Assembly (NCBI GenBank): GCA_033439295.1
Contig: JAVTLE010000001.1
Coordinates: 2,294,001 to 2,358,000, forward strand
Source: Deuterostichococcus epilithicus
Lineage: Eukaryota > Chlorophyta > Trebouxiophyceae > Prasiolales > Stichococcaceae
DNA length: 64,000 nucleotides
Reading direction: 5' to 3'
Shown here: positions 1 through 64,000 of the stretch, in pieces
Position numbering within the stretch: the stretch's first letter is position 1
How the letters are laid out: each line of letters opens with the position of its first letter
The notes under the pieces: generated by a model
What the model was told of the DNA's origin: nothing
The model's input: the letters and a program-made list of their open reading frames with translations, nothing else
The model's database searches: none
Made by a program: the position numbers and the translations under genes

Positions 1-1449
1 CTCAGGGTTTATGGGCCTAGTGCAGGCTGCATCAATACTATAAAATCGAACTGTCTGTCTAAACCCAACCCGCAAAAGTGCGGTTTTCGGCGCTGAGGAG
101 CCGCGTGCGGGCGGCGACCCCCTCAGATGCTGTCTAAAATCGGGATGCAGCGTCCTGTGAGATTGATCCCTGTCTGCTGACCCCAACGCGCCGCAGTTGG
201 CTGCTTTCTGCTGAAAACATGAGGTAATCCGCGTGACGTCTGCCGCGAACTTCGTTGCAGCGGGGCTTGCCGACATCGCAGCCAGCCCTCACATGACTCT
301 GGCACCGAGACAGTCGCATGGGGGCAGGCGGACGAAGCGGCGCTCTCATTGATAGTGAAACAAATCCATGCAACGCTGCGACGGAAGCAAGGTTTTCAGC
401 AAACGGGCTGGACGGGCGGCCACGAAAGACGGGCAGACTTCTGATTGGTCTTCCGCAGCGAATTAGCCATTGTCATTTCATCGAGTGTTCTCTGCGAGCT
501 TTTCATCAGACGTTTCCCATTCGCACTTTGAGTCCCTGTCGGAACCACGGGTACCAGAGGCGGGTACACTGCGGGTACAGCAGCTAGTATTGTCAGAACG
601 TCGGTCCCAATCCATAGTGCAGCTACAACCACTACCCGCCATCTGCACCCTCCGTCACTCTCTTGTACCATGTGATTAGTGAGCAGCGACACCGCTGCCC
701 TACCTGCAGGGGATGATTCTCCACGTCCTAAGTCCTAACAATACCTGCACCTTTTTCAGCGAGGGCTGTGTCAAGCGGGGCTAGCAGCCGCTCTCAAAGG
801 GGGCTAGTTTTGCGAGATTCGGCATGCTCTCTCGCCACGAGCCTGCAGGCCCTGCTGAGTGCGGCACGCATTAGGTGCGGCAGGAGGCTTTGCTGCAGTT
901 GGGTATCGAAGCGCTCCAGGTCCTTCAAGCCCTGCCTCGCTGTCTGCATTTCGGCGCGGCAGCTTTCAGGCGCGGCAGGAGACATCGCTGGAGGCGTCGA
1001 AGCGTGGCAGGTCTCGCCCCTCTGGGCTCTCCGCAAACTGCAGCGCAGCACGGTCAGCAGCTTCAGCGTGCCGCGGGCATCGCAGGAATGCACGGTGCCG
1101 GAGGTGGCAGGCTGCCACAGCGGTGCCGGAGGCGGCAGGCTGCCACAGCGGTGCAAGCCGCCACCCTCCGATCGAGCAGGTCGCAACATGCCTGCGCGCT
1201 TCCTCCCCTTCCGTCAAGAATTTCAGACACGTTCCTGAGAGGACGTGCTGGTGGTTGTCAGAGCATCGTGAGCATCCCCCAGGAGCTGCTCCCCGTGCCA
1301 TCTGGGCCGCTGCGCGCTGCCCACCACAGAGTCTTGGCATTGCAGGCCCCCGAGGCTGTGCCGCCCTGTAGTGCCCTGTGGCCCCGCAGCTCCGAGTGAA
1401 GCATCATAGCGCGGACCACCGCTGCGCTGATGTAGGGTTTAGATCCTAA
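1..1449. other. Left-edge stretch without an assigned gene
   Basis: This lies 3' of GLE1. Open frames exist on both strands at about 790-1400. A minus frame around 800-990 (containing the string FDTQLQQSLLPHL) could be an exon of another minus-strand gene, but I could not connect it to splice sites or a family. Telomere-like motifs (CAGGGTTTA at about 3-11, TAGGGTTTA at about 1433-1441) flank the region. No RNA gene was recognised. Confidence 0.3.
1093..1154. repeat. Two-copy 28-bp tandem repeat
   Basis: Two adjacent 28-bp units begin at 1093 and 1121 with one mismatch, followed by six bases of a third. Each unit contains the small inverted repeat GGCAGGCTGCC. It lies in unassigned DNA. Confidence 0.8.
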
Positions 1450-4400
1450 TCAGCTTCGATGCTGCACCTGGTTGTCGTGCAGGAAGGCCCGGATGCGCGT
1501 CACGATGGCGCGGCTGTCGGGGTCGTTCGCCTGCGTGCAGCACATCGCACGCGGCTCGGGTGAAGGCGCGAAGCTGCTGCTGCCCAGGAAACTGAGTGGG
1601 CCAGGCGTGCGGCTTCACTGCCGGCGCTGTCGAGCAGTGCACGGAGCCTGCACCCATGTGCAGCGCGCGCGCAGCGTGCAGGTGCAGGTGCAGGGCGGAG
1701 CAGGATATGTTTGAGACTGTGTAGGGTTAAGGGTTTTGTCACCTGCTGCAGTGCGGCCAGGAAAGATTGGTCCACGTGGTGCAGCAGCTTGACGAATTGG
1801 CTGCGGTAGGCGGCGTACAGCCGGTAGCCGGCGACGCGCAGAAAGGCCTCCAGCGCCGTCGCCGTGAGCCGCGTGGCCGGCAGCTCGTTCAGTAGCCTGG
1901 CGCGGCAGCAGCACGACCGGGGGGTCAGGTCTCCGTTCTGCAGCCCGGGACGCCAGGCTGTGGGCACGCGTGGCGTGTGCGATTATGCGACACGGCAGAG
2001 TAGCTAGCTCACTGCAGTGAGCTGCATCTTGTCTTGGCGCGTGCCAGTCCCACCTGGCGAGGTAGGCCCATGCGTGCTGGAGGCCGTGCGGGTTGCCCGG
2101 CCGCTCGCTCTGCGTGATCGCGCCATACAGCCGCACATAGCCCTGCGGATGAGCCATACCAGGGACATTGGCTCAACACACCAGCGCTTGTGGTGTCCTC
2201 GACATGCTGCCCTGGCCCAGCTCTGGTGCCGACACCCTGACATTCATGCTGCTGCCCTCCCTTGTGCGGAGCTGTGCTGCGGAGCTCTACATCAAGGCCT
2301 ATGGGGCTCTTGGAGCATCATAAAAATCCGTGAGCGCGCCGGTAGCGCCAGACATGAGATAGTTCACATCCAAACGGAAGCCAAGCACGCCGGCTCCAGA
2401 GGCGAACGTGGTCAGACGAGCTGTCTCAAGGGCCGGGCGCGCCATATGCACAGCACTTGCAGAGATGCGGCCCGGGTTTGTCGGGGGGGTCGATGTCAGG
2501 GTTGGGGTTTTGCGCACCTGCACCCGGCCCAGAAAGTCGTCTGTGGACTCCAGCTGCGGCTCATTTGCAGTATTCGCATCCTCGGCGCCTACAGCTTCTC
2601 TTTCCCGGTAGCCCAGCGCCGCAAGGCGCTCCGCCGCCGGCACCTGCGTGCCCTTAGGGAACACTCGCAGCGCCGGCACTGCCAGCTGGCACGCCTGCGC
2701 GGAGGTAGGGTCACGCCACTTGGCAACAGCTGCAGGGTGGAGCAGAGGGCCCTGGGAGCGGAGCATTAGCGCGGGGCGAGATGCGCCGCTGTCGGCGTCT
2801 CACAAACGAATCTGCGCTCCTGCCAGTGAAGGCTTCTGCTTGATGGCTGTGCTGCACCGGACCAGCCTCACACACCCTCATCCAGCGAGCGCCTGCGGCA
2901 CCATGTGCGACCCCTGGTGTTCAGAAGCGCGGCCGCAGCCCAGGAGGCGCAGCACTCTTAGGGTCAGTTCCCAAGCGCACGGTTGCTGAGGTGTGCACCA
3001 GCGACGCACTGTTGAGAGCAAGGCTGAGGAAGGAACCCTGCAGGCCCGCAAACCTTCTTACAAACTGCGATTGCATGTTGGTGTCTCCCACCTGGTGAAG
3101 GCGGGCTAGCAGCAGGGGCATGAAGTGAGGGTGAGCCGCCGCGACCGCCACGGCCACCTCAGCGAGTGGGAAGGCGAACGCATGCAGCCGCAGCACCTGA
3201 GACGACACGCCGCCCACATGTCAATCTGTTTGGAAGAAAGCTGGGAAGCCACGAGCAGCCGCCGATTTGGACATCATGTTCCATTGCCGCACTTGCAGGA
3301 ATCGCCTATATACTTGCAACTGCCCTCAAGGCGCCTGCATTGGCAGCTGCTCACAGAAAGACTCGATAAAACCTAAACCCTCAGGGACTCGCCTGCACTT
3401 CGCACTGGGACACGATGCGGTTGGCCAGCACAAGCGCAGCGTGGGCGGCAGCGGCGCCCTCCTGCTGCCCCAGAAACTGCGCCAGCGCCTGTGACTTTTT
3501 GCCCACCTGCGCCAGGTGGCAGCTTCGTTGGCAGAGGCATTCGGGTTTGGGTCCGGGGGTGTTGCCGAGCTCGAAGCTCAGCGGCATCCCCCTCCTGCTC
3601 AGTGGCTGGACTGTGAAGGGTGTGCTGCAAGCACGCAGGAGGCAACGCCGGCTGGCCCCCGGCCCCTGGAGCACAGCACAACCTGCCTCAGCAGCAACTG
3701 CACACGCAAGCTGCAAGCAGGCCGCCGCTACACTGGTGCGGGTCGTGGGGGCGAGAAAGGAGTCGTCGAGGAGTCCACCCGGTTTTGCAGAGCGCTGCAG
3801 CAGCCCGGGGCAGGTTTGGAGGTGCTCCCGCAGCATGCCGCTGCAGCACAGCAAGCCATGCAGCAGCGCTGCAGGCCTTGGTCCTAGCAGCTCGGCCGCA
3901 CGCGGCCGCTTCAAAAAGCCCTGAGCGGCACCTAGCATAGCCGTAGGCGCCTGTGGCCATTCAGCGCGGCAGCTCGGTGTGCAGATGGCTGTGATGGAGT
4001 TGAACGGTTTCGCGGCGCAGATCCTTCTCAATAGCAACACAGGGGGTGACTTCAGAGACCCTAAACCCCGACCTGCTCGTGCGTTGCTGCGATCTGCTGC
4101 ACGTTGAGCGTCACGAACTTGTCGCCCTTGCGCCGCACGGCGCCGGCCGCAGTGTCTTTCCGGAACGGCTCCGCGGCGGCCTCTGCCGCCGCCCCCGCCG
4201 CGGCGCAGTCCCGCTGCTGCGCCAGCGCGCCGGCTGCCGCGATGGTGCGGCCGCCGCCGGCCGCGGCGCCATTCGCGGCTGCGGGCTGCGACCGCGCAGC
4301 GGCGGCGCCCGCCGACGGCGGCGTGGCGGGGGATGCCACGGCAGCGGGCCCAACCGGCGGGGCGCGCGATTGCTGTCGCGCCAGCGCTTCCTGCGAGCCG

Positions 4401-4713
4401 CGCAGATCAGCAGCAGCATCAGAGCCGGCGCATGCGACGCATGCAGGGTGGCTGCTGCGGACCTGCCGAGGTCTGCTGCAGATGTACTCTGTGTGGGCGC
4501 CTTGGATGGTCGGAAACGGTGGGCGTGTGATGCTCGTGCTGGAAACCCACCGGGCTACGCCCCAGTGGCGGACGAGGCTCAGACCAACTTGCCAGGCGGC
4601 GCGTGTGCAGACCCAGATCGATGTCCCGGTGTGCACTTGCGACATGTTCTGGCAAGCACGCAGGCAGAAGGTTTGACTCATTGGGTGCCGTTCTGCGGTC
4701 AGAGGAGATGTCA

Positions 4714-4747
<34 letters not shown>

Positions 4748-7042
4748 ATGTGCCTGGCGCTGGCCCGCCTCCTGCGCCGCCGCTTCCTCCGCTTCCCGCT
4801 GCTGCTGGCGCTCCGCCTGGGCTCGCGCCTCGCCCTCCTGCTGTCGCTGCGCAGCCTCCTCCTCAGCTTCCCGCCGAGCAGCTTCCTCTACTTCCGCCAC
4901 CGCGCGGTGCCCCGCCTGCGCCTTGTCGGCGTGCTCCGCCTGCAGTCGCCGTAGCAGCGCCTGCCGCGCGCCGGCGGCGGCCGAGGCCGCAGCGCTGTCT
5001 GAGTCGGCCGCGCTGGCCGCACGCTCGTTCCTGGATCGCCACCATAGAAGCTCAAGCTCGGCCAGCGGCGCGCCGCCGAATCAAGGCGGCCATGATCGCA
5101 GATGATGCAAGTACAGCATACCTGACGATGGCAAGCGGTGGACATGGCAGTGACGCCAGCCAGTTCTCTCTCAGGCAGCGTACCTGGAGGCAAGGAGCTC
5201 GTCCAGTGCTGCGCCCTCAGCGGCGTCTACTTGCGCCAGCGCCACTTCCAGCGCTTCTATCTTCCGCTCCGAGCGCACCTGCATGTCCATACAGGAGATT
5301 TCTTTTGCGGCTGCTTGCGGCCACGAAGCCGGTCCGCATCCCTCGATGTATGGGGCGAGAGCAGCGGTTGAAGGGCTTCTGCAGCAGGCTTGTCGACGAG
5401 CTTCTGCTGTACGATCAAGCCTTGGCGCCACAGCGCAGTGGCATCAGACACCACCTACGACGCTGGCGCCGCGCACTCCCCATCTGCAAACCGCGAATGC
5501 AGTCGAGCATGGGCATTCCCCGAGCCCTCAACGGATTAGAGTCAACAAGGGCACCACTGATCAGCCCATGACAAATCGCCTGGGCAGTGATCAGTCTGGT
5601 GGGTGCGGCCCCACTCCCACCTGCAGCGCGTATTGCAGCTCGAACGACAGGTCGGCTGCGGTGGGTCCTGCCGCCTGCCGCCGGCCGCCACCGTGGCCGC
5701 TGACCGGCGCCGAAGCCGCCCGCAACCCGCGCCGCCGGCGCCGCGCGGAGCCCCTGCCGGTCGTCGCGCCGCAGCGGCCGCCGGCCGTGCTGCCATCCGA
5801 GCTGCCGCTGCCGCTGCTGCTGTCGTCGTCCGTGAGGCCGGAAGGCGCTGTCATGGCAAATGATGGCGTGTCCGGCTCCGAGCCGCTGTCATCGTCGCTG
5901 TAGCCTGCGGGAGGCACACCCGGGGCATTGCCGCTGGCCGCTGATATGATTTCAGAGAAGCGCACTTGGAGTAGCTGCTTGCGACACAAGGGCGCCAGCG
6001 ACTGCGCAAGCACTCCCGCAGCGGTGGCAGGAAGGTCGGCATCGGTTGCGAACTTGCGAATGCTAGAACACTCAGAAGTGCAGGCCACAGAGGGAAGGAA
6101 AGAGAGCTCCAGCTCCGACCCTATACGCTGCGTGGTCAGAAGGCCAGCAGGGAATGCAATTGCTTGGAGGCGATGGCTGGCCCCTTGTTGACACCGCTCG
6201 GTGTCAGCTGCACCAGCTGTGGAAGGCAGACACAGGCTCAGAACGTCTGGTTGGAGTTTCATTTGAATTGGAGTAAAAACGCAACAGTTGTGCCACTTGC
6301 CTGACGGCGCACGCAGCACGGACGAGCTGCGCGCCCGTCCACCCCCCCGCCGGCGGCTGTCTGCTGCAGGCTCCGGCGCCACCTCGCGCATGATGCTCAT
6401 GCTGACGGCGCTTGAATCCCGTCGCTGCATGCCTGCCGCCGGCGACGGCCACCCCGCTGCCGGCCAGGCCGCCGCCGGCCCAGGGCGCCGCAGCGGCGAC
6501 GGCGACCGGAGGCCGACCAGCCGGTACCCGCCGCCGCCGCCACCGCCGCCGGCCCCTGGTGGCGCCGGGGACCGCAGCGGCCCCGAATCCAGGCTCATGG
6601 ACGCGGCGCAGCCAAGCGGCGACGGGCGGGCCGAGCCACCAGGGCGGCCGGTGCCGGTGTCGTCCGCTCTGTTCAAGTCTGCACCGTCATCGCTATCCGA
6701 GCCGCTGCTGGGCGAGAGAGCGCGTGGCTCCGGGCTGGGGGACCCTGAGGCCGCGCGCGCAGGCCGGAAGTGGCCCTGGGGCGCTGCTGCGCCGCCGTGG
6801 CCTGCAGCCCGCGGGCGCAGGCTGGCGCCGTGACCTCCTGGCGCAAGCTCCACCCTGTGCCCGGCCGATTGACGCTGCTGCTGCTGCTGCTGCTGCTGCC
6901 CGAAGGGCGTGGACAATTGCATGGCCTCTGGCGAAGCAGAGCGCGTGCGCTCGAAAATGCTGTCCAGCCGCATGACGGGCGTCTGCACCGGTGGGTCGTC
7001 ACCCAGATGCCGGGGCGGGCTCATGACTAGAGCGCTGGCCAT
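1450..7042 (-). CDS. GLE1: GLE1-type nucleoporin / mRNA export factor
   Basis: GLE1 sits on the cytoplasmic face of the nuclear pore and, with inositol hexakisphosphate, activates a DEAD-box helicase during mRNA export. The N-terminal half (exons 7042-6301 and 5904-5621) is disordered and Ser/Pro/Gly-rich with an 8-Gln run. An Ala/Glu/Arg-rich coiled-coil exon near 5040-4715 ends in an 11-Gln run. The conserved C-terminal helical domain is spread over an exon ending at 4073 (KFVTLNVQQIAATHEQ), then 3506-3393, 3196-3092 (FAFPLAEVAVAVAAAHP), 2694-2518, 2142-2054 (YVRLYGAITQ, NPHGL), 1896-1743 (ATALEAFLRVAGY) and 1530-1450. The reading phases join across these, and the block order matches animal and plant GLE1. 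Exons between about 5600 and 5050 are not resolved. Two introns use GC donors (6300 and 3392). The start is the first ATG of the long first exon; an upstream exon cannot be excluded. Confidence 0.87.
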
Positions 7043-7518
7043 GCTACCGGGGCAACCTTCCAACTTCCGGGTGCTTGTGCTACTTGACTGCAATATCAAT
7101 GGCGTTCTGCAGGTCGGGGGCCGAGGCACACCGGAGCCAGCTGCAAAGCAGCTCCGCAACACTGCGGCCTCTCCACAGCTTGCAGTTGCCAGACTTTGGT
7201 CGCGAGGACAGGGAGGAAATGCAGGATTGCTATTCCGCCAGGGTTTCGAGTGGCACATTGTCCAGCTGGACACCCGTGTGAATTGCATCTGATCGCAAAG
7301 CTCTCAGCGATTCCGGGCTACGGGAGCATCGCCAATTCGCCAGAGCGACGTCGGGGGAGTCTCTGTTGGAACTTAGCTTCGACAGCAGCCGAATGGCCAC
7401 ATCGGAGGCGCCCAAGACGGGCTCGTTCCACCTGGGCTTCCTGTGCTGACGCCTTCGACGTTTGCTTTCCGAGCGTCTCGGACGGCGCGCTGTCGGAGCG
7501 CCGAAGCGTCGATCAGGC
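7043..7518. promoter_or_regulatory. Possible shared promoter between GLE1 and a plus-strand gene
   Basis: This 476-bp gap lies between the GLE1 ATG (minus) and a plus-strand ATG at 7519. If 7519 is a real start, the two genes are head to head and share the gap as a bidirectional promoter. A clear TATA box is not visible. The call rests only on gene orientation. Confidence 0.3.
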
Positions 7519-7770
7519 ATGGCATCCGCTGCTGAAGACCGGCGAGCAGCGCTACAGTCCGCCGAGGAGCGAAACCGGCACCTGCAGCGGCTGCACAATA
7601 CCGGCCAACAGCAAGCGGTCCAAAGCATGTACCCCACGCTGTCACCAATGGGGGCCCCGCCTGCGCAGACGCCGCTTTACACTCCGCAGACAGCTGACGG
7701 TGGCGCATCCTCGCAACAGCACGGCGTGTCGAGACCCGGGCCATCGCAGCACCCAGCACAGTCACAGTGC
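7519..7770 (+). CDS. Candidate 5' exon, possibly of the SnRK2-like kinase
   Basis: An ATG at 7519 opens a frame with a hydrophilic, Gln/Ser/Pro-rich N-terminus (MASAAEDRRAALQSAEERN, then YPTLSPMGAPPAQ). It looks like a disordered extension. The kinase exon at 9111 needs an upstream exon ending in phase 1, and this is the nearest plausible candidate. The donor is not identified (a GTGGCG near 7692 has the right phase), and an intron of about 1.4 kb would be long for this window. The end given is approximate. It may instead belong to a separate gene. Confidence 0.35.
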
Positions 7771-9110
7771 GCGCTCCGCTGGCCCGGGCTGTGCTCCATC
7801 CCGTACCTGATATCTATTTTCTTTGGCTTGAGAGGAGGGTTGCGCGACCGCTGGCGGTGCACGCTGCTGTGGGGAAGGTTCGAAAGGCCCCAGGTAGTGT
7901 TGGCTGGCCAACTCGCCAACGCAATGACACGGTGATCCCAAGCCAAGGGGATTGAAGCCTGGGCAAATCGTCTGCCCAATGTTGTTTACATGATGCTCTG
8001 CAAGCCGGTTTGTGGCGCCAGGCTACTTGGCAAGCTGAACCATGATCTGCCATGCTGTGCATGCATGCCAGTACCGTCTTGGCGGCGCCTGGAAGCTCAC
8101 CACATTCGGCCGGCTATGCACGGCGTGTGCTTGCACCGGCTATGTGATGTGCGGCAGTGCCGGCAAGACGGTCATCACTGCCGCACACCGCTCAGAGGCA
8201 ATGACGGCATGCTTCGTCGGCACACACCCCACGGAGAATGCCTGGGCGTCAGACAGCACCATCAGCGCTGGTCTCAAGGCGCTGCGAATCTGGCTGTCGA
8301 TTCTGCAGTAGCGTGCGCCCGCCGCGATGCCAACCCACAGATGATGCACCGTGTATGTGGCGGCGCTGACGCCCAGCGGCAGCATCGTGCTGAGCGTGCT
8401 GGTCTCTGAGCTGTAGGCCCGCCGCAGCGCCCCTGCCACCCGCAGCAGCCTGCGGCACGCCCGCCGCCATGCCGGGTATCAGCGTGCTGGAGAGCCGCGA
8501 GCATGCGGGGTCCGGTGGGCAGGGAGGCAGCAGCAGCGACCGCGCCGCCGGGCTGGCGGAAGCATCGCACCTCGCCACGGCGTCGGCGAAGGAGCCCCTC
8601 AGAAGTGCGTCCTGGCCAAGTCTCTCGAGCCCCAAAGGCTGTGGCAATGCTCCGAGTCCGCGGCATGCTGCGGCGCCATGCGGGGTTTTTGTGGCCTGGC
8701 TGGCAAGATAACGGCAGCACCGTGGCGAAAGAAGCATGGCTGAGGCGCAACCTTCAGCCTGCCTGGCAGCTAGCTGCTTTAAGGGCGTTGGCTGCGCTAT
8801 CGGCTCCGTGTGCTTGGCAAAGGCCGTCCAAGCTCACAAAACTGCGGCCGGTCATGCGTGTGCCGCCCGACAATCCTGCAGCATGTGCCAACTGCAGTCC
8901 ACGGCAGCCTGTGCAGCGGCAGGCAGCGCCAAGGCACAGGCGTCTGAGCACTATGTCACTGGGTAGTCAGAGCACAGCATGTGCTGCATTGCAGGGGTTG
9001 AGACGGTGCAAACATGCAGCCTGCTCTGTGACCCAAGACCATATTTGGGGGATGGTGGTGATGTGGCTCTCATGTGGCTGACACTGACCTGTGCTTGTTT
9101 TCCTGTGCAG
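7771..9110. other. Unresolved stretch before the kinase
   Basis: Overlapping open frames on both strands cover 8000-8750. A minus frame around 8440-8290 contains a hydrophobic segment (TMLPLGVSAATYTVHHLWV) behind an Arg/Ser-rich, organelle-presequence-like stretch. A plus frame across 8042-8311 is also open. Neither could be tied to a family or a complete exon chain, so the strand and even the presence of a gene remain open. The last bases form the acceptor TCCTGTGCAG used by the kinase exon at 9111. Confidence 0.3.
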
Positions 9111-10473
9111 ACCATCCGCGCTATACAAAGCTGCGGGACTTGAACAGCGGCGGCTTTGGCTTTGTGCAGCTCTGCAGAGACGCCGCCTACGGCCGCCAGG
9201 TGCCTGCCTTGGAACTGGCAGTTTTTGAGAGCGCAGCAGACGCAGGGAGCTCTCGTGTACGATGCCTAGCTGTGGCGTGTGCGTCTGTGGCTATTAGCGC
9301 CGGCGGCGCAATCTGGGCGGCCAGATGACGGGCCGAAGTTTCATCGAGGTTGACGGCGCGGCAGCAGCGCCGCACACCAGCGCTGGCGCAGCCTGATCCG
9401 GCCTTTGCAGTGGCTGTGGCTGTTCTGCTGGCGGCTGCGAATGGGACGGGCGGGAGCGCTGCCAGCTGCTGCGGCCTGCTGCAGGAGTGGGGTCCGCTGC
9501 ACAAAGGTGGAAACATGGATCCCAAATGCATCTTTTTCATGCAGGTGGCCATCAAATTCGTGGAACGGGGCGCCGGTATCACCAAGAACGTGGTCCGCGA
9601 AATCCTGAACCACCGGCTGTGCTCGCTGCACCCGCACATCATCCAGGTGGGCTCCGCGGCCGCAAAACCCTGTCGTGCAAACCCGGCCGCGCACCCTACG
9701 GCAGCCTGTGGACTGTGTCGGTGAGGAGTAGCCGGCGTGAGGGCAGGAGTGCAATCCTTATGGAGCTGGCACCCTCATAAGACCTTATCCGCCATTTGTG
9801 GGGGTGCTCCGCGCCAGATACAAAACTTAGCAACGAGGGGCGGCTATCAAGTCTGGCATGATGAGCCAAGCTGTGAGGCGGGACTTGGAGCGGCAAGACA
9901 GACCAGTGATGTGTGATGCATGCTCCGCTGCTCATCCCATCTCTGTGCGACCCCGAAATTGCGAGAGCTGCTTCTGACGTGGCGTCACCTGCCCCTCACC
10001 AGGAGTGCTGTGGAGGCCGCTCCACCTCCACTCCTTATCTGCCTGCTTCCTCCCGCAGTTGTCGGGACTCGCTCCTGACGGGGCAGTGCCCAGGCACCAC
10101 CATGGAGCATGCAGCTGACAGAGGGGTTTCCTGCCTCCCAAACTCTGTCGACCATCTTTGGTTTTGCATGCGCGCAGTTCCGGGAGGTGTTCCTCACGCG
10201 GCGGTACCTGGGCATCACCATGGAGTATGCAGCGGGCGGCGACATGTTCGACTTTTTCGTGCGTAACAAGGCATTCGTCAATGTCAAGGTGGGCTCCGGA
10301 GGCTTGCACATCGCATCGGCTCCTTTCCAGTCCCAGTGCTTGCTGCTGCTGCAAGCTCACGGCAGGTTCCCCTCGCCATGGCTCCCGACGGCCTCGGGCT
10401 GCCCGGCGGTCAGTCGCTGTTCAGTGGCCTGCGGCGCTTGCGCTTCAGGCTAGCGACGGCACACTTGGGCGGC

Positions 10474-10531
<58 letters not shown>

Positions 10532-13068
10532 TGTTGGGCCTGGCGGCACGTGCGGCGCGCTGACTTCATCGGTTGCAAGTTGACGGGACATCTCTCAGAA
10601 TGGAGTCTGGCTGACGCTGATGAGTTTAAATTCTGGCCGTAGGGCCTGGCGGAGGACCTGGCGCGGTGGTTCTTCCAGCAGCTCATTGTGGCGCTGGACT
10701 TCTGCCACAAGAAGGGCATTGCCAACCGCGACATCAAGCTGGAGGTGCGGGTTGATTTGCAAAACATTCTGCCTCCAATCACCTCCCTAAACCCTGAAAA
10801 GATCTCAAAAGGACATTACAGTAATCGACGTCAACTTGGAGGAGCACCGCCGCCGCACCATGGCTCTCGAGCGATGGTGTCGCGCGGCCTCCGAGCTGTG
10901 GGCACTGTTGCTTGCGGCTGGCGGCGCGGTCACGGCGGGTACCGCCCGATGCTCGCACGCCTGCGCCTGGCGGCGCACTGGCCCGCCAAAGTCTACGGGG
11001 GCACCTCAGTGCGCTGGCTGCACGGTAGCGTGCTTACCTGCAACTGCCGGCCACCAAGAAAGCGCGAGCTCAAACTTCGGTCTCACCGGCGCGGCCTGCC
11101 CTGGTGCAGAATGTGCTGCTGGACGGCACGCCGGAGCGGCCGCTGCTCAAGATCTGCGACTTCGGCTACTCGAAGAACGAGTACCTGGACTCGCGGCCGA
11201 AGTCGCTGTCCGGCACGCCTGACTACATCGCGCCCGAGGTGCGCCATTGGCGCCGTTTGGTGATGAGATTGACGTACATTCTAGCGGGACGCGGCCGAAT
11301 GCTTGCGGGTGCGGCGTGGGGACACACGAATCGCTGTTAGCAGTAAGCCCGCGTTTGGTGTCATGTTGCAGCAGCCCAGAGCTCGGCGCCGATCATGCCA
11401 CGCCTGCCCTGTGGTATTGCCTGCTGCCAAAACATCTCACACCTTGATAAGTAGGCCCCCTCCACCACAGGTGCTGAGCAACCCCTCCTATGACGGCAAG
11501 GTGGCCGACATCTGGTCCTGTGGCGTCATGCTGTACATCATGCTCACTGGTGCGAATGCCCCTCCTGCGGCGCTGCTGCAGCACAACAGACGCGTGTCAT
11601 CGCCACGCTGGCACGCTCTCTGCCAGACACGGAGCAGGCCGGATGACTGAGCGCATGTCAGCCAGCGCCTGAGCGGCGGGCCACCAGCAAAGCTTTGCAT
11701 GGCCTGCGGGGGCTGCAGCTCCTGACAAACCCCCGGCTGTTCATGCCACGGTGTTGCGACCGACCCTGGCGATGCCCGAGCTGCGTGTGCCGCAGGCGCA
11801 TTCCCCTTCTGGCGGCGCGGCGATGAGCGCGCCAACAGCATTGTGCGGCTACAGCAGATCTTCCCGCGCATCCTGGCGGCAGAGTATGTGAAGCCTGTCG
11901 CCTCGCCGGTGCGATCTCGTCCGCGCCAAGGGTCCTGTTTCCACTCTTAGGCCTCCTCTGAAGTGCCAGTTGCTTGCCGTCGTCCTGGTCTCTTGCCTAG
12001 CAATCGGCTGCTGCCATAGAACATTCTTCCAAGCAACGGCTCTGCAGGCTGACAGCCATCTCGTGCCCCGCCTTCCGCGCCGCTGACTGCGGGTCGCTTG
12101 GCGTGTTTCGCCTTCAGCCTTCCAAGGGCAAGAGAATTGCACAAGCCCCTGCCCGTCTGAAAATGCAAAACATTGCATTGGATGGAGTCGAAGCTGCTGG
12201 TCGACTGCAGGTGTGCCAGGGCCTGCTGTGCCCATCAAAGTGCTGTGTCTGTGGGCGAACATATAGGTTCCCTTTTTCAATCCAACAGAAACCCCTTTTC
12301 CGAGAGGCGAGCGACGAACAGTGGGTGTTCATGTGCACATGCCAGGTGTGCCTGGACCTGCTGCAGGCGATGCTGACGCCCAACCCGGCGGAGCGCATCA
12401 CGCTGCCGGCCATCATGCAGCACCCCTGGTGCGCTTTGTCCTCCCGTGCCCGGCTTCGCCATCTGGCAGAGGCTGTCGTCAACCTCGTCGGGCCTCGCGT
12501 GGCCCTGTGTCTGAGGCAGTGCGTCAGCCGGCAATGCCAAGCGAGGCATCGACCCTCGCCACCTTCAGGCCACGGCCACTTGGTCACATCCCCTAGCGCG
12601 CATTTCGAATGTTGCGAAGCAGACACTGCACCGTGCACAGGTCGCCAGACTCAAGAGCCTGCCGCCTGACCCCACAGGTTCGTCAAGGACCTGCCGCCAG
12701 GCCTGCACGAGATGAACGACCACCTGGTGTCGGTGAGTCTCCACAGTGACCACTGCGACGCCGCGCCTGCTGCAGCAGCAGGCCGGGCACCGTTGCCTGC
12801 CTGGAGGGCTGAAACTGCTGCCTGCGCGATGGCTGCAGCCATGACCTGCATGACGCTGGCAAGCGCGACTGTACCAAAGCATCATGCCCGGCTGGAACTC
12901 GTGCCCCGGCAGCGGCGGTCGTGGTGGCACAAGTTTGGCTGAGGTTGGAACTCAGCCCTGGTAGGGTCTCGATTGCGAGAACCCTTACCTGATACATTCC
13001 TTACCACGCCGCAGGCCGCGTTCCCTCCGGAGGTGCAACCTGTGCAGGAGATCATGCACATCCTGCAG
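9111..13068 (+). CDS. SnRK2-like serine/threonine protein kinase (ends incomplete)
   Basis: SnRK2-type kinases phosphorylate Ser/Thr in osmotic, nutrient and ABA-type stress signalling. Exons read as 9111-9199 (Gly loop [11 protein letters not shown]), 9545-9646 (VAIKF with the ATP lysine), 10178-10288, 10643-10744 (catalytic loop NRDIKLE), 11110-11238 (CDFGYSK, activation segment GTPDYIAPE), 11471-11549 ([14 protein letters not shown]), 11796-11887 ([13 protein letters not shown]), 12346-12428 ([10 protein letters not shown]), 12678-12732 and 13015-13068. A short exon between 11887 and 12346 is probably missing from my model. The usual His of the HRD motif is Asn here (NRD), which I recall from algal and plant SnRK2-type kinases. 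The N-terminal exon and the C-terminal tail after 13068 were not located with confidence. Introns carry a GCA microsatellite and two ghost-exon copies. Confidence 0.85.
10059..10122 (+). pseudogene. Ghost copy of kinase exon 10178-10288
   Basis: The intron just upstream of the real exon contains a decayed copy beginning right after its own CGCAG acceptor. Real and ghost share spaced identities, and a run around the ATGGAG of the real exon (ghost CACCACCATGGAGCATGCAG). One indel shifts the frame. It looks like an old tandem duplication of the exon with its 3' splice site. Confidence 0.7.
10475..10530 (+). repeat. (GCA)n microsatellite in a kinase intron
   Basis: An uninterrupted run of about 18 GCA/CAG units lies in the intron between the kinase exons ending at 10288 and starting at 10643. 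It is non-coding in this gene model. Coding CAG runs also occur in GLE1 (about 4716-4748 and 6873-6899). Confidence 0.95.
12211..12232 (+). pseudogene. Short ghost copy of the start of kinase exon 12346-12428
   Basis: After an ACTGCAG acceptor-like site, 22 bases (GTGTGCCAGGGCCTGCTGTG and two more) match the first bases of the real exon (GTGTGCCTGGACCTGCTGCA) with few differences. The copy then diverges. It is shorter than the other ghosts and less certain. Confidence 0.5.
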
Positions 13069-14206
13069 GTGCGGCTCCACTGCCCCTGCTGTACACAGCA
13101 CAGTGGGCCGGAACCGTCCACGAGCTGCGCAGCCTTGCGTTCTTTCTTGTCCACAGTCATGCACGCTGCTGTGCTCAAGAGACAGGCTCCTAAGGCGGGC
13201 TCCTGCAGCGTGACGGCGTAGGCGAGCTCCGGCTGAGCAGTCCTCAGTCCGCAATGCAGGCCGCCACCCGCCAGCCGGAGGCGTCCCAATGACAGCCGTC
13301 TGCAGCGGCATGCTGCGGCGGCAGCCGCCTGGCGCTGCGGCTCGGGACGCCTGAGTCGCGGCCGTGGGCGCAGGGACGGCCGCGACCGCCAGCGCAGAAA
13401 CATGTGGGGGAAGCGCCAGGCTGCTAGGGCTCACCGTGGGCGGCGCCGCGACTGCGCCCGCGACGCCGCCGCGCACGGGCAGCGGCGTACGTTGTGGAAT
13501 AGATAGTGCATGCACCTGCCGCCGCCCGGCGCGCCAGCGCCGCGGCTGCCGGCACGGCGTCAGTTGCGAGTCGACGCGATGGCACTGGGCGGCGGCGGTC
13601 GAGGGGGGTTACATTTCAGGGACAAGGGGAGCGGGCTGATTGAGGCGCCACGGGAGCATTGCCTTGAGGCACGGCAGTAGAGCTGTGCCTCCGCCGGGCG
13701 GCGGTTCGCACTACTGCTGGCGGCAGAGGACCGAGGACCCTTGGAGGCACGGGTTGGCAATTACAGCTCGCCGGAGGTCGCCAGCCAAGGAAGTGGTGCT
13801 GCCCGGCGAGACGCGTAGGGGCTGAAGACGTTTAAAGTGGGCCACAGCAATGACCCTATAGTAGTTGAACAGTAGAGCGCAGCCTTTAGAGCAGGTGGAC
13901 CGCTGCTGTCAGATAGATATCTAGGGCAGCCACCTGCAGCCCCGCAGCCCGCGCATGCGCAAGTGCTGCAGACCCAGCTCGAAGAGTCGCTTTGTGTGGG
14001 GCGTTATGACGTGTTTTGGCTGAACAACCTGATCAAATGGAGGCACAGTCGGCAGCATGCATCAGCCGCGGCGTACCTCTCTGCATCAATGTGTGTGTTG
14101 TGCAGCCCAGATATCTGGAGTCAACTGTTGCTCTCTAGCTCCCGCGGTTTGAAATTGCACCATCGGCATGTTCTAGACGATAAGCATTCGACCAAATGCT
14201 GAGCAC
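13069..14206. other. Stretch between kinase and cyanase 3' ends
   Basis: The two flanking genes converge here, so it should hold both 3' UTRs and probably the last kinase exon(s). Ala/Pro/Thr-rich frames are open on both strands at about 13270-13640, and none has a recognisable motif. TTACA (TGTAA on the minus strand) occurs near 13609 and 13760 as possible cyanase polyadenylation signals. Confidence 0.3.
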
Positions 14207-16376
14207 CTAAGACGTATACGCAGGTGCTTGGCAGATCTGGCAATGTTCAGTGTGTAGCAGCTGCGCCATCACATCATTGAGCATGACCTCACGCTGCACC
14301 ACAGTTTGACAGCTACATGCAGAGTCACGTGAGTCCTCTCTTTCCATGTGCAGCAGCCTAAAATAAGCAAACCATTGCCTGCCCATGAGCTGCCCGAATG
14401 GGCGTGCGCCGGCACAGGCACTCCTGCTGACCTCCATTCGATTAGTGCGGCGCAGTGTTGTCTTCGGCTTTCTGCACGCAATACAGCCACGAGTTGCGTA
14501 GGAGCGTTTTCTACCAAGAGCCGCTTGACACATGGCTTTGACTGGCACTCTGGCAGCCTCGGCTGCACAGTGGCACTGCACAAGATCGGGATCAATGCAG
14601 ACAGGCGTAGCAGAAATTCACCTGCTCGATGTGGGGCAAGAACTTCCCTGCAAGATGGCACACACGCTATCGTCGCCTCCTGCATGAGTGGCTTTGTTGG
14701 CACAGTCGTCAGGGTGGATGATCCCAGAGCAGTCGTGGAGCCGAGGAAGAGAGGAAGACGCCTCGCCGTTGAGCGTGATGGCGATGCGCTTTTCGCCGCC
14801 CTTCCCGTCGATGACTTTCAAAGTGGCAAACATGTCGATGGCGCTCATGATGCTGCGCGACAGCAGCACCCCAACATGTCAAGACCAACACCCAGAAATT
14901 GCCAGGCTTTGTGAGGACCCAGCAACTGGATGCTGGTGGTAGACGGCAGGAGGGTGTGTGCAGGCCCGGGTTGCTCAGAACCGCATCCAGAGGCACAGGC
15001 CACCTCGGCGGCGGACAGGGGCCTGGCATGTGGCGCAGACAACGGGCGGCGGAGATTGCTGTGGGCGACCAGGCTGCGCTGAAAAAGGAATGACAACCCC
15101 TGATCTCCATCTGGAGCGCGGGGGCAACCTGATCTCTACACGAAAGGCCTGTGCGCACCCGTCGCCCAGCTCCTCGTTCATGACCGCCTTGATGGACTCG
15201 CCATAGTGCAACACCGCCTGCAGCCGCAAGAGCACCTGGTCCTTAGCTACTTTCGCACTGACCCGCATTGGCATCGGATGTTCGTCGTCCGAGTCGTGCT
15301 GTTCTTGCATCAACCCTCGTTGGCATTGCCCAAATTGGTGCTGGCACATGCAATCGCCGACTTGTGATGGCGCACAGATGGCCAGGTTTGCGCTGCTGTC
15401 CAGGGTTTCGGCACCCTGGGCTCCAGGTGGCACCCAACGTCCCACGGATGTCCCTGGATCCCGGCGGCGCAGCGGCCCCAAGAGCCGGCTGTTAGCAATG
15501 CAGGTGCCTGCCCTGCTACACATCTACCTCCGTGGTGCGGTAGATGTGCGGCTCCTGCACAATGGCAGGGTCGTACGATCGCATGGGGCACCGCTTCATG
15601 GCGTCGAGGTGGTCGTCCGTCAGCCCCGGCACCGCCGCCCGCAGCGCCTCGACTGTGCCCGCCTTGAGCTGCGCCTGCGGGACCCAAAAGGTTTTGGTAC
15701 CAGGGTTTTGTTGAGGTTCGCTCGCCTGCCCTCAGGTCCGTGTTGACCCGCCCGGCGGGATGGCATTGACGTCAGAGTGATCGCCAGAGTGCAGCGGCGG
15801 GCAGCAAAGTTAGGTAAAAAGGCTGACTGCAGCAGCAGCAGCAGCAGGAGCCGCAGCGCAATAGCCGGCTGAGCAGCAAATTCTTGCAGCACGGCCGTGA
15901 TCAAGAGCTGGCTGACAGACGGATTAACCGCCACGGCCAGAAGCGCGCACCGCACCTGGTTGTGGAACAGCTGTGCGGTGTACAGGTTGGTCAGTTTGAC
16001 CTCGTTTGCAATCTCTGTGAAGGTCTTGCCGCTGGCCTCCTTGGCTGCCAGCAGCTCGCTGACCAGCTCAGGCTTGGCTGCGAACAGGGGGTGCGGCAGT
16101 TGATCAGGGCGCGGCAGCTGAAACGCTAGATCAGGTTCACGCTCAGGGTTTCACATGATCATGGTACTGCGTGCCCATCCCGGCGCCGGCGTGCCGGCGT
16201 GCGCAAGGGCACTGTGGCTCGCCCTCCGCGATCAACGCGGTGGTGCTGGCAGAGAACAACGTTCCAGAGGGTCAGTGAGCTTCAATCAAGCAGAGGCGCA
16301 CGCTCATGCGCTGCCGATCGTCAGCCCAGTCCGACCCACCGAACTTGGCGGTGTTCCGGAACCCAGCGGACGCCAT
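14207..16376 (-). CDS. CYN: Cyanate hydratase (cyanase)
   Basis: Cyanase (EC 4.2.1.104) converts cyanate and bicarbonate to carbamate and CO2, and so to ammonia, detoxifying cyanate and recovering nitrogen. Seven exons join in phase: 16376-16340, 16125-15956, 15674-15528, 15217-15159, 14852-14767, 14647-14622 and 14293-14207, giving about 203 residues. The N-terminal helical domain ([20 protein letters not shown]) and the C-terminal catalytic domain closely resemble plant cyanases. The catalytic Arg and Glu (E. coli 96 and 99) lie in HIYRTTE, and the Ser (122) in GIMSAID. The exon ending at 14767 uses a GC donor (GCGAGG); only that junction restores [14 protein letters not shown] tail after the usual end ([19 protein letters not shown]) has a CxxC. 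The first exon encodes only 12 residues before an intron. Confidence 0.93.
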
Positions 16377-16688
16377 GACGACGCGACGTGTGTTCACCGG
16401 TCGAGCTACATCGCTGGAACGTCTATGATGGAGCCGCGCTGCCACTGACGTCCGCGAGATGGCCTGCACCTCACATTACGTCAGCACAGGTGTGCAGATC
16501 ATAGCAAGGTTAGGACCGGCAACTCGGGACGTCCGGCATCAAATCGCATGCCCGTACCTTCATCTTCGGCGCGTAGTTTATTGAAGTATGATTATGGTAC
16601 TGAGATGTTGCGCTGAAATACTTGTCCCGCAACTTTAGGCCTCTGGGGCGCCAAGCCGAATCTGGCGAAACGTAACCCAGCTGCAAAC

Positions 16689-16713
16689 AAAAAAAAAAAA
16701 AAAAAAAAAAAAA
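16689..16713 (+). repeat. Run of 25 A residues
   Basis: A 25-base pure A tract sits in a relatively AT-rich segment (about 16560-16720). It lies 110 bp beyond the GT31 stop, where it reads as poly-T on that gene's strand. It could be a simple repeat or the tail of a retrocopied transcript on the plus strand. Confidence 0.95.
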
Positions 16714-16754
16714 CATACTTCGTAATTTCCCTCTGACCACTTCAGCCTCCCAGC

Positions 16755-16759
16755 TTACA
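16755..16759 (-). terminator. TGTAA polyadenylation signal of the GT31 gene
   Basis: TTACA on the plus strand is TGTAA on the minus strand, about 65 bases past the stop at 16824. TGTAA is the usual green-algal poly(A) signal. Confidence 0.5.
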
Positions 16760-16823
16760 GACCTTTCTTGCCCTCACGGTATTTGCTGTGCTTCACCGCC
16801 TGTCCACCTGACATATGCTTGGA

Positions 16824-19800
16824 TCACTCGTCGGGCGCCGCCCCACGCAATGGAGGGTGCTGCAGGGCGGTGGCATTGTGGCACAAGAACCGGTCAACCA
16901 TCACGCCCGATGTTGACACCTCCGCAGACTCTGTGTTGTCCTCATCCACTCGCACCCAGCCGAATTCCGCCTTCAGCACGCAGGTCCCATTAGCTGGCTG
17001 GAATGTCCACTGCATACAAAGCAGGGCGTCTTTGCACGCAGCACGGCATGCATTGCTGTCCTGCGCTGCCGCTACTGCCACATCAGGCCCCTCGAGCCGA
17101 ACACCCACCAACTGCAGGTGGCTGCCGTCTTCCGACACTATGGCGCCGCCAAACGGCCCAATTGCTGGCGCCGGGGCCGGTGCCGGCGCACGCGCTAAGC
17201 CGGCTGAACCCGTGATAGCGGCCAGCTCCTCCGGCGTGACGGCAGTGACGCCAGCAGCCGCCGCGGCCGCGCCGGCGCGCATCCGCCGCCAAAGGCCACC
17301 ATATGTTGGTCGCCCCTCCGCCGCAACCTCCGCCTCATACACGATCTGTTAGCACAGAATGATGGTATTAAGCACAGAATGTTGATAAGATTCAGTGATT
17401 GCGCCTCAGGCATCATCACGTTGGTGACTTGTGCCTGTGTCACAGCAAGGCATTGGCCGCGGTTTGAAAGCCGGCTGCAAGCCTGGCGAGAGGCTGCCAT
17501 GCGCTTGGTGTGCCTCTGCCGAAAGCACAATTGCGCCTGCAAGCATGCCTGGAGGTGGTGGTCGGGTTGAAGGCACTTGCATTCATCTCCTTCAAAAAGA
17601 CGTAGCCCGCAAGCGCATGCACAAACGTGCAATACAGGGTGACAAGTATCACCCGTACACGGTCAGAGGTGTGTCAGCTTGCAGCGGCAGGCTGCTTGAG
17701 TCGCTTGGTAACTCTGTAGCAGGCCGAGGCCACCAGCAAGCGCCCATGTTGGCAAACGACCCAGCAAAGCAAACAGCAAACCTGCATCTGCCATGGCAGC
17801 AGGTGGTGGATGGAGAACACGGGGGTGCATGGGCGGTGCATCGGCCACTGCAGCGCTAACCCCTCCGCCGCGTTGTCCGCATGCAGGTTCGGCAGTCCCG
17901 GCGGCTGCGTGTGCACAGGTGCAACCGAGTCAAATCCGGCTTCACGCAGCAGTACGGACAGACGCACAGCACGGAACAGGTGGGCGCTGGCGTGCACAGC
18001 AAGCACTGGTGAGCGGCCGCTGCTCTCACGAGTGTGCTCTGCACAGCATCATTGCTTGCAGCCAGGCGCGGCATCCTGCGCAAAGCTGCTGGAGTTGGTG
18101 CTCCGGGTGCAACGATGAGGGCAGCCAAGATGGTGGTTCATGTCCGATGTGAGTGAGATGTGACAGATGTGAGATGCGACAGATGTGATCCGAGTGAGAT
18201 GCACTGAGATGCAACTGGATGCCGCACCTCGTTTAGCATGGCACCCTCGGGGACACCGTTCTCCAGGAAAGGCACCCCCAAGCGGCGCAGGCAAAGCGTC
18301 GTTTGCACGTCGCCCTGGAGTGTCACACGAGGGGAGTTGGCGGTTACCGAGTTCAAGAAAGTACTGCTGCTGCACAGGCACAGCGCCGTCTGCACACCCC
18401 CCCTGCACTGCTGTCAACAGCAGCGCTCATGGCTCCAAGCTGGAACTAGCGTTCTACAGCCTGAAGCTGCGAGGAGTGCAGGGGTAAATACCGCAGCGAG
18501 CCGGCATGTCAGGAGGTGCAGCGGCACCATGCACTCAGTAAGCGGACCAATGGCTGCGCCAGAGGGCATGAACCCTGCAGCTAAACCCTACCTCGTAGTA
18601 TTCTGCATCCACGACCCTCAGGACGCAGTCCTGCAGACCAGCCGCCAGCAGCTTCATGGCGGCCCTGCAGTAGGCCGCGCGTCGTGCATGTCGTCGATGA
18701 TAGGGTTTTGCGCAGATCAAGATTGTCGCGCTGAGATAGCGCGTGGACTGAAACATGGTATTGACCGTCAAAGGACTGCATCGTCAAGCGAACGAGCCAC
18801 AATGCCGGCAGGTGTTGTTGCCACATCGGCGCTGCAGCCGTGTTGGCCAGCGCATTGGTAGCTGACATGCCCGCGACAGCGAGGGCGACGCATCTTCCTA
18901 GGCGTAGCGTTTGCAGTCAGTCCGATTCAGGGTAGGGTTCGGATGCCCCCACCTCACCTGGACAGGACCATGCCCTCGCCGCCGTGCGGCATGGCGCCTC
19001 CCTCAAACCTGTCGCCTGCACAGCTGGCATGACCCTCAAACCAGCTTATGCCTGACAAGTCTGCTTTCTTCGATGCGGTCAAGAGCTGCTATTCTGGCAC
19101 TGCGTTGTGACCTATGGGGCAGAGCCCAGCGCTAGCCTGCTCACCTGTGCGGTTGTTCATGCTGTCCTCAAAGCCAAACTGCAGGCCACTGCAGCACAAC
19201 GGCAACATGAGCAGTAATTGTCGAGTACCAGGTTCGTCGACTGATGTAATTGCTTGTTGCATGCTTCCTTACGCCTCAGGCTCAGGCTTTGACACCGTCT
19301 GAGGGTGACAAGTGATGCGGCTGAGTCTGCAGGGCAAGACTTGCTGAAACTCAGGCAAGAGGACTCTGACATGCAGAGGGAGCGCGCACAAGTAGTCGTA
19401 GCTGTGGCCCAGGAGCAGCGGCTCTTCGGGGTCGAAGCCGGATATAAAGTCCCGGAACGGCTGCATGAGCCAGTAGGTGTCGTCGTCCATGCAGACATAC
19501 CAGGCCGCGTCTGGAAAGGCATTGTGCAGCGCGCCCCACCCCGGAATATTCTTGTACCTGCCAAGCAGCGTTCGAGTTCCACGACTCGAGCAGTCCACAG
19601 CATATGAGTGCCACGACTCGAGAAGTCCACGGTGACAACACGAACCACAATCTGTGTCAGAATGCGACAATGAAAATGGACGGCGCATCAGAGCCGTAGG
19701 CTCCCTTTCGGCTTTGTATGGTCAGACATCCGGCAGCTTGACATTGATACTGTCTACAGGACGACTTGCCTCTCCATTTGGTACCCCTTTGAAGCCTCAT

Positions 19801-20589
19801 CACTCTGCCACCGCAGCCGGCGGCGGACTGCGGCGTCACCGGCAGGCGCAGCACCAAGCTGCTCGCCGCCACCCGTGGCGTTCAGCTGCTCGTAAAACCT
19901 CTGCAGCAGGTGCAGCGCAGGCGTCGCGACATCCAGCACGGGCACGGTGCCGGTGGCATCTGCGTATCCAGGTGAATATGGACACATCAACAGCACAGCT
20001 TTGGAGTATGGTACAACTCTGGGGTCTGGTGCAAAGCGCCATCGCCATGAACGAGTCCCAGGCGCTGTGATGCACTGTACCATGCGTGTCGCAACTGCTT
20101 GCAGCACCAGCATGCAGCCGAGGCGGGCAAATGCTCCTACTGTGCATGCCAAACATTCACAACGAGCGCCGCGCACCGGGCTCTGCGCCAATCAGAATAT
20201 AATTTTTGATCCCGGGCAGGAAGGTCAGCATCTGCATGGGCACCCGCCGCTGCGCCGTGACTGTGCCCGTCTTGATGACGAACGCGAAATCGTCCTGCCA
20301 TGGCTCCGCAAGCCACTGACGATGTTCTGACGATCGGGCCGTGCCCCCCGGTCCGCACGGCGGACGGTGCAGCTGCGGGACAGGGAACAGCAGACAGTTT
20401 TGACAGACACTTATCATTCTGGTGGCAGAATCGTCCCCGAGCACCTTTGCTTGTCAAGCTCACCTGGACCAGCTGCCAGAACGGGAAGAGGGCAGAGCTG
20501 CAGACGATCGCAAAGGTGATGGCACCGGCAGCGCACAAAAAGCTCAACCTGCGCTTGGGCCTAGCCTGCGCACCCCTCTGTCTGCGCAT
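16824..20589 (-). CDS. GT31 / fringe-like type II glycosyltransferase with C-terminal PAN-like region
   Basis: This is a Golgi-type glycosyltransferase resembling core-1/fringe beta-1,3-transferases. The first exon (20589-20464) encodes a basic N-terminus and a signal anchor (FLCAAGAITFAIVCSSALF). Exon 20315-20177 holds FVIKTGTVTAQRRVPM, and a further exon begins at 19959. The exon near 19560-19370 has the metal-binding DxD (MDDDTYW). Later short exons give FGFEDSMNN, FEGGAMPHGGEGMVLS and, near 17800, PVFSIHHL, all typical of fringe-like catalytic domains. The last exon, from about 17346, encodes about 170 residues with a Cys pattern like a PAN/Apple module (ACKDALLCMQWTFQPANGTC), a protein- or carbohydrate-binding fold. 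Some small exons between 19370 and 17350 are only roughly placed. The donor sugar and acceptor are not predictable. Confidence 0.8.
18146..18215. repeat. Degenerate GAGATG/ACAGATGT short repeats
   Basis: About 70 bases consist of imperfect alternations of GAGATG, TGTGAC and AGATGT units. They lie in an intron of the GT31 gene. Confidence 0.7.
19575..19640. repeat. Two-copy 33-bp tandem repeat in GT31
   Basis: Two adjacent units share the core CCACGACTCGAG and AGTCCAC, spaced about 33 bp apart. They lie next to the DxD exon of the GT31 gene, on its upstream (intron) side. Confidence 0.7.
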
Positions 20590-22893
20590 GCACTGGTGCG
20601 CAAGCGTGATATCACGGGATCACCGTCCGATCTGAGGCAGAAACCTGAGGCATGTGATTCAGGTCAAACGGCCAGCGGTGTCACATGTAGTTTGACAGCT
20701 GGTGATGATTGGCAGTCGACGGCCAGTTGGCCACTGCTGCGCTGCAACTTTTGTGGAGTGAGCAAACAAGGCTGACTGTACCCTGATGCCCACTTGGCGC
20801 TGCTGGGCGGGTGCAGCGCGCTCGCCGCTCGCGCTCAGTAAAGCTGCCAAATCATCCACAGACTGCACAGTGCAGTCTGGTCTCATCTGCAATGTAGCTG
20901 CCAGCCCAGGCGCAGCTGCGAGCGCCAGCCGTTGGAACTGCATTCGCGGCACCCTGTGGTCTCCCCAGCGTGTGCATAGCCGCTGGTCCCACGAGCCGAG
21001 CAGATTGCGTGTTCTCTCTGATCTGCTTGCGCACATAACTATGCAGCCAGAGAGGTCCGGCGGGTGCCGGTGCCAATGGCGCTTGGGGTGACAGCCGGAG
21101 GCGAACAGTGGTGCATGCCACAGCAGGTGCGCAGTGGCTGGCAGCACTGACGGCGGCGGCAGCAGTAGCAGCAGTGGCGGCAGTGCAGCGGCGCATCCCA
21201 GCTGGGAGCCCGCCTGCGCGGACATACTCGCGCAGGAGCGAGCGTCAGCGACAAGGACGCGGCCGTGTGGCTTGACAAGACCGCAAGGACGCGAATGCAG
21301 CGCTGAGGCACGAAGCAGCTGGGAGGCGACTGCGTGCCGCAGCGGCCAGCGGCCACTAGCGCGGCGCAGGTGCAGTAGCTAATGCGCGTCCTGAGCGGCG
21401 GCCTCAGCTCGCAGACGGCAGCGCTGGCCGCCTGATGCGCAAGCGGCCGCCTGTGCAGGCCCGCTCAGGCTTGCAGTGCTGCATACTTCCAGCAGGCGGA
21501 CTGGCCCGCCCGTCAGCAAGGCCAAGGCCGCGGTTGCGCTGCTGGCGTGCGGAGGAGGCGGAGTGGGCGGCGGCCTGGCAGCGCACACCGGAGGGACGGG
21601 ATTGGGGCAGCTGAGTGACGGCAAGGGAGGCACTGGCGCAGCAATGGCGCCGGCGTAGCCGCCAGCCCGCTGGCATAAAATGACATGAGTGACCCGCGCA
21701 GCGCCGCTGCAGCTGGCGCATGCGCTGCATTCGCCAGCCTGCTGGCAGTGCAACCGCCAGGGTGCGAGCTTCCGTCTCTGCTCTGGGTGCTCGTTACTAG
21801 TCCGCGCGGTTGCTTGGTTGGCTGTATCGTTTGGCTGCTTGTGTCTTCTTCGTCGTTCGACGTGGTGGTTGCTTGTGCACTGGCGGTCGTGCCATAGGAT
21901 TTGCAGGTCTGCTCCAACAGCTGCATGGTCATGTATCAGTGGCGCGGGGCCCCACGTCCCTTGATTGGTTGCTGCACGTCAGTACATGCACTCAAGCCAA
22001 ACCTGCTGCTTTGCCAAGCTGCGACCTGCTGTCACACTGCTGCTGCAGGCAGATGGCCCGCCGGAGACCAGTGCAGCAGCCTAGCGCGTCCGAACATTGA
22101 CGCGGCGTGAAACGCCATTCGACCTGGCCGGCACCCTCGCGGCATCGTGGCAGCTGCTACTACAAGGTGAGCGACCTGCTGGCTGCCATCTTATCGCGCC
22201 GCGCAAGATCTGCAAATACGCCTGTGCTACTCCTGCCAGATCAGACGGATCCGCTTCAGCAAGTATGAGGTCGGTGCTGCAACAGGTGGAAATGTCGCTT
22301 GTCAATGCCAATTGGATCTGCCTTCAAAAGCTGTCCTGTCCTCTCATCCTGAGCTGCTCAACTGCCTGGGCTTGCAGGGCTGGCAGTTGCCGTTGGAGGC
22401 CCATATCTGTCGACTGCTACTTTCTGGCTTCGGCTGTTCCGGCGCGTGGCAGTCCGGCCGCTTGCCCGGCAGATGCAGTTATTAGATCTCCGTCATCATC
22501 ATTCAAGGGCGAGGAGTCGCCTCCCGCACACCGGCATGCCAGTCGTCGATGCAGCTGGCTGGAGTCGCGTGCCACACAATTGCATGCAGACGGTTACGCC
22601 GGAAGCTAGGTGGAGACCCCACAGCAAAACAAACGTGGTACGTTTGGTGCTTGAAACTAATTTGAAGCGGCGGAACTGCGACAACACAAATTTGGACAAA
22701 CCACCGAAATGAATGTGCTAGCTTGGGACGAGCTGCTAAAGGACTCAGAACAACACCGTCGGTCTACCAACTCGCACATATGGTCGTTCACCCTCGTAAT
22801 TCTTCGGACTTGTCCTCAAACATATGTGCCAGTCTCAGCAGCGCCCCTACCTGTGCTGTATCGGTCCGGATTTGTGACCTCACAACACATGCG
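20590..22893. other. 2.3-kb stretch without a secure gene
   Basis: It holds the 5' flank of the GT31 gene and the 3' flank of the NDUFAF3-like gene. Many overlapping frames are open. The most gene-like are a plus ATG frame at 21685-21897, a 70-residue protein with hydrophobic segments just after a TATA-like GCATAAAAT, and a minus frame near 22300-22150. Neither has a recognisable family or a complete splice pattern. Confidence 0.3.
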
Positions 22894-23774
22894 TCAGCTG
22901 CGGGAGGGCATGGGCACGAAAGCACCCGCGACGTGCCGGCCTTCTTGTGCCAGGATGTTGAAAGTGGCGATGGCATTCACCTGGAGGATAAGGCGGTGAC
23001 GCTCACGGGACGTTTGGCCGGACTTCTTGCAAGGGGTTACATGCTCAGGGGTCAGCAAGGCATGCTTGCACAGCATACCAGGGCTTGTGCACACCGTGTT
23101 AGACACTTCCAGGCCGATGCCCTGGCTCTCCAGCTGCTGCACCAGGGCCTGCGGCAGCGGCTGTATGCTGGCGCCGCTGCCGAAGACGAGCACCTCTGCG
23201 GGAGCCTTGCCACGGATATTGATACAGGCAGGAAAGTGTGCTGAGGGGCGCTCAGAAATATGCAGTGCAACGCTGGCTATTCGAAGTGCAATCAGGCTGC
23301 TTCCAGCTTTGGCTTCTGAGGTCTGGGCAGATGGACAACTGCACCTGGAAGTGGGTTGAGGAGCGTGATTGCTGACAAGTCGAGTGCGTCCGGGTCCCAG
23401 GAGTAGAAGCCGTTGCGCAGGCACAGCAGCCCGCCCTGCAGCGTGACCTCGTTCACGATGAAGCCATTGTCTGTGTACCTGCAGCGGACGCAATCGCGGA
23501 AGCAGCGCTGGTCAACTTTGCCGTTGAACGAATTTTGCCATCGTCCGATGGGCATCACGCATGGGGCGGCAAGGCGCACGGCACACAGGCTCTGTGCGTA
23601 CCCCTCGATGTGCGTCAGGCCCGCCTCCGGCGAGAACAGCTCGTACTTCTCGGCGGCCGACTGCGACGCAAAGCCCCTGGCGCCCCGCCGGCCGGTGCGG
23701 CTCCCCGCGGCCGGCACCGCCGCGGGCGCGGCGCCGCTGTGCGCTGCCTGCTCATGCGCACCTGTCGGCAACAT
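22894..23774 (-). CDS. NDUFAF3: NDUFAF3 / DUF498 (Mth938-fold) mitochondrial protein
   Basis: NDUFAF3 helps assemble mitochondrial respiratory complex I early in its biogenesis. Four exons join in phase: 23774-23602, 23478-23345, 23195-23095 and a last exon ending at the 22894 stop. The N-terminus is Ala/Arg-rich with a likely mitochondrial processing site (RGARGFASQS). The fold signature runs YTDNGFIVNEVTLQGG, then VLVFGSGASIQPLP, GIGLEVSNT, and NAIATFNILAQEGRHVAGA, the standard DUF498 order and spacing. The ATG at 23774 begins MLPTGAHEQ. An in-frame ATG further upstream or an upstream exon is possible. Confidence 0.87.
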
Positions 23775-24445
23775 GCAACGTTGTTCCGACCAGCACATTT
23801 CAGCTGGTGTCGCTTGCAGTCTGTAGAAAGGCATGCCGTCACAGCATGCTTGCCTTCTGCGCAGGATTGAGTGTCGAGCCTGGTCAGAAGCATTGTGCAC
23901 AGGCCTGGCATGCATGCGGACGACCGCATAGAGAGCGCGCGTGCAGCGGATTGAAGCAGAGCCATCGCTGCGCTGCAATCTCAAGCCGTGCGACTCGGCA
24001 AGAGGGCAGTGGTAGACCGTGGATTGAAGCGAAGTGGCAGCGAATTGGCAGCGAAACCGCGCAGTTCTGTCCTCGGTCTCGAGCGCGTTATTGCGTTGCC
24101 TCATTGAGCTGGGGTGCAACGTGCAAGCAGATTTGTGGTTTGGTGGATGCCGACCTTGACTCTGCATTAAGATCATTTGCATCGTCACAGAGCTAGCAAT
24201 TTGGCCTGCAAGTCTTGTTGTCGCAGCAGACATTTGGATTGTATCTATACCAATAGTGAATTTCAAGTCCAACGCTGAAGCAATGCAGTTGCAGCCATCG
24301 TTTGTACGACACGAAACGGTACAAGTCGAGACATTTGCAGCTCATACAGCTGGAGGCCGTGTTCTTCACCCCTCAAATACCAGAAGGCATGATCTGCGGG
24401 CGTCATGCGGCGAGCGTCTTCAGGAGTGATGTCTGCTAGGCGGTC
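23775..24445. promoter_or_regulatory. Divergent gap between NDUFAF3-like gene and GT90 copy 1
   Basis: The two genes point away from each other, so this 671-bp gap should contain both promoters. A long minus frame continues to 24272 upstream of the NDUFAF3 ATG but has no organelle or family signature. Nothing else was recognised. Confidence 0.4.
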
Positions 24446-27400
24446 ATGCATCCGCCTGCCAGCACCTCCCGCCTCAGCGCAGGTAAGGGCTGGCACGGCC
24501 ATCACGACTGTGCAGCTTCGACTTAATCACAGAGACGCAACGCACTCGCAAGGAGACTTGCTTCCCTTCCGCATGCAGGCACAGCCGCCCTGTGTATTGC
24601 GGTGCTGGCCACCGCCGCGGCGCTGCTGCACATCATTCACGGCTACACCCCAGCCTGGCGCCTGACCAGCGGAATCCTCAGGCAGCCGCCGCAGGGTTTG
24701 CCGCCACTGACGGCGGAAGAGTACCTGATACAGCTGCTGTGCCCCGCCAGCGGCGGCGTGACCGATGGCCTTCCGGACGGCAAGGGTCTGCCCGGCGGTG
24801 GCGGCGGCGGCGCCGGGTCTGGAGGACCGCATCCTTCGATCGAGCGGCAGCGCTCCTGGGCTGCACCCCACATCGAGCACGACCTGCGGCGGTGGCGGCG
24901 CCGAGGCTTCCAGCGCTCATCGCTGGATGCACTGGTCGCCAACGCCAGCTACCTGGCAAGCCTGTTTGCTGCCTGCACACACTGTGGTTGTGTGTACATC
25001 GTAATCGACCGGATATGATTCAAGAAAATGAATCAATGCACTCCAGTCTGCTGAAGAAGTGGTGATGGCAGTGGCAGAGCATCACAGGCGCAATGCGCTG
25101 GCGGGTGCCATCCGTACAGAACCTACAGAGGCCGGCGTCTGACTGCCTTATGCCTTTCCACCCCCTTGTCTTGCAGTGGGGCGACCGCATCAATGCCTTC
25201 CGGTTCCAGATTATCAGTGGCGAGCTGTATGTGGACTCGTCCAAGATACCTTACAACCTGGTGGACGGCCAAGTGCAGTGGTTCCCTGGGCGGGAGGCAA
25301 GCCATTTTGCTCCCCTAGGCCCTGCCTGCCTGCATTGCCGCTGCCCTGCCAGCCTGCCTGCATCACCAGCATGCACGGCAGCCGTAACCGAAGCACTCGC
25401 CTGGCTCCCTGTGCACCCGCTGCAAGCGGAACCTCGTTCGCTGCCGTGCGAGAAGCATCCCATCGGCGCAGCCCTGCTCAGGCAACCTCCATGAACATGG
25501 ATGTCATGCCCCTGCACAGACTGCGCCCGGCAACATGTCCATCAGCGGCCGGGCACCGATGGCAATGCTGGCGCTGAAGGAGCTGCTGTACCTGTATCCC
25601 GGCCAGGTGCCGCCATGCAACCTCTGCACATATCACACCCTAAACCCTGCAGCCCGCTGCGCGCCGCCAGTACTTCGAGGCATCCTTGCCCTCACATTTT
25701 ATGCCACCTGTTGTATCCTATCACCATGCGAGTGACCGTCGGCTGCGGGCGACATATAAACTCGTGTCTGCTGGCTGACACCCCCCCGCAGCACACCCAT
25801 CGAAACAGCCCGACAGGCATCTGCAAATTCACAGAGCTGCCAACGTGCCAAACCGCGGCCAGGTGCCTGACGTGGACGCCTTCATCATCTTCAGCGACAC
25901 GCCGTGGGTGGAGCTGGGCGGCAATGCCGGGGCGCCGCCGCTGTTCGCGCCCTGCTCCGACGACGCGCACGCGGAGGTGCCCTTCCCCGACTGGAGCTTC
26001 TGGGCCGGCCGCAAGGTGAGCATCGCCACGGCCCTGTCTGACCTTCACCTCACCTGCAGCTGGGGTGCTTACAGGAAAAGACGGCTGCGGCAGATCAGGG
26101 GCCTGGTGGTTGGGCTCCGGCTGAAGTGCATCGGGCACCAGCTTGGGGCACTGGCGGCCTCTGTTCTGAGGCTGGCGGCGCGGAAGCAGAGCAGGCGGCT
26201 TGCCCAAGCACGCTTTTCGCCTTGCAGCGGCGAGGTGCACGGCCGCCTGCCTGGCAGCGCCGGCGCTGTGACGGGTTGGCTTGCGGCTGTCGCCGGTTAT
26301 CACGGCAGTGTGTGCAGCAGGACACGCCTGCGAAAGCATTTCGAAAACCTGCTGCCAGCACCTTCGGAGCAGGAACCCCCCCCCCCCTGCCCGCATTCTG
26401 CGGCTGGCAAGATCGATGCAAAGCAGACCTGCATTCGACCATGCAGGGCTGGGACGAGCAGCGGGCGCAGCTGCTGGCGGCGGCCGCATCCGCGCCGCTG
26501 GCAGAGCGCACCCCTGCCCTGCTGTACCGCGGCCGTGCGGACAAAGGCGGCGACGCCAAGCGCGCCGCCGTGGTCGCCTGCGCCGAGCAGCTGGCCCCCG
26601 ACAGGTGCGTCAGGACCCCTCACTCTGAAATTTTCAGGCAGACTGCCCTGTGTGCGCACCTGGTGGCTTCTTCCGCTGTGCTGTGCTGTGAGGGGCTCCG
26701 CACGGCGCCTGCGCCACCAGTGGGCCCACCGCTCCGTGCCCACTGTGTGCCAGATCAGGGAAGCCGTCCAGCGCTTCCAGTCATGACTCAGCAGACGATG
26801 TCTTTTCTGGGTCCCCCTTGGGTTTCGCTGCTGCAAGCGGTATGCGAGACTGGCAGCACCCGGCGTGACTGCTTGGGTGCGAGCCCCTGTGTCGCTGCAC
26901 CCTGCAGGCAGCACCTGATCGATGCCAAGAGCGTCAACTGGCTGCAGCACGAGGGACGGGTGCGTTGCGCTGAATCCGCTGCCCGCTATCATCCTCTCAT
27001 CCGTCTTGTGTGAGACCGCGATGCTGGTCAGAGGTGCATGCCTGTGTCAATGAGAGCAGCCCTGCCATTGCGTTGGCCGAGCCTCCTCTCTGTCTGCACG
27101 TATGCAGGTGTCCGCGGCGGCGATGTGTGACTGGCGCTACCTGATCTACATCGAGGCATATGGCTGGAGTGCGTCTCTGAAGTATCGGCTGGCCTGCGGC
27201 TCCGTCCTGCTGCAGGGTGAGTTGGCTCTCAAAGTGGGTTAGCAGCGGCTGGACCTGACAAATCAGCTCCGGCACAACCCCTTGCAAGAGGTTGGCACAG
27301 CCATGGAAAGCGGGCGAGGTGCCCTCGAGCTGGGACGACCACGAAAGCCAAAAAGAATGCTGGCCATGTCGGCCTGGACAGGGCAGATTCCACGCCCTGC

Positions 27401-28788
27401 CACAGCCGAGCCGCAGTGAGCGGAGTATTTCTATTGCGGCCTGCGCCGAGACAAGCACTTCCTGCGGCCGCCAAGACTCTGGATCGGACCTGTGCGCTGA
27501 CCCAGCATGCCCATGCGCCGCCGCAGTTAAACCCCAGTGGGTGGAGTGGTTCTCCCGCGGCCTGCACGCCGGCGAGCATTTTCTGGAGGTGCCGGCGGAG
27601 CCGCTCGACGCCATCTGCCCCGCCGTGGAGGCCGCCATCGTGGCGGCCGAGCGTCGCTTTGCAGCAGGTGAGGTCAACAGCGCGTTCCGGCCGTGGCTTC
27701 TGATGGCAGGCTGCCGTCGGCATGCTGCTCGGGCGCTGAGGCACTACAGGCTTTGCAGGCGCCCCTCGCAATACTTTCTGCCTCCTTCTCACGCTGGCGG
27801 TGTCAGTCAGCTTCCAGTTGTAGATGCCTCAAAAGGGAGGGTGCGTGCTATGTGCACTGGCGCTCGACGCCGCTGTGCTTGCGGCCGGCCTGCCTCCTCC
27901 CCGGCTGGGCGGCTGTCACAGTGGCCAAGTGCGGCGACGGCACAGGCCGGCTGTCGACGTGTCGCCTGTTAATGCAGGCGACTCGCAGGAGGGCAAACTG
28001 GAGCGAGAGCCGCGCAAAGGCGGCGGAGGCGCGATGCCCGACCCGCTCGCAATCGGCGCGGCTGGTACCACCTTCGTGCAGCATCAGCTGCGCATGCAGG
28101 TGGGCTTCCTCTCGTGCACGAGGCCGGCGCCTTGCTGTTGCTGTCCGGATGAGGCGGCCTGAAGCAGAGAAACCGTCCGCGACTGCTGTTCGTGCGTCGT
28201 GCTCTGCCCCCTGGCAGAGTGATTGTGTGGGCACCTCAATACCGAGAAGAAATGTTAACGGTAGCACAGGCGAAAAATCATGATGACAGTGGGCCGCCAG
28301 CGCAAGGCGCACATCGTGTCTTCATGTGGCACCAAGCTTAGTCCTCCCAGCATTAGGCCCCTTCCCACTCTAGACATGTACCCTACTGAAGCTCACCCAA
28401 CAGCTGGACCCTCAACTGCGTGCATGTGCCCTCCAGGAATGCACGAGTCTATTGCCGACGCAGAACCATTTCCTCAAACATCTTTGAAACCTCTGCCCCC
28501 AGGACATGCGCTAGTACGTGCTGGACGTTCTGGCGGCTTCGCTGCCACGAAAGCTTCTCAGTCAGAGCCCTGAAACCCTATTCAAACCCTGCGCAGGATG
28601 TGCGCGAGTACATGCTGGACCTGCTGGCGGCGTATGCGCGGCTGCAGCGCTTCAAGCCGGCGCCGTCCGCAGGCGCTGAGCGACTGACGGCGGCGCGGCT
28701 GCTGCGCCATTTCCTGCTTGACGAGGACCGCGCAGCAGTTGCAGATGCGCATCCCTGGCTGCGCTGCGCGGCCGCGCGCGGGCAGTGA
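24446..28788 (+). CDS. GT90 (CAP10/POGLUT-like) glycosyltransferase, copy 1
   Basis: GT90 enzymes transfer glucose or xylose in the secretory pathway. Eleven exons join in phase to about 515 residues: 24446-24482, 24579-24955, 25177-25296, 25520-25606, 25863-26015, 26447-26604, 26908-26959, 27108-27216, 27527-27667, 27978-28099 and 28597-28788. A tiny first exon plus the next gives a short N-terminus and signal anchor (TAALCIAVLATAAALLHII). Family motifs include VPDVDAFIIFSDTP, GDAKRAAVVAC, WRYLIYIEAYGWSASLKYRL (ligand-binding core) and KPQWVEWFSRGL. The introns after 24955 and 25296 begin with GC (GCAAGC), supported by alignment with the paralog at 51010, which has GT there. Ghost-exon copies lie in two introns. 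Substrate is unknown. Confidence 0.88.
27407..27467 (+). pseudogene. Ghost copy of GT90 exon 27527-27667
   Basis: About 60 bases upstream of the real exon align to it without indels over GAGxGGxxxT...GCGGCCTGC. In the aligned frame the ghost reads EPQ-stop-AEYFYCGLRRDKHFL against KPQWVEWFSRGLHAGEHFL. The stop (TGA at about 27417) replaces the Trp codon. It is an old tandem exon copy, now part of the intron. Confidence 0.8.
28503..28546 (+). pseudogene. Ghost copy of GT90 last exon (28597-28788)
   Basis: After an acceptor-like CCCCCAG, the copy reads DMR-stop-YVLDVLAAS against DVREYMLDLLAAY of the real exon start. The stop is TAG at 28512-28514. It lies about 90 bp upstream of the real exon, with a telomere-like AAACCCTATTCAAACCCTG between the two. 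Confidence 0.85.
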
Positions 28789-29560
28789 AGGCGAGGCGGG
28801 AAGGGGCGCTCGAGCAGTCAGCGGTGGCGGCGGTGCATTCTTGGTTGCGCTGTGCCGCCAAGTGGGGGTCGTACCCAGGGCGGCATGCACGTCAATGCCA
28901 GCGGGCGCGGAGGCAGGGGCGGCAGTGTACGTGGTATGGTGAAGGATTAATTCACCTGAAGTACTGTTAAAGCAAGGCCGGACCAAGCGACCAAGTCGGC
29001 GATTGTCTCTTGGGCAAATCTGGGGCCGAGTACACAAGGAAAGCAGGCAGCAGAAGGATCATGAAGTGTGGAATGATGGGCAGGGCCAACGAAGATTGTT
29101 GCGTGATGCCAGCAGCGACCTCATTCCCAGCAATCCATCCAGTTGACCGACCGATGCTGCTGTGTGGCTGCCTGTCGTCGTGAATATTCATGAAGTCTCG
29201 AGGCCAGGAAGTTTCAGCACAGTCGGCATGCTCGGCAACCTTTTGAACTGTTTGCAGCGGCAAAAAATGCCAGTCGCCTGCGTCTTGATCCTGGCCTTCA
29301 CACGCAATGCGCTCGGCAGCTATGGGCACGATGTCCACTCACAGCTGCTGCACCACTGGCATCAGCGCCCAAGTTGCCCTTTAAACATGTCTGCCCGCCC
29401 GTTATAAGAGCGGAGCCTCTGTACGCGAGCCCAGGTATTTCATGGCAAAACATGGTGCCGCTTCGCTGGCCGCAAAGCTTGCCCTGATAGCAGAGGTGAC
29501 CAAGCGAGTTGCCCCATGCCTGCTGGCAAGCGCCAAATTCGGTAGTTTGGCGCCGGAAGG
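28789..29560. other. Convergent gap between GT90 copy 1 and PSB27
   Basis: Both neighbours end here, so it should hold two 3' UTRs. Base composition falls toward AT at about 28940-29240. No gene, repeat or RNA was recognised. Confidence 0.5.
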
Positions 29561-31029
29561 TTATGGCGGCAGCGAAACGGCAGCTGCGTCCAGATGGCTC
29601 AGCAGCGATGCCCCGGCGCCACTTGACATGCGTGCCCGCTGCCCGTTCTTCATGTAATACTGTCCCAAGTCCTGGATTGTACCTGTGCAGGAACAAGGCT
29701 CACTTGGCCCTGTGTCAGAATCCAGCTCGCAAGCCAGTTGAGGCCTCGGGGCTATCGCCGCGTGCTTGGCCGAGCGTTCTCTGTGATTTGCTCGCCAACA
29801 GTAAAACACATCAATGGCCAGCCGCCACAAGCATATGCCCACACTCGATCCCCAGGAAATTTGTTTTGAAACGACGCCCTGCCACAGCCACGCGTTTCCC
29901 ACACACCGCGCCTTCCAGCACGCGCTTCGGGTCGCACATGGTGTGCGTCACACGAGCGAGGCGCCATGAGTGCCGGCATGAGCACCCACCGCTGAGCTCG
30001 CGGTGTGAGACGCTGCCGGCCACCGTCGGCTTGTCCCGCCAGTTGATCATCCACTCCCGCACCAGCCCCTTAGCTGCGTCCGCTTTCCGCCGCACCTGCG
30101 CACCGCACTCACAACAGCCTTCTGACTCATTGTCGGCTCGCGCGACGGAGACGCTGCGAATGCCTCCTGAATCTGTGCAGGGTTCGGTGTGCTGGCAGCT
30201 GGGGCATCGGGATGTTGGTGTGCACTGCTGTGAATGACTCAGTATACGGGTGCATGTGCAGGGTCGCGAGCTGGGAGGGACAGAGAAAACGCCGTCATGA
30301 AGGTGTTTCCGAAGCGCGCGCCTCTGATTCCGTGGCGTCGCCAAGGTCAGTCTCGATGGCCTCCCTCAGCGCCTTCACCAGCCGCGTCGACAGGTCCTGG
30401 TACCCTGCATAAAGTTCGTCCCAATTCATATGCTGCTACATCATTGCATTGGTGATGCGGAGGGAAAGCGCGCACGTTGGACAAGCATTAGAGGTGCAGG
30501 TGCCCTCGTGTTGACGTCTCAGCCGCAGCGTAGCACTGGTCGATCAAAGGGAAGTCCGGGTTGAGGCAGGGGATGTCATCGAAGCCGTATGTGCCAGCAA
30601 GGCAGCAGTCGCCTGATGATGAGGTAGTCTGAGAGTTTGCACCTTTGGGGAGCTGCTCATTTCCCACTGCCGCTGCCGCGGCGGGCTGCGCCACTGGCCA
30701 GGCCGCCGTCGCTGCTGCCGCAGCAGACAAGAGCCCCAGCGCGGAGCGCCTGCTGCAACCGCAAGCCTCTCCCGCATCCTCTCGACGTGCCTGTGCATGC
30801 ACCCCTGCATCCGGACGCGGCAGGTGCTAAGCGATGCTGCGTCACCGCCATCACTGGCCCATCGAGAAAGCCGGGTCGGCCGACTCGCAGGGCTTCTACC
30901 TGCGAGTGTGCATCTCCGTGGGCGGTCGCTGCAGCGACGCCGGGCTGCGCGCCTCGCTGCACCTCTGCTGACTGTGAACGGGTTGCAGACAGCGATGCCG
31001 CGAAGCGTGGGGCGCTCGAGCCGTTGCAT
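29561..31029 (-). CDS. PSB27: Photosystem II assembly protein Psb27 (thylakoid lumen)
   Basis: Psb27 binds the lumenal side of CP43 during photosystem II assembly and repair. The N-terminus begins at the ATG at 31029 (MQRLERPTLRGIAV). The second exon, ending at 30613, carries a twin-arginine lumen signal (SRRSALGLLSAAAAATAAW followed by AAAAA). Mature exons are 30404-30322 (YQDLSTRLVKALREAIETD), 30095-29990 (AAKGLVREWMINWRDKPTVA) and 29682-29561 (DLGQYYMKNGQRARM). Order and spacing fit the four-helix Psb27 fold. Two introns appear to start with GC (after 30613 and after 30322), because no in-phase GT exists in those exon ends. The junction of the first two exons is less certain. It is divergent from the DUF3598-like gene. 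Confidence 0.78.
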
Positions 31030-31212
31030 ATTGCAGCGTATGTGAGCTGGTCGAGTAGGTTTGTCTATCTTTGCTGCGAGACGCTAAACGCTGGTGAGCT
31101 TGACACTGAAGATGTCAGTGCCCCAAACGTACTACTGGTCATGGCATCATGCACCGCAAATTTCCTCACGGCCCTGCTACAATCACGAGACTGTGCCGCA
31201 CTCCACTTCAAG
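31030..31212. promoter_or_regulatory. Short bidirectional promoter, PSB27 and DUF3598-like gene
   Basis: Two predicted plastid-protein genes start head to head within about 180 bp (about 110 bp if the second starts at 31141). The spacing implies a shared promoter and possible light or plastid co-regulation. No defined motif was identified. Confidence 0.45.
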
Positions 31213-33956
31213 ATGATGCTGACTCTCGGGGGGTCTACTGCCTGCGGGCCGGTCGCTGAAGGCAGCAAATTCACTGTCATCGCCCAGCACGCCTGCGGCG
31301 CAAACCCCCGTCCGCATGGGTGCCATCCGACGCAGCGCCCGGCGCAGCCGCACCGCCGAAATCTTCGTGTGTCATGCCAGGCGGCCAGCAGCGCGTCTGC
31401 AGCCGGTGCCACAACGGCTCTGGGCTCGCCAGCATGGGAGGAATTCGCCGCCGCGGCGTCAGGTTAGATCCCCTTCCCACAACGCTGCGAGATCCTCCGG
31501 CCGAGAGTCACGGAAGAGCTCCTGGTGTGTAGCAGACCTCATCTTGGGTGCAGAACGGGGCTCGCTGCATGGAATGTGCAAGGGAAACGTCAAACGCATC
31601 CAACACCGCTCCGCAGGCGAGTGGAGCGGCATGGCGGTGACCTACGGGCCCGACGGCCAGGCGCAGGAGCTGCCGTACCAGTACGTGCCGTCCGCCTTCA
31701 GGGAGTGGGACCAGGTGCCCAAGGACTGGCACACGCAGTGCAGCAGCCTGGCGGACTCTGGCGGTCTGCTGATAAAGCTGAAGCGCCTCATGCCGATCGT
31801 GGGTGCGCCCCTCGTTTCAACCGCGTCCTGAGGACGGTAATGTGGTTTGTGACGCCTGAACCCTGAAGCAGGACTCTGAATGCCACGTCGCATCAAGACG
31901 CACTGACAGCCGTGCAGCCTGACAAAACGGTCTGCGCCCGTGCCAAAGGATCCAGGCTGCCCTTCAGCATCAGAATGTGCCAACTGACGAATCATTTGAG
32001 CGTTGCGCTCCCTGATGCACTTGCGGGCGCAAGCCCTGCAGTGGGCCCTTTGGGCTCACCTCGTTGCTCACAACACCTGCCGCAAGGCACCGAGGACACA
32101 TGGCGGCAGTGCTCGCGCCTCCTGCGCCTTTAGGTTCATTGGGGTGTGGCGGCACGCCGACGGTGACTGAGTGCTTCTCATTCTGTGTATCACGAGGGTC
32201 GCAGGGCTGACACGTTGGTGTTGCATCGGACGAGCGCTGGCGCAGTTCCTGCCCGGCTCTGGGTCGACATCAAGCCAATGGTGCCGACTCTAATTCCGCT
32301 GACTCCTACACTACACCTGCTGCTCAAGGCTGCGAGGCGGACGCAGTGGCGTTCACAGAGGACGAGCAGCGGGCGCTGCGCTCAGAGCCGCGGCACCAAC
32401 ATGAGCCGAAGACGGTGCTGCGAAACGGTAGCTACAGCACCGGACCGCGGACACTGTTCGACCTCACCCGTGCCCGTGTGGAGCATTGTCTGGTGCGCGC
32501 GGCTCGTGTTGATGGACTGGTCTCCATTCTGAACGCTGCCTGGAGCTTCATCCGCCGCCAGTCACTGGTCCGCCGCGATGCCGGCCGCCCTGCCTGTTCG
32601 GGTCGCTGAGCAGCTGCCGCGTGTGTTGCCGTGTTGAACAGGTGGTGCCATGGCATGTGTTGCCGTATCGAGCGGCGCAATTCCATGCTGCGCTGCCGCC
32701 TCTGCCTGACCATGACATCACCGGATTTCAGAAACTGATAGGCGTGGCATTGGTGTGCAGGCCAGGGAGGCCGGCCACCGGACGCGCCTGGTGTTCAACC
32801 TGAAGCGCTTTGAGACGTCAGAGCCCTGGACGCTGGAGAGCATCGAGCAGCACCTGGAGCAGCGGGACTCGGGGTATACCAGTGGCCAGTCGCTGGCGGC
32901 ATGCGGGTGCGTTTGATCTTGATGGAAAGCCAACTTTCCTCTAGTGCGGGTTCCAGGAGCGCGTTGCTCCAGGGCTGAGGTGAATGCCGTCATGTCCCAC
33001 ACAACCCACTCCTGTCGCCAATTGTGCTATGATGCAGCCCCAGCAGTGCTCCTACGATTTCGACGGACGCTTGGTGTCGCCAATGTGGCAGCGCGCTGCA
33101 CCGTGATCTTGCTGACACATGCCTGGTTCCAACTGCTTTGCGCTGCTGCTGACACAGCGTGACAGACTTGACAGACCGCCGCAGAGCGCGACCGCTGAAT
33201 AAGCAGCGGTGGCCGGCCCTACATTCCTAGATTGCATTGGCTTTTGTTGCGGTCCTGATTCGAACGGTGCTGCGGCGCTGCGGCACAGGTACAGCATGAC
33301 GAACCTGACGGACAAGCCGCAGACCGTGGCTGCGGACCTGGCGGGGAGCTGGGCCGTGACGAGCCACGCGGCCTTCGAGCTCGACGGCGGGAATGGCTTC
33401 CGAGACAGCAGCGCGCCAACGCCAGACAGGTGCGCTGCCGCTGGACTCTCAAACAGCACGGTCAATGCAGAGACTGTGGTTGGCATATGACGGCAGAGCG
33501 GCCTTTGATGCGGTTGGGCGGGCACGGTGGTCGCATAGGTGGCCGCAAGTGCAACAGCAAAGGCAACACCCAGCAGCTCAATAGCGTTTGGCACGAGGAC
33601 TCAGTCGTTGCCGACCGGCCGTGGACGAGGAGCAGGCTGCTGTGCAAGGCTGCAGTGCACAGCTGCATGGCGGCTGCGTGAAGCACCGCCTACTCACAGC
33701 ATGCATGCGCAGCTCCCGAAAGCCGTCTGCCGGGCTGCCCGATGACGTCCTGCCCGCGCGCAGGCTGGATGTCAGCGAGGACGCGCTCCTGCTGCACGGC
33801 GGCGCATGGTGCGCATTCAGCGCCGGCGCCGGCGGCGCCCTCACGCTGCAGGCCGGCTGGCTGGTCGGTGAGGGCAAGAGCACGGCGGCAACCAGGACCT
33901 TTGCCACTGAGCGGCTCACGGCAATGACGTTCACGACAGCAAAGAGGGAGTCGTGA
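31213..33956 (+). CDS. DUF3598-like plastid protein of unknown function
   Basis: DUF3598 proteins are lipocalin-like beta-barrel proteins of cyanobacteria and plastids with no settled role. Exons read 31213-31462 (Arg/Ser/Ala-rich transit-like N-terminus ending SPAWEEFAAAASG), 31616-31802 (EWSGMAVTYGPDGQ), 32329-32492 (CEADAVAFTEDEQRAL), 32761-32906 (HRTRLVFNLKRFE), 33289-33429 and 33766 onward (LQAGWLVGEGKSTAATR). The phases agree at each junction. The paired 'GEWxG' and 'GWLV' signatures suggest the family, but I cannot confirm it without a profile search. The start is uncertain (ATG at 31141 is an alternative). A strong GTGAGG after GWLVG suggests the frame to 33956 could instead be intron, with a further exon downstream. 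Confidence 0.55.
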
Positions 33957-34303
33957 TCTGAGAGTGTGGACGTATAGATTTGAAGCGTGGCCAGTGGGTA
34001 GGTCTCAGACAATGGCCTGATAGGAAGTTTTGATTTGCTTCGAATGCTGATGTCTTGCCAGCACTGCAGTCCTGCTGTAATCTCTCAACCCTGCTAGCAA
34101 CTCATCCTGTAAGCTTATGCACAGCCTGAAGCATCAGCCAGACGCCCTGTCGTTGGCACACTCATCTGAACGTAACCTATCTTCGATTTGGAGCTCCTCT
34201 GCTGCATACATGCCCCGTCAGGTGCTGCCTCACGCCTGCCATTTGATGCAAGGCAATCGCCTGGCGATTGAGCAGTGCCTGCCCCCATGCGCAACGTCGA
34301 TCA
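33957..34303. other. Convergent 3' gap with a TGTAA signal
   Basis: This lies between the 3' ends of the DUF3598-like gene and the POLE3-like gene. TGTAA at 34076-34080 is a likely plus-strand polyadenylation signal. A missing last exon of the DUF3598-like gene could also lie here. Confidence 0.5.
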
Positions 34304-35355
34304 TCAAGACCCCTTGCCGCCGCCCTTGCCGGCTTTCGACCGCCGCTTGTATGCTGCGCACATTCACAAGAATATTTTTCAGTGACAAACTTGCCGACAG
34401 CCAGACGGCTGGGTCAAACCGTGAAGCGGAAACAGAGCTACGGCATGCGACCTGCTCTCTGGCCCCGCGCATGCCAAACAGTGCGGCCGGGCATGGCCAA
34501 CGTCACCCGTGCGCAGCCACGAAGCGTCTCAATGATATGAGCCCATTGCGCCGGGGGTGTTGCATCGGCCAAGAACCAGGCTCAGAGGGAATGCACACAC
34601 GCGCAGCCCAAGTCTCACGGAGCGCACACGGTTCACAGCAGCGATGGCGGGAGGATAACGTATCGTGGGCTGACAAGCAGCACACAAGTATCGTGCGATC
34701 CCACGAGGGCTTTCCAGTCCTCCCTCTCGCCGTGTCCAAGTAAAGCAGGGCGCAGCGCACCCTGGGCGGACCCCTGCAGAGGCGCCACAAATTCCTGGAA
34801 CTGGATCTCCGACAGCGCCGCATACACATCGTCCTCCGACAGCGTCTGCCGGTTGGCCGCCTTGCAGTGCGCATTCGCGGCGGCGGTCAGGTACAGGATG
34901 AAGATCTTGGCGCCCTCCGACAGTGCCAGCAGCGCATCCTGCGGCAGCGACGAGGCATGTGGTGTGCTGAAAAGCTTGGTCGGCGAGCGCTGTGATGCAG
35001 GCACCCAAGCGTGCAGCAGATGTGTGTTGTCTGCAACAAGCTTCTTGCGCCTCGCGATAGCGCCATGCCCGTGCCGTATGCTCCGCTGATGTATTTGGTT
35101 GTTGGTTCGACATGCCTGATTTTGGTGTGACGCGTGACCCGACTCATGCGCAGTTTCAGACGTGCATGCAGCAAATGAAACCTGAGGATGCTCTCCTCAT
35201 GTTCAAAATGTCAATGCTAAGTCGTGACAGCCGCAGCTCACCTTGTTCAGCTGCAGCGCCCGCTTGTCCTCGCCGGAGCTGCCGTCGCACGCCGCGAGCT
35301 TTTCCTTGATCAGGCGCTTCACAAGGGCTTTGGGCAGGTCGGCGTCGTCAGCCAT
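34304..35355 (-). CDS. POLE3: DNA polymerase epsilon subunit 3 (POLE3/DPB4-like histone-fold protein)
   Basis: POLE3 pairs with POLE4 as an H2A/H2B-like histone-fold dimer in the polymerase epsilon holoenzyme, and also in the CHRAC remodeller in animals. Three exons join exactly: 35355-35242, 34938-34761 and 34353-34304, giving 113 residues. The start MADDADLPKALVKRLIKEKL, then ALLALSEGAKIFILYLTAAA and QTLSEDDVYAALSEIQFQEF, follow the POLE3 histone fold. The sequence ends in a basic tail (YKRRSKAGKGGGKGS) after a very short last exon. The tail matches the position of the Arg/Lys-rich end of the family core. NF-YB is an alternative histone-fold family, but EFVAPL and the N-terminus favour POLE3. 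Confidence 0.88.
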
Positions 35356-35873
35356 AGAGGCTGTACCAGATGGGAAAGAGACTTGTCACATGTGAATGCT
35401 CACAATGTGCAGCTGTGGGAGCTGTCAAGGGCTTGAGACGGTGAAATCGAAAGTTCTCCAAGCCCGTTTTCGTTATATCAGGCGGCGCCGTGCGGTCGGA
35501 CAGGAAGCGCAACGATGCTTGAAAGTCGCGGACCACACAGCAAAAGTCTTGTTGTCTGAGTTCGCTGGACATGTTCGAATGAGACAAGGGGTGAGGCAAA
35601 ATTCGGGGGAACAAGAATTGTCCGACAGTGTCAGACAGCCGACGATTCCTGCAGTACCGACGCAATTGGCCAGCTGTTACAACTCTCGACGCGTTCGCCT
35701 GCTTCGGCAACCTCGACTACATTTTCCGATACGATAAGGCGCAGCTGCACAGTCGCAGCACGAAGCAGCACGGCTTGACGCGGCGTGCAGGGCGGCACTC
35801 GACGCGTTTCGTGTCGAAGGAGGTGCAGCCTGCCTGCGCAGCCCCCCCCGCGGCACCCGCAGCCATAGCAGCA
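35356..35873. promoter_or_regulatory. Divergent promoter gap, POLE3 and secreted protein
   Basis: The flanking genes start in opposite directions 518 bp apart. The sequence is less GC-rich than the genes. No coding region or defined motif was recognised. Confidence 0.45.
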
Positions 35874-37829
35874 ATGCATACGGCGCCCTCCACAAGAGCC
35901 GTAGCCTGCATCGCCGTCAGCCTCTGCTTGGCATCGCTGTCCGACGCGGCGACAGCCAAGTCCGGCGACTTGCTGTTCCTATCGACCTCGCCCACAGTCA
36001 AAGTGCACACATCTGTCCTTCTCCATGTGCTCGTGTCATTATCATTCTGCCCTGCCTTCTACTGCCCCCCGGGCCCCGGCGTCTGCGTCCGAACAGTTTG
36101 TTACGCTACTGCGCTGGAGGGGGCGGTTGCCAGCGTGTTGCCATGTACGCACGCCTGGCTGCCGACACTTGCTCGGACGGCAGGCACACGTAGTGTTGTC
36201 ACATCGATTCGTGTCGCACCCAGGCAAAGCGCTCACAGCCCCAAGGCACAAACGCAGCCTGCAGATCTGAAGCACCCCCTTGATGCCTGGTCGACATTGC
36301 TTGGTGCATGCTGCAGGTGGTGACGCCAACTGGTGCCGCACGAGCCTCAGTGAAGCTGGGTCAGCTGAACAAGCTCGGCAGGCCCGTCACCACGGCCGTG
36401 AGCCCAGATGGCAGCGTGGCCGCAGTGTTGTCTATCGGCGATAACCCCAAAGGCTTCTATGCCACGTACCTCAGCTTTGTGCAGCTGAAACCCTCTATCA
36501 AGGTGAGTGAAGCATCAGCGAGTACGTGCTGTGGTGCATCGCAGCTGCTCAACAGAAACGGCCACTGCAAGTAACGGCTGCGGCGCACGCGGCGTCGGAC
36601 CCCTGCGCTGAATGATATTCTGTCGTTCCGCAGCTCATCACCAGCAAGGCCGTCTCGCGCTTCGGCAGCGAGCGCTCGCCCCCCAAGGCGCCGTACTACC
36701 TCCCGGGCGGCTTTGTGCTGGCCATTGGCAATGCCAACAAGGCAGCGCAGCACACCGTGTTTCTGGATGCCGTCGTTGGCACTGGCAACAACTGCACGCA
36801 AGGTTACATTGTGCCGCTGACCTATGACCGCAAGAAGAACAAGTTGTCGGACTTCAAGAGCCGCACGGCGACGTGGCTGGCGGGCACCGATGTGAGTCAC
36901 TTGAGCTGTTGCCGCTGGCGCCCCTCCTGCTGTGGTTTGTTTGCTGTAAGCAGCCCTCCGAGTTTCATGCTTTGCGACTCGCCTAGTGACGTCCGCTGCC
37001 CTGTCGTCTGCAGTGCCCAGTCGTCAAGCCGCCACTGCCGACGATCACCCAGACAGCGGCAATGGTTGGCAGCTCGCTGTACCTCATCCAGAACATGCCT
37101 GCCCAGGTGAGTGCATCTGGTTGTAGCCTGGTCGGCTCAATTTGCAGCGTTAGCTCCAGGCCCATAAGAGTTGTCAGTGGCTGTACTTCGGGAGTGCATG
37201 ACCACGGTCGTGACTCTGTGCTCTTACACATGCTCCATGCCCGTGCGCTTGCAGGACATCCTGGCGCAAGATGTGCTGAAGTCCATTTCGATGAACGGCG
37301 TGGTCAAATCAGCGGCTGTGTTCAATGGCCGCGGCTCCCCCGCTCTCGGCGACTGCTACACCTACCTGATCAACGATGCGACAAGCTTTTTTGCCGTCTG
37401 TGAGGTGGCGGGAAAGCAGGTGAGCTAGCCTTGCATGCTCCCTTCTCACACGTAATGGCATGATGAAATTTCACCATCACTTGGGCCATGGGGTGCCATC
37501 CGGCGGGGGTTCTGACGTCGTGGAACCAACATGTGACCGCATGTGTCACTGAGTGTGTCCATACTTCCTTGCAGCTGCGGCTGTCCAGCTACGTCAAGGG
37601 CAAGACGCCAAAGTTCATCACGACAGGAAACCTGCAGGGTAGCGGCAAAACGTTCCGTCTGCTGGCGACATCACCAAAGAACGCAAACGTGTACACTGCT
37701 TTTTCCCGCGCCGCCGTGAGGGGCAAGAGCCAGCCGGACCTCATCGTGCCCTACAACAAGGCAACCGGCAAGGCAGGCAAGAGCTTCGGCGTGCCGAAGA
37801 CGTACGTTGCGTTCACAGTCGTGCCGTGA
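35874..37829 (+). CDS. Secreted protein of unknown function
   Basis: I do not recognise this family. Six exons (35874-36002, 36317-36502, 36634-36891, 37014-37106, 37255-37419, 37575-37829) join to 361 residues, and all five introns are phase 0. The N-terminus is a clear signal peptide (VACIAVSLCLASLSDA). The mature part alternates short hydrophobic strands with polar loops, for example TTAVSPDGSVAAVLSIGD and KTFRLLATSPKNANVY. This is the pattern of a beta-propeller or another all-beta extracellular fold. A few Cys (GNNCTQG, CPVVK, GDCYTY, FAVCEV) could form disulfides. No membrane anchor is visible at the end, so it is probably secreted or in the lumen of the secretory pathway. Confidence 0.8.
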
Positions 37830-38711
37830 TACCCCCAAAACGGAGTATGGCGCCATCAGGGTGCCTTGCGCCGGACGTGAGCAGAGTCCAGTGCCGAACA
37901 TGGATCTCCGCGAGCTTCCGTGCCGTGATGTATCTGTGTGGTACACACCGAAGTGAGCTAGAACTGATGCATGGGAACCGGATGGTCATTCAGGCTTTCA
38001 AGTGAAGCATTTTCGTAGCAGGCAGATTTCAGTGTGCCGAGTTGCAGCCCTGCCACAAAAAAAATGCCGCATTGCAGTGGCGATTGTGGGGGTACATTTG
38101 TGTGCGGCATGCTGCTGTGCAGCGCTTTTGTTGATGGAATTCCTTTCCTTTCATTTACTCACAGCAGCGACTCAGAGGTGCTCACGACCTGCTCAAATTT
38201 TCTCGAGAGTCAATGATTATCGGCACGAACGCAGATGCCTTTCAGCCGCCAACAACCTAGACAGCTTACTTGACTCTAGACTGGCCGGCGCTGGGATGGT
38301 GGGAAGGAGGCACATTAAGAACCTAACTGATTTACTCTTCAAGTGCGCCTCGACTGGATGGGGCCTTCCCGACAGCCACCCCGCTTCAGCCGCAGTCTTC
38401 CCTCCAATGTCGCTCCCCTTGACGTGCTTGTGGAAAGCCCGGCTCTGCAAAACAAAATCCGTCACCTGAGCGATTTGGGTAGTGTCTGTGACGGTGCGAG
38501 GACTATGCCTGGTGAGGAAGGGCTGTGGTTAAGGTGCAGAATTCCCCAATGTAGGTTGGCGGTAAAGCTGGCGGTACCAGGCAACCCTGTAGCACCATCT
38601 GCGAGGTTCAAACTGGCATTGACCGATGCTGCAGGCCATTATTTTCTGTTGGCAAGATGCAGTGTCGAATGCAATTAGGGATGGAAGCTTGAAGCGCAAG
38701 TGCTGCGCAAC
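37830..38711. other. Gap between secreted protein and USP48
   Basis: This 882-bp stretch holds the 3' flank of the secreted-protein gene and the 5' flank of USP48. It is relatively AT-rich, and its open frames are short with no recognisable motif. Confidence 0.5.
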
Positions 38712-41700
38712 ATGGCGCCCAAAAAGTCAGCCAAGCGGTCAAAGACAGCCAGTGAGCTCGAGCCAGAGGTCGCGGTACGGATGCACGATGCGCTGCAGGC
38801 CGGCCAGCTGGAACCAGCTGACCTGGCGACCGTGTTCAGGGCGGATGCGCCCGGCTGCGCTGCGACGGACATGCCCGCAGCAGGATGCAAGGGCCGCAAG
38901 GACAATCCGAACTGCCTGTGCGGCCTGGCGCCCGCGCCCGGCAGTTTCCGGCGCAAGGGCCTGTGGCAGAAGGATCCGGAGGCGGTGGCCAAGCTCGGTG
39001 TCGACCCCGCGGACTCCCGGCGACAGCAGGTGCACCTACAGCCTGCACAGCGGCGCCCTGCCTTGGACTGCGAATTGTTTTCATGGATGCGCTGTGCAAC
39101 TGCATTGTCCCGGGACCTCAGGTTCTTCCTCACTGCGAAGCATTGACGGCTGCAGCTGCCCTCCCGTGCTAGCCTTTCCTGTGCCGCACCAACACACAGC
39201 CACATCGCCATAGGCAGCGCTTCCAAGAACCAACCCTGGTGCTGACACCTAGTCACCAGCCTCAACTGCCTTCCGGTGCAGGAGGATGGCACGCCTGTGG
39301 GCCTGAACAACCTGGGCAACACCTGCTATGTCAATGCGGCGCTGCAGTGCCTGTTTGCCAACCATGCCTTCCGGGCGGGGGTGTACGCGCTGGAAGGCGC
39401 GCGCAATGCCAACGACCCCATCATCCGAGAAACAAGGTGCAGCTTGTACACAGGCGATGTGAAACAGACGGCGGCTGTTATTATTCAGGGACTGGAGCTC
39501 CTGCACTGCTGGGCGCCACCGCACACTGCGGGCAATCCCATCATCAGGGGACATCAGGAGCAACGATGGACCACCCATTGTAACCATTCATACAATTCCA
39601 CAGTCATCTTCTGCTGAAGATTTTGCAGACGCGGGTGACGCATGCTGCCTGCAGATCTCGGATGCATGAACGTGCCGACAGCTTGACTGCAAACCTATGG
39701 GCACCTCCGCCTCACACTGCCTGTCGGTCGTCCCACGCTGCCGCTGGCCAGGCGGGCACGGCTGCAGGGACTTGTCCCGGACAACCGATCCACACCTCGA
39801 TGGACGTCGAAACACACCGCAGGCGGCTCTTCGGGGAGCTGCAGGCGGGCCCGCGCGCGAGCGCCGACCCGACCGCCTTCGCTGCGACCCTGGCCCTGGA
39901 CCATGGCGTGCAGCAGGACGGCCAGGAGTTCACCAAGTTGCTGTTGACGCTGCTGGAGCGCCTGTTCCGCGAGTCCGGCGCGCAGGTGGAGTCACATCAG
40001 GCTGTTGGCCCTCTATATCTATATCTATAGTAGCCAATCTGAACAGATGCAGCTTTCAGGGGACAGAGCTGCGGCTGACGCTGCTGGAGTGCCTGTTTCG
40101 GGAGTCCGGCGCGCAGGTGGGGTTCACATGCAGGCTTTTGTGCCTGGGGGGCCCTCCACATGTGAGGCAGCCTGCCGGGATGGACGCAGCCGTCGTGGGA
40201 CACACGCTGCTGCTGGCGCTGCTGGGGGCAGTAGTTCCCCAGGCAGGGCGTCCAGTTGGATGTTCCGGAGTGTATCATGGTGCAAATGCCACACCTGTCC
40301 AAGCGGTTTGGATGCATCTGAGAGGTGCTGGAGGGGCTTTTCTGCTGTGTCCGGCGTCCAGCTGGATTGAGGGTTTTGTGACCGGCCTTCACATGGTGTG
40401 GACACCGATGGGGGGAAGAGGGAGATTCGCTGCAGGGATGTGGATTGCACAGTCAAATCGTGGAGGCTGTACGTGCCAGACCGGGTCCTTGGCCCCGACT
40501 GCCTGACCTGCATGCCGCCGATTTGGCATGCATTGCGACGCGGATGCATGTTAGCATGCAAAGTTAGCAGACTTACATGCCCCTGCATGAAGCTCACGGG
40601 GGCATTCAGATGGCAGTTACATCTGGCACGCCAGGCTTCTGCCATAATTGCATGCGCACTCAGTGTTGGACAAGGGTGTTGGACAAGGAGTTTGCAGCCC
40701 CCATGACGTGGATGTTGATGCAGGCTGTCATGCTGGCAGCCGGTGCATCCACATGCAGCTTGGCAGCTGCATGTGGGGAATTGGTAGACCACCATGCACA
40801 GCCCGACCCTGGCTGGCCTCGTATGTTGCTGTCGTACGGTTGTCAGCTAATCTCCTTGGATATAACCATCTTCGTACCACATCCTACAGGCGGTGCAGGA
40901 GCTGGTGCCGAACCTGTTCCGCGGACAGTATGCCTACGAGACCACCTGCCGGGTGGGTGTCAGTCTCCCACCAAGTGTCACTGGTCGCCCTACCAAAAGG
41001 CTCAAAGTAGTTGCCTCGTGGGGCAAGCACAGATCTATCAGCGTGTTGCATGTCCGGCAGCCCTGCATGCATTACAGTCTGGGGTCCACATCACAAATTA
41101 GACTCAGGCGTGACATTGCAATGACGGCAGGTGTTGCGACTCACGGCCCTCTTTCGAAAAGTAACACAGCAACAGGGATGTAGGCATAGAAGAGCGCCCG
41201 TCCGAGAAGAGCGGAGGCATCTGCAGCTGGATGTCGTGTCAGGCACCAGAAGTGAAAGTGCAACACAAATTCAACTGCAGGAGTGTGGACGGCAGTCGGC
41301 AAGCTCGAAGCGGCTGACCGACTTCTACGAGCTGGACGTCAACATCCGCGGCTTCCCTTCCCTGGCTGCAAGCCTGGTGTGCCCCCAGCCGTGCTTGCAC
41401 CCATCTGTTGGTTCGGTTGCCGGCACGGAAGTAGTGTTGTGCAGCGACAGCCAGTTCTTCTGCACGCTGTGGCATCACGGCCGTCATCGCGGCATCAATG
41501 GACAGTCGAGCGTGCTTGCCGCAAACCCATGAACACGCTTTTACTTGAGTCCTTCGCAACTGACTCCAGTGCCTGCAGCTGGAACTGCTGGCGGCGACTG
41601 ATAATCTTCTAGTAAACTTTTTTCCTGTTCATCTGCCACTCCTTTACGCTGCTGCAGAGCATTTCCCAGCAGCTGGCGCTGCTGTGTGGCGAACCACCGA

Positions 41701-44700
41701 CACTTGAAACCGTCTTTACAAGGAGTTGGGACTGCCCTCTAATTGGCAATGCGCTCACCTGCAAACGAGCTACCTCGAATTGGATCTGCTGTGCGGCGAC
41801 ATCCAGTACTATTGCAAGGCGTGCCCCGCCAGCTTCTAGCGGACTGATCACAGTCGACGACCGGTTGCGCTGTCCACAGTCTGCTTCCTGAGTTCCTTTG
41901 GCACTTTCGCTGCAGACCAGCTACCTGGAGCCGGAGCTGCTGTGCGGCGACAACCAGTACTTCTGCGAGGCCTGTTCCGCAAAGGTGGACGCAACCCGGC
42001 AGATGCGGCTGCAGGCTCTGCCACCCCACCTGTGTCTCAGCCTGCAGCGCTTCGTCTTCAAGCCCGAGGTTCGCTTCGAAATGTTGAAATGACGAAATGT
42101 GCACCGCGATGTCACCTGCTGCTGCTTGGGGCTGCCGCCCCACCTGAGCCTGCAGCGGTTCTCCTCAAGCTCGAGTTCAGATCGATGATATGCATCCAGA
42201 GTGCCTGCAATGCGGGCCGCTGTTGCCACATCTGTGCCTCAGCCTGCAGCACTTTATGTCTGCAAGCCAGAGGTGGGTGTGTCGTGCGGTTCCCGATTTT
42301 CGCAGTCCCTGCCGCCCAGCGGCTGACTGATATGCGACGGCTGCGATGTCAGCCCGCAGCGTTTCGTGGTTTGAGCCCGAGGGCTGCGCGCCAGGGATTG
42401 GCTCTGTGCCTGGCTGCTGCCTCGCAGTGCTTTGCTGCTATTTGCCCGTAGACTGCCACGTCTCAGCCGCGTCGAATACTGAGTATCGCAGGCTAATGCA
42501 GGCAGTATTTTTGGATTGTGCAGCCAGGCCTCCATCTCGGCCATTGCATGAGCCCAAGCCCATCCCTGGCAAGAAGCACCTGAAGTAACTCGTTGTGCAT
42601 GCATGCGACATGCTGCAGGCTGAGGGTATGACGGCAGCTGCCGGCCCCGCTGCCCATGTCAGGCGGCGCATTGCCAGACACAGAACACCCGCTACTGATC
42701 GCTTGCCAAGCAGCGTAACATTGCTTGCCGTCTCGCGCTGCAGACGGGGACGAAGGTCAAGGCGACGGACAAGTTTTCCTTCCCGGTGGCTCTGGACCTG
42801 GGCGCCTTCGTCTCGCCGCCAGACAGCGACAGTGGCGGCACCGCCGGCGGCGGCTGCAGCGCGGCAGCCAACGGCACGGGAGCCACCGGCCCAGAAGCCA
42901 ACGGCATGGCGGCCAATGGCGCGGCGACGGGTGGCGGCAGGCGTGCCGTGAAAGGTGCTGCGGCGGACGGCAGCATGGAGTACGACCTGGTAGCCATTTT
43001 AATCCATAAGGGCGCCAGTGCCAGCCACGGCCACTACGGTGCGAAGATGCAGGTCGTGCGAGCAGGGAGAAATCGGCTGGTTCGGCCACTGATGTTTGTC
43101 ACCGATGTGAGTTCGACTGCGCTTCCGTGGAGAATCAGCTCGCCGGTCCCAGCTGTTCTGCAGCCGTGAACAGACTGTGCACACTGCTGGCATGTGAGAA
43201 GGTCACTCGGCGCCCCATGCATGCGAGTGCAACGGCCAGGCATGGCAGCTGAGCGAACCAGCAAACAGCTCGGCACAACCACGCCGTTCCTCATTAGGAC
43301 TTTCAGCAACGACAGGCACCTCGCATGTGACCTCCAGTCAAGTCTTATACAGTCAAACTTTTCAATTTTGGGCGCTTCTTTTGTGCAGTGGCGCACGTGC
43401 GCAATGAGGAGACGGGCGACTGGTGGCGCTATGACGACTCGGAGGTGACGCGCATGAGGGCCGGCCCTGCGGGCGAGCACGGCGACCACGGCACTGCCGC
43501 CGACAAACGGGTGCGCGGTGCACTCACGCCCAGGGTGCGGGCAGAGCCGCGGCAGGAATCAGACAGTTGGCCGGAGCTCGCGAAAAGGAGCCGCCGGTTG
43601 CCTGGCAAGAGCGCGGCGGCACAGCTTGCCACGCGTGGCACCTGGATGCCAGGCGCCAATTAAGCATAGCTGTGCTCGCAAGATTGGAAAGTACCCTTTA
43701 GGCAGCTGTGCCACATGCAGCATTCGAGTCGGTGCAGAAACCCTGCAGGCCAAGGTGAAGGCAAAGGGCAGCGAGGGGGCGGCTGAGGGGGCGGGCCCGG
43801 AGGTCATCGACCTCGAGGCTCCACAAACAGACGCTGCGCCGACAGCGGCGCCGGGCTCCAAGGTTGCTGCCGGCAGGAAGGCGCCTGCCAAACGGGCGCT
43901 TGGCAGGTCGCGGGTGCCCAAGCGCAAGCCCGGCAACGACCCCGCCGCCGGCACAGCCAACGGCTTGGCGGCGGGCGGCGGCGGCAGCGGCGGCGGTGCC
44001 GCACCAATGGGCATCTCAGGCGACGGTGCGGACGGCGGTGACGGGGCGACGGCAGCGGACAGCATCACATCGGCAAATGCATACCTGCTGGTGTACCAGC
44101 GCCGCACAGGCAGCCCAGCACAGCCGCCCCCAGCGCTGCCGGACAGGTAATAAGAAGCGGAATGAGGACTGGATCGCTGTTGGATTTGCCGCAAGCAACA
44201 TGCGCATCATGCTGGGCGCCCTGACGTTGACCAGAACCAGCGGCCATCGTGCCTGCACAGCCGGCGCTGCAGAGTGCCGGGGCTCAGTCAGGCGCCGCAT
44301 GCCATTGGTCCGCTCGCTTTTACTTGCGCCTTCACGTAAACGTGGTGATGAGCCTTTCAGCATGACGCGCGCCGTCTTCTCATACATTATGACAGCTTAG
44401 GTCTGTATGACGGCTGTGGCGCAGCCTGCGTGCGGACATGGAGGCGGAGCAGATGGCATTCGACGAGTCGTGCGCCGCCTACCAGGTGACCCCGCCGCCT
44501 TGTTTCGATTCTGGGGTCAATGAACACCACACAGCTGAAAAATGGCCAGCTCTAGATACCAACTTTTACGCAAAATGCGTCAAGACTGGCTCTAAGAGCA
44601 TGCTGGTACCTGAATGGTTGTGGGGTCCTGGGGTTGGCCAACATGCAGGCTTTGCGGTGAAGGCACCATTGGTGGTCGGGGGCCCAGCACAGTGCCGCAC

Positions 44701-47700
44701 GATCCATATGATGTATGTCAAAGTACATATTGTATCTGCCGTATCTGCTGTCGTATCTGCGACTCCCAAATAGACCCCATGGAACGCAGACTGCGCGTGA
44801 GGCGGCGGTGGTGGCAGTGGAGGCCCGCCGCGCGGATGTTCGCCGTGTGCTGGAGCTGGCACCTGCGGAGCCGGGCGCAGAGGCGGCGGCGCGCTGGGTG
44901 GATGCCGGCTGGCTGGCCGGCTGGGCAGATGGCCTGGAGCTGCCGCCGCCGGTCGACAATGCGCCGCTGCTGTGCGAGCACGGCAAGCTGGACCCGTTCA
45001 AGGCTGCAGGTGCGGGTTTGACTCCCAGGCTCTTTTGGGCTTAGGTTTTAGCAGGCCGGCCGAGAGTGCTAACCACTGTTGCTGAACCTTTCTGAGGCCG
45101 CAGGTTTGTCTTGAGTTCTAGGATTGGGGTTCCAGCTTCAGCGGCTCTCCGGGGGAGGGGCTGCTGCGCAAGCGCGGCAGGTTTGACCCGTTTCAGCGGC
45201 TCTCAGGGGGAGGGGCTGCTGCGCAAGCGCGGCAGGTTTGACCCCTCTCAAGGTCGCAGGCACTCTCAGACTGAGGTGCTCACATCAAACACAGCTTGAC
45301 GGGCTCTGCCCGAGGATTGTGGAATGAGGCAACCTTGCGGTGCAGAGGCGGTGTAGAGGCTGTGTTTACAGGCTCCTATCTTATTGCACCCTCTCAAACC
45401 ATGGCTCGCCGCCCTGTTCAACCTCATCCCAAAGCAATCCTGTGCATGGGTGCAGCAAGATCTTGGGTGTTGCCGGCGGTGTGGCCGGCGCTGCGAGCGG
45501 CGCATCACAGCGGTTCTGATCTGGCACTCACCCTGCATCAGCGTGATATCAGCGCAGCGGGCGTCTCAGGCGGCATGGGAGGCACACCGTTGCATGCGGC
45601 TCCATCTCGACAGCTCCCTCAGGTCCTGATCGATCCCTCAGATCCTCCTGCTGTTGACGCAGAGGGCAAGCGGGTGTCGGTGGCGGCGTGGGAGGCGCTG
45701 CGGGCGGCGCACCGCGGCGGCCCTGAGCTCGGCCTGCAGGACGCATGCACGGTGTGCCTGGAGGCCAAGCTGCGCGGCATCGCCGCGGCACGGGAGGCTG
45801 GCCAGGTGTGCGCTGACGGTCTACGGTGTGGTTTCCACCGCTGCAATCAGACGAATGGCCGCACCTGATGCTGCGTGAGGTCATGGCTCCGCCTCAGAGT
45901 GGCCATGTCAGGGCGCGGCCGCGCCGGGCCGGGCCTGCGGCACTGGCTGCACCTGGCCCAGGCCCAGCAGCTGCCTCAAGACATGGAAACCGAAGAGGAG
46001 GTCCCCAAGGAGCTGATGAACATGCCCCCGTAAGGCTCTGTGGGTCATGCCTGGATGACACTTGCGTGGTCGCATTGCAGGCGCGCGGCGAGGTGCTGGC
46101 GCAGCTGGAAGCACTGGAAGCGGAGAGTGGCGCCCCGCCGCCGCCAGGCCACTTTTTCATCTCCGCGTCCTGGCTGATGTGCGTCCCCGCACCACTGCCT
46201 AGTGCTGAGCGAGGCAAGCCGGGTCTGCAGCAGCAGCCCCGCGCAATTTCAGAAGCGGACGACCTTTACACTGCCGCAGTGCAAACTTGCCGCCGGTCCA
46301 GCTGCCGCGCATGAACAACTGTTCAGCAGCATCTTATGGGCCCCCCCGTGACTCGTTCCGTGCAACTCTTAATCGAGTCCCTGCACAACAACCACCTGCA
46401 AGTGCGCTTCTGGTCCCGGGGATCTGCAGGGGCTTCAAGCGGCGCACCGGCAAGTCCATCGGCGCGGCGGCTCCGACGGATGGCATCGCCTGCCCGCACG
46501 GGCAGCTGGTCCCGGAGTCGCGCGGCGGCCGCGCCCGCCGCGCCGCCGTGCCGCCGCCCNTCNNGGCGCACTTTGCCGCCGCCTGGCGCGAGGCGCAGGG
46601 GTCTCGGCAGGCGGAGGGGGCTGCCGCCGCAGCGGACAGCGGGTGAGCGCCTCAGGACTATGCACCGGCAGGGTGCATCGCAGCGGTTTTGGTGGCGGCA
46701 TCTTGGTCGTCGCAAATTCACTGGCATTCAGCACCCGCGCATGACGTCAGCAACGGCGGGAGGCGCTCACGCGGTGCTCCCAGCCGTCGCGCCTGTGCTG
46801 CCTGCGCGGCAGAGGCTTTGGCGACCCCGAAACCTTGTGCTCTGCTTGCAGCCCGGTCGTGGCGGAAGATGGCGTCATCGTGCTGGACTCGCCACCCCGA
46901 CAGCCACCAGGTGCGGTGCCTGATCCGTTCATGCTGGGGCGGCTTACCAACACGCATTGCCTGATGCACACTTGTTCCCTTGTGCCCTGCTGCGATTCAA
47001 TCACAGCGGAGCGTTTGTCTGTCGCAGGCTCATCAGTATGCTGACGGGAACCTTGCAGATTGGTAATCACTGGGTCTGGAGCACTTTGCCTGCAGTCCAC
47101 CCTCCCGACAGACTACCCTTCCCGAAAGAACTCTCATTTGGCTGTCAGGTGCGGAGCGGCAGGCAGACGGCGCCAAGGGTACGTCTGGTAGTGCAGTGCC
47201 GCCGTCGCCGCAGCCACTTCCAGAGTTCCGCGTCGGCGACGCGGCCGAGTGCGAGCTGTGCGCCAGCGGGCTGCAGTCGGACCTGCACCAGCACCAGGCA
47301 GGCAGCTCTTGCCTCCCTGCAGCATGGCAGCGGCTGCTTCTTGCACGGGATCAAACTGCTGCGGCGGACGCCGCCGTCACGCTGGTTGAGCGCCAATTGT
47401 GTCAAGATGTGTCTTGCAGCTCATGGTGGAGCCCTTCGTTCCGACGGTGTCAGCGCGGGCCGATCATCCCAGCTTCGGTCTCTGATCGCTCTGCCTTTAG
47501 GACCCCCCCGTCATTGGACCAGGCACGGTCAGAAGCTCAGGATTTGGCAGGGTGCTGCTGCAGGGTGTCCGGTCGCAGGCCACCAGCGAGCGGCAGGCGC
47601 TCGGCAACCTGGCGGCGGGGACGCCGCTGGCGCTGGAGCCCGGCGCTTCCTACTTCCTGCTGCCGCGCTGGTGGCTCGCCGCCTGGCGAGCGTACCTGCA

Positions 47701-50365
47701 GGTAGCAGCAACGTCAGCAGCACGTGTTCAGAACCCGATCTTTCGAAAAACGTTTGTGACTTACATACTGGTCAAATTGGCAGCTGTGTTTGGACAGGAA
47801 CGAGTGTCTGTGCGTGTCCACGACAGGGCCTGGCGATGTGAGCTGCTGCGCCGAAATCTCTTCCTTCCCCCTGCAGGCGGCGCAGCGCCGCGGCGCGAAT
47901 GCCGCTGCGCACAAGGCAGAGCCGCCGCCGCCGGTTGCGGAGGCGCTGACGGGCGCCTTCTGTGGCTGCCACGGCGCGGGGGATGGCGCAATGCTGGCGC
48001 ACAGACCACCGCCCGTCGCCTTAAAGTGCGCTTCTCCTGAGATCTGGTCACACGGCGAGAGGCATTGCCCTGTGCGCCAGCCCCGCTCATGCTGGAATGG
48101 GAAACGGCAGCATGTGCGTTGCGTACAGTTCCCTTCTGGCTGCATGTCGCACCACTGGCAAGCCACACCAGGCGAAGGTTGTGGCTGTGGCTGTGCCCAC
48201 AGCGCGGATACACAAGAGCTGTTGGAGGCCCAGAACACCAGCGTCATCGAAACCTGCTGCCGCTGCTTTACAGGCGCGGCAAGTGGCAGGCGGTGCCGGG
48301 AGAGGGCGACGCCTTCGAGCCGGCCACCGCTGCCGACTGGCAGGCGCTGCAGGGCTTCCACGCGAGCGGGCAGCCGCTGCGGTGCGACGCCGAGCTGATC
48401 CTCAAACCCCTTACACCCTTGTGCAGTCAGCACCACACTGGGACTTCTGCTGTGGCTGCTGCAGCCCTTCGAGAACATGCTCTGGGTAGTCCTCGCAATG
48501 AACGGCAGGAAGGGATACCTGCACGGGCCTACAATCTGCGCCAGCAGGCACTTTGGATATCGCCTGCAAGCGTTGTTGTCACAGTTGCTGGATGGCGACA
48601 TGCGGAGATAGCCCCCCTCCAAGCATTCCTCAGATTAGAGCGCAGGAGTGCATGTGCGGTCGCATCTGGGGTCTCTCCACTGAGTAGCCGGCTCGCGACC
48701 TCTGTTGCCCAGGCCCATCACGGCGCAGCTCATCGTCGACAAGAGCTCGTCCCCCGTGCGCGACGGCTCCCCCGGCAGCAGCAGGCCCGGCGGCAATGGG
48801 CCTTCGCGCGAGGCGTCGCCGGCGGCGCTGGCGGGGGTGCGCCCGGATGAGGTGGTCATCGGGCCCGACCTAAAGCCCATCAGGCGGCCCGGCGGCGGCG
48901 GTGGCGGTCGTGACGGCGGCGGCGCGGCGTCGCTGGCGACGGTGCCGCCGGTGTGCGAGGAGTCGCTTGCTGCGGCGGCGGCAGAGGCCAAGCGCGCCAG
49001 GTGCCGCTCCCCAAACCCTCGAAGCGACCCTGACTCTCAGACGTCCTCGCGCCGCTTGTGCGCCTGCCCCACCGTTCGGCGCGGCCTGACAGGATGTTCT
49101 GACAGCATTCGGTGTTTTCACCACTGTGCGACGCCGGTGTTGCCGCACGCGTGCAATCTGGTCTGTGGACCTGTCCTGGTGCAGCGCCACCAGCCTGGCA
49201 GCCTATGGCCAACAGGCCATGCTACTCTGACATGGAGATCACGGCAGCTGCATCACCTCTGCGCCACCCGATGCCACTGCAGCGGTGGCTTGTGCCGCTG
49301 CACTCCTGCACTTGTTGAACCGGCCGGAACGTCAACTGTCCGCAACCCGCAGGCTGACATATACGGATGCGGAGATCATGGTGGCGCTGGCCACGGAGGC
49401 GGAGGCGACTGCACCCGAGGCCACCGCCGGACCCACGGCAGGTGCCAGCCTTCTGCATAGCTTTGCGATAATGCCCTGTCGAAACGGAACACAGCGGCCC
49501 GCCACCCACGGCGCGGCCAGCGCCGCACGTCCGGGCGCCGCCCCTCTGCCGGGCTGCCCCGCGAACTGCCGCGCCGGCTGAGACCTCCCACTGCTGCATG
49601 CACCGTCACAACCCCACTCCCCTCCNGAGCCCCGACCNCAAACCCCGTCCTGAGCGCCTGCGCCTCCCTCTGGCGACAGGGGAGCGGCGCAGCAAGCGCG
49701 CGCGCCGCGGGCGCGCCCCTCTGCGGGTGGCCAGCTCCGACTCCCTGGGCCACCTGAAGCTGAGGGTCCTGGAGGCGCTGGGCACCAACCCCCAGAACGC
49801 GGCGGCGTACGTGCGCGGCCGCCTGCTGCCGGACGACTCGGCGTCGCTGGCGGGTGCGGGCCCGGGACCCCAGCCTGACGACATGGTTGTCGGTGTTGAT
49901 GGACGAATCTGGATGAGCCTTCCTGAGCTGCGGGCTCCGTGCTGAGGACCGGCGTAGTTCCAGGGCGGGACCGCATGCCGTCTGAAGCGGCCCGCCACGA
50001 TGCTGAGGCTGGTCCCAGATGTCTCCCTTGTGCCGCTGGGGGCCAAGCAGCATGCTGGGCTGGACCCGTGTGAATTCGTGTTGGGGTCTTTCTTGTCCGT
50101 GTTCATCGATGGTGTTGGCAGCGCAGACTGCGAGGTCTACCCCGACGACGAGGTGCACATCGTGGACACCGGCGAGTTTGACGAGGCCGACCTGGGCGCG
50201 CTCTTTGGTGGCGGCGGCGGCGGAGGCGGCCGCGAGCGTGAGCGCGGCTTCACGGGCACTGCCCTGGCTGGCGGCCCGCCAAATGCAGCGGCGGCGGAAG
50301 AAGTTCTGGCGCCAGGCGGCGCAGGGGCCGCTGCCGGCCCGGCTGCGCATCTCGAGGAGTTTTGA
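38712..50365 (+). CDS. USP48: Ubiquitin carboxyl-terminal hydrolase USP48/UBP26-like
   Basis: USP48/UBP26 is a nuclear deubiquitinase, linked in plants to H2B deubiquitination and heterochromatin. The gene spans 11.6 kb. Exons to 46642, all in phase: 38712-39029, 39282-39436 (Cys box [18 protein letters not shown]), 39823-39985 ([13 protein letters not shown]), 40890-40952, 41281-41376, 41916-42068 (zinc-ribbon [14 protein letters not shown]), 42744-43038 and 43389-43510 (His box [20 protein letters not shown]), 43749-44146, 44425-44485, 44790-45009 (DUSP-type [15 protein letters not shown]), 45642-45805, 46081-46178 and 46430-46642. Later exons contain further DUSP-like blocks ([15 protein letters not shown]), an acidic/Gly-rich linker, and a C-terminal ubiquitin-like domain ([19 protein letters not shown]). 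Ns occur at 46560-46564 and near 49626-49638. Introns hold many ghost exons. Confidence 0.9.
40060..40116 (+). other. Intact duplicate exon in USP48, possible cassette exon
   Basis: After acceptor CTTTCAG, 57 bases (19 codons, phase 0 on both sides) encode [19 protein letters not shown], ending at a CAG|GTGGGG donor. It duplicates the end of the upstream exon ([17 protein letters not shown], ending 39985). Unlike the other copies it has no stop and good splice sites. It could be spliced in to repeat a helix of the protease domain, or it may be a young ghost. Confidence 0.7.
40207..40370 (+). pseudogene. Two further decayed copies of the USP48 exon ending 39985
   Basis: At 40207-40259 the intron reads like [18 protein letters not shown] against [18 protein letters not shown]. 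At 40321-40370 a poorer copy keeps GTGCTGGAGGGGCTTTTCTG and TCCGGCGTCCAG. Similarity falls with distance from the source exon. Confidence 0.6.
41431..41840 (+). pseudogene. Ladder of decayed copies of USP48 zinc-ribbon exon start (real exon 41916)
   Basis: Four segments upstream of the real exon resemble its start ([19 protein letters not shown]): 41431-41466 ([12 protein letters not shown]), 41581-41610 (ELLAATDN), 41671-41700 ([10 protein letters not shown]) and 41760-41840 ([20 protein letters not shown], then a stop). The copy nearest the real exon is the best preserved and includes an acceptor-like context. Confidence 0.75.
42129..42452 (+). pseudogene. Ladder of decayed copies of USP48 exon end (real exon ends 42068)
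   Basis: Downstream of the real exon end ([18 protein letters not shown]), four segments repeat it with growing decay: 42129-42180 ([13 protein letters not shown]), 42213-42275 ([18 protein letters not shown]), 42335-42383 (around CAGCCCGCAGCGTTTCGTGG) and 42420-42452. The first two also retain donor-like ends. Confidence 0.75.
45138..45255 (+). pseudogene. Two 55-bp tandem copies of the USP48 exon end at 45009
   Basis: Two nearly identical 55-bp units begin at 45138 and 45193. Each contains CTGCTGCGCAAGCGCGGCAG followed by GTTTGACCC, encoding [10 protein letters not shown]. The real exon end encodes [15 protein letters not shown]. The copies are tandem to each other as well as derived from the exon, so the process acted repeatedly. 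Confidence 0.75.
45466..45600 (+). pseudogene. Two decayed copies of USP48 exon 45642-45805
   Basis: At 45466-45540 the intron aligns over about 70 bases with the middle of the real exon (ghost GGCGCTGCGAGCGGCGCATC, real GGCGCTGCGGGCGGCGCACC). At 45566-45600 a second copy reads [12 protein letters not shown] against [12 protein letters not shown]. Both lie upstream of the real exon. Confidence 0.7.
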
Positions 50366-51009
50366 TCTCTCAAACCGAAATCCGCACCGGGACCTTCTTG
50401 CATGTCTGGTCTCTGGTACATCTGGAAGGTTGTGCCTCTCGATAGCAACATTAGAGCATGTCGAGACCTACAGAGAAGCATTCCGGCGCCATGTTGTACA
50501 CAGCTCAACGACTCCCCCCGGTGTGGTGAGGAGCTTACAAATCGCGTCCGTGTGTACGTGATGCTCTCACTTCATCAAGCAGAAACACCTTCCTTCCAAT
50601 TCCTCCCAAATTGCGCCGCCGAGCCGGTGCAAATTGAGGTGAGGTCAGAGCCTCTGTGTCAGCCGCAGCATCATGGCACCCTGCTTGAGGAATCGTGGAA
50701 GGCAAGTCACAGCACACGTCAGGGCGTCCATCCTCCTGGGGCAATTGAAGCACACGGCGATATTTCTCGGCTGCGGCGCCAGCTGTCGTGTGGTCCGATG
50801 ACTGTTTGAAAGCGCTGTGGCTACCACTTGCGGCTCATGTGCACAGCGGGGAGACCATGGACGCATTCGCTCCATCGGCCGCTTCGAAGCCGGAAAATCT
50901 AAGCTCGTCAACCTGCCGAGGACAGACAATTTGCAGCACGACGCAAACATTTTGTGTCTGCTTTGGTCGGCGTTGAGCCCAGATTTGATATTGCGCAGAA
51001 GCCTTGCAG
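50366..51009. other. Gap between USP48 and GT90 copy 2
   Basis: This 644-bp stretch contains the USP48 3' UTR and the GT90 copy 2 promoter. It is less GC-rich than the flanking exons. Open frames here are short and carry no motif. Confidence 0.5.
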
Positions 51010-54000
51010 ATGCATGGAGTGAATGGTTGCGTCACAAACTACAAGAAATCAGGTGGGCTGCTGCTGCTAGCTGATCCAAGGGAACCTGCACGGATCCAGC
51101 GATATACGTTGCCCTAATTTGCTTCGCCGACATGTGCGTCGTGCCTCCATCGCAGGCCTGCTCGTGCTGCTGATCCTCGCAGCAGTTGCCGGATCGGCGC
51201 TGCTGCTGCAATCACACCACAGATTGGCCCTGCACTGGGTGCTCAACGGCCGGCACGCTGCTGGCGCCACCGCCGCACCCAAGCCTGCAGCGCACAGCGG
51301 CAGGGACGAGGATCCGTGCGTCGGCTGGCCAGATGAAGGCGCAGCCGGTGCGGGCCAGACTGCGGCGGCAAACGCCTCCCACGGCAGCACCGCAGCCCAC
51401 GGCAGCGGCGGCGACGCCTCCAGCGGCGCCGGAAACGGCAGCTGGGCCTTTCGCTCCTGGGCGGCCGACCACATCCAGCACGACTTCCGGCACTGGCAGC
51501 AGAAGGGCATCGAACTGGACGCAGTGGAGGAACTGGTCAGCGCGCGGCGATACAAGGTGAGTGCTCGCCGCAGTGAACTCCACCGTGGATGGCCACCTGT
51601 GTGCACATGGGGGCAGCAGCTGCAGCACCTGCCTCCCTGTGATCGGCCTCAAAGCACTTGCTGCGCGGCTGTGTCCGTCTGCATGCGCCGTTGGCGGTGC
51701 ACCGAGGCACCGCGGTAGCGGCGCCGGCTGGCATGACATTTACGCCGGCCTGCGGCAGCAGCGCCCCGCTCGCTCCAGATGACGAGATCCCCCCGCCCGC
51801 TCCAGATACTTGCTCACGCATTCGAACTCGTATGCCACAGTGGGGCAGCGCAGTGGATGCATTCCGGTTCCAGATCGTCGGCGGCCGCCTGTTCGTCGAC
51901 ACCTCCGACATCGTGCACATCGGCGACGGCCAGGTCCCGTGGTTCCCGCACAAGGTGGGTTCCAAGCCACTATGAGGGCGCCCGGTGCTTTTGCACCCTT
52001 ACCTCCCGCGTTTGCACTTTGCGCACTGTCCTGTGTACAGGGTGTCATGTCGTGGGGTGGCAGCTTCTTTCAGGAGAATCACACACAACACACAGCGACA
52101 CCCAGCTGTAGGCTGTCGCATGTGGCGTCTGCGACGTGCGGCGACCCCAGGTGCCCTGCCGCAGGCGGGTCCCGGCAACATGGCGAAGAGCGGCCGCGCA
52201 CCGATCGGCATGCTGGCGCTGTACGAGCTGCTGCACCTGTATCCCGGGCAGGTGATAATCTCTCTCCTCTCGTGTCCGGCTCTGTCCTCGTCCTCGTCAT
52301 CACCGGCACCGCTGCCCCTCTCGCCTGCTGCCTGGCATTGGCAGACCCAACTGCCGGGGGTCGGGCCTTGCAGCGCTGCCTGCGTGTTGCCCGAATTGTG
52401 GTGGCGGCAGCAGAGCCGGTGCTTGCTCTCAGCTCCACCTAACCTGCTGCACGTTTGACATAGCGTCTTCTTAATCATATCTCCAGAGGTGCCGACCGCG
52501 ATCGGGACCATCTGCTGCCCTGTCACGGCGCAAATGCTCACCGCATACACAATTTGTTGACAGTTCTCTCGAGCAGCCTCCCTTCTATGTGCCGCCTAAG
52601 GTGCCGGATGTGGATGCGCTGCTGACGTTCCCCGACACGCCACGCGTGCAGCTCAAATACAACGAGCAGGCGGCGCCGCTGTTTGCCGCCTGCTCCAACG
52701 ACGCGTACGCAGAGGTGCGACTCGCTTGGCACCTCGCAGCTGCAGATCAAAATGGTTTCCAGAGCTCCCAGCGCACAGCAGCTTCCGCCGGCGCTGCAGG
52801 CGCCAGCAACGTTGCAGCAGCTGACGCTCACGTGCAGCGGCGTTCGCCTATGCTACTGCATGCTCATCAACCGTGTGTCAACCCAATGGTGCTACAAAAG
52901 AGATTCTGGTAACATGCGCCTGCCCACAGGTGCCCTTCCCGGACTGGAGCTACTGGTCGGGCGAGGGCTGGGCGGCGCAGCGGGCGCAGATTCTGGCCGC
53001 CGCAGCGGCCGCCCCTCTGGAAGAACGCACCGCCGCGCTGATGTACAGGTGCGCTGGCAAGCCCGGGTCAGGGGCCTGCTTTTGCACCATTTCGGCCTGC
53101 AGCTGGCTCCACTGCCCAGGCTCGTGTGGCTCACCACTTGCAGGGGCCTTTGCGGCTCAGAATCTGTGTTTCCTATGCATGTTGCAGCAGCTCGACCCGT
53201 GTACACGGCTCATGTGCCAGTATTGCTGCACGCATCGAGCCGCAGCCGCCATAGGATATGCGACCGTGCACCATCTGCGGCGAAAGCGAGTCTGCAGTTC
53301 CTCGGCGCCAGAACCCGTATGTTGCAGGGCTTGGGGTTGCTTGGACTCGACAACAAATGACCCGAACTGCCCCCCTACGGCAGGGGGCGAGCACTGGAGC
53401 GCATGGAGGGGGATGCGAAGCGTGCCGCGGTGGTCGCCTGCCGACACCGCGTGCCGCAGCAGTACAGGCGAGCCGCCCGGCCCCTGCTGGCCCTTGCGGG
53501 GCAGTCTGCTGTCGCACTCCCTCACAGCTGCGCGAAGATACGAAGAGGCTGGAGGTGTGAGAGGCAGGGCGGCCCTCGAGAGGCAGGAAAGCGTGAGGGG
53601 CACAAAGGCAGGCAGACAGGGGCCAGGCGTGCTGGCCAGCAGGCAGAGCGCCATCCCATGCCGGTCGTCCCCCAACGATGCGCCGGGACACATGCTGCGG
53701 GCTGCACTGTGCACGCCGGCGCCCAGGGGCAGTGGCGGCTCTGCCGCAGGAGTTTCGCCGTCGTCGCGCACGTGCTGAGCCGTCGGCACTTTGGGTGTGC
53801 TGCCCCACCCCCGCCCTCCCTCACGGTGACCACTCGAGTTGATCCCGTGCAGGCGGCTGTTCGACGCTAGGAGCGTGGAATGGACGTCCACCAAGAACAA
53901 GGTGACATGAGCACCGCGAGGGGACTTCAATCCTGCCAAAAACCCCGAGGTTTGCTAGGGTTTACTCTTGAACTGGGCCAAGGGTGCACGAAATTGGGTC

Positions 54001-56039
54001 CGTGCGCCTCGGCGGCCACCTGCTGGGGGAGCGCCGGCCTGGCCTGGCCCTTTCACCTCACTCGATCAGATCTGACTGGGTCAGCATGCTTGGGGCGTGT
54101 GACCGTGCGAGATTGCGAGTGCTGTGCGTGCGCAGACGGCCTTGACACGCCATCTCGGCTGGCGCCACCGATGACTTGAAATCGAAGCCGATCACTTACA
54201 AGCCTCTCGGCTCCATTATCCACCCTCCACCACGTCTGTAGGTCTCCATGGCGCGCCAGTGCGGCTGGCGGTACCTGATCTACATCGAGTCCTGGGGCTG
54301 GAGCGCCTCCCTCAAGTACCGCCTTGCCTGCGCATCGGTCCTGCTGCAGGGTGGGTGCCTCCTCATGGTGAATTCGGACGCAGCGGCAGCTTGCCTAGGT
54401 GCCGGTGCGCCTGAGCGGCACCGGCTGGGTGGGGCCTTGTCCGCTCGGTGCTGTGGGACACGGTCCCACTGCACTTTGGACACGGTCATCTTCAGGGCAT
54501 TCGGGCATGTTGACTAGCCAAGCATCAACCCTGCAGTGGCACTGTCTTGATCGAAAGATGTCTTCGATTGCCAACACACGCCTACAACATTGCAGCGCGA
54601 GAGTGCCGGCCCAACCCGGTGCCTTCCGATGCCTCAGCATGCCCAAGCAACTCACCTGCACCGCCGAGGCGCTCCAATAAGCTCACCATGTTGACACAGC
54701 AATTCCATGTGCTGCTGCAGTCAAGCCGCGCTGGGTTGAGTGGTTCTCCCGAGGCCTGCGCGAACACGAACACTACCTGGAGGTGCCGGGCGAGCCGCTT
54801 GACGCCATCTGCCCGGCGGTGCTCGACACGCTGCTGACGGCTGAGCGGGCTATCGGAGGCGGCTTCGGCGGCAGCAAGTCAGGTGGGTTGTTCCCACCTG
54901 CATCGTGCACAGTCGCAGCCTGGAAGAGCTTTGGCGGTGCGATGGAACCGCTGCCAATCTCGGTGCGCGACCAGCAGCGGCGCACTGTGCATCAGGCTGC
55001 TGGCGGGCATGGGGATTAGCAACTGGAGATCGTAGCACAGGGCTGGCGCTGCCACAGACTGTCATTGATGGGGCTTGTACACATGTCGGGAGGGTATGGC
55101 AAATGGATACCTCTGCTAAGTGAGCGTTTCGCAGCAAGGCACTTGGGTGTGTGCAATGCCGAGCTGCGGACCACCACTGGGCTGGTGGCCTTGCGGCAGC
55201 ACCGCACGAGGTGCCCCCAACGCAAAGGCCCAAACTATGCTGGCGCATATGCAGGGGAGCAGCAGCTTCGATGCCCTCCTGCGATGCATCACCCTCACGC
55301 GCTTGCGCAGCAGGTGGCAGCGCTGCGCCAGGCGCCAGCGAGGCCGCCGCTGGCGGCGGCAGCGGCGGCAACGACAGCCTCGACGCCATCGCCGCTGCCG
55401 CTGGCGCCGCGCCGCCGCTAGGAGCAGACCCTGCCGTGGTCGCCGCCGCGCAGGCAGCATTCGTGCAGCAACACCTGCGCATGCAGGTGGGCAGGTTTCA
55501 GGACGCATGTTGCAGGTCTGCAGGCGCTGGCAGCTTGCAGGCGTCGGTCAGGCCTCAGGACTGCGATGTCCACCAGAACCTGTGGGTGCTTGAACAATCT
55601 CAACCCTGTTGAGAAAGCCTCGCTTCCAGACGCCTTGCGCTGATGCCAGTGCTCAGGCAGTCTCGGCGCCGCACCGGGTGCACAGCACATGCCGGATTCC
55701 AGGCCATCGGCATGCATGACATGCAGGGCTTCATGCCAGGCATCCAAGGTGACTTCGCTACAAGAGAGACGTTGACAGACCCAAACCCTGAAAGACACTG
55801 CTACACTAGTTCTCGCCTGACACCCCTCCTTCGAACCTGGCCCGCAGGACGTGCACGAGTACATGCTGGATGCCCTGGGCGCCTATGCCTCCCTGCAGCG
55901 CTTTGCGCCGGCGCCGAGCGCGGGCGCGAAGGAGATCACCGCGGCGGCGTTGCTGCGCCACTTCCTGTTCGACGAGGACCGGGCCGCAGTCACTGCGGCC
56001 CGCCCCTGGCTGCGCTGCGCGCTCGACCGCGGCGTCTAA
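51010..56039 (+). CDS. GT90 (CAP10/POGLUT-like) glycosyltransferase, copy 2
   Basis: This is the paralog of the gene at 24446, about 557 residues. Exons in phase: 51010-51052, 51156-51556, 51841-51954, 52165-52251, 52577-52714, 52930-53048, 53384-53467, 53853-53901, 54242-54350, 54721-54882, 55311-55486 and 55848-56039. The first two exons give MHGVNGCVTNYKKS and a signal anchor (LLVLLILAAVAGSALLLQ). Core motifs are VPDVDALLTFPDTP, GDAKRAAVVAC, WRYLIYIESWGWSASLKYRL and RWVEWFSRGL. Relative to copy 1 it has introns after AE (before VPFPDWSYW) and after ALMYR, and lacks the one after WAGRK. The intron after 53467 starts with GC (GCGAGC), where copy 1 has GT. The last exons of both copies are the same length (192 bases). 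Exon 5 and exon 11 starts are best guesses. Confidence 0.87.
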
Positions 56040-57693
56040 CACCCGCGCAGGGGGCCTTGGATTCCAAGGTCCCGGCACTGAGCCAGGCCGGGCGTGGCCG
56101 TACGAACGCACCTTCAGATTCTTCCACAGATATGAGATGGGAGCCAGGGGCTCACGCCGGCGCGAGTGGCGTCCGTGCCCCGGAGGCTCCCGCGTCCCGA
56201 GCGGGAGCCGTTGCCCGCCTCACCCCGCTCATGCAACACAGGATGTGGACGCCCCGTCACTTCCGGCTTCCTCGGGTCAGCAGGGCGCCGAGGGGCCGGC
56301 CCACGTTCTCCCTGGTGTGCGACGCCACCGGCTAAGGGTCGCATTTCGAACCAGGCGGTTGGTCTGTTCTGATGGCTCAAAGCCGCTCTCGGTGTCCAAG
56401 TTTCTTCGTTGGTGGTGCTTGCCGGGCTCAGTCCAGGAGTTGGTCGTCTGCTCCGCTTGTGCTTGTATTGGAGATTTTTGTTGGCTGAGTCTCAGGTTTG
56501 TCGTTCGTTCCTCTTGCATCGTGGATTCGCAGTTGGCAGGGCGTTCTGTGCTCGAGCAGTACCAATCTCTATTCATTTTGCCGGACACTAGTGGCGCATA
56601 GCAGTAGTCGTTGTAATGCCGTTGAGTGGGGTAGTGGGAGGCATATGCAGCTCAGACTGTCGTCCATGGTGCTCTGGCTGCCGAACGCAGCACCTTGCAT
56701 TTGTGACGCAGCATGTGCAACATTTTCCCAGTGCGGCATTGCGGCACCGCAGCCGCCGCCACCGCTGCCGTGCACAGATAACCCTTGTGACATGAACCTG
56801 GATCAAGCCGCTCACGCGGTGGTCTCGCACAGGAACGTTGCAGGTTCAGTCAGTCTGCCACATCATGTGACAGACCAGGCCAGGGAGCTTGAAATGCGCC
56901 CAAGCTGCCTCAGAGGATTAGTGCGTCCAGACCTCGCTTTAGCGTCGGTTCATCTGCGCCACCTGGCAACTGCGAAATTTGGTCAGCAGCAATTACACTT
57001 GCCCCTGTCTTCACCGTATCCCGCTTCGTCCCAGCGTCTCAGCGTCTCAGCAGACGCAGACGGACGCGGGCCAGGCGCGTTTGAGGCCAGGCGCGAGTAT
57101 CGGGCACGGTTGCTCCCGCGGCTGGACGGCACGCCAGACAGGTGCACATGCCGTGCACCAGCCTGTTGCCGGGTCTTATGCTTCCGGCTCACTCAGAGAT
57201 CAACTGTGAATGGCTGTTGCAGCCGTCCTGATACCCCGTCGCGCCGTGGAGCCGTGAGCCACCCCGCGGAGGTTGTGATTCGTCACACCTAACCTGCCGC
57301 CGCAGCATGCACAGCTTGGGAGCACGCCGAGCATGCGGATTCATCTGATTATTCCTGACGCGGTCTCAGCCTGAAAGCCCACATGCGGGCGACAGCCAGC
57401 GTGCGGATTGCCTCAGGATTGTTGCACACGTAGGGGGAAGAGGTGAAATCACTTATCCGTCCGCGTTGCCGGGTTCTGCGAGGGGGGCGGCAACGTTCAT
57501 CGGGAGGCACTCACTGCGACTACCGGACGCGCGATCCGTGCCGCGGCCGGCGAGAGAGGCGGCCAACCGCGTCCTTCGCTGTGATGTTGGGCCGCCTCAT
57601 GTCCCATCACTATCGGCCGCCGATCAGCTGGGTAAAACCCGCAGCTGCCATGCAATGCAGGTCGACCACGCGCCCCGCCTGCCTGCCGCCGGA
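56040..57693. other. 1.65-kb stretch between GT90 copy 2 and the hydrolase
   Basis: The first 570 bases look like a long G/T-rich 3' UTR ending at TGTAA (56612). The rest has overlapping frames on both strands without family features. It presumably includes the hydrolase promoter. Confidence 0.4.
56612..56616 (+). terminator. TGTAA polyadenylation signal of GT90 copy 2
   Basis: TGTAA lies about 570 bases past the stop at 56039, at the end of a G/T-rich segment. It fits the green-algal poly(A) signal, although the implied 3' UTR is long. Confidence 0.5.
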
Positions 57694-60600
57694 ATGGCGC
57701 TACAGCGGGCCTGCACGCTGGCCATCCTGTGTGTTGCGATCTGCAGTCTCGGCCCGCGCACAGTAGGTGAGATGCGCCGAGCACGGTTTGTGCTGCATTT
57801 CGTGCTTGCTGCGCCGCGAATGACTGAGGCTCGCGGGGCGCGCCATGATGGGATAGCATCCCTGCTGCCGAAACAGCGAGTGGGAAGGAAAAGTTTGGTG
57901 GAGACTCGTTGCGCACAAGCTTCACCTTCAATGTTCATCGCTGACGCTCGCCGAAGGCAGGTCTACGCTTCTTGATCTCCCAGCAGGGGCGAGGACTTGT
58001 AGTTTGGCAATATACAGCTTCCGGGCTTTGCTGCCAAAACGCCACAGCATGGGTTGCCTGGTGCCTCGTTCAGCAGGGGCGAGGACATGTGGTCGGCAAA
58101 ACAGCTTTCGGGCTCTGCTGCTAGTTTGCGAACAGCATGGGTTGCCTGGCGCCTCTCTTAGCCCTGGAACTTTGGCTGCCCAGGAGGCCAGTCAGCCGAG
58201 GCTGTGACGGAGGCGGTGGCAGCGGTCGCAGCAAGGTTCGCGGCTGCAATACTGCCCAGGGCGGTTGCTGTCACGCAGCAGCTGCAGCCGCCGCCCCCTG
58301 CGGATGTGTTACTCCGCAGCGGTGGGCTTGCCTCCGCCTGGTCAGACACCCTAACATTGCAATCCCACGAACCATGTCACAGCTGTTTGCAGTCTGCTAG
58401 CGGCGCTGGCACAAGCGTAAACGAGGCTGGTGGGGGCGGTTTGAACCCGGCGCCAAAAGCGCGGTGGCCATCGCAGGACATGCCGTGCTGCAAACGCTGG
58501 CGCTTCCCCATGGCACAACGACGGCATAGGGTGCCGCGACGAACGCTGTACGGACGCAACAGCTTGTATCGCCTGGTGTCGCAACCTTGGTGGCCACTTG
58601 CCTACGCAGGCGGCAAGCCGGCGCCAAGCATCGATGCGCGAAAGCAGGTAGCCGTCGCGCCGGTCTCCAGGCAGCCATCCGGTGGGCTGATTGGCACAAT
58701 TCCCATCGGCTACTACAGCGCTCCCCAGCGCACAGGCTCCTACTACCTGCCAGTCAGTGAGTCCCTTTGACCTTTCATGCAGCCGCTGGGAATCGATGCT
58801 GCAAGCGACCGTTGCAGGCACAGCAGATCTTCAACATGAGGTGCATAGATTGTGGACATGAACGAGTCTCTGTGCGGCTGCATACACTGGCAATGCGCTT
58901 GTGCGCCGCAGGCGCTGCCCTGCCTTGATGCGTGGCGGACAGCAGGAAGTCAAAGGCTGGCTGCAGATCCACGGAACAGTGTTGCGTGCCGCTGTGCAAT
59001 GCTTTGGGCTGGGGGCCCTGGCCATGCTGCCTGGCAGCGGGCATGTCCAGTCACCACAAGTTACGCCCAGCCGCTCTGCAATGTTCTGGGCTGTGGGCCC
59101 TTTCACGCTGTTTGGCAGCGGGCATGACCAGTCACCACAAATCACGCCTGGCAGCACACTTGTGCTCTTCTGTGCGCCGGCAGGTGCGGGCGGTTCTGGC
59201 AGCGCTGCCACACATGCGGAACATTGGCCGCTTCCTCCTGAGGCGCCAAACACTGGGGTTAGCAGCGCGCACACCTGCCCCTGTGCAGGCTGGTGGTAGG
59301 CGCATTCAGAAAGGCAGGTGGTGACCTGTTCCCTGCTGCTTCCGCAGAATGGTGGAAGCGTGCGATGCCAATCTTGGTGGTGCTTCATGGCAGTGGCGGA
59401 CGCGGCTATGACATCCTGTCCGCTTTCAAGCACCTGGCCGACGGTTACGGGTGCGCATTGCCGCCTGTGGCACTGAACTGCAGGCGCACGCTGGCAGGTG
59501 GGGCTCGGGGCCACCCCCGGGTGATCCTGTGATGCGGGAAAGCACTGGTGCCAGGGCGAGCAGCAGCTGTGTTGGCAGCCCGCCTGGATGCGTCAGCAGG
59601 CGGGGAACGCGACGGCGCTGCAAGACGACGACTGGACTGTCAACTCGTGCGCGCAGGTTCCTCATTGTGGCGCCGGACTCGCACAACAAGGACCAGTGGT
59701 TCACACCGGACTCGGGGCAGCCATTCACCTCGGACTGGGAGCACATTGAGGCGTGCTTTCAGTACGTGAAAAACATCCGCGGCGTACGCATCAACTCCCG
59801 GTGTGGCTTCGTACCTACTCCTCCTGGCTGCCTGAGCTTGACCTCACATGCTGCAGCAGGTGTGCTGGCGGTGTCGCGGCCCTGTCCAGCTGAGCTGCCA
59901 GCTGCCCAGAGCAGCTTGCAGCCTGCCGCCTGTCCCACCAGGGCACCTTTGCCGCCAGCTGCGCTCGCCGGCCCTGACGTCGACTGCTCCCGCATTCTCG
60001 GCAGGCGGATCGCCTACGCTGGCTTCTCTCGCGGTGGCTACGCTGCGTCCGCAATGGCATCGCGGGTGGGGCGCGCCACGCACTCCATGGTGTACCACTC
60101 GCTGGTGCTGAAGTCGCAGGTGCGGTAGTAGTCCTCCGCATCTATGCTCTCAACGGATGAGCTTGTGTCCATCCACATGGGGCAACAAGCATGTGCCATA
60201 TGGGCCTGGCGAGGAGAATGCCCAAGGTTGGCTTGTCCTGCAGAACTGTCTTGACAGGTACCACCATGGGGCAGGCAGGGGCTGCTGCATATGTGCTCGT
60301 TGGTGACCTGCCTAATTCCCACCAACTGACGCCGTTGTGCTGTCAATAAGCTTCAAGTGTAGCTGCCTGCCGTATGGCGGTTCAATGGCCGGCCACAGTG
60401 ACTGACACGTCCCTTGGCGTTGCCGCGCAGTTTGGGAAGAATCGGCTGCGCGGCCTCTGGATCTCTACAGGTGCGCTCTCGCTTTGGACGCCTCTGGCAT
60501 GCTCACGGCACCTATTGCGCGATTGCCTGGCAGCGCCTGCTCTCGCTCAGGGTAGAGGGGCCATGATTTGCTGAACTTGGCTCTCCTCCAGCGGCTGATG

Positions 60601-61075
60601 GGTGTACCCCACGACGCTGCTTATTGTTGATCTGGTACTGACTGCGACCCGACCGCGTGCGCAGGCGTCAGTGACCAGCTGTTCCCGCCGAGGCGTGTCG
60701 GCCCCGCAATAACGGCCTTCAAGAACGCTGAGCCCTACTACAGGAACCGCATCCACTTCCAGGTGCGGCACCGCGCTGGACCTCCCTGGACCGGCCCAGC
60801 CCTCTGGTGACACACCCCTCAGCCGCTGAGGCTGTGCTGAGGGCGTGCATTGTGATAGAACTTTGCAATTCATCCAATTGCAGATCTGGGCTCGACATGC
60901 TTCTATTCGTGAGATGATCCTGACGTATGCATGCAGACCTCCCCAGTCGATGCAAAACTCAGCGCCAGCAGCCCTGTGCATCTGAGATCCTGTCTCATGG
61001 GCTGTGCAGACATTCAGCGGCGGACACAACACCAACAATGTGGGCGGCGAGCTCAACAGCTCCATCAAGTGGTAA
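57694..61075 (+). CDS. Secreted alpha/beta-hydrolase (esterase-like)
   Basis: The ATG at 57694 starts a signal peptide (MALQRACTLAILCVAICSLG). The next exon (from about 58181) gives an Ala-rich segment (EAVAAVAARFAAAILPRAV), and one near 58700 gives IGYYSAPQRTGSYYLPVS. The catalytic domain follows: an oxyanion-loop HGSGGRG in PILVVLHGSGGRGYDILSAF (59348 onward), FLIVAPDSHNKDQWFTPDSG (59658 onward), the nucleophile elbow GFSRGG (60005 onward), VSDQLFPPRR near 60665, and the probable catalytic His in TFSGGHNTNNVGGEL, with the stop at 61073-61075. The fold resembles esterase D or PHB-depolymerase-type enzymes. The acid residue is probably in the DQLFPP segment. Substrate is unknown. Exons between 58300 and 58700 are only roughly placed. 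Confidence 0.77.
57981..58157. repeat. Two-copy 90-bp tandem repeat in hydrolase intron 1
   Basis: Units begin at 57981 and 58071, each with CAGCAGGGGCGAGGAC at the start and CAGCATGGGTTGCCTGG near the end, with substitutions and small indels between. Confidence 0.85.
58995..59158. repeat. Two-copy 82-bp tandem repeat in a hydrolase intron
   Basis: Units begin at 58995 and 59077 and share TGCAATG, GGCAGCGGGCATG and CCAGTCACCACAA at matching offsets. They lie upstream of the exon starting near 59348. Confidence 0.85.
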
Positions 61076-62906
61076 GCCGTATTTTGGGACACATCCGCAC
61101 AGCACTTGACCCGGGCAACTATTGGGAGTTGCAGTCTTTTTTGCACGACACCGCTGCTCAACTGCTGCTGCTACTTTGGCGCAACAGAACAATGCATGGG
61201 TTGTGGGAAGAACTGGCATGACAGGCTGCAATTGCATCGTGTGATGGTCCCCAGCGGTTGGCGTTGGCATTGACACGGCATCGTGATGGCATGTGATCTC
61301 ATATGCAGGTGGTTCAGGACGTGAGGCAGCAGTGGCCGATTCGTTGATGCGTCATGCCATGATAGCCTGCGCCTGCTATGGGACAGCATGCCCTGGAGGT
61401 GCTCCGGATTGGCGGCATCGCAGATTGCCTTCCATGCCTGCACCGGCAGTAGGGCAGGGAGAGAACCAGCAAGCCACTCCATGACGACGATGGTCCGCCA
61501 CATAGGCGAATGCCAAATCCTGTAGCATTGTGACGCCAACCCGCTGTGGTTAGGTATGAGCTATCGACACATATGCCAGTTGATGACATTGCGTGCGTTT
61601 TCTTGCCTGGAGCTTCTGACAATTTTGCATTGCTGACGCCGTCATTCTGAGGGTGCCAGGGTATTGCTTTCAGCATCTAGGGTGCGATGAAGGTCGTAAG
61701 GCAGGTAGCCTGGCCCTGCATGCTGGGGGACAAAAGTCACCTCATGCTTAGGCCCCTTCATTGTTTGTTTATGACGCATATCTACAGAGAGCGGTTTCGT
61801 TGACTAGGCATAGTGTGGTGCAGAATTATTCGCCCTCACTTATGAAAATTCACAGCACTTGGAGCACAGAGCGACTCTGGCTGCGCCCCGCCCAGTGCCA
61901 GAAAGCCCTGACACTGGGGAATACTTCTGGACACATGGGGCATAATTCCCCTGTCCGACGTGGAGGGTTCCGGAGTAGGGTTTGATTGGGAGCCACTGAA
62001 AGAGACAACAGATTGGCATCTTCCGCAAAAACCTGGGCTCCAGCACTGCTGGGAGCGATGCAGTGCCGCAAACCACCCTGCATGTGTTGCTCACAATGTG
62101 ACCTCACATTCCAGTCACTGTGAAAATGGCCGGTACCGCCGCAGCATCGCGCTGTGCGCGGCGCAGAAGACGGCCGAACCGAGCGAAGTCGCCATCTGTC
62201 ACCACCTCCTTTTCAAACGGCTGCACGTGACGGCGTATTCCTCGCTCAACAGGCCGTCCATTGCAGTGCTCCTTTCACGAGAGCTCGGTCAAAGTATTTT
62301 GATCTGCGTGCTGCCCGCTCAGGCACATGGACATGGCACACAAGCAACACCGAATTTCGTTCTCAACCTGCTGTCAGACAGGGGCGAAATATTTTGCACC
62401 ATGCTATTTCGTCGGCAGGATGTCAGCTTTTTACGGTTTTGTGTGCACCATACTTCCTTGGCTGTACTGCTGTGAGGCGTAGATGTGCAAGTGCCGTCAT
62501 CAAGACATGCTGCTGTTGAAGGTTTCATCTTTCATGCACAGGTTTCGGGTCGGAACTAGGTAGTTCACAATTCATGACACATTCTTCCTGTCCGAGATTA
62601 TAACACATACTTCCTAAAAATCAGAACGGAATGAAACCACCGCCCACCGCGGTCGTTCCTTCCTTCCCTCTATCCTTCACCAAGTTCCTTCGACTGCCAC
62701 CAAGTTTCTCCAACTTTGCGTTGTCAACTAGTCAATAAGCACCGATTTTGCTCAGCGCAGTCACATGCATCTGGTGTATTTGCATTGCGGCAGGATGATT
62801 CGCCTTCTCACTGCACCTTCTGCTGGTCTGGGAGGCGCGTGCAGCAGGTGCACTGCTTGCACATGCCAAGGCGACAGCCCATCCAGCCCCGCTGTTGCTA
62901 ATGTCG
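61076..62906. other. 1.8-kb stretch between convergent hydrolase and RING genes
   Basis: It contains the 3' ends of both neighbours and is more AT-rich than the rest, especially at 62540-62720. Open frames exist (for example plus 61960-62475), but they show no family motif and no consistent splice pattern. A telomere-like TAGGGTTTG lies near 61976. Confidence 0.4.
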
Positions 62907-63854
62907 TCAACCCAGGTTGCGCGCTGCAGCCTTGCTGTGGCGGCTGCCGCTGGCGCCAGCCATGCCGTCAGCACCGTTTGTGCCCCTGCCGCCGTCTTCG
63001 TGAGCCTGGCGAGGGGCAGCGGCGCCATAGCCGCTGCTCTCTCTCACACCACCACCGGCGCTATCATCTTCGTAGTCTATGGCGGGTTTAGGCTTGAGGA
63101 TGCGCTCCCGACACAGCGGACATGCAGGTCGGCGCGCCTGCAAGGGTACAGGGTCCATTCCGTCAGGGTTTGTGAGGAACAAGCGTGGCTTTGCCAGCTA
63201 TGCGCCTCAATGCTCTGGACCGCAGCAACAGGAGGAGGACATGCAAAGCAATCATGATGATCATGCAAGGGGCGGGGCAGTTGTGCTCCTAGGATGTGTG
63301 CTGTTCAGTTGCTGGCCATCTTGAAGTGCTGACGTCAGACCTTGCGGGGCTCGTCTTCGCCGCAGCCAACAGCGATGCTGGCGAGACGATCACAGTCGTG
63401 CTGAGGGAAGCGCGCACTTGAAGCGCGACCAGGTTCTCCAGACATGGACGGCAGCAGCCGTGCCCGCATGGTAGCACCTGCGCATGCCGCCAAGATATGG
63501 GGTGTTGGTCACAGGTGCCTGCTGGCAGAGCCAGACCATATTGCCTGCCGGGTTCAGAGAGGTAGGGGGCTGCCATAGCTCCGCTGACCAACAGTGCTGA
63601 GGGGGGTTGCTGCTGAGGTAGGGGCGATCAATTAGAGCGGCCCTTCACTTCTGAAGACCATTCCAGGAACGTATAAGTGCTTGGCAGCAGCATTGATTCC
63701 CCGCAGGACTTGCAGAGCGCAAGCGCACCACTTCGTGTGATGCGTCCAGGCAAACCGGGCATCCGGCGCCGGCGGCTTCCACTGCCACCTGCTCCGCCAC
63801 CGCGCCGCAGGCCATCTCTGCTGCCGCCTCTCCCGGATCGCCTGCGGCGCACAT
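62907..63854 (-). CDS. RING-finger protein, probable E3 ubiquitin ligase (5' end uncertain)
   Basis: A C3HC4 RING is assembled from three exons. The first ends near 63731 with GCPVCLDASHEVV. The second reads LPCGHGCCRPCLENLVALQ (about 63476-63419). The third, from about 63142, begins ARRPACPLCRERI and ends at 62907. All metal ligands of a RING are present in order. The tail is Gly/Ala-rich and disordered, with a short acidic patch (DYEDDS). An ATG at 63854 (MCAAGDPGEAAAEM) could be the start, but the frame stays open upstream and the gene may continue past the window edge. RING proteins of this kind bind an E2 to ubiquitinate targets; the target is unknown. Confidence 0.7.
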
Positions 63855-64000
63855 CTCGTTGAACAGTTCGGCTCGCAATGGCAGGACAATGGCAGCGATG
63901 TTGCATCATCATGGCAGGCCCTGGGCAGTTAGTGCACAAAGCAAAGTGAAGCTGCGCAGGGCCACAAGTATGGCCAGCGCGGCGGTGCGTTGCAGGATGG

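Follow-up and report, generated by a model that had tools for sequence, protein, structure and literature searches.

Two kinds of event are close known relatives of the sequences described here, namely the tandem duplication of exons and tandem duplications that cross a boundary between exon and intron. In the potato RdRp gene, one recent tandem duplication across an intron-exon boundary is reported to have made a new intron (PMC4974935). Published tandem exon duplications also comprise intronic exon copies that are degenerate or missing from the annotation (PMC9013439, PMC12343006). Vertebrate genomes are reported to carry repair-mediated duplications made by proximal DNA capture, the intensity of which reportedly declines with time in primates (PMC2671141), while introners are described as elements copied into many genes (PMC9860276).

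Here, we analyze copies of exon edges within the introns of Deuterostichococcus epilithicus. As reported for potato RdRp, a direct duplication would cover intron and adjoining exon and leave a former exon part inside an intron, but where the potato report concerns a single case, many junctions are affected here, with decayed copies in introns, several per intron. As in the published tandem exon duplications, additional exon-like copies lie beside their source within the gene; here, however, the likeness is confined to 28–78 nt of the exon edge that faces the host intron, in one to four copies per such intron and without coding constraint. Of 71,547 exonic nt, 958 (1.34%) match adjacent introns at ≥80% identity, which compares only roughly, since methods differ, with the reported exonic nucleotides having a homolog at this identity in fly (~0.08%), worm (0.06%) and human (2%) (PMC9013439). 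Proximal DNA capture, as described, likewise gives closely linked, short duplications with splice sites included, whereas the near-doubled array spacing found here fits tandem steps better. Introners resemble the present case as a recurrent process shaping introns genome-wide, as far as described, but here each copy matches its own neighboring exon. We found no description of junction-anchored exon-edge arrays in an alga among the open-licence PMC listings, abstracts and passages searched.

Exon-edge copies in the window and across the genome

We sampled 264 kb, comprising a 64-kb window (the whole stretch presented here) and 20 arbitrarily picked 10-kb stretches of the same genome. Gene models were built, and each intron was then aligned with its own flanking exons; the controls were the reverse strand, shuffled sequence, exons of other genes (mean of 10 repeats) and non-adjacent exons of the same gene. 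One organelle-like locus (L023, 28% GC) was excluded from all statistics. The splice sites in use were taken from the predicted models. The gene finder read N as A in the window and some loci, and was seeded with hand-picked exon parts of the USP and GT90 genes. It split USP exon 41916-42068 into 41916-41984 and 42048-42068, which we merged by hand. Copies that it called exons are absent from most copy counts (the own-exon versus control, intron-length, codon, junction, array, prevalence and window sets).

The initial annotation had reported that intron segments align with an adjacent exon in a kinase, GT90 copy 1 and a USP gene, and had proposed comparing introns with exons against shuffled controls. 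Copies were found in all three genes (Table 1). Across the 264 kb, at a score of at least 30, 13 of 417 introns matched their own upstream exon and 17 their downstream exon, as against 1 and 0 after shuffling, 2 and 0 with reverse complements and 0.6 and 0.2 with exons of other genes; matches to own exons thus clearly exceed those to random exons. Non-adjacent exons of the same gene were matched in 1 of 407 cases. Within the window alone, 13 of the 197 exon-intron sides examined were matched at z 3.5 (0/197 on the reverse strand), and 16 at z 2.8 (3 on the reverse strand). Comparison of the window with itself (E<0.01) gave 10 matches besides the two GT90 paralogs, eight of which were direct pairs at a lag of 82–207 nt, six of them exon-edge pairs and two ordinary tandem pairs. 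Exon-edge copies in introns are confirmed as a real and genome-wide phenomenon. At a score of at least 30, 15 of the 21 stretches contain them, as do 18 of the 59 gene models; they occur in 32 of 536 introns, on 35 of 923 exon-intron sides. A family of introners or transposons was rejected as their source: introns matched exons of other genes at background level, and 15 between-locus matches compare with 62 within loci (E≤0.01, 17 loci).

Table 1 Source exons and their copies in the window (lag, distance from the source unless stated).
Feature	Positions	Strand	Lag (nt)	Identity, z or basis
Second copy of start of kinase exon 10178-10288	9959..10006	+	219 (~2x 118)	36/48, z 5.7
Copy of start of kinase exon, in upstream intron	10063..10115	+	118	41/53, z 7.2
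Kinase exon, source of two upstream copies	10178..10288	+		predicted gene model
Weak copy of start of GT90 copy 1 exon 27527-27667	27411..27464	+	121	38/54, z 4.2
Copy of start of last GT90 copy 1 exon 28597-28788	28507..28569	+	94	47/61, z 4.4
Copy of start of exon 33289-33429 (another gene)	33154..33198	+	137	34/45, z 5.3
USP exon, 3' edge and donor site the source of downstream copies	39823..39985	+		predicted gene model
Copy of 3' edge of USP exon 39823-39985, donor and 22-24 nt of intron	40067..40140	+	131	64/74
Third unit of USP 39823-39985 array	40197..40225	+	137 from copy 40067-40140	25/28, z 3.8
Copy 4 of start of USP exon 41916-42068	41435..41463	+	503	25/29, z 5.5
Copy 3 of start of USP exon 41916-42068	41566..41598	+	351	29/33 aligned columns, z 4.4
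Copy 2 of start of USP exon 41916-42068	41651..41692	+	258	33/42
Copy 1 of start of USP exon 41916-42068	41765..41829	+	151	52/65, z 12.7
USP exon with CGDNQYFC stretch, copied four times upstream and once downstream	41916..42068	+		
Copy of 3' edge of USP exon 41916-42068, in downstream intron	42226..42274	+	202	40/49
Two copies of end of USP exon 44790-45009	45160..45259	+	194, 249	27/33 and 35/44
Copy of start of USP exon 45663-45805	45465..45525	+	207	48/61, z 6.6
Nearer, weaker copy of start of USP exon 45663-45805	45551..45625	+	112	51/67, z 3.4
Copy of start of exon 49680-49853 (outside 9111-46642)	49509..49581	+	176	56/70, z 6.6

The spliced proteins match Pkinase (PF00069, E 2e-55), Glyco_transf_90 (PF05686, E 8e-50, GT90 copy 1) and UCH (PF00443, E 1e-47, USP), and all three domains are detected in models without the copies. 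The two end-of-exon copies in the USP gene lie in a recent 55-nt tandem duplication (TRF 45137-45244, period 55, 98%). The GT90 paralogs give no date for the copies: the copy beside each last exon resembles either exon more than it resembles the other copy.

Introns with a copy have a median length of 424 nt (n=32), compared with 256 nt for 371 introns (p 2e-6, introns ≥150 nt), although longer introns also give more space for copies; the proposal that such fossils inflate introns is supported within this limit. No peaks were seen by eye in the intron-length histogram that would indicate periodicity.

Divergence, spacing and extent of the copied unit

Three of the 35 matches lay more than 40 nt from the exon edge and were excluded from the tests of codon position, frame and distance, leaving 32 copies, of which 26 lie 0–15 nt from the edge. 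Excluding the nine matches beyond 15 nt gave the 26-pair junction set (17 acceptor, 9 donor). Differences between copy and exon are spread evenly over codon positions 1–3 (70/429, 78/434 and 84/428), and the lag modulo 3 is 0, 1 and 2 in 11, 13 and 8 copies. Of the 32 aligned parts, 2 contain in-frame stops and 5 contain frameshifts, so that the stops and indels of the initial annotation are present but infrequent. The splice-site edge, which it found often included, is kept less regularly: counted by eye, AG is retained at the aligned junction in 8/17 acceptor copies (9/17 within 1 nt) and GT in 2/9 donor copies (3/9 within 1 nt). The copies thus bear no sign of coding constraint or of an upheld frame, and splice sites are often lost.

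Orientation is almost uniform. Pairs at a lag of 60–420 nt with a score of at least 34 number 73 direct and 0 inverted, 30 of the direct pairs falling at 100–140 nt; at a score of at least 30 there are 100 direct and 4 inverted. The direct counts include repeats inside single exons. At a lag of 500–900 nt (score ≥34), 1 direct and 2 inverted pairs remain. Most copies lie 90–150 nt from their source, with a peak at 100–140 nt and a typical lag of ~120 nt.

Second copies (z>2.5) accompany strong first copies (z>4) on 10 of 29 intron sides, compared with 2/28 where the first has z 2–3 and 0/430 where it is below 2. The lag ratio is 1.77–2.29 on 9 of 11 two-copy sides (for example 90/180, 102/209, 118/219, 112/207 and 124/254); random placement puts 2.8 of 11 in this band (P 9e-5, the band having been chosen after the data were seen). 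Since second copies lie at about twice the first lag, many copies appear to form short tandem arrays that would grow by roughly one full unit at a time. The idea that copies decay with distance was not borne out (Spearman -0.15, p 0.41, n 32), the nearer copy scoring higher on 6 of the 11 sides.

How far the unit extends into the intron was assessed from the flanks. Compared with permutations, intron-facing flanks are more alike (z 3.1 with n=34 and z 3.7 with n=27) and exon-interior flanks are not (n=9 and n=16), in a test that excluded alignments of more than 150 columns and scores below 36, and in which pairs from the same array are not independent. Two loci within L022 retain similarity over whole units, introns included (1925-2323/2186-2561, 292/412; 4530-4873/4677-5006, 243/363). 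In the 26-pair set, similarity drops to background at the splice junction, and in all 19 shorter junction pairs listed the alignment misses 40–167 nt of the unit. Better-preserved copies do not have more similar flanks (16.8 vs 16.9; 15.6 vs 18.2).

Origin of the copies

The explanation that we favor, with moderate confidence, is recurrent tandem duplication of ~100–150 nt spanning a splice junction. Direct tandem duplications of ~90–150 nt would arise repeatedly in this genome, and a unit lying across an exon-intron boundary would repeat the exon edge together with the adjoining intron. The gene would still work if splicing went on using the outermost junction (the first of the donors or the last of the acceptors); the inner copy would be left inside the intron, free to mutate, and more steps of about the same unit would build short arrays and a longer intron. 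The exon copy would stay recognizable longest because only one sequence changes there, whereas the intron parts change in both copies. The mutational step may be replication slippage, unequal exchange or break repair, most events are probably old, and the junctions in use would be those predicted by the gene models. A neutral tandem simulation at d ~0.4–0.5, with assumed indel and transition rates, reproduces the identity and length of the copies and their near-background flanks. The spread over stretches and genes and the near-doubled spacing of the arrays support the recurrent local duplication, with fossils left in introns, that the initial annotation suggested. Against tandem duplication stand the drop of similarity at the junction, the six best-preserved pairs described below and the lack of a rise in flank similarity with copy identity; the other pairs can be fitted only with mostly old and few young events, which a constant process would not give.

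It is possible, though we hold it unlikely, that the source was specifically exonic: an exon edge and at most ~10–25 nt of intron copied by templated capture of nearby DNA in break repair or by double template switching. Alternatively, gene conversion from the neighboring exon would keep rewriting an old copy, so that exon likeness persists and intron likeness is lost. The sharp drop at the junction in the 26 pairs agrees with such an origin, as do the six best-preserved pairs (identity ≥0.86, ≥37 columns), which have unrelated remainders: all have intron-facing flank scores of ≤20 past the aligned part, as neutral simulations do in 0–6% of cases for d≤0.2, rising to 23% for d 0.3 and 57% for d 0.4. 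Five of the six include 11–24 nt of intron, which speaks for the tandem reading. The clearest cases, L006 9767/9894 (39/41) and L007 3184/3291 (42/46), show no clear similarity over the remaining 86 and 61 nt. Proximal DNA capture in vertebrates is also described as bearing hallmarks of synthesis-dependent strand annealing and including splice sites (PMC2671141). Against an exonic source, the intron-facing flanks are above chance overall, array steps approximate the whole unit rather than the exon part alone, and introns are carried in the two L022 arrays. Old tandem duplications account for most pairs, the well-preserved cases numbering six. Exon-only copying as the sole cause is therefore weakened by the simulations, the flank test and the array spacing.

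Junction pairs number 46, against 3 intron-only and intergenic pairs, whereas pairs placed at random split 512 to 739; the counts are 18 to 3 at a score of at least 50 and 8 to 2 at 70 (p 0.02 vs random placement). This excess also favors an exonic source, but intron-only pairs above d 0.26 were undetectable in simulation and well-preserved events are few, which weakens the case for strong junction targeting. Differential decay accounts for much of the excess, perhaps not all. Of the claim that exon and splice junction are copied together, the copying of exon edges stands and that of whole exons does not; targeting is unproven because purely intronic duplications fade beyond recognition sooner. 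We regard as doubtful the stronger proposal that exon edges are preferentially copied or rewritten ~120 nt into introns, with junction-anchored arrays of dead edges as a main building material of the introns of this alga. Simulated detection is 10–28% at d 0.4–0.5, so the 35 of 923 sides could stand for ~14–36% of sides.

Alternative, mutually exclusive or poison exons under selection are improbable. The gene finder did call several copies exons (such as 40060-40116, part of the USP copy 40067-40140), and L006 9767/9894 retains a GTGAGC donor, with an AG kept upstream. The even codon-position divergence and lags that are not multiples of three argue against such exons, including the failed mutually exclusive exons initially listed as an alternative, as do the frameshifts and stops, the lost splice sites and the three domains found without the copies. 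Gene conversion from lost paralogs, also suggested initially, does not predict the confinement to adjacent exons or the ~120-nt lag.

Repeated protein motifs, in introns that are really coding, are very unlikely. Exon-exon pairs of this appearance exist (L003 5257-5559, L005 8225-8678, L014 7170-7690) but were classed apart as in-exon pairs (EE); the lag and codon-position data and the kinase, GT90 and USP models oppose this reading. Equally remote is the gain of new introns from a duplicated exonic AGGT segment whose copy stays as intron, a mechanism described as leaving exon-like intron sequence (PMC3443670, PMC2891723): likeness to the downstream exon at the intron start is seen in a few cases (55678-55741; L022 intron 654-767), but the mechanism predicts upstream-exon likeness at the intron 3' end and downstream-exon likeness at the 5' end, whereas on inspection most copies, with few exceptions, lie no more than ~130 nt from the junction at which the exon they copy ends or starts.

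Implications for intron growth

Such copies will be mistaken for exons by gene finders, as happened with the one used here. Should exon edges be the target of the process, this would be a mutational path for which we found no description in the literature searched. The copies allow a test of how the spliceosome chooses between duplicated splice sites. The rapid change of intron sequence makes intron lengthening in compact genomes hard to trace; here, part of that history is legible, since the template is known and its copies are numerous and spread over many genes.

Matches between introns and adjoining exons

The window (positions 2,294,001-2,358,000 of contig C1; ~62% GC) comes from an assembly of 46.8 Mb in 21 contigs, of which 264 kb were covered here by adding arbitrarily chosen 10-kb stretches (L-numbers). 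All exon and intron calls are predicted gene models, from a gene finder self-trained on the analysed sequence whose seeds were USP and GT90 exon parts chosen by hand. It predicted 59 gene models and 536 introns (median 225 nt), a composition of 27% exon and 51% intron, and a splice consensus of CAG followed by GTG(A/C)G at donors and TGCAG followed by G at acceptors. Features of this kind suggest a green alga. The hand-trimmed models of the kinase, GT90 copy 1 and USP genes splice into predicted open reading frames, whose proteins match Pkinase (E 2e-55), Glyco_transf_90 (E 8e-50) and UCH (E 1e-47). The USP gene sits between two GT90 paralogs, which lie ~27 kb apart on the same strand and are 72-94% identical in their matched exon parts.

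Self-comparison of the window gave 20 matches at E<0.01: 10 from the GT90 paralogs, eight direct pairs at lags (distance from source to copy) of 82-207 nt, one direct match at long range and one inverted. Direct pairs at lags of 57-290 also occur in 11 of 17 10-kb stretches, some being in-exon repeats, and inverted within-stretch matches are confined there to the diverged gene pair of L019. Counts of 12-base seeds show a direct-repeat excess up to a lag of ~280 and an inverted excess only below 40, with stretch L023 still included. L023, from contig C21 (211,271 bases), is AT-rich (27.6% GC over 10 kb) and looks like an organelle genome.

The initial annotation proposed that introns carry decayed copies of their neighbouring exons, and the check it suggested, a comparison of introns with their own exons, bears this out. 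Among 417 introns, 13 matched their upstream and 17 their downstream exon, against controls of 0-2: the reverse strand gave 2 and 0, exons of other genes 0.6 and 0.2, and shuffled sequence 1 and 0. Non-adjacent exons of the same gene gave one match in 407. Per-side p-values agree: 41 of the 401 downstream sides, and 22 of the 390 upstream ones, have p<=0.02 (expectation ~8 each). Alignment strength exceeded z 3 on 36 downstream and 20 upstream sides (reverse-strand counts 10 and 8) and z 4 on 25 and 11 (reverse-strand counts 2 and 3); within the window, 13 of 197 sides reached z 3.5, versus none on the reverse strand.

Anatomy, arrays and decay of the copies

The source of a copy is the exon edge that faces the host intron. 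The 32 copies comprise 20 on the acceptor and 12 on the donor side; 26 lie 0-15 nt from the junction, they reach 28-78 nt into the exon by hand count, and lags run from 90 to 297 nt, with a median of 128 and quartiles of 106 and 148. A second copy was found on 10 of 29 sides with a strong first copy (z>4), on 2 of 28 with z 2-3 and on none of 430 with z<2. The lag ratio was 1.77-2.29 on nine of 11 two-copy sides, compared with 2.8 such sides expected under random placement (P 9e-5, for a ratio band picked after the data were seen). One USP intron holds four copies; in another, an old copy has recently been reduplicated at 98% identity, and thus duplication is not wholly extinct.

Substitutions are spread about evenly over codon positions (70/429, 78/434 and 84/428), so the copies change free of coding constraint and the exon itself hardly changes. 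This even divergence argues against functional alternative exons and, together with lags of 0, 1 and 2 modulo 3 in 11, 13 and 8 cases, against protein repeats. The proposed decay with distance was not supported, nearer copies being no better preserved than farther ones. Copy-bearing introns have a median length of 424 nt versus 256 nt; part of the extra length may reflect the greater room in longer introns.

Coordinates of individual features, by window position or position within the named 10-kb stretch
Sequence	Positions	Feature
Window	4715-4747	CTG run, 11 units
Window	6874-6899	GCT run, 8.7 units
Window	10475-10530	GCA run, 18.7 units, within a predicted kinase segment not required for the full domain
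Window	14442-16077	Portion of a minus-strand gene model; its peptides may resemble cyanate hydratase
Window	24446-28788	GT90 paralog
Window	41377-41915	USP intron; four copies, lags 151, 258, 351 and 503
Window	45137-45244	USP intron; two tandem copies (98% matches) of a 55-nt unit that bears a decayed exon-edge copy
Window	51291-56039	GT90 paralog
Window	57981-58155	Contiguous two-copy tandem duplication, period 88-90, 81-84% identical
Window	58988-59148	Contiguous two-copy tandem duplication, period 81-82, 81-84% identical
L018	3559-5162; 8458-9801	Direct pair of diverged gene copies
L019	3670-5445; 6932-8343	Inverted pair of diverged gene copies
L022	372-833; 1880-2561; 4530-5006	Unusually dense tandem arrays across several predicted exons and introns

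Probable duplication across the splice junction

Sequence comparison points to tandem duplications spanning the exon-intron junction as the source of the copies. Such duplication is favoured by the whole-unit array steps and direct orientation, and by flank similarity to the source that is above chance on the intron-facing but not the exon-interior side. Five of the six best-preserved pairs extend 11-24 nt into the intron, and two of the dense L022 arrays, which perhaps record a local burst, show intron similarity; both observations favour it further. The simplest form of the tandem model is, however, opposed by the sharp drop in similarity at the junction in a 26-pair set and by flank similarity that does not rise with copy identity. 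In simulations with assumed parameters, old duplications (~0.4-0.5 substitutions per neutral site) reproduce the sharp loss when only detectable pairs are counted. The six well-preserved pairs, too, show no intron similarity past the aligned part, an outcome that this model seldom yields for the divergence implied (0-6% of simulated cases at a neutral divergence d<=0.2); their exon copies may have been either refreshed from the exon or copied with little intron. The two contiguous tandem pairs of the window, in probable intergenic or UTR/intron sequence, are alike over the whole unit, unlike exon-edge pairs.

Events scoring at least 30 numbered 46 at junctions versus three intron-only and intergenic, with five in-exon and one mixed, whereas 1500 randomly placed simulated duplications gave 512 junction, 457 intron-only, 282 intergenic, 100 in-exon and 149 other. 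Simulated detection under uniform divergence of 0.02-0.40 was 68%, 47% and 51% for junction, intron-only and intergenic events; above 0.26, intron-only pairs disappear and junction pairs persist, so a mostly old population explains much of the junction excess. For higher-scoring events it was 18 to 3 (score>=50), 11 to 3 (>=60) and 8 to 2 (>=70), the last differing from random placement at p 0.02; all these counts are small, and part of the decay bias remains in them. The duplication process may target junctions.

Relation to published exon duplications

Tandem exon duplications and degenerate intronic exons have been described (PMC9013439, PMC12343006), as has tandem duplication across an intron-exon boundary (PMC4974935). 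Our literature search found no short-intron genome in which partial junction-anchored arrays are so common. Here, 1.34% of exonic nucleotides (958 nt) are matched in the adjacent intron at >=80% identity, against 69 nt on the reverse strand and 0-44 nt for five other-gene sets; PMC9013439 reports 0.06-0.08% in worm and fly, obtained with a different method. The diverged gene copies of L019 and L018 are spaced 1.5-4.9 kb apart, and these paralog pairs may prove useful to date the exon-edge copies.
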